This document shows positions 1-20,812 of a stretch of DNA of 20,812 bases, piece after piece. Each line of letters opens with the position of its first letter. Position 1 is the stretch's first letter. Source of the DNA: a virus; IMG/VR virus record IMGVR_UViG_3300032360_000063, positions 1 to 20,812 of that record; one strand, given 5' to 3'. Position numbers and translations under genes: made by a program. The notes under the pieces were generated by a model. That model was not told the origin of the DNA, did not search any database, and saw only the letters and a list, made by a program, of their open reading frames with translations.

Positions 1-295
1 CTGATGATAAGTTAATAAAAACAGCACAAGCAGTAGCAATGCAAAAGGCAGCAGATGCGAAAGCAGATGCACAAAACACAGCCGCTGATGATAAGTTAAT
101 AAAAACAGCACAAGCAGTAGCAATGCAAAAGGCAGCAGATGCGAAAGCAGATGCACAAAACACAGCCGCTGATGATAAGTTAATAAAAACAGCACAAGCA
201 GTAGCAATGCAAAAGGCAGCAGATGCGAAAGCAGATGCACAAAACACAGCCGCTGATGATAAGTTAATAAAAACAGCACAAGCAGTAGCAATGCA
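1..295 (+). repeat. 84-bp exact tandem direct repeat (3 full copies plus 43 bp)
   Basis: Units begin at 1, 85, 169 and 253. The first three are identical over all 84 bases. The fourth matches for 43 bases (253-295) and then diverges at 296. The period is 28 codons, so copy number changes keep the frame. The array may continue upstream of the window. Identity at synonymous sites suggests recent expansion by slippage or recombination. Confidence 0.95.
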
Positions 296-1661
296 GAAAG
301 CGGCAGCTATACAAGCACGAGATGCAGCCGCAAAATATGCCAAACAAAATAAAATAGCAGATGCAGGATTAATAAAATTAGCAACCAACGCGGCTGAAAA
401 AGCGGCAACGGATGCATATAACAACTCAAATGAAATATCAGATAATAAATTAAAACAATTAGCGATCGCTGCGGCAGCGGCAACAATTGATAAAGAAAAT
501 AATAAGACAAAATCAACGGCAGTGGATGTAACGTATCCAATAGATCATCACCCAGATGATACTAAAAAGAATGATGTAAAGATAGCAACTGGAACGTATC
601 CAATTGGCACTGCATTCCCACACACTGGCGAACTTCCTATATCAGTGGGAACTGCCGCTACTGTAGGAAGTAATACTAATACTCTTGCAATAGCAAAAGC
701 ACTAGATGTAGCAAAAAGTAATACTACAAAAACGAAAACAGGCAAAAGACAATGGCCATATGGTGGTGACAGTGACCTTTGGCCTACAAATTTATATAAA
801 TGGACACAAAAATATGGTACATTTGAAAATGAAAATTTAATTACAAAGTACTTCACACTAAACGAGGGCGGAGCAATGCCAGGAGTTGGGACAGTACATA
901 TATCTGAAATTCAACCAACATTAGTACAATTAGAAAAATCATTGGGTATTAATTTACAAGATAATACATTAGGTAGTGTAGGCAAAAAACAATTTAGTGG
1001 TGATATTGATGTAGCGTTAAAAATAGCACCAGAAGAGATTCCAGCGTTTATTGAAGCACTTACTAAAAATCCACTTGTTAGTGATATTAGAAAAACTAGT
1101 GTTATTATGACAAAAGTAAAAATACAAAACTTTGATAAAAGCAAAGAAGATCCAGATGGCAGACCACGTACAGGATTTGTACAAGTTGACTTTATGCCAG
1201 GCGATCCAGGGTGGCTAAAAACATATTATCATACACCACATGAAGATGATTCAAAATACAAAGGTGTTTATCGTAACATTATGATTGCAACATTAGCCGC
1301 AGTTCATAACAGAGATGAAAGTGATGCTAAACTAGAAGACGGTCGTGCAATGGAAACTAGACGTTTAATGTGGAGTCCAACAGAAGGACTATTACGTGTT
1401 AAACGTACACCTGTTCCTAATAAAGCAGGCACAGGGTATACTAAAAAGAATAAAAACGAAACAATTGATGGTCCTTGGAAACAACCAGATGACATAGCAC
1501 AACAACTAGGTCTTGATAGTGGCAAAGATTTAAATAGTTTTGAATCACTATTAAAAGTAATGCAAAAGAACTGGACAAAGGAAGCACAACAATATGCCGT
1601 TGATGGATTTAAAGATAATAAAGTAATACAAGATATTGGAATACCAGAGGAGTTACAATAA
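1..1661 (+). CDS. Nucleotidyltransferase-like phage protein with Ala-rich tandem repeats, 5' partial
   Basis: The reading frame is open from base 3 with no stop, so the true start lies upstream; the ATGs in the repeats are probably internal. The first ~95 codons are copies of a 28-residue Ala/Lys/Asp-rich unit (core DDKLIKTAQAVA), followed by degenerate copies (DAGLIKLATNAA, DNKLKQLAIAAA) and a low-complexity linker. The C-terminal ~280 residues are globular. Bases 972-1010 encode GSVGKKQFSGDIDV, the G-S...D-x-D signature of the Pol-beta-type nucleotidyltransferase fold, and VQVDFM (Asp at 1188-1190) could be the third metal-binding acidic residue. The substrate cannot be predicted. The stop overlaps the next ATG by one base. 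It heads a run of leader-bearing genes, so I infer a virion or internal protein. The fold call is moderate and the role low in certainty. A catalytically dead structural NTase fold is possible. Confidence 0.6.
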   Translation, partial: DDKLIKTAQAVAMQKAADAKADAQNTAADDKLIKTAQAVAMQKAADAKADAQNTAADDKLIKTAQAVAMQKAADAKADAQNTAADDKLIKTAQAVAMQKAAAIQARDAAAKYAKQNKIADAGLIKLATNAAEKAATDAYNNSNEISDNKLKQLAIAAAAATIDKENNKTKSTAVDVTYPIDHHPDDTKKNDVKIATGTYPIGTAFPHTGELPISVGTAATVGSNTNTLAIAKALDVAKSNTTKTKTGKRQWPYGGDSDLWPTNLYKWTQKYGTFENENLITKYFTLNEGGAMPGVGTVHISEIQPTLVQLEKSLGINLQDNTLGSVGKKQFSGDIDVALKIAPEEIPAFIEALTKNPLVSDIRKTSVIMTKVKIQNFDKSKEDPDGRPRTGFVQVDFMPGDPGWLKTYYHTPHEDDSKYKGVYRNIMIATLAAVHNRDESDAKLEDGRAMETRRLMWSPTEGLLRVKRTPVPNKAGTGYTKKNKNETIDGPWKQPDDIAQQLGLDSGKDLNSFESLLKVMQKNWTKEAQQYAVDGFKDNKVIQDIGIPEELQ

Positions 1662-2116
1662 TGAAAATAAATGAAATAACTACAGAGAAAGACGAGTTAA
1701 ACGAGATAATAGGGCCATTAATAAAATGGGGGTTGAAAAAAGTGGCTAAAGCAGGTGGCAGTGCGGCTAATTCATCCTCTAAGGCAATTAAAGGTACAAC
1801 TTCGGGTGCTAAAGTTAACACGGTATCAAAAACACAGAAATCTCATTTGTCAGGAACGAAAACAAACAGTAAACCAAATAAAAAAACTGATACTAAATCT
1901 ATGACTGTGTCGAAGGCCAGTCAGAGTTCCCTTTGGCCAAAGTATGTTCACAAGGCATTTGCAGATAAGTCCCGATTAGATAACTTTCGTGCTAGAAATG
2001 GCGTGCCAGGCAAATACTCGGAAATCCAAAAACATGAACTACAGAAATTAACAAAGGCTGCTAAGGTGAGCCAGTCCGTTGTTCCTTTAAAGTTTCTGAA
2101 AAGCTGGCCAAAATAA
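1661..2116 (+). CDS. Small basic protein with MKINEI capsid-targeting-like leader
   Basis: 151 residues, not recognised. It begins MKINEITTE followed by an acidic stretch with a second L-N-E site (DELNE, then IIGPLIKWG). Residues ~35-85 are rich in Ser, Thr, Lys and Gly and probably disordered. The C-terminal ~60 residues are basic and more structured (LWPKYVHKAFADKSRLDNF). The ATG overlaps the preceding stop (taATG) and an AGAGGAG-like run lies just upstream at 1645-1652. The leader resembles the T4 internal-protein targeting peptide, and its basic character would suit DNA contact inside a capsid. That role is inference. No enzymatic motif is visible. Confidence 0.7.
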   Translation: MKINEITTEKDELNEIIGPLIKWGLKKVAKAGGSAANSSSKAIKGTTSGAKVNTVSKTQKSHLSGTKTNSKPNKKTDTKSMTVSKASQSSLWPKYVHKAFADKSRLDNFRARNGVPGKYSEIQKHELQKLTKAAKVSQSVVPLKFLKSWPK

Positions 2117-2131
2117 TTTAAGAAATAAACA

Positions 2132-2497
2132 ATGAAAATAAATGAAATTATAACAACAGAAGCTCCTACTTGGTCAGTAAAGGGCAACCCTCATAGTAGA
2201 GATATCAATATAAATGATCTAAATCTATCTGTGCCACATGCACCTATTCATACTGACAAAAAAACTAAAAAACTACCACCAGGAGCAGATTTAACTAATC
2301 CTAGTATTGATATTGATTCTGGTAGTGAATTTGATAGTAATTGGGATACTATATTAGATTTAGACAAAAAATTTAAAAAGTTTGGTAAATTTAATATAGG
2401 CAAAAACATATCAGGTAAAATAGACTTAAATAAGGATGATATTCTTAAAGGGAAATTTGATCCAACAGCAACTGTTCAATATAGAAAAAATTGGTAG
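2132..2497 (+). CDS. Small hypothetical protein with MKINEI leader
   Basis: 121 residues, not recognised. It starts MKINEIITTEAPTWS, the same leader as its neighbours, with Glu-Ala after the hydrophobic pair as in the T4 IPIII site (FIAE/A). The middle is Asp/Ser-rich (SIDIDSGSEFDSNWDTILDLD) and the C-terminal third is Lys/Gly/Asn-rich and likely flexible. There are no cysteines, membrane segments or enzyme motifs. It lies 15 bases after the previous gene and 9 before the next, in the same transcription unit. No strong ribosome binding site is seen. Confidence 0.65.
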   Translation: MKINEIITTEAPTWSVKGNPHSRDININDLNLSVPHAPIHTDKKTKKLPPGADLTNPSIDIDSGSEFDSNWDTILDLDKKFKKFGKFNIGKNISGKIDLNKDDILKGKFDPTATVQYRKNW

Positions 2498-2506
2498 AAG
2501 AGTATA

Positions 2507-3529
2507 ATGAAAATCAACGAAATAACAAAAAAAGAATGGGAGGACGCATTTAAAAATGCAGCCAAAACAACAGCCAAAAAGACTATTTCCAAGGCTGATT
2601 TTTTAAAGAATTCAACTGCTACCTGGGTAGGTCCAGAGTCTGGCGTATGGAATGACGTTACATCTTTTGAAGCACAAAGACTGGAAAAGGAAGGATGGAG
2701 CGAAAGAATGATATGGAAAATGACTCAAAATATAAGAGGAACTGATGGCAACTGGATGCAAGAAATATCAGATCATAATGCTAAATTAAAACCAGAAGGA
2801 GTTGATCCAAGAGATGGAATTAAAACACTAGGAGATCATCTCGACCACGAAGAATTATTTAAAGCATACCCACATGCGAAAGATATAAAAGTAAAATATT
2901 GGGATAATAAACACAAGCCACAGACAACTGGTAGATATAATGAGTATAGAGACGAAATAAGCGTAGGAATTTATGGTCAAGACGCTAACGGAAAAACAGT
3001 CAAACGAACACCTTCTCAGCTTATTAGCACTATGGCGCATGAATGGCAACATGGTAACGAAACGCTAGAAAAGTGGGCACCAGGTGGTAGTTCAACAACT
3101 GATACAACTAAAGAAATAGCAAAGAATTTAACCAAGGCTGGACAACCGCATGATGCCTATGATACATATAGATCACTCGGTGGCGAAGTAAATTCTCGTT
3201 CAACAGTTGATAGACTAGATTTAACTCCAGATCAACGTAAAGCTCAACACCCAACGTTAGGACGGTTAAGTAAAACAATTACAATTCCAGGACACACGCT
3301 TCCACCACACATTACGGATCCAAATGCAGTATCAACAACTACATCTAGAGATAAGAAATTTATTACATATACGAATCCAGATTATGGGCGTCGTGTTGTA
3401 CCACATCCATTGGGTAAAAGTTCAAGTAAGTCATCAGATGCATTTACTAAAGTAGACCTTGGTCCTCAAAAAGCAATTTCTGTTGATCTTACTAAAAATT
3501 CTGCTAACAAAACAAAGAAACCTCAATAA
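2507..3529 (+). CDS. Leader-bearing HExxH metallopeptidase-like protein
   Basis: 340 residues beginning MKINEITKKEW. Residues 178-182 are HEWQH, the zinc-metallopeptidase HExxH signature, in a helix-like context (STMAHEWQHGNETLEKW). About 45 residues later comes a Tyr followed by GGEVNSR (225-231), whose Glu227 could be the third zinc ligand. The order HExQH, then Y...GEv.sR, then R..L resembles the metallopeptidase-like domain found in large phage polyvalent proteins (LPD23 type, from memory). The C-terminal ~90 residues are Ser/Thr/Lys-rich and probably linker. A leader on a protease suggests packaging in the capsid and possible delivery to the host; this is inference. It could instead process virion proteins. 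It is the last gene before the 3533 promoter. Confidence 0.65.
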   Translation: MKINEITKKEWEDAFKNAAKTTAKKTISKADFLKNSTATWVGPESGVWNDVTSFEAQRLEKEGWSERMIWKMTQNIRGTDGNWMQEISDHNAKLKPEGVDPRDGIKTLGDHLDHEELFKAYPHAKDIKVKYWDNKHKPQTTGRYNEYRDEISVGIYGQDANGKTVKRTPSQLISTMAHEWQHGNETLEKWAPGGSSTTDTTKEIAKNLTKAGQPHDAYDTYRSLGGEVNSRSTVDRLDLTPDQRKAQHPTLGRLSKTITIPGHTLPPHITDPNAVSTTTSRDKKFITYTNPDYGRRVVPHPLGKSSSKSSDAFTKVDLGPQKAISVDLTKNSANKTKKPQ

Positions 3530-3532
3530 ATA
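3525..3532 (+). promoter_or_regulatory. Late-promoter-like octamer AATAAATA
   Basis: AATAAATA matches seven of eight positions of the T4 late promoter TATAAATA and the nATAAATA form reported for marine T4-like phages. It overlaps the end of the protease-like gene and abuts the -35 of the sigma70-type promoter. It could give the radical SAM genes late transcription, but short AT-rich matches arise by chance in this genome. Confidence 0.35.
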
Positions 3533-3561
3533 TTGACATATACAGGTGAATCCTGTATAAT
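3533..3561 (+). promoter_or_regulatory. Consensus sigma70-type promoter for the radical SAM pair
   Basis: TTGACA at 3533-3538, a 17-base spacer, and TATAAT at 3556-3561: a perfect consensus. The expected start near 3568 is only about two bases before the first ATG (3570), so the transcript would be leaderless or start translation at the in-frame ATG at 3579. Confidence 0.85.
3539..3559. promoter_or_regulatory. Palindromic operator candidate inside the promoter
   Basis: TATACAGG-tgaat-CCTGTATA is a perfect 8-bp inverted repeat with a 5-base centre. It fills the spacer and overlaps four bases of the -10. This placement is classic for a repressor site. The binding protein is unknown. Confidence 0.55.
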
Positions 3562-3569
3562 AACATCAA

Positions 3570-4754
3570 ATGGAACTCATGACAGAAAAATATTGTATAT
3601 ATACAAACAATTTTACATTCGTTGATAATGATGGATATGTAGCATTGTGTTGTAAAAATCTAAAACATAAACTTCCTTATCATATTAAAGAACACAAACT
3701 TAGTGATATTTGGAATAGCCCAGAAATGCATGAAGTAAGAGCAGAAATTGCCAATGGTGGCGAACCTGCAGGTTGTTTTAAATGCTATGATCCAGAAAGA
3801 GAAGGAGTGCGTAGTTTTAGACAAAAAGCATTAGGCATGATTAATAATGGTGTTCCGTTTGAAGATAATAAAATACATGCATTAGATTTAAGATTAGGTA
3901 ACGTATGTAACTTAGCATGTGTTATGTGTTTTGCCGGCAACAGTAATAAAATATTACACAATCATAAATCGATGGCAGAGCATTTTAATTGGAAAGATGG
4001 AAGATTAGAAAAAGAAGCAGAAAAATACCACAGAAGCAATTACGATTGGAGTGATGATCCACAAGCATGGGATAATATTATTTCAAGTGTTGATAAAAAC
4101 TTAAAGCACGTATACCTAGCAGGTGGCGAGCCTTTTTATCTTAAAAACTTTCCTACTACAGTAGAAAGATTAGGCAGACTTGCTCCTGGAACAAATTTTG
4201 TAATTAATACAAATGGTACAAGGTTATTAAGAGAAAAAGATTTAAAGCAGTTTAAGAATGTTGAAAATGTATTCATAAGATTTAGTGTAGATGGTTGGGG
4301 TAAAGCAAATGAGTGGACTAGACAAGGTACTGTATGGGAAGAAAATCTGCAAGTAATGGATCAGTATTACAAAAACTTTAGATTGGCGGTATGGGACATT
4401 ACTGCTAACAGTTTAAGTGTAAGACACATACCTAAACTTATTACATATTTATGGAATAACTATCCAGATGCAAAAGTACAAATACGACCGGTTGTTAATA
4501 AGACAGAAGTACTAATGGAAAACATTCCTGATAGATTTAAAAAAGAAAGTTTAGCATTTTTTGAAAAGCATAAAAATAGGCTAGAGGGTGTTGATCATGT
4601 TATAAATGAAATGCGTAAGCCATTTAATAATGATATGAAACGTAAAAAAACAGTAAGGCATTTTGTAGATTATTATGATGCACATGGTGCACTTACACTT
4701 GATAGTTTTGATCCAGAGTTAGCAGAATGGATACATAGTGATGACGAAGAATAA
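3570..4754 (+). CDS. Radical SAM protein with N-terminal twitch/SPASM-like cysteines (copy 1)
   Basis: 394 residues. CNLACVMC (Cys113, 117, 120) is the CxxxCxxC motif that binds the SAM-cleaving 4Fe-4S cluster, in the usual LRLGNVCN context, and VYLAGGEPF supplies the GGE motif for SAM. An N-terminal module with Cys9, a CC pair and CFKC, plus LSDIWNS, is typical of a twitch/SPASM-type auxiliary cluster placed before the core, as in radical SAM proteins of marine phages. The substrate is unknown; relatives modify peptides or proteins. The start is 3570 or the in-frame ATG at 3579; neither has a clear ribosome binding site. It overlaps the next gene by 14 bases, and the two are likely co-translated paralogues. 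Confidence 0.85.
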   Translation: MELMTEKYCIYTNNFTFVDNDGYVALCCKNLKHKLPYHIKEHKLSDIWNSPEMHEVRAEIANGGEPAGCFKCYDPEREGVRSFRQKALGMINNGVPFEDNKIHALDLRLGNVCNLACVMCFAGNSNKILHNHKSMAEHFNWKDGRLEKEAEKYHRSNYDWSDDPQAWDNIISSVDKNLKHVYLAGGEPFYLKNFPTTVERLGRLAPGTNFVINTNGTRLLREKDLKQFKNVENVFIRFSVDGWGKANEWTRQGTVWEENLQVMDQYYKNFRLAVWDITANSLSVRHIPKLITYLWNNYPDAKVQIRPVVNKTEVLMENIPDRFKKESLAFFEKHKNRLEGVDHVINEMRKPFNNDMKRKKTVRHFVDYYDAHGALTLDSFDPELAEWIHSDDEE

Positions 4755-5964
4755 TTTTTGTTCAATTCCTTGGATACATGCCGCTACTAAAACAAACGGA
4801 ACAAGTAGAGTATGTTGCTTAATGAGCAACCATACAAGTGGCGGTCTCACAGGACATAACTTTAAAGATCATACAATAGAAGAAATACATAATAGCGAAT
4901 TCACTCGCAAGATTCGTAAACAATTCCTAGCAGGAGAAAAACCTGTTGAATGTGAAACATGCTGGACCAAAGAAGATAACGGTGGGAAAAGCAGACGTAC
5001 ATTTACAAATAGAATGTACAAGGATGTAATTGATTACGATAAAGCAGTAAAACTTACTTCGCCCGACGGAAGTACAACACAAATGCCTGTGTATTGGGAT
5101 TTGAGGTTTGGCAACTTATGCAATTTAAAATGCGTAATGTGTGGACCTCAAAGCAGTAGCATGTGGTACAAAGACTGGGCAAAAGTTCACAACACCGATC
5201 ATTTTTACGACAGCGGTACCAAAGTCACAATGCAGGACGTATCCAAACAAGAAAGGAAAGACCGTGCATCGGATTATGATTGGTGGCAAAGTGAACACTT
5301 TTGGGAACAGTTAGATCAATACAAAGATCAATTAGAACATGTATATCTAGTAGGTGGTGAGCCTATGCTTATTGAGAATCACTATAATTTTTTGCAAAAA
5401 TTAATAGATGCAGGCGTAAGTAACAATGTAGTACTAGAATACGATACAAATATTACAAATGTACATCAACGTGCTATTGAACAATGGAAGCATTTTAAAA
5501 AGTTAATTCTTAGATGCAGTATTGACGATTATGGTGAACAAAATGATTATATTCGTTTTCCGAGCAAATGGTATAAATTAAATGAAAATATAGAACGTAT
5601 TAATGAATTACTGCAAAATACACAAGTAGAAATAAGCATTACTTGGCAAATGCTTAATGCATTTACATTTTTAAAACTATTAGACCACTTTAATGACTAC
5701 CCTATTAACATAAGAATACTGTCTAACCCTGATATGCTAGATGCAAAGCATCTCCCTAAACAAGCAAAACTAGGCATTATAAATACCTATAGTACTTCAA
5801 AACACAAAGATAAAATTTCTCATTTAGTAAATTATTTGAACAATAATATAGATTACGACAATAATCCGTATAGTTGTGTAGAATTTTTAGAAAAATTAGA
5901 TAAAATAAGAGGAACAAACTGGAAAGAAACGTTTATTGAATTACATAAATCGATAAATAGTTAA
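4741..5964 (+). CDS. Radical SAM protein with N-terminal twitch/SPASM-like cysteines (copy 2)
   Basis: 407 residues from the ATG at 4741; a GTG one codon earlier (4738) is possible. CNLKCVMC (Cys127, 131, 134) is the radical SAM cluster motif and VYLVGGEPM the GGE motif. The N-terminus repeats the plan of copy 1: FCSIPWIHA, VCCLMSN, then CETCWTKEDNGGKSRR, a likely auxiliary cluster or substrate-recognition module. The two proteins share overall layout but are clearly diverged, so they probably act on different substrates or as a pair. The gene begins inside the end of copy 1. A late-promoter-like site for the next gene lies inside its last codons. Enzyme class is confident, substrate unknown. 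Confidence 0.85.
   Translation: MTKNNFCSIPWIHAATKTNGTSRVCCLMSNHTSGGLTGHNFKDHTIEEIHNSEFTRKIRKQFLAGEKPVECETCWTKEDNGGKSRRTFTNRMYKDVIDYDKAVKLTSPDGSTTQMPVYWDLRFGNLCNLKCVMCGPQSSSMWYKDWAKVHNTDHFYDSGTKVTMQDVSKQERKDRASDYDWWQSEHFWEQLDQYKDQLEHVYLVGGEPMLIENHYNFLQKLIDAGVSNNVVLEYDTNITNVHQRAIEQWKHFKKLILRCSIDDYGEQNDYIRFPSKWYKLNENIERINELLQNTQVEISITWQMLNAFTFLKLLDHFNDYPINIRILSNPDMLDAKHLPKQAKLGIINTYSTSKHKDKISHLVNYLNNNIDYDNNPYSCVEFLEKLDKIRGTNWKETFIELHKSINS
5952..5959 (+). promoter_or_regulatory. Late-promoter-like octamer GATAAATA
   Basis: GATAAATA contains the ATAAATA core of T4-like late promoters. Transcription would start near 5965, just before AAGGAG (5968-5973) and the ATG at 5979, a sensible arrangement for a late gene. 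Confidence 0.5.
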
Positions 5965-5978
5965 AACAAGGAGTCGTG

Positions 5979-6416
5979 ATGAAAGTTAATGAAGTAACAG
6001 ACACATTATTGGAATTAGAACTATGGGCTAAGAAACAAGCACCATTGTTTGAAGCTAGTGCGTCTGCGGAGAGCCTTAGTAAAACAATTTTACAAAAAGC
6101 AGTACACAAGTTTAAAGGACAGCCAGAGCCTGATGAAGCTAAGACTAAAGAGATGCAAGATTACATGGCAGGCTTAGAAGCGAAACTTGGAAATGAAAAA
6201 GTAGAAAAAACAATATTACAAAAGTTCTTTGGATTCTTTCGTAGTCATCCAAGATGGATAGGACTAGGAGTTATTATATTAATGCTAATATCTCCTATGT
6301 TACCATCAATTGCAGTAATAGGATTAAGTTTAGAAAAGATACTTTCAATGACACTAGCTGGATTATATGCAATAGATATTGCATCACCAGCAGTTAAAAC
6401 AGCACTGGAGCTATAA
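5979..6416 (+). CDS. Leader-bearing membrane protein
   Basis: 145 residues from the ATG at 5979, five bases after AAGGAG; the GTG at 5976 is in frame but less likely. It begins MKVNEVTDTLLELEL, a valine variant of the MKINEI leader with several L-x-E sites. Residues ~93-116 (from WIGLGVIIL) and ~119-135 are strongly hydrophobic and look like one or two membrane segments preceded by basic HPRW. The motif KTILQK occurs twice (35-40 and 77-82). It is unrecognised. A hydrophobic protein with a capsid-type leader is odd; it might insert in the host membrane after delivery, or form part of the capsid interior. Both are speculation. Confidence 0.65.
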   Translation: MKVNEVTDTLLELELWAKKQAPLFEASASAESLSKTILQKAVHKFKGQPEPDEAKTKEMQDYMAGLEAKLGNEKVEKTILQKFFGFFRSHPRWIGLGVIILMLISPMLPSIAVIGLSLEKILSMTLAGLYAIDIASPAVKTALEL

Positions 6417-6417
6417 T

Positions 6418-7374
6418 ATGAAAATTAATGAATTTGCAAATAAATCAAAAGTTGATGAAGGTGACATGGAAGCAGATCAGAAAAATCCTCATGCTCAACC
6501 ATTTCTTCATCTTCCTGAGTGGAAGATGTTACATGATATAGATGATAAAATTATTAGTGCATATATTAAACATAAATCAATGGCAAGAGCTGCCGGTAGA
6601 GGAATTAAGAAGGGTTTGAAAAAACTTTCAAAATTAGGTTCTAAAAATGTTTCTACATCATGGGATGATGATGGACATGCAACTACAACTACAACATATA
6701 ATGAAACCAAAGAACAAGCAGATGCTTATCACAATGAGGTCTTACAAAAATTAATAAAACAACTCTTTGATGTATCGTATGATGTTAGATACAAAAGAGG
6801 TGACTCAGATGCTCAAGCTGATACACTAGATAAAGTTATGGCTGAACTTAAAGATTTAAGACTTGCTTTCCCAAATAAACATTATAAAATTGGCGAAGAT
6901 AAAAACTCTGATACTAAACAAAAAAGAATAGCAATAGATACAGTCAAAAATCCTAATAAAGCATTATTGGGTGGTCCTTCAGCCAGCGAAGCAGAAGATA
7001 TTTTAAAAACTAAATTTGGATATTCAGATAATCAAATTGCTAAACTTAAAGGAGTTGATGAATCCAAACTTAATGAATTTACTCTTTCAGATTTAAAAGG
7101 AATGGGAATTAAGCCTACAAGAGAACAATTCCATAAACTTCAAAAGATGAACCATGAAAATGGTGGAAATATTACTAGAAGTGATTTGCAAAAGGTTGGT
7201 ATTAATGAACAAGGCGTTATTGTACCAGGTGTAAACACTACAGTTGATGTAAAGCCAGGACAAACAGAAATAGAAGCGGCTAAGTTTGGTAATGGAAAAA
7301 TAAAACCATTAATGCCTAAAGGAAAGAGTAGTTCACACATTTTATTTAACTTAGGATTAGCAGAACATAAATGA
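6418..7374 (+). CDS. Hypothetical protein with MKINEF leader
   Basis: 318 residues. The start is the ATG at 6418, one base after the previous stop; the in-frame stretch upstream from 6379 lies inside the preceding gene and is rejected because 6418 restores the shared leader (MKINEFANKSK). Residues ~60-80 are very basic (RAAGRGIKKGLKKLSKLG). The region 195-275 has several short helical, homeodomain-like phrases (DILKTKFGYSDNQIAKLKG; LSDLKGMGIKPTREQF; ITRSDLQKVGI) that may be small helical repeats. The end (SSSHILFNLGLAEHK) is uncharged compared with the rest. No catalytic motif is seen. Its stop overlaps the next start (ATGA). I infer a virion or internal protein. Confidence 0.65.
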   Translation: MKINEFANKSKVDEGDMEADQKNPHAQPFLHLPEWKMLHDIDDKIISAYIKHKSMARAAGRGIKKGLKKLSKLGSKNVSTSWDDDGHATTTTTYNETKEQADAYHNEVLQKLIKQLFDVSYDVRYKRGDSDAQADTLDKVMAELKDLRLAFPNKHYKIGEDKNSDTKQKRIAIDTVKNPNKALLGGPSASEAEDILKTKFGYSDNQIAKLKGVDESKLNEFTLSDLKGMGIKPTREQFHKLQKMNHENGGNITRSDLQKVGINEQGVIVPGVNTTVDVKPGQTEIEAAKFGNGKIKPLMPKGKSSSHILFNLGLAEHK

Positions 7375-7664
7375 TAGTATATATTGTACAAATGGAAAAA
7401 GCAATAGCTAAACCAACAGCAGTATGTGATCCACATAACAAATATGTTGTTGGTGTTTATGCTGATATTAAAGTGGCACATGAATCTGGTAAGGTAGAAG
7501 AAAATTGGAGACATGGACAGTATAGATATCGTATACATGATTTTGTGTTAGATCATATTAATACTGATAAATTAAAATATGTAGTATCTGATGCAAACAA
7601 ACCCGGAGACTTATCGCCAGATTTTGAGATCATTAATATTAAAAGTGCTTTAAAAAAGATATGA
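7371..7664 (+). CDS. Small hypothetical protein
   Basis: 97 residues, not recognised. It begins MIVYIVQMEKAIAKPTAVCD and reads like a compact alpha/beta domain: a beta-rich start, VYADIKVAHESGKVEENWRHGQYRYRIHDF, then a helix. There is no leader, membrane segment or enzyme signature. It overlaps both neighbours by ATGA, indicating translational coupling in the operon that starts near 5960. Confidence 0.65.
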   Translation: MIVYIVQMEKAIAKPTAVCDPHNKYVVGVYADIKVAHESGKVEENWRHGQYRYRIHDFVLDHINTDKLKYVVSDANKPGDLSPDFEIINIKSALKKI

Positions 7665-7852
7665 AAATAAAAGATGTACTAAAACTTCCAAGTATTAACA
7701 TAGGCGATGAAGTGTTAGTAGGAAAATTTAAAAACCGTAGAGCAACAATTACGGGGTTTACTACAGACGACAACAATCAGCCAGTATTAAAAACAACTAA
7801 AGGCGATCAAAAACTATTCAAACCTAGAATAGTTAAATTAATGGATAAGTAA
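7661..7852 (+). CDS. Small SH3/KOW-like conserved phage protein
   Basis: 63 residues. The body, IGDEVLVGKFKNRRATITGF and then QPVLKTTKGDQKLFKPRI, has the strand pattern of an SH3/KOW-like barrel and resembles small conserved proteins of marine T4-like phages (from memory). The first residues MKIKDVLKL recall the leader family, but without an I/L-x-E site I do not count it. It is coupled to the gene before by ATGA. A nucleic-acid or RNA-polymerase contact is possible but unsupported. Confidence 0.65.
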   Translation: MKIKDVLKLPSINIGDEVLVGKFKNRRATITGFTTDDNNQPVLKTTKGDQKLFKPRIVKLMDK

Positions 7853-7853
7853 A

Positions 7854-8234
7854 ATGAAAGTAGAGTTGAGGCGATTGCAGCCAAAGCATATTTTCCAATT
7901 AAGAAGTATACTAACAAAAGAGACCGCTCAATCATCATATATAGAGTGGCCTTTCACAAAAAAGGTTGCAGAATCTTTCATTTCAAACTATAATACATGG
8001 GGTATATGGATTAATAACGGAATTCTTGTCGGCGCTGTGGAAGTAAAAGAAAATTTAGAAACAGCATACTTTGTAAATGACAAGTATAGGAATATAGGAA
8101 TAGCAACACAGGCAGTGTTATTATGTAAAGAAGAATTTGCTGATAAACAACTTTGGTGTGTTATTAATCCTAATAACAAAGCAAGTTTAAAAGTAGCTAA
8201 TAATGCACAACTCAGAGTAAGTTTCATTAGTTAA
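7854..8234 (+). CDS. GNAT-family N-acetyltransferase
   Basis: 126 residues, slightly short for the ~140-180 of most GNAT enzymes. The acetyl-CoA pyrophosphate-binding loop R-x-x-G-x-A is visible at 79-84 (YRNIGIATQAV), preceded by the strand TAYFVNDKY. The C-terminal phrase WCVINPNNKASLKVANNA (101-118) is the usual motif B with Asn and Ser. The end (LRVSFIS) lacks the common GF but appears to be a natural terminus. It transfers an acetyl group to an unknown amine. It starts two bases after the previous stop. Whether it acts on a host or phage target cannot be told. Confidence 0.75.
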   Translation: MKVELRRLQPKHIFQLRSILTKETAQSSYIEWPFTKKVAESFISNYNTWGIWINNGILVGAVEVKENLETAYFVNDKYRNIGIATQAVLLCKEEFADKQLWCVINPNNKASLKVANNAQLRVSFIS

Positions 8235-8248
8235 ATGTAAGGAATAAT

Positions 8249-9010
8249 ATGGACTATTCAAAAGTAGATAAAGATGGCAACGAATTAAAGTCAATAGTAG
8301 AACCTGCTAACCAAAAATACCAAGCAGGCTATTATGATTACTGGTTGGAAGATCCATCAAAGTACGAACCAACTGAAGAAGATATTAAATGTGAATTACA
8401 ATTATCTGCAATGAGTACAGTAGAACCATTAAAATGGGAAATTGACTTAGGATGGTTTAGAAAAGAGATTAAAGCATACGACGATAAGTGGGTTCCGTAT
8501 TTACGCAGAGAAGGTGTAGTAAACAACAGAGAAGGACTATGTTTAGTAGGACTACCAGGAGATGATCCTTGGGATAGTTTAAGTATGCCTGAAGCAATAA
8601 AAAGAACTGGACGAATGCTTACTGAATTAGATTTTAATGAACCTACACAGTTATACAAAGACTGTAAAAGTTTACACCCATTATTAGATTATTGGAAACC
8701 ACTAGGACGTACAATTATTGTTAATAGTGGTGCAGGAGGGTGGTTCCCACCACACAAAGACCAACCAATGCTAACCAGAAATACATTTAGAGTATGTGCA
8801 TTTGTGTCAAAAAATGTAGGACATGATGCATACGAATGGGTATCAGATGGGCATACTTGGCCAGTTAAATCGGGCGGCGTATACTATATAGACACACGTA
8901 AAACGCATAGAACACACAGTTGGAAACCAGATAGTATGCATTTAGTTATGAATATACCAAAAACGTGGGAAAATGTTGTTAAGTTAATGAGTGCGACACT
9001 TAATTACTAG
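8249..9010 (+). CDS. 2OG-Fe(II) oxygenase-like (aspartyl/asparaginyl hydroxylase type)
   Basis: 253 residues. GGWFPPHKDQP contains the H-x-D iron ligands (His169, Asp171). The distal His is His220 or His223 in TRKTHRTHSW, after a strand ending SGGVYYIDT, as in the aspartyl/asparaginyl beta-hydroxylase branch of the cupin-fold 2-oxoglutarate oxygenases. A 2OG-binding Arg is plausibly Arg182 (RNTFRVCAF) or Arg221. These enzymes hydroxylate proteins or small molecules using Fe(II), O2 and 2OG, and are common in marine T4-like phages. AAGGA at 8238-8242 serves the ATG at 8249. The substrate is unknown. It is the last gene before the late-promoter-like site at 9029. Confidence 0.7.
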   Translation: MDYSKVDKDGNELKSIVEPANQKYQAGYYDYWLEDPSKYEPTEEDIKCELQLSAMSTVEPLKWEIDLGWFRKEIKAYDDKWVPYLRREGVVNNREGLCLVGLPGDDPWDSLSMPEAIKRTGRMLTELDFNEPTQLYKDCKSLHPLLDYWKPLGRTIIVNSGAGGWFPPHKDQPMLTRNTFRVCAFVSKNVGHDAYEWVSDGHTWPVKSGGVYYIDTRKTHRTHSWKPDSMHLVMNIPKTWENVVKLMSATLNY

Positions 9011-9028
9011 CCAATAATTCTTGAATTA

Positions 9029-9036
9029 GATAAATA
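9029..9036 (+). promoter_or_regulatory. Late-promoter-like octamer GATAAATA
   Basis: It has the same octamer as at 5952, in the 31-base gap before the MKITDI gene. The last base is five bases before the next ATG (9042), so the transcript would start at or next to the start codon, leaving no leader. No ribosome binding site is visible. Confidence 0.5.
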
Positions 9037-9041
9037 CTTGT

Positions 9042-9245
9042 ATGAAGATTACAGACATTATAACTGAGGATGCAGATGCAGGAAGTACAATGGCAGGTAA
9101 TATTGCCAGTGTTACGTTCCCAATGACGCCTGGCACTAAAGAAAAAGACGCTCGTAAAGCTGTAGATCCAAAAGGATACTTAGGTAATAAGAAAAAAAAG
9201 AAGAGCTTAGGTTATACTGAAGAAGTCAAGGTGATTAAAAGATGA
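9042..9245 (+). CDS. Small leader-bearing protein, MKITDIITE
   Basis: 67 residues. It begins MKITDIITEDADAGSTMAG; I-T-E followed by Asp is a good match to a T4 prohead-protease site. The rest is Gly/Ala-rich, then DPKGYLGNKKKKKSLGY, a lysine-rich patch that could bind DNA. It resembles small conserved proteins of marine T4-like phages (from memory), usually of unknown function. There is no Shine-Dalgarno. Its stop overlaps the next start (ATGA). I infer an internal or scaffold-associated protein. Confidence 0.65.
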   Translation: MKITDIITEDADAGSTMAGNIASVTFPMTPGTKEKDARKAVDPKGYLGNKKKKKSLGYTEEVKVIKR

Positions 9246-10252
9246 ATTTAAAACAATTAAATGAAATTCCGGACATAGAATCTGACATTTATGCACAAGA
9301 TACTTGGAAAAATGATTGGCGTAAGTCAGAAGAGATTGTTAATAAGTATTTTGATGGCAATGAAGATTATTTAGAAGCAATAATGGATAACGTAACTTCT
9401 GATTCTTATAAGGATGAAACAGGTGATGATTATTTCTGGAACAAACACGCAGACATTATTAATGACAATTTTTATGGTGATTGGAATTGGTTAGAAGCGA
9501 TACAATATTGGGATGAGAAAGATATTGTTAAGGCGAAATCAATATACAGCAATGACTTTCAACAGAATCAAAATGTCAAGCCAGGAAACTCAAACTTTGA
9601 TGATAGAAGAAGAACTACAGAGGCAGAAGATGTAGACCCTTTTTCAAAAGAAGGCTGGGAAAAATACAGAAGTTTTAAACATGGATCAGCAACTGCTGAC
9701 AAAATGGCTAAAGACGAAGATAAACGTGGCAATAAAAGATTTGGAAAGTATGACGACAACGGAAATTGGCATAGTGTATCAACTTCAGACCCAGATAAAT
9801 GGAAAGAATTAAAAGCAAAAGGTTATTCATTAGTAGAAAGTTGGAAAACTCCATATTTTATTAAAGAAGCCACAGGTAAATGTAAATATTGCGGTTGTTC
9901 AATTGATAGTCCAGATCCATCTTGTGATTGTAAATATGATTCACATGATGCAAGTGGTAGTAATTGGGTTAACGAAGGCATTTATGCAAAGAATAAAGAA
10001 GACCCTATGAATCCAGAAGTAATTATACAGGGTTATGGAAGATTAATGTTAAAACAACTTGAATCAAAAGTATCAAGTATGTTTACAGAATTAGCAGAAA
10101 TGTGCGATAAAGGTAATTGGAGCAATGTTGAATATAATCTTAATAAAGGTTTAGTACAAGAGTTCCTAAAAACTATAACAGAAACGTACGAAGAATTAGA
10201 ACAAATTAGAAGACGCGGCGGTATGAACAGTCGTGGCATTAAACAGAGGTAA
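9242..10252 (+). CDS. Hypothetical virion-type protein with cysteine cluster
   Basis: 336 residues. It starts MNLKQLNEIPDIE, where L-N-E could be a prohead-protease site. Two ~20-residue copies of a W/Y-rich unit lie near the N-terminus (SEEIVNKYFDGNEDYLEAI and HADIINDNFYGDWNWLEAI). GSATAD at ~150 recurs in the next gene. Residues 214-230 hold C-x2-C-x-C-x8-C-x-C (Cys214, 217, 219, 228, 230), a likely small zinc site. The C-terminal ~90 residues form charged helices ending RRRGGMNSRG. No known family is recognised. It is translationally coupled to both neighbours by position, and I infer a structural or packaged protein. Confidence 0.65.
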   Translation: MNLKQLNEIPDIESDIYAQDTWKNDWRKSEEIVNKYFDGNEDYLEAIMDNVTSDSYKDETGDDYFWNKHADIINDNFYGDWNWLEAIQYWDEKDIVKAKSIYSNDFQQNQNVKPGNSNFDDRRRTTEAEDVDPFSKEGWEKYRSFKHGSATADKMAKDEDKRGNKRFGKYDDNGNWHSVSTSDPDKWKELKAKGYSLVESWKTPYFIKEATGKCKYCGCSIDSPDPSCDCKYDSHDASGSNWVNEGIYAKNKEDPMNPEVIIQGYGRLMLKQLESKVSSMFTELAEMCDKGNWSNVEYNLNKGLVQEFLKTITETYEELEQIRRRGGMNSRGIKQR

Positions 10253-10256
10253 CGAC

Positions 10257-11399
10257 ATGGACACAAACCACCCGACATATAACAAAATTGATAATACGTT
10301 CGAACGTGTTATGAATGAGATTAACAAATTTGAAAAAGTTTTTAAACAAGGCGGCCAACTAGAGATGGCTGTAATGGAAATAGATGGAGACCCATCGCAT
10401 TTAAAAGATGTAGCATTAGCATTATCAAATCTTTATGAGGCTTTGGAAGATGCACACTTTGGTACAATAGGTCACGTAGTAGATGATCGAGGTGCTAAAG
10501 AATCAGTTCAAGAGAATAAAAAAACAATTAAAGAAGGTGTACTTGACAGTGATGATGATGATGGGTTTATGGCCCGTAGTCAACTTTACTTTATGGCACG
10601 TGATGCAATTAAACTGCACGGTGTTATTCAAGATCAAGATAATTTAGAACCATGGGTACAAAATAAAATAGCCTCTTCAAGCAAAGATATGGATGCAGTG
10701 CGTCGTTACACTGAATATAATGCCATGAAAGCCGAAATTGAACCAGAAGGAATGGAACTAAGCACACATACACATGATGAGCCTATTGAAGAAATTCCAG
10801 CAGAAGTCTCAATAGAACCTACAGAAGAATCAACAGTTGCTGAATCTGATTATGCTCGTGACTATGTTCTAGCAAACGCACCTGAACGTATGGTAGGAAT
10901 GCACCCAATTTCAAAAAATGCATTTTTAATTGACTTAGAAAAAACATACCCAGGTATTAGAAAAGAATTAGGTGAAGAAGTTGTTGAAACAAAAGAAGTT
11001 GAAGTAACAGAAGGTATGGAATTTGATGATAAAAATGCAAGTGATGATCTTCAAGTTGTTGCAAAAGACTTATTTAAGTCAGCAATGAAAGCGGCTCAGA
11101 AAAAGCATAAAGAGTCAAAAGTATTAGAAGGCGTTACTATATCCGGTGGCGTGCCAGGGACTGGATCAGCAACTGCTGATGCGAAGTTAATTAAAATAGC
11201 AAAAAACGCAGAACAGCCTAAGGCTAAAGCAGATGCACAAAACAAAGCTTCTGATGCTAAGTTAATTAAAAAAGCCCCAACCAAAGACGTAAATAGAAAA
11301 CGCAATTATAATGATGATGGAATTCAACCACCTAAAGGGCATCACAATACTACTGCTAACAGATGGGCAGAATCTACTGAAGAAGGAGTGAAATCATAA
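10257..11399 (+). CDS. Hypothetical virion-type protein with DAKLIK repeat tail
   Basis: 380 residues from the ATG at 10257, preceded by AGAGG at 10244-10248; a GTG at 10233 is in frame but lies inside the previous gene. The N-terminal ~80 residues are helical. Residues ~100-165 (DDDDGFMARSQLYFMARDAIKLHG, then DNLEPWVQNKIASSSKDMDAVRRYTEY) resemble a domain seen in marine T4-like phage structural proteins (from memory). A Glu/Thr-rich linker follows. The tail carries GSATADAKLIKIA and KADAQNKASDAKLIKKA, matching the repeat unit of the gene at 1-1661. TIKE/GV and VLE/GV could be internal prohead-protease sites. Function unknown; virion role inferred. Confidence 0.65.
   Translation: MDTNHPTYNKIDNTFERVMNEINKFEKVFKQGGQLEMAVMEIDGDPSHLKDVALALSNLYEALEDAHFGTIGHVVDDRGAKESVQENKKTIKEGVLDSDDDDGFMARSQLYFMARDAIKLHGVIQDQDNLEPWVQNKIASSSKDMDAVRRYTEYNAMKAEIEPEGMELSTHTHDEPIEEIPAEVSIEPTEESTVAESDYARDYVLANAPERMVGMHPISKNAFLIDLEKTYPGIRKELGEEVVETKEVEVTEGMEFDDKNASDDLQVVAKDLFKSAMKAAQKKHKESKVLEGVTISGGVPGTGSATADAKLIKIAKNAEQPKAKADAQNKASDAKLIKKAPTKDVNRKRNYNDDGIQPPKGHHNTTANRWAESTEEGVKS
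11166..11273 (+). repeat. Divergent copies of the DAKLIK / KADAQN repeat module
   Basis: The encoded residues SATADAKLIKIAKNAEQPKA and KADAQNKASDAKLIKKA align with the 28-residue unit repeated at 1-295 (KADAQNTAADDKLIKTAQ). At DNA level the copies are clearly related but not identical, unlike the array at the window start. Confidence 0.65.
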
Positions 11400-11881
11400 T
11401 GTTTACTAAAGCAGAGTTCCTTTCAAACGAAGATAATAATTACCACACTGAAAATGGTGTGGAAATGGCAAGAGAATTTGGTACTCCAGAAGAACTCGAA
11501 TTAATGTTACGAATTCAAAAAGATCACTATGCTCGTGGGCATATTCAGCCAGACGAGATAGAAGCACGTAGAGGTATTGTAAACAAATACTGGAAGCACT
11601 TGGAAAAAGTAGGAAGTGTTACAGACTCAATTGAAGAAGACGAAGAAAGAGGCGCTGATTTTTATCGAGCCCAAGATGCAGCAAATATGCAACATGCGAA
11701 AGTAAAATTAGAAAAACTTATAAGAGAATTAGATGTTGATATTTTATGGAGAGGCGAAAACAGTCGTAAATTTTTCAACAATGGTGATAGAGCTGGTACA
11801 GGTCAGTTAGGAAGTATAGTAGATAAACTAAGAGACATTAATAAAACCTGGGACAACGATACATCATTATACGGAATGTAA
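11399..11881 (+). CDS. Hypothetical protein
   Basis: 160 residues, not recognised. It is highly charged and helical throughout (EFGTPEELELMLRIQKDHYA; HAKVKLEKLIRELDVDILW), with no cysteines, membrane segments or leader. The ATG overlaps the previous stop by one base and AAGGAG lies at 11383-11388. It sits between two larger probable virion proteins and is most simply a structural or accessory virion protein. No specific role is supported. Confidence 0.65.
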   Translation: MFTKAEFLSNEDNNYHTENGVEMAREFGTPEELELMLRIQKDHYARGHIQPDEIEARRGIVNKYWKHLEKVGSVTDSIEEDEERGADFYRAQDAANMQHAKVKLEKLIRELDVDILWRGENSRKFFNNGDRAGTGQLGSIVDKLRDINKTWDNDTSLYGM

Positions 11882-11894
11882 TAGAGGAAATAAA

Positions 11895-13235
11895 ATGAAA
11901 TATAATCAAATAATAGCAAAAGAGGACGAAGCAAGTGACCTTTATCATGACAATGTTAAATCAGGTAAAGATTATAATGATTATAAAGGTATTCAAATCC
12001 ATAATTTAAGAAAAGAATTAAAGCGAGTAAGAAAAATACTTCTTAACCTACAAGACATTGAAGGTAAAGACAACAGTTCTGATATGGTTAATGACATTAG
12101 AAATATGCTTAACGGCTATCAGGAGATGATTGACAACATGGAAAGTGCATTTGAAAAACTTCAGATTGGACGGCATCGTACGGAATCGGTTACTATTGAC
12201 AAAGATGATAAACTTGCATCTTTAAAAGTTATCAATCCAAATAACAGGCGTCATGACGATACATTAAATGAATATTCTCCAAAACAAATTAAAATGGCAT
12301 TTGGAATTTTAAATGATCCAAGATACAGAGATGGTAATTATGATGGTGCTTATGCGGCCATTGAGAAACTTGCAAAAGGTTTAGCAAGTCATCCAAGTGT
12401 AGCAAAGGCATTAAAAAGAGCAAACGAATCAATAGTTAAAGAAGCAGATAAAGATGGAGACGGCAAAGAAGATCTAAAAGGGTTTGATGCAAAAACATCA
12501 TATGCTCTTAAAGCTCTCCAAGTAAAGTATCCACATGCAGATAATTTAATGTCAGCATTAATGGCTCAATCAGACGAAACAAACAAAAGACAAGATGATG
12601 GTGATAAGAAAAGAGATGCATTGGATAAGCTTCATAATAAAAACATTGATACTATTGAACAAAAACTATATGATGTTATTAAAAAGAATAATTTGACAGA
12701 AGAAAAAGAGAAATCAATTGTGAATGAAATAGATCCAAGTAGATCTCCGTGGACAGTTTCAGGTAAACACCCTGGAGCAATGAGCCAAAGAGAATTAGAA
12801 AGAGAAATCGCAGTATTTGATGAACTTAGAGATAGAGGTGATCATTTATCACCAAGAGAATTAGCACAAGAAGATTCATTATATCATTACTTAGAAAGCT
12901 CAAGACAAAGATCAATTGGTGAAATGCAGGCAAAAGATATGCAAAAACAGGCTAATCGTATTATGGAAAAATCCAAATGGAAATTACAAAAAAGAGAAGG
13001 CATTGAAGATATAGCAAAAGCACATACGAAAAAACACACACTACCACGACTTGATACAGAAAGATATCAAGAGCGTGATGGACTAGAAGGGCCTATAATG
13101 ACAAAGTCAGGTAAAGTAGTATATTACGATCCTAAAGAAGATTTATATTATGATCCAGATAAAGACATGTATATAGATGCTACTGATTATGACCGTTATG
13201 CTGATAATTATGATTATCATAATAAAAGGAGATAA
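11895..13235 (+). CDS. Long leader-bearing helical protein with Ca-loop-like motif and YYDP tail
   Basis: 446 residues beginning MKYNQIIAKEDEAS, a variant of the shared leader. The N-terminal third is coiled-coil-like (LRKELKRVRKILLNLQDIEG). Residues 185-193 (DKDGDGKED) match a DxDxDG calcium loop. IVKE/A and IVNE/I flank the central region and could be internal prohead-protease sites. WTVSGKHPGAMSQRELEREI resembles helical segments of marine phage virion proteins. The last ~35 residues are dominated by Tyr and Asp (YYDPKED, YYDPDKDMY, DYDRY), possibly a metal-binding or sticky tail. GAGG at 11884-11887 precedes the ATG. Function unknown; an internal or virion protein is inferred. Confidence 0.65.
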   Translation: MKYNQIIAKEDEASDLYHDNVKSGKDYNDYKGIQIHNLRKELKRVRKILLNLQDIEGKDNSSDMVNDIRNMLNGYQEMIDNMESAFEKLQIGRHRTESVTIDKDDKLASLKVINPNNRRHDDTLNEYSPKQIKMAFGILNDPRYRDGNYDGAYAAIEKLAKGLASHPSVAKALKRANESIVKEADKDGDGKEDLKGFDAKTSYALKALQVKYPHADNLMSALMAQSDETNKRQDDGDKKRDALDKLHNKNIDTIEQKLYDVIKKNNLTEEKEKSIVNEIDPSRSPWTVSGKHPGAMSQRELEREIAVFDELRDRGDHLSPRELAQEDSLYHYLESSRQRSIGEMQAKDMQKQANRIMEKSKWKLQKREGIEDIAKAHTKKHTLPRLDTERYQERDGLEGPIMTKSGKVVYYDPKEDLYYDPDKDMYIDATDYDRYADNYDYHNKRR

Positions 13236-13240
13236 TAATT

Positions 13241-13495
13241 ATGTTTAATTGGATTAAAAAAATGTTTGGAGCAGGTGCTAAGCCTCAAGTATGGATAGCA
13301 AAACCTAAAGTAGAAGTAAAGAAAAATATGACTAACCCAATAGTAGTCAAACCAAAATTTAAAAATAAAAAAGATTTATCAAAAATGACTAAAGTTAAAC
13401 TCGAAGAAGTAGGTAGAGTTTACGGCATAGAACTTGATAGAAGAGAAAGAAAAGATAAGTTAATAAATCAGCTTTGGAAAGCGATTAAAAAGTAG
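13241..13495 (+). CDS. Small basic protein with HeH/SAP-like C-terminal domain
   Basis: 84 residues. The N-terminal ~40 are basic and amphipathic (MFNWIKKMFGAG) with a Lys/Pro/Val linker. Residues ~45-80 (DLSKMTKVKLEEVGRVYGIE, LDRRERKDKLINQLW) follow the helix-extended-helix pattern of HeH/SAP/LEM-type nucleic-acid-binding modules. A strong ribosome binding site (AAAGGAG, 13225-13231) lies nine bases before the ATG, predicting high expression. Small HeH proteins occur in marine phage structural clusters. DNA binding is plausible but not proven. Confidence 0.7.
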   Translation: MFNWIKKMFGAGAKPQVWIAKPKVEVKKNMTNPIVVKPKFKNKKDLSKMTKVKLEEVGRVYGIELDRRERKDKLINQLWKAIKK

Positions 13496-13510
13496 GAGAG
13501 CTATAAGGGC

Positions 13511-14548
13511 ATGAGATTAGTACACTTATTTGAATTAGAAAGAAAAGATCAAATGAAGAAAATGAGACGTATCTATGATAAGATGCAAGAAAACCCTGCT
13601 GTCATAGATGAATTATGGAAAACTATTGCTAACATGACTGTAGATACTGAAGGTGATCTTAAGAGTAGAGTTTTATCAGCAATCGATCCTAAGAATACAG
13701 GTAAAGAACAAGATCAAACATATGCAGAGGGATTTGTAGCAGGTTTAGTTAATGCTATTGATAAAACAGAAGGTACAACGGAAGAAAGAATTGCATTCGC
13801 AAAAACGTTGGGCACAGTAAATCATGTAGATCCAAAGGCACTATTGCAGCCATTAACTAGTTGGGGTGACTGGCTAGTAGGCACAGATTTTAGTAAAAGA
13901 TTATTTGATACAATGTTTAATGATCCTGCATTTCTACAAGCTAATAAAGGACCAGGTGAATTTGCACTTGCAATTTTAAGTCCAAGTATTACATTAACAG
14001 GTGGTAAAGGTGACATACAAGTAAATGGTAAGCCTGTTGAAGTTAAATCAGGCCTAACATCATCGGGTGGTAGATTATCTCCTACTTCAGGAACACTAGG
14101 TCAACTTTATAAAAATAAAGAATTTTGGGATGCACTAGTTCCAGAAGATACTGTAAAAGCCAAACAATTAGGTAGCATTAATAAAATTAATGCAAATAAC
14201 TATAGTGCATTTTTAGAAGAGTATGGGCTTCAGCCAAAACACTCAGTAAAAATACTACAATCAATATTTAAGCACAACGATGCTAGTGCTCTTGCTACGC
14301 AAATAGGTAAAAGTGGAACTAATGTAAAAGCATCAGATTTAATTAAACTAGCTGTTAAAAATTATGGTGCATCACAAGGCGATGATGCTTTCTTAATTTT
14401 ACAAAAAGATATTAGAACTAGTTTGTATTTTGATGTTGATAATTTAGATCCAGTACTTAGCAGACTTTCTTTTTCATTGCCACTTATAGACAGTGACGCA
14501 AGAAGTCAAGGCAAAGCTCAAATTGGTATCTTAAAGAAAGCAAGATAA
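13511..14548 (+). CDS. Leader-bearing PD-(D/E)xK nuclease-like protein
   Basis: 345 residues beginning MRLVHLFELE, similar in layout to the T4 Alt leader (MELITELFDE, from memory) with L-F-E as the cleavage site. The core has a Glu in GPGEFALAILS (Glu150), then GDIQVNGKPVEVKSG with Asp168, Glu177 and Lys179: the E...D...ExK arrangement of the PD-(D/E)xK nuclease fold. The surroundings are helical. DNA would be the expected substrate, with a divalent metal. If packaged it could attack host DNA early or handle phage DNA ends; both are inference. An inactive structural relative is possible. AGGAG lies 12 bases upstream, somewhat far. Confidence 0.6.
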   Translation: MRLVHLFELERKDQMKKMRRIYDKMQENPAVIDELWKTIANMTVDTEGDLKSRVLSAIDPKNTGKEQDQTYAEGFVAGLVNAIDKTEGTTEERIAFAKTLGTVNHVDPKALLQPLTSWGDWLVGTDFSKRLFDTMFNDPAFLQANKGPGEFALAILSPSITLTGGKGDIQVNGKPVEVKSGLTSSGGRLSPTSGTLGQLYKNKEFWDALVPEDTVKAKQLGSINKINANNYSAFLEEYGLQPKHSVKILQSIFKHNDASALATQIGKSGTNVKASDLIKLAVKNYGASQGDDAFLILQKDIRTSLYFDVDNLDPVLSRLSFSLPLIDSDARSQGKAQIGILKKAR

Positions 14549-14549
14549 T

Positions 14550-14837
14550 ATGTGGGAAATAATTCAAAATATGGCTACAGATCGCTTGTGGATTTACACA
14601 GGTATAGGTGGAGCTTGTTGTGGTGCATTGTTTATCGCATACATGCGTGGCACCCGAATTAGTTTTTGGGTTTATAGCAAATGGGAAAGACTATTAGACT
14701 ATTTTGTTAACCGCTTTAATTTAACTTGGTTCCAAGAAGATCCCGAAGCATGGAAAAAAGTAAATCCTAAAATATCTAAAAAAATAGAAGAACTTGAGAA
14801 ACGTATTAAGTTCTTAGAAGCCACAAACAGACATTAA
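14550..14837 (+). CDS. Small single-pass membrane protein
   Basis: 95 residues. Residues ~13-32 (LWIYTGIGGACCGALFIAYM) form one membrane segment with a Gly/Cys-rich face, followed by basic and aromatic residues (RISFWVYSKWERLLDYF) and a short coiled coil at ~72-92 (ISKKIEELEKRIKFLE). The size and plan would suit a holin-like, spanin-like or membrane-anchoring phage protein, but nothing decides between them. It starts two bases after the previous stop, with no strong ribosome binding site. Confidence 0.65.
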   Translation: MWEIIQNMATDRLWIYTGIGGACCGALFIAYMRGTRISFWVYSKWERLLDYFVNRFNLTWFQEDPEAWKKVNPKISKKIEELEKRIKFLEATNRH

Positions 14838-14841
14838 TAAT

Positions 14842-15711
14842 ATGAGTCAAATATATCTAGTATGCACTCGCAGTGCCATAAGCGCCAGTGCGTTAACATA
14901 CATTATCAACCAAAGTCCACAATTCTACAATGTAGTTCATAATAACTTATGGCTAAATGAAGCAGGCTCTAAATTTAAAGATGCTACTGTAATTGAAGAT
15001 TGGTGGAACATTCCAAAGTCTTTTGCAAAAACATACAACCACGATGTAAGAAATAATGAGAATATAAAACTAGAAACGTTGCAAAACTTATGCAACGAAT
15101 GGGAAAACTTGCACACAGGCAAACACATAGCATTGTTTACACATGCAACAAACACAGCAGATATTATTAAATGGAGAAACGAACACGAACTTCCAATAAC
15201 AGTAGTCACTACTATTATGGGTGAAAACTGTTATCATTACATAGACTTATTTTTACAAAGAGAATACAGTAACGAAATGAATAAATTTGTAAGTTTATTT
15301 GACACATGGAAATATTTATATAACCAATTTTTATCTCAAGATGTAACATGGGCAGAACATGCAGACGTTGTACTTGCTATGGATGATTGGTTAAATGATC
15401 CAGCGGTAACATATTTTGCATTGGGAATATTTCCTAACCATAACATGAAAATATGGGTAGAAGAATACAAAATGGCAAATGGATACGAAGAATGGAATTT
15501 AAGTTTAACTAGTACAACAAACAGACTAAAGACTATGTGTTATATATTTGGAAAATATGAAAGTTTATTTCAATATACCCAAGAAAAGAGACTATTTGCA
15601 CTAGCAACACTAGAATCTGGTAAATCATATAAAGAAAATGAAATTACAGATATTCAGCAAATAGTTGATAATACCCAAAAAATCATAAGAAAACAATTGA
15701 CTTTAACCTAG
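14842..15711 (+). CDS. Hypothetical protein, weakly sulfotransferase-like N-terminus
   Basis: 289 residues, not firmly recognised. The start, IYLVCTRSAISASALTYIIN, recalls the beta strand and 5'-phosphosulfate loop (RS-x-S) opening sulfotransferases and P-loop-like kinases, and HIALFTHATNTADII plus PITVVTTIMGENCYHY look like later strands of an alpha/beta fold. The C-terminal half is helical with many Trp and Tyr. No full motif set is present, so no activity is claimed. It ends just before the promoter at 15697 and appears to be the last gene of the unit running from ~9030. Confidence 0.6.
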   Translation: MSQIYLVCTRSAISASALTYIINQSPQFYNVVHNNLWLNEAGSKFKDATVIEDWWNIPKSFAKTYNHDVRNNENIKLETLQNLCNEWENLHTGKHIALFTHATNTADIIKWRNEHELPITVVTTIMGENCYHYIDLFLQREYSNEMNKFVSLFDTWKYLYNQFLSQDVTWAEHADVVLAMDDWLNDPAVTYFALGIFPNHNMKIWVEEYKMANGYEEWNLSLTSTTNRLKTMCYIFGKYESLFQYTQEKRLFALATLESGKSYKENEITDIQQIVDNTQKIIRKQLTLT

Positions 15712-15725
15712 TTATAGTCTATAAT
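15697..15725 (+). promoter_or_regulatory. Sigma70-type promoter for the dsbA-like gene
   Basis: TTGACT (15697-15702), a 17-base spacer, TATAAT (15720-15725). The expected start near 15732 lies ahead of AGGAG (15741-15745) and the ATG at 15753. A 6-bp inverted repeat, TAGTCT (15715-15720) and AGACTA (15728-15733), brackets the -10 and start site. Confidence 0.75.
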
Positions 15726-15752
15726 AAAGACTAATTAACCAGGAGAATATTT

Positions 15753-16010
15753 ATGAGCATTACATTCAATCAAGACGACATAGCAAAACTTAAAACATTA
15801 ATTCAAGAAGGCATACATGTTATAACAGAAGTTGAGACTCTCAATGAGGGTCTAAAAGATACAGTTAAGCACGTTGCAGAAGAAATGGACATTAAGCCCG
15901 CTATTATTAATAGAGCTATTAAAATAGCACATAAGGGTAAACTACACGAAGTAAGAGATGATTTTGATCAACTAGAAACTATACTTGAAAGTGTAGGACG
16001 TCCAGATTAA
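15753..16010 (+). CDS. dsbA: DsbA-like double-stranded DNA-binding protein
   Basis: 85 residues, close to the 89 of T4 DsbA. The pattern (short acidic N-terminus, then ETLNEGLKDTVKHVAEEMDI, KPAIINRAIKIAHKGK and an acidic C-terminal helix) follows T4 DsbA, where NELIKDIRIRAKDELGVDGK is followed by FNRLLALYHK (from memory). T4 DsbA binds dsDNA near late promoters and modestly affects late transcription. AGGAG seven bases upstream decides the start. It has its own promoter and is followed by an overlapping membrane protein gene. The identification rests on remembered similarity. Confidence 0.6.
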   Translation: MSITFNQDDIAKLKTLIQEGIHVITEVETLNEGLKDTVKHVAEEMDIKPAIINRAIKIAHKGKLHEVRDDFDQLETILESVGRPD

Positions 16011-16318
16011 TGGAGCATCGTGAAAAGTTAAATGATAAGATTAAGGCTCTAAATTCAACTAGAGTATTTAAAAAGATAACACCCAGGGGTGACTTGTCAT
16101 GGTATGTTAAGTGGGTTTCGGTTGTTTTTATTGTAATAGCAACTGCGGCACGAAGTGAGGGCACAATACCTCACATTGATATGTGGTTTGGGATAGTAGG
16201 AACAGCAGGCTGGTTATGGGTAGGTATGCTTTGGCATGATAGGGCTCTTATTCTACTAAATGGTGTATTAGTAACTCTTATAGGCATGGGCCTAATGAAT
16301 TTCTATTTTGGTACCTAG
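16010..16318 (+). CDS. Small three-pass membrane protein
   Basis: 102 residues. Hydrophobic segments at ~31-47 (SWYVKWVSVVFIVIAT), ~59-75 (WFGIVGTAGWLWVGMLW) and ~78-98 (RALILLNGVLVTLIGMGLM) predict three membrane passes after a basic cytosolic N-terminus (KKITPRGDLSWY). Similar small proteins with a conserved PRGDLSWYVKW phrase occur in marine T4-like phages as a family of unknown function (from memory). The ATG overlaps the dsbA-like stop, so it is probably translated from the same message. Confidence 0.65.
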   Translation: MEHREKLNDKIKALNSTRVFKKITPRGDLSWYVKWVSVVFIVIATAARSEGTIPHIDMWFGIVGTAGWLWVGMLWHDRALILLNGVLVTLIGMGLMNFYFGT

Positions 16319-16321
16319 TAC

Positions 16322-17440
16322 GTGATTGAGCGTATCCATAACTTTTGGGGTATAGAATCAGAATATATATTTGGTGATATATTTACTGGATATGAAGATT
16401 TATACTCTGAGCTAGATACATTTACAGCAGAAGTATATGAAGAAGATGGTCCTGGAACAATAGAAAAAGTTTTCAATATATACAGAAATAGAGGTATAGT
16501 GCCTATTATATATTATACTGAAAATGGACTAATACAAGCACTAAAAGATTTTAAAAGAGCATCATATAATCACGTAGAAAATAATGTAATTGGTCTTGGA
16601 AATAATCAAGGGCAAACAATTAATCGTTTTGTATTCACAAATATGCAAACAGCAGAACCCAAAGGTAGAGGTTCAAATAGTTTAAAAGATAGATTCCATA
16701 ATGATGCTAAGTTACGCAGAGCTATTAGAATATGTTTTGAATTTAGAGATGGAAACAAGTTAGTATATCCAACAGCAATGCGTAGAAGTTTAGAATTAGT
16801 AACAGGTGAGAATGTGCAAAACTTTAAGCCACAACACGCTAGAGCAATTGCAGAGCGTTTATGTCCGGTGCTATGGGGTCGTATTTACGATTATAGCTGT
16901 GGTTATGGTGGAAGGCTACTCGGAATAACAAGTAGTAACATGAACTACACTTATATAGGCACAGACCCTAATACAGAAACATTTGAGTATTTAAAATACT
17001 TAGATAGTTTATTAACTAATAGTGCTGAGATTATTTGTTCACCATCGGAAGAATATCAATGCGAAGACATTGATTTAGCATTTAGTAGTCCACCTTATTT
17101 TAATTTAGAAAAGTATAGTAACGAGCCAACACAATGTATGGTTAAATATACTACGATGGATGATTGGTTTGATGGATATGTTGCTCCTACAATGAAAAAT
17201 ATATATAAGGGTCTTAATACAGATGGAATATTTGCAACAAACATTGCGGACTATAAAAGTTATGGTAACAAAGAATATTTTGTTGTAGATCGTTGGATTG
17301 AACTTGCTGAAAAGATTGGATTCAAACATACAAACACAATTAAGATGATGCTTAACACACGACCTGGTGTAGGTAATTTTAAAACAGAAGGCAGAGAAAA
17401 ATTCGAAGGAGTATACGTTTTTGAAAAAAATAATACATGA
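16322..17440 (+). CDS. DNA methyltransferase (SPPY type, N6-adenine or N4-cytosine)
   Basis: 372 residues with a GTG start at 16322. Asp190-YSCGYGG (190-197) is the SAM-binding motif I, and FSSPPYF (254-260) is the catalytic motif IV of amino-methyltransferases, so it should methylate the exocyclic amine of adenine or cytosine. Motif I precedes motif IV. The N-terminal ~150 residues are a separate region that may recognise the target. No restriction enzyme lies nearby, so it is an orphan methylase, possibly protecting phage DNA from host nucleases. The start has no clear ribosome binding site and the real one could be further in, although the protein looks complete. Confidence 0.8.
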   Translation: MIERIHNFWGIESEYIFGDIFTGYEDLYSELDTFTAEVYEEDGPGTIEKVFNIYRNRGIVPIIYYTENGLIQALKDFKRASYNHVENNVIGLGNNQGQTINRFVFTNMQTAEPKGRGSNSLKDRFHNDAKLRRAIRICFEFRDGNKLVYPTAMRRSLELVTGENVQNFKPQHARAIAERLCPVLWGRIYDYSCGYGGRLLGITSSNMNYTYIGTDPNTETFEYLKYLDSLLTNSAEIICSPSEEYQCEDIDLAFSSPPYFNLEKYSNEPTQCMVKYTTMDDWFDGYVAPTMKNIYKGLNTDGIFATNIADYKSYGNKEYFVVDRWIELAEKIGFKHTNTIKMMLNTRPGVGNFKTEGREKFEGVYVFEKNNT

Positions 17441-17558
17441 TTTGGAATGTTTACAATGTGGACATAGGTTTGTTTCGCCAGTGCCTCGTCCATGTAATAA
17501 TTGTAGTCACAAGTATCTTATTGATTGGGGATTTAAAAATATGAGTAAAAAAGCATGA
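17421..17558 (+). CDS. 45-residue zinc-ribbon protein, TTG start
   Basis: A short frame overlaps the end of the methyltransferase gene by 20 bases and the polymerase start by four (ATGA). AAGGAG at 17406-17411 lies nine bases before a TTG at 17421. The product carries Cys10-x2-Cys13-GH and Cys25-x2-Cys28-SH, a compact zinc ribbon (ECLQCGHRFVSP, PCNNCSHKYLIDWG), with a basic end. It explains the gap between the methyltransferase and the polymerase. Zinc ribbons of this size bind nucleic acid or protein. Its position, coupled to the polymerase start, suggests a role tied to replication, which is inference. Confidence 0.7.
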   Translation: MKKIIHDLECLQCGHRFVSPVPRPCNNCSHKYLIDWGFKNMSKKA

Positions 17559-20248
17559 GTTATATAGATGCATTTCACGATAAAAGTAAAGACATTGTAC
17601 ACGTTGTTGAGCGTGTTAACGGTAAAAGAGAATTTAAAGAAATTCCTGCAAAGTATACTTTTTATTATAAAGATACAAAAGGTAATCACACAAGTATATT
17701 TGGCGAGAAGTTAGAACGTGTAGTCTGCACTACAAGTAAAAAGTTTCTCACTGAAAAGAAAATACACGGACATAAAGGACTGTATGAGAGTGATGTAAAT
17801 GTTGTTTTTAAAACATTCGCCGAAAATTACGATCCACAATCAGTTCCAGAACTAAATGTTTGTTTCTTTGATATTGAGACAGACTTTAACAAAGAAGTAG
17901 GGTTTGCTCCACCTGAAGATCCTTTCAATGCTGTAACGGCAATCAGTTTACATTGTAATTGGTTAAAAACAACTATATGCCTTACTATTGCTCCTAACAC
18001 ATTAAACATTGACGAGGCAAGAGCAGTTACTGATAAATTTGAAAATACTATTTTGTTCGGAACAGAAAAAGAAATGCTTGAAGCATTTTTAGATTTAATT
18101 GATGATGCTGATATTTTAAGTGGATGGAATAGTGAAGGTTTTGATATTCCATATCTAGTAAATAGAGTATCACGTGTAATGAGTAAAAGTCATACAAGAC
18201 GTTTTTGTCTTTGGGATAAGTTGCCAAGAGAACGTAGGTTTGAACGTTATGGTGCAGAACAACAAACATTTGATACATATGGTCGTGTACATATGGATTA
18301 TATGCAATTGTATAGAAAGTATACATACCACGAAATGCATAGTTATAGTTTAGATGCAATTGGTGAATATGAAGTAAAAGAACGAAAAGTAGAATATGAA
18401 GGTACATTAGATCAACTTTATAATCATGACTTTGAAAAGTTTATTGCGTACTCTAGGCAAGATGTTGAGTTATTAGTTAAACTAGATGCTAAACTACAAT
18501 TTATTGATTTAGCGAATGTGTTAGCACACTCTAACACAGTATTGCTACAAACAACAATGGGTGCTGTTGCACAAACAGACCAGGCTATTATTAATGAAGC
18601 ACACACTAAAGGTTTAATTGTACCTGACAAGCGTTATGATAGAGATACTACACAAGCCGCAGGAGCCTATGTTGCAAAACCTAAAAAAGGAATGCATAAG
18701 TGGGTAGGCAGTATTGACTTAAACAGTCTATATCCTAGTATTTTACGTAGTTGCAATATGAGTACGGAAACTATTATTGGGCAAGTTAGACAGACATATA
18801 CAAAAGAAATGATACAAAATGCAAGAACAGTTGCTGAAGCATGGGAAGGAAAGTTTGCGTGTAAAGAATATGAACTAGTAATAGATAAAAATATAGATGA
18901 AATACTACATCTTGACTTTGAAGATGGAAGTAGTTTTGAGGCAACTGGTGCAGAAATATATGAGATTGTATTTAATAGTGGACAACCTTGGATTATTAGT
19001 GCCAATGGTACAATATTTACATATGAGAAAAAAGGTATTATTCCTGGTTTGTTAGAGCGTTGGTATGCAGATCGTAAATTATTACAAGAGAAAGCACGTG
19101 AAGCACGTGAAAAGGGTGGTGATGAATTTGCGTATTGGGATAAACGTCAACTTGTTAAAAAGATTAACTTAAACAGTTTGTATGGTGCGTTGTTGAATCC
19201 GGGTAGTAGGTTCTTTGATAGTAGGTTGGGACAAAGTACAACATTAACAGGTCGTTGTATTGCAAAACATATGGCGGCAGAGATTAATAGAATTATTGCA
19301 GGTGAGTATGATCACCAAGGTAAAGCAATTGTATACGGAGATACTGATTCCACTTATTTTAGTTCGTATCCTATGTTAAAAGATCAAATTAAAAATAATG
19401 AGATTAATTGGGATAGGGATAATATTATTGCTTATTATGATGCAGTATGTCAAGAAGTAAGTAAAACATTTCCAGGGTTTATGAGTAGAACATTTCATAC
19501 TACATTAGAACTAGGAAGGATTATTGAAGCAGACAAAGAAATGGTTGGCAGTGCAGGTATTTTTATTACAAAGAAACGTTATGCAATGTTAGTATTTGAT
19601 AATGAAGGTAAACGTGAAGATGTAGATGGCTCAGCTGGTTATATTAAAGCAATGGGATTAGATTTAAAGAGAAGTGATACTCCGCCTTGGATGCAAGAAT
19701 TTCTTAAAGAAGTTTTATTAGATGTACTTACTGGTAGTGAAGAACAAGAAATAATTGATAAAATTATTGAGTTTCGTAAAGAATATCGAGCAAAGCCAAG
19801 TTGGCAAAAAGGTAGTCCTAAACGTGTTAATAATTTGACTGCTTATAGAGGTAAAATGGCAAAGTATGAAATGGATCGTAAGAGAGCACAAAATCAAAAC
19901 AAAAGTGTAAAAGATATTAAAAAGCCACCAATGCCTGGGCATGTTACCGCGGCACTGAATTGGAACAAGTTACGTGAAATTAATAGTGATAATTATGCTA
20001 ATGAAATTACAGATGGTATGAAAACTATTGTTTGTAGAGTAAAGGATAATCCAATGGGCTTTACAAGTGTAGGTTATCCTACAGATGAAACACGGCTTCC
20101 TGAATGGTTTAAAGCACTTCCGTTTGATGATGATCATATGGAAACAGTAGTAGTTAGTAAAAAATTGGAAAACTTGCTTGGAGTGTTAAAGTGGGATTTA
20201 CAAAAAGCAGCTGCTAAGAGTAACTTCAACTCTCTATTTGAGTTCTAG
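17555..20248 (+). CDS. 43: Family B DNA polymerase, T4 gp43-like
   Basis: 897 residues, essentially the length of T4 gp43 (898). Exonuclease motifs: FDIET (Asp106, Glu108), WNSEGFD (Asn192, Asp197) and YSRQD (Tyr299, Asp303). Polymerase motifs: IDLNSLYPSI (motif A, Asp388), KKINLNSLYG (motif B, Asn540) and YGDTDS (motif C, Asp596 and Asp598). All catalytic residues for 5'-3' synthesis and 3'-5' proofreading are present. The extreme C-terminus (SNFNSLFEF) resembles the clamp-binding tail of gp43, which in T4 contacts gp45. No intein or frameshift interrupts it. The ATG overlaps the zinc-ribbon stop. It replicates the phage genome with phage clamp, loader and helicase, which are not in this window. 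Confidence 0.97.
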   Translation: MSYIDAFHDKSKDIVHVVERVNGKREFKEIPAKYTFYYKDTKGNHTSIFGEKLERVVCTTSKKFLTEKKIHGHKGLYESDVNVVFKTFAENYDPQSVPELNVCFFDIETDFNKEVGFAPPEDPFNAVTAISLHCNWLKTTICLTIAPNTLNIDEARAVTDKFENTILFGTEKEMLEAFLDLIDDADILSGWNSEGFDIPYLVNRVSRVMSKSHTRRFCLWDKLPRERRFERYGAEQQTFDTYGRVHMDYMQLYRKYTYHEMHSYSLDAIGEYEVKERKVEYEGTLDQLYNHDFEKFIAYSRQDVELLVKLDAKLQFIDLANVLAHSNTVLLQTTMGAVAQTDQAIINEAHTKGLIVPDKRYDRDTTQAAGAYVAKPKKGMHKWVGSIDLNSLYPSILRSCNMSTETIIGQVRQTYTKEMIQNARTVAEAWEGKFACKEYELVIDKNIDEILHLDFEDGSSFEATGAEIYEIVFNSGQPWIISANGTIFTYEKKGIIPGLLERWYADRKLLQEKAREAREKGGDEFAYWDKRQLVKKINLNSLYGALLNPGSRFFDSRLGQSTTLTGRCIAKHMAAEINRIIAGEYDHQGKAIVYGDTDSTYFSSYPMLKDQIKNNEINWDRDNIIAYYDAVCQEVSKTFPGFMSRTFHTTLELGRIIEADKEMVGSAGIFITKKRYAMLVFDNEGKREDVDGSAGYIKAMGLDLKRSDTPPWMQEFLKEVLLDVLTGSEEQEIIDKIIEFRKEYRAKPSWQKGSPKRVNNLTAYRGKMAKYEMDRKRAQNQNKSVKDIKKPPMPGHVTAALNWNKLREINSDNYANEITDGMKTIVCRVKDNPMGFTSVGYPTDETRLPEWFKALPFDDDHMETVVVSKKLENLLGVLKWDLQKAAAKSNFNSLFEF

Positions 20249-20277
20249 AACCCAGTAAAACAGCGAATTATTAGCCG

Positions 20278-20306
20278 TTGACAAAACACTCAGAATATAG
20301 TATATT
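20278..20306 (+). promoter_or_regulatory. Sigma70-type promoter downstream of the polymerase
   Basis: TTGACA (20278-20283), 17-base spacer, TATATT (20301-20306). The predicted start is near 20313. AATATA-G-TATATT (20294-20306) is a 13-base palindrome overlapping the -10, though AT-richness makes it less striking. Confidence 0.7.
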
Positions 20307-20329
20307 AATTGAATACAAAGGAATATAAT

Positions 20330-20599
20330 ATGAATGATGTAGCAGTTAAAGACTTGGGTTTAGATATACAAAAACAAGTAGACGAAATTACAAAACACGA
20401 TAAACGACATGGCGGGCCTTATGATAGAGGTGGCGCAGATAGTTATTATGGGCGTGGGCACAAACCACACTATTTTGTAGGTAACACACATCAAGGTACT
20501 CAAATTCCCGAAGATAAAATGACTGATGATGAAATTAGAGAGTATACAGCCGGCTATAATGACAACGAAGCGGCAGGTGAATTCAAAGATTGGGGTTAA
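20330..20599 (+). CDS. Small conserved marine-phage protein
   Basis: 89 residues from the ATG at 20330, preceded by AAAGGA (20317-20322); an in-frame TTG at 20309 is less likely because it precedes the predicted transcript start. The phrase HGGPYDRGGADSYYGRGHKP (residues 27-46), followed by MTDDEIREYTAGYN and a terminal KDWG, is Gly/Tyr-rich and recalls a small conserved protein of marine T4-like phages (from memory). No function is known to me. Its own promoter implies expression separate from the polymerase. Confidence 0.7.
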   Translation: MNDVAVKDLGLDIQKQVDEITKHDKRHGGPYDRGGADSYYGRGHKPHYFVGNTHQGTQIPEDKMTDDEIREYTAGYNDNEAAGEFKDWG

Positions 20600-20661
20600 A
20601 TTCACCCAAAATCACCTAAAATAGCCGAAAAAATCCAAAAAAAAAGAAAATAAATCTTAAA

Positions 20662-20678
20662 CCCTTATGCTATAAGGG
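20662..20678. terminator. Hairpin with A-rich 5' flank; possible terminator for minus-strand transcription
   Basis: CCCTTAT-gct-ATAAGGG is a perfect 7-bp stem with a 3-base loop. On the + strand no T-run follows. On the minus strand it is followed by T-rich sequence (complement of the A-rich stretch 20627-20661), the form of an intrinsic terminator. No minus-strand gene is seen to use it, so it may be an RNA structure instead. Confidence 0.3.
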
Positions 20679-20697
20679 CTGTAGCCTGTTCTAAAGG

Positions 20698-20726
20698 TTG
20701 ACAATCAAGACATCTTGCCGTATAAT
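20698..20726 (+). promoter_or_regulatory. Consensus sigma70-type promoter for the last gene
   Basis: TTGACA (20698-20703), a 17-base spacer and TATAAT (20721-20726): perfect consensus. CAAGA-ca-TCTTG (20706-20717) is a 12-base palindrome in the spacer, and TAATATA-gt-TATATTA (20723-20738) another across the -10 and start site. Confidence 0.85.
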
Positions 20727-20755
20727 ATAGTTATATTACACAATAAAGGAAGGAT

Positions 20756-20812
20756 ATGAAAAACTCAAAAGCATTTTTAAACAGTTTTAAAACAAAATAT
20801 ATGGTTGGAATT
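20756..20812 (+). CDS. Start of an unidentified gene, 3' partial
   Basis: Nineteen codons (MKNSKAFLNSFKTKYMVGI) run off the window. AAAGGAAGG (20746-20753) lies just before the ATG and a consensus promoter 30 bases further up, so initiation here is well supported. The fragment is too short to assign. Its basic, amphipathic start and its place after the polymerase allow, but do not show, a replication or regulatory role. Confidence 0.7.
   Translation, partial: MKNSKAFLNSFKTKYMVGI

Follow-up and report, generated by a model that had tools for sequence, protein, structure and literature searches.

The question raised by this locus is why nine proteins with no other likeness begin with nearly the same few residues. 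The whole stretch of 20,812 nucleotides, here called the window, was analysed; its source is a large uncultured T4 relative. A sequence-only reading had proposed that the common start tags the proteins as cargo for the phage head.

A peptide leader on nine unrelated proteins

Nine leader-bearing ATG open reading frames (ORFs) were found on the + strand, each at the position reported earlier (1661, 2132, 2507, 5979, 6418, 9042, 9242, 11895 and 13511; Table 1). BLAST detected no similarity between the nine proteins (E<=0.1), which are therefore unrelated beyond the shared start, as had been claimed. The pattern M[KR][IVLF]x[EDQHN][IVLF] was matched by 6/28 window N-termini (own gene calls), against 0.7 matches for column-shuffled N-termini and 0.0 for internal methionines. 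ORFs 2507, 9042 and 11895 are left out of this count because their start was called too late, and ORF 9242 because of N at residue 2. The six matches include ORF 7661 (MKIKDVLKLP), a lookalike that was rejected as a leader protein: all 63 aa are conserved in relatives, and a site is absent. In related phages, where a search for the pattern had been proposed, it recurred on unrelated proteins of the same gene block, with 9/48 N-termini in G003 (expected 1.1), 7/73 in G006 (0.9), 7/160 in G007 (0.85) and 9/278 in G001 (1.06).

Synonymous leader codons vary near the background rate, and K/R, I/L/V and E/D exchanges are frequent within leaders, so it is the peptide and not the DNA that is conserved. 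The opposite result, conserved DNA without a conserved peptide, had been named as a finding that would speak against the cargo tag. A mere translation-start signal was rejected on the codon variation. The shared N-terminal leader is real, is conserved at the peptide level and lies far above chance.

Table 1. Leaders and associated features of the window (a slash marks a candidate cut)
Feature	Position	Strand	Remark
Candidate cargo ORF	3..1661	+	5' end open, start outside window
Leader MKINEITTEKDELNE, ORF 1661-2116	1661..1705	+	candidate cut after LNE-15
Leader MKINEIITTE, ORF 2132-2497	2132..2161	+	TTE, without canonical [ILVF]xE
Leader MKINEITKKE, ORF 2507-3529	2507..2536	+	KKE, without canonical site
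T4-type late-promoter-like element GATAAATA	5952..5959	+	27 nt upstream of ORF 5979
Leader MKVNEVTDTLLE, ORF 5979-6416	5979..6014	+	candidate cut after LLE-12
Leader MKINEFANKSKVDE, ORF 6418-7374	6418..6459	+	candidate cut VDE-14, VDE/GDMEAD
Internal candidate site INE/QGVIV (Glu 264) and module QGVIVPGVNTTVDV..., ORF 6418	7201..7371	+	
Late-promoter-like element GATAAATA	9029..9036	+	13 nt upstream of ORF 9042
Leader MKITDIITE, ORF 9042-9245	9042..9068	+	candidate cut after ITE-9
MCP N-arm mimic DADAGSTMAGNIASVTFP	9069..9122	+	MCP-arm HMM E=1.2e-4
Leader MNLKQLNE, ORF 9242-10252	9242..9265	+	candidate cut after LNE-8
Internal candidate site VNE/GIYAKN (Glu 245) and module ...PMNPEVIIQGYGRL..., ORF 9242	9968..10249	+	
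Leader MKYNQIIAKE, ORF 11895-13235	11895..11924	+	AKE, without canonical site
Leader MRLVHLFE, ORF 13511-14548	13511..13534	+	candidate cut after LFE-8
PD-(D/E)xK-like motif D168...E177-x-K179, ORF 13511	14012..14047	+	invariant in 9 homologues

Cleavage-like sites behind leaders and between modules

The canonical site [ILVF]xE, with Glu at residue >=8, is present in 6/9 window leaders. The leaders of ORFs 2132, 2507 and 11895 lack it and end in TTE, KKE and AKE. The INE/I proposed earlier occupies leader residues 3-5, within the targeting motif, and is probably not a cut site.

Judged by its sequence, ORF 9042 is a minimal leader protein, composed of the leader and a copy of the capsid-protein (MCP) N-arm behind a cleavage-like Glu. 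It reads MKITDIITE/DADAGSTMAGNIASVTFP, and the stretch after the Glu copies the sequence behind the cleavage-like Glu of MCPs (E, then S, N or T, then ATAGATSAGNVAT). Its tripeptide at ITE-9 is also that of a known cleavage site in T4 Alt, ITE-6. ORF 9042 was detected by an HMM of the MCP arm, which also picked up a counterpart in each of four isolates, namely Atu_ph07, RaK2, Phosso and Vibrio phage 2.275.O; the MCP scan reached only phages with DNA polymerases 47-59% identical to that of the window. S77 proteases are present in the same four isolates, as are MCPs, and a protein at the gp67 position, between portal and protease, has a start similar to the leader (MKLVELFE, MLFKDIFE, MKLTELFNPLTE). 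Protease, portal and MCP were not found in the window or in close-clade contigs, all of which are fragments, and Pfam searches of the clade contigs for Gp23 and S77 gave no match; the fragments do not span the head genes. The position of the capsid-arm copy, right after the leader Glu of ORF 9042, ties the terminal Glu to prohead-protease cleavage.

Modules that stand behind a leader in one phage sit within longer proteins of another. Their internal boundaries carry E in 11/12 cases and [ILVF]xE in 9/12, against a background of 1.9%; a binomial figure overstates the independence of these cases because it was homology that placed the internal Glu opposite that of the leader. The module QGVIVPGVNTTVDV... 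of ORF 6418 lies directly behind a leader in G003 (MKVNEIVTE/QGVIV), and the homologue of the ORF 6418 leader junction VDE/GDMEAD is internal in G001 (VGE/GDIEAD). Similarly, the ...PMNPEVIIQGYGRL... module of ORF 9242 directly follows a leader in G007 (MKINEINE/SIYQMN), and the module of ORF 11895, behind the leader in the window, is found behind an internal VKE/DEASDLYHDN in G001. The [ILV]xE kept at these boundaries also ties the terminal Glu of the leader to prohead-protease cleavage, and it suggests that some ORFs, including 6418 and 9242, are polyproteins that have a single targeting leader and are split by the prohead protease at internal sites. The wider proposal is that these phages package cargo polyproteins, each with one leader and with modules joined at protease sites, together with an arm-mimic protein; it was given an even chance of being correct. 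The sequence-only reading had proposed the cargo tag, which is largely supported; it had overlooked both the mimic of the MCP arm and the [ILV]xE at internal junctions, and had misplaced some cuts.

Proposed packaging and alternative explanations

The leader is likely to be a T4-type capsid-targeting sequence, from which packaging, cleavage and injection would follow. The opening M-[KR]-[IVL]-x-[ED]-[IVLF] would dock the new protein onto the prohead core. Once the shell is assembled, the next [ILVF]-x-E would be cleaved behind its Glu by a prohead protease of the gp21 type (S77), and the mature cargo would stay in the head and be delivered with the DNA. The tag would be carried by a shuffling set of cargo modules; where modules are also fused behind one leader and an internal [ILV]xE is retained, the same protease would split them. 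The cargo-tag proposal withstood the available sequence tests, namely peptide conservation, modular gain before enzymes, likeness to processed T4 leaders, recurrence in the virion cluster of Atu_ph07 and the capsid cleavage-site mimic directly behind one leader.

Atu_ph07 is a cultured jumbo phage in which 20 N-termini fit the full pattern, against 1.0 after shuffling (maximum 5 in 1000); 12/20 lie within a gene cluster rich in virion proteins identified by MS. For CDS 31-76, 29 proteins were detected in virions by MS. Annotated gp053-062 all start M[KR]Wx[QD]L[TNI]E, gp063 starts MRLFQLLE, and a canonical [LI]xE-type site is found in all of gp053-063. These proteins lie in CDS 31-76, are known as residents of the virion-rich cluster only and, being paralogues, are not independent cases. 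Homologues of gp065 and gp053 link the window clade to this cluster. The simple leader regex performs weakly on T4, RaK2, Vibrio 2.275.O and Phosso.

The alternative that survives best is a docking or targeting peptide that stays uncleaved, with [ILV]xE belonging solely to the docking helix and to the linkers between modules. It would accommodate leaders 2132, 2507 and 11895, which have no canonical site, and the many gp67-position proteins that start M-x-[LI]-x-E-[LF]-F with no Glu after it. It is nevertheless improbable, since ORF 9042 copies behind its leader what follows the cleavage-like Glu of MCPs, [ILV]xE is retained internally where the docking part is lost, and the ITE of ORF 9042 recurs at a cleavage site of T4 Alt. 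Far less probable is that duplicated gene starts, or a translation-start signal spread by domain shuffling, gave rise to the common start with no targeting role. Domain shuffling in the leader gene block is heavy and an AT-rich start is biased towards K, I and N codons, but the peptide is kept while its codons vary. Moreover, the leader of the ORF 13511 family is conserved more than the next 20 residues (7/8 against 5/20 matches between window and G001), although the orthologue in G008 starts differently (MRFKDFRLVE), and Atu_ph07 uses the same form with other residues (MRWEQLTE). Targeting to another phage or host site, such as replisome or membrane, was considered because the leader block adjoins the DNA polymerase gene (25/103 genes <=25 kb upstream of it are leader genes, against 5/504 elsewhere), and it is the least probable explanation, as the comparable run of Atu_ph07 is placed among virion-protein genes, far away from pol, T4 internal-protein genes are likewise scattered among non-head genes, and late-promoter-like elements precede ORFs 5979 and 9042. 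The relaxed element NATAAATA is enriched upstream of clade gene starts (51 against 6 expected), for genes generally and for leader genes modestly (6/45 against 35/664); the strict form TATAAATA was not enriched upstream of leader genes.

Under the capsid-targeting explanation, the cargo of the window or its relatives would comprise nuclease-like, zincin/polyvalent-like, tRNA nucleotidyltransferase, 5'-nucleotidase and zeta-type kinase proteins, as judged from their sequences. The tRNA nucleotidyltransferase and NT5C carry the leader, and their Atu_ph07 homologues lack it. ORF 13511 may carry a nuclease as its cargo; its AlphaFold model was of too low confidence for use (pLDDT 55), and a fold search gave no match. 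ORF 2507 combines a zincin-like HEWQH motif with an LPD23-like region (21.7 bits, under the Pfam gathering cut-off of 27). Close relatives of it were not found in viral contigs, and its AlphaFold model (pLDDT 35) was too poor for use. The C-terminal domain of ORF 3..1661 is homologous to Atu_ph07 gp065, which adjoins the leader-bearing gp053-063 run.

A readable packaging tag would allow the injected effectors of uncultured jumbo phages, including anti-defence candidates, to be listed by sequence. The internal protease sites, if true, would deliver several separate effectors from one gene and make the prohead protease the maturation enzyme for the whole injected-effector set, as in polyprotein viruses. 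Modules moving between phages with the cut site attached could define protease specificity without proteomics.

Comparison with known systems

Leaders read from the T4 genome are MAKINELLRE (gp24), MKTYQEFIAE (IPII/IPIII) and MELITE/L (Alt); MKTFKEFTSTTTPVSTITE/A is presumably the IPI leader. One non-head protein of T4, which we take to be DNA ligase, has a leader-like start (MILKILNE). The window leader would be a new form of the capsid-targeting sequence of T4, a concept described in PMC5694885 and PMC9026906 and established for IPI, IPII, IPIII and Alt (Mullaney and Black 1996, per PMC9026906); Alt is cut at ITE-6 and LTE-619 (PMC5694885, PMC9026906). As on these four proteins, a short N-terminal peptide whose core is hydrophobic/acidic is found on unrelated proteins and ends, in 6/9 window leaders, in a site of the [LI]xE type; the cargo classes overlap, with ADP-ribosyltransferase-like proteins among the leader cargo of Atu_ph07 and Alt in T4. 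The window form differs in being usually one residue shorter (MKINEIITE against MKTYQEFIAE), in having [KR] at position 2 and an aliphatic residue next to it at position 3, and in its use on more proteins, combined with candidate internal sites. The gp24 propeptide is nearly identical to the window leader (KINE[LI][LI]xE), although gp24 is a capsid vertex protein, unlike injected cargo.

The design of ORF 9042 resembles that of T4 gp61.1 (54 aa), in which the N-arm of gp23 is copied behind the leader MKTFKEFIKE (score 82; best of 2000 shuffles 48). In each lineage the arm is modelled on that lineage's own MCP, whereas the remaining sequence has diverged. The mimic offers a handle on the working of gp61.1-like proteins. 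Polyvalent proteins that contain LPD domains (Iyer et al. 2017, PMC5512222) are multidomain conflict proteins, with which ORF 2507 shares the weak LPD23 match and HEWQH; in the window, by contrast, a short capsid tag precedes domains that have candidate protease sites at their junctions. In the jumbo phages phiKZ and SPN3US, the morphogenetic protease processes inner-head proteins (PMC5694885). That many packaged proteins lose a propeptide to a prohead protease is likewise predicted here, whereas several phiKZ/SPN3US propeptides exceed 100 residues, the sites are SxE/AxE, and these phages belong to another group.

Occurrence and conservation of the leader

All nine leader starts proposed by the sequence-only reading (ORFs 1661, 2132, 2507, 5979, 6418, 9042, 9242, 11895 and 13511) were confirmed at their window positions, and the protein bodies behind them were unrelated, as claimed (no mutual similarity at E<=0.1). 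The leader was strongly enriched in the window (6 versus 0.7 for column-shuffled N-termini and 0.0 for internal methionines), and the pattern was also enriched in the related contigs G001, G003, G006 and G007. The first regular expression was derived from that reading and widened later, so that enrichment figures for later patterns are not fully blind. Gene starts were taken from a simple caller of our own, which misplaced several (e.g. 9042, 2507, gp059). Leader genes clustered upstream of the DNA polymerase: in the 25 kb before it, 25 of 103 genes carried a leader, versus 5 of 504 elsewhere. In the 20.8-kb viral window, the family-B DNA polymerase was closest (43-48%) to those of jumbo phages such as Atu_ph07, Phosso, Vibrio 2.275.O, 121Q, GAP32 and RaK2. 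Single leader-like starts can occur by chance; T4 DNA ligase, which is not a head protein, starts with MILKILNE.

Conservation of the DNA rather than the peptide had been named as one finding that would speak against a capsid-cargo tag. Leader pairs with the same residue shared codons only slightly above codon-usage expectation (e.g. position 6, 0.50 observed versus 0.39 predicted; position 8, 0.67 versus 0.65), and conservative swaps (K/R, I/L/V, E/D) were common. In the ORF 13511 family, identity between the window and G001 was 7/8 in the leader, 5/20 in the following stretch and about 22% past residue 100. The codon and family comparisons both point to the peptide.

In G001, G002, G003, G006, G007 and the window, NATAAATA preceded gene starts at a distance of 10-60 nt in 51 cases versus 6 expected; T4-type late transcription is therefore likely in this clade.

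Coordinates of features in the window and in the T4 genome (L130)
Feature	Location	Strand	Observation
Tandem units in the first ORF	window 1-440		Unit length about 84 bp (DDKLIKTAQAVAMQKAADAKADAQNTAA)
Radical-SAM proteins	window 3570-4754 and 4738-5964		Adjacent, PHROG 14086, without leaders, within the cargo block
H-x-D...H protein	window 8249-9010		PHKDQP...RTHSW; by sequence impression, possibly like a 2-oxoglutarate/Fe oxygenase
ORF with repeat-like stretch	window 10233-11399		KADAQNKASDAKLIKKAP, related to the first-ORF tandem units
85-aa protein	window 15753-16010		Homologue in Atu_ph07; may correspond to the T4 DsbA late-transcription factor
T4 gene 61.1 (gp61.1)	L130:18966-19130	-	Leader plus copy of the gp23 N-arm

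Leader proteins of Atu_ph07 and the leader as an add-on unit

The cultured jumbo phage Atu_ph07 encodes a gp21-type protease, and 20 of its N-termini matched M[KR][ILVFWY]x[EDQHN][ILVF]x(1-3)E versus 1.0 by shuffling, 12 of them within CDS 31-76. With the annotated gp059 start (MRWHQLNE) added, CDS 31-76 held 13 leader proteins (gp043, gp047, gp053-063); for this cluster taken as a whole, 29 proteins were detected by MS in virions (PMC6102473). The paralogues gp053-063 have a YRG(M/I) start that in our reading would be ADP-ribosyltransferase-like; no ART match was found in Pfam. A zeta-toxin-type kinase domain is carried by gp053, whose kinase homologue in G001 bears a leader, and gp063 has a GNAT-like segment inserted behind its leader. 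The neighbouring gp065 is homologous to the first ORF of the window. Cargo functions are guesses at motif level.

In the window clade, leaders were found on a tRNA nucleotidyltransferase (MRIGELLIYE, MLINEVLIYE) and an NT5C-type 5'-nucleotidase (MKINQIINE, MLINDIINE). The homologues in Atu_ph07 begin at the domain itself, so the leader is gained or lost as a unit. In G006, G007 and G035, a short module (CWDGYKKxGTKK...VNNCVKE) ending in VKE directly follows some leaders and may be a longer propeptide.

Internal junctions in candidate cargo proteins

Modules behind a leader in one phage were found internally in proteins of another (↓, candidate prohead-protease cut after Glu): window 6418 INE↓QGVIV versus G003 MKVNEIVTE↓QGVIV; window 9242 VNE↓GIYAKN versus G007 MKINEINE↓SIYQMN; and G006 LFE↓DLDPKSELYVDMDGV, joining nucleotidyltransferase to 5'-nucleotidase, versus G003 MKINQIINE↓AVDSKAEIYVDMDGV. 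Glu occupied the leader-Glu position at 11 of 12 boundaries, and [ILVF]xE was present at 9 of 12 versus a 1.9% background, a contrast that is indicative only, since homology to leader ends was what defined the boundaries in the first place. The 12 were hand-picked from an automatic list; four further matches were left out, G035_54513, G035_94775 and G038_66798 for an unrelated or unconvincing leader start, others because they repeated a boundary already included. With these three scored as failures, [ILVF]xE is present in 9/15. The G003 9702 boundary is an exception, and QNE occurs at two boundaries. A thirteenth, seen later and outside the count, is G001 VKE↓DEASDLYHDN versus window 11895 MKYNQIIAKE↓DEASDLYHDN. 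At internal positions the docking part has disappeared and [ILV]xE persists. This is the pattern expected if one targeting signal serves a whole polypeptide, with a cut required at each module boundary.

The MCP arm and comparison with T4

ORF 9042 and its orthologues (G002, G003, G006, G007) read MK[IV][TYF]DII[TN]E↓DA[DE][AG]G(S/D)(T/S)M(A/S)GN(I/F)AS; the matching place in major capsid proteins (MCPs; four isolates, many environmental) reads [LFM]xE↓(S/N/T)AT.G(A/S)T..(G/S)N(I/V)A. The protein sets of every contig and isolate compared were searched with an HMM of 43 MCP arms. At E < 0.01, MCPs came first, followed only by small arm-bearing proteins or modules: G034 (4e-8), G004 (3e-6, internal, behind NIKE↓), Vibrio phage 2.275.O (3e-5), G007 (1e-4), the Atu_ph07 gp053 C-terminus (KVPITE↓TSSAGSTGAGNVAT; 1e-4), window (1.2e-4), G006 (1.3e-4), RaK2 (2.5e-4), G008 (7e-4) and Phosso (1.8e-3). 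By homology to T4 gp23, from which a propeptide of 65 residues is removed (PMC5694885), the jumbo-phage MCP Glu would be the cut site. Head genes from the window's own clade were not found.

T4 gp61.1 scored 82 against T4's own gp23 arm (shuffled maximum 48) and was the best T4 match next to gp23. Neither this relation nor internal sites of this kind in cargo were found reported in the literature searched, with most subscription journals outside its scope.

In the T4 genome, gp24 starts with MAKINELLRE, IPII and IPIII with MKTYQEFIAE, Alt (682 aa) with MELITELFDE, the 54-aa gp61.1 with MKTFKEFIKE, and a 95-aa protein, which we take to be IPI, with MKTFKEFTSTTTPVSTITE↓A. The protease gp21 processes gp24, Alt and the IPs, and Alt is cut at ITE-6 and LTE-619 (PMC5694885); in the IPIII leader, residues 4 and 7 serve mainly targeting and residues 8 and 10 processing (PMC9026906). 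The proposed capsid-cargo tag is well supported from sequence comparison. It is likely a capsid-targeting sequence of the T4 type that is processed by the prohead protease and is here extended to cargo built as modular polyproteins. KINEI(I)TE in the window is nearly the leader of gp24, and gp61.1 stands in the same relation to the gp23 arm as ORF 9042 to the jumbo-phage MCP arm.
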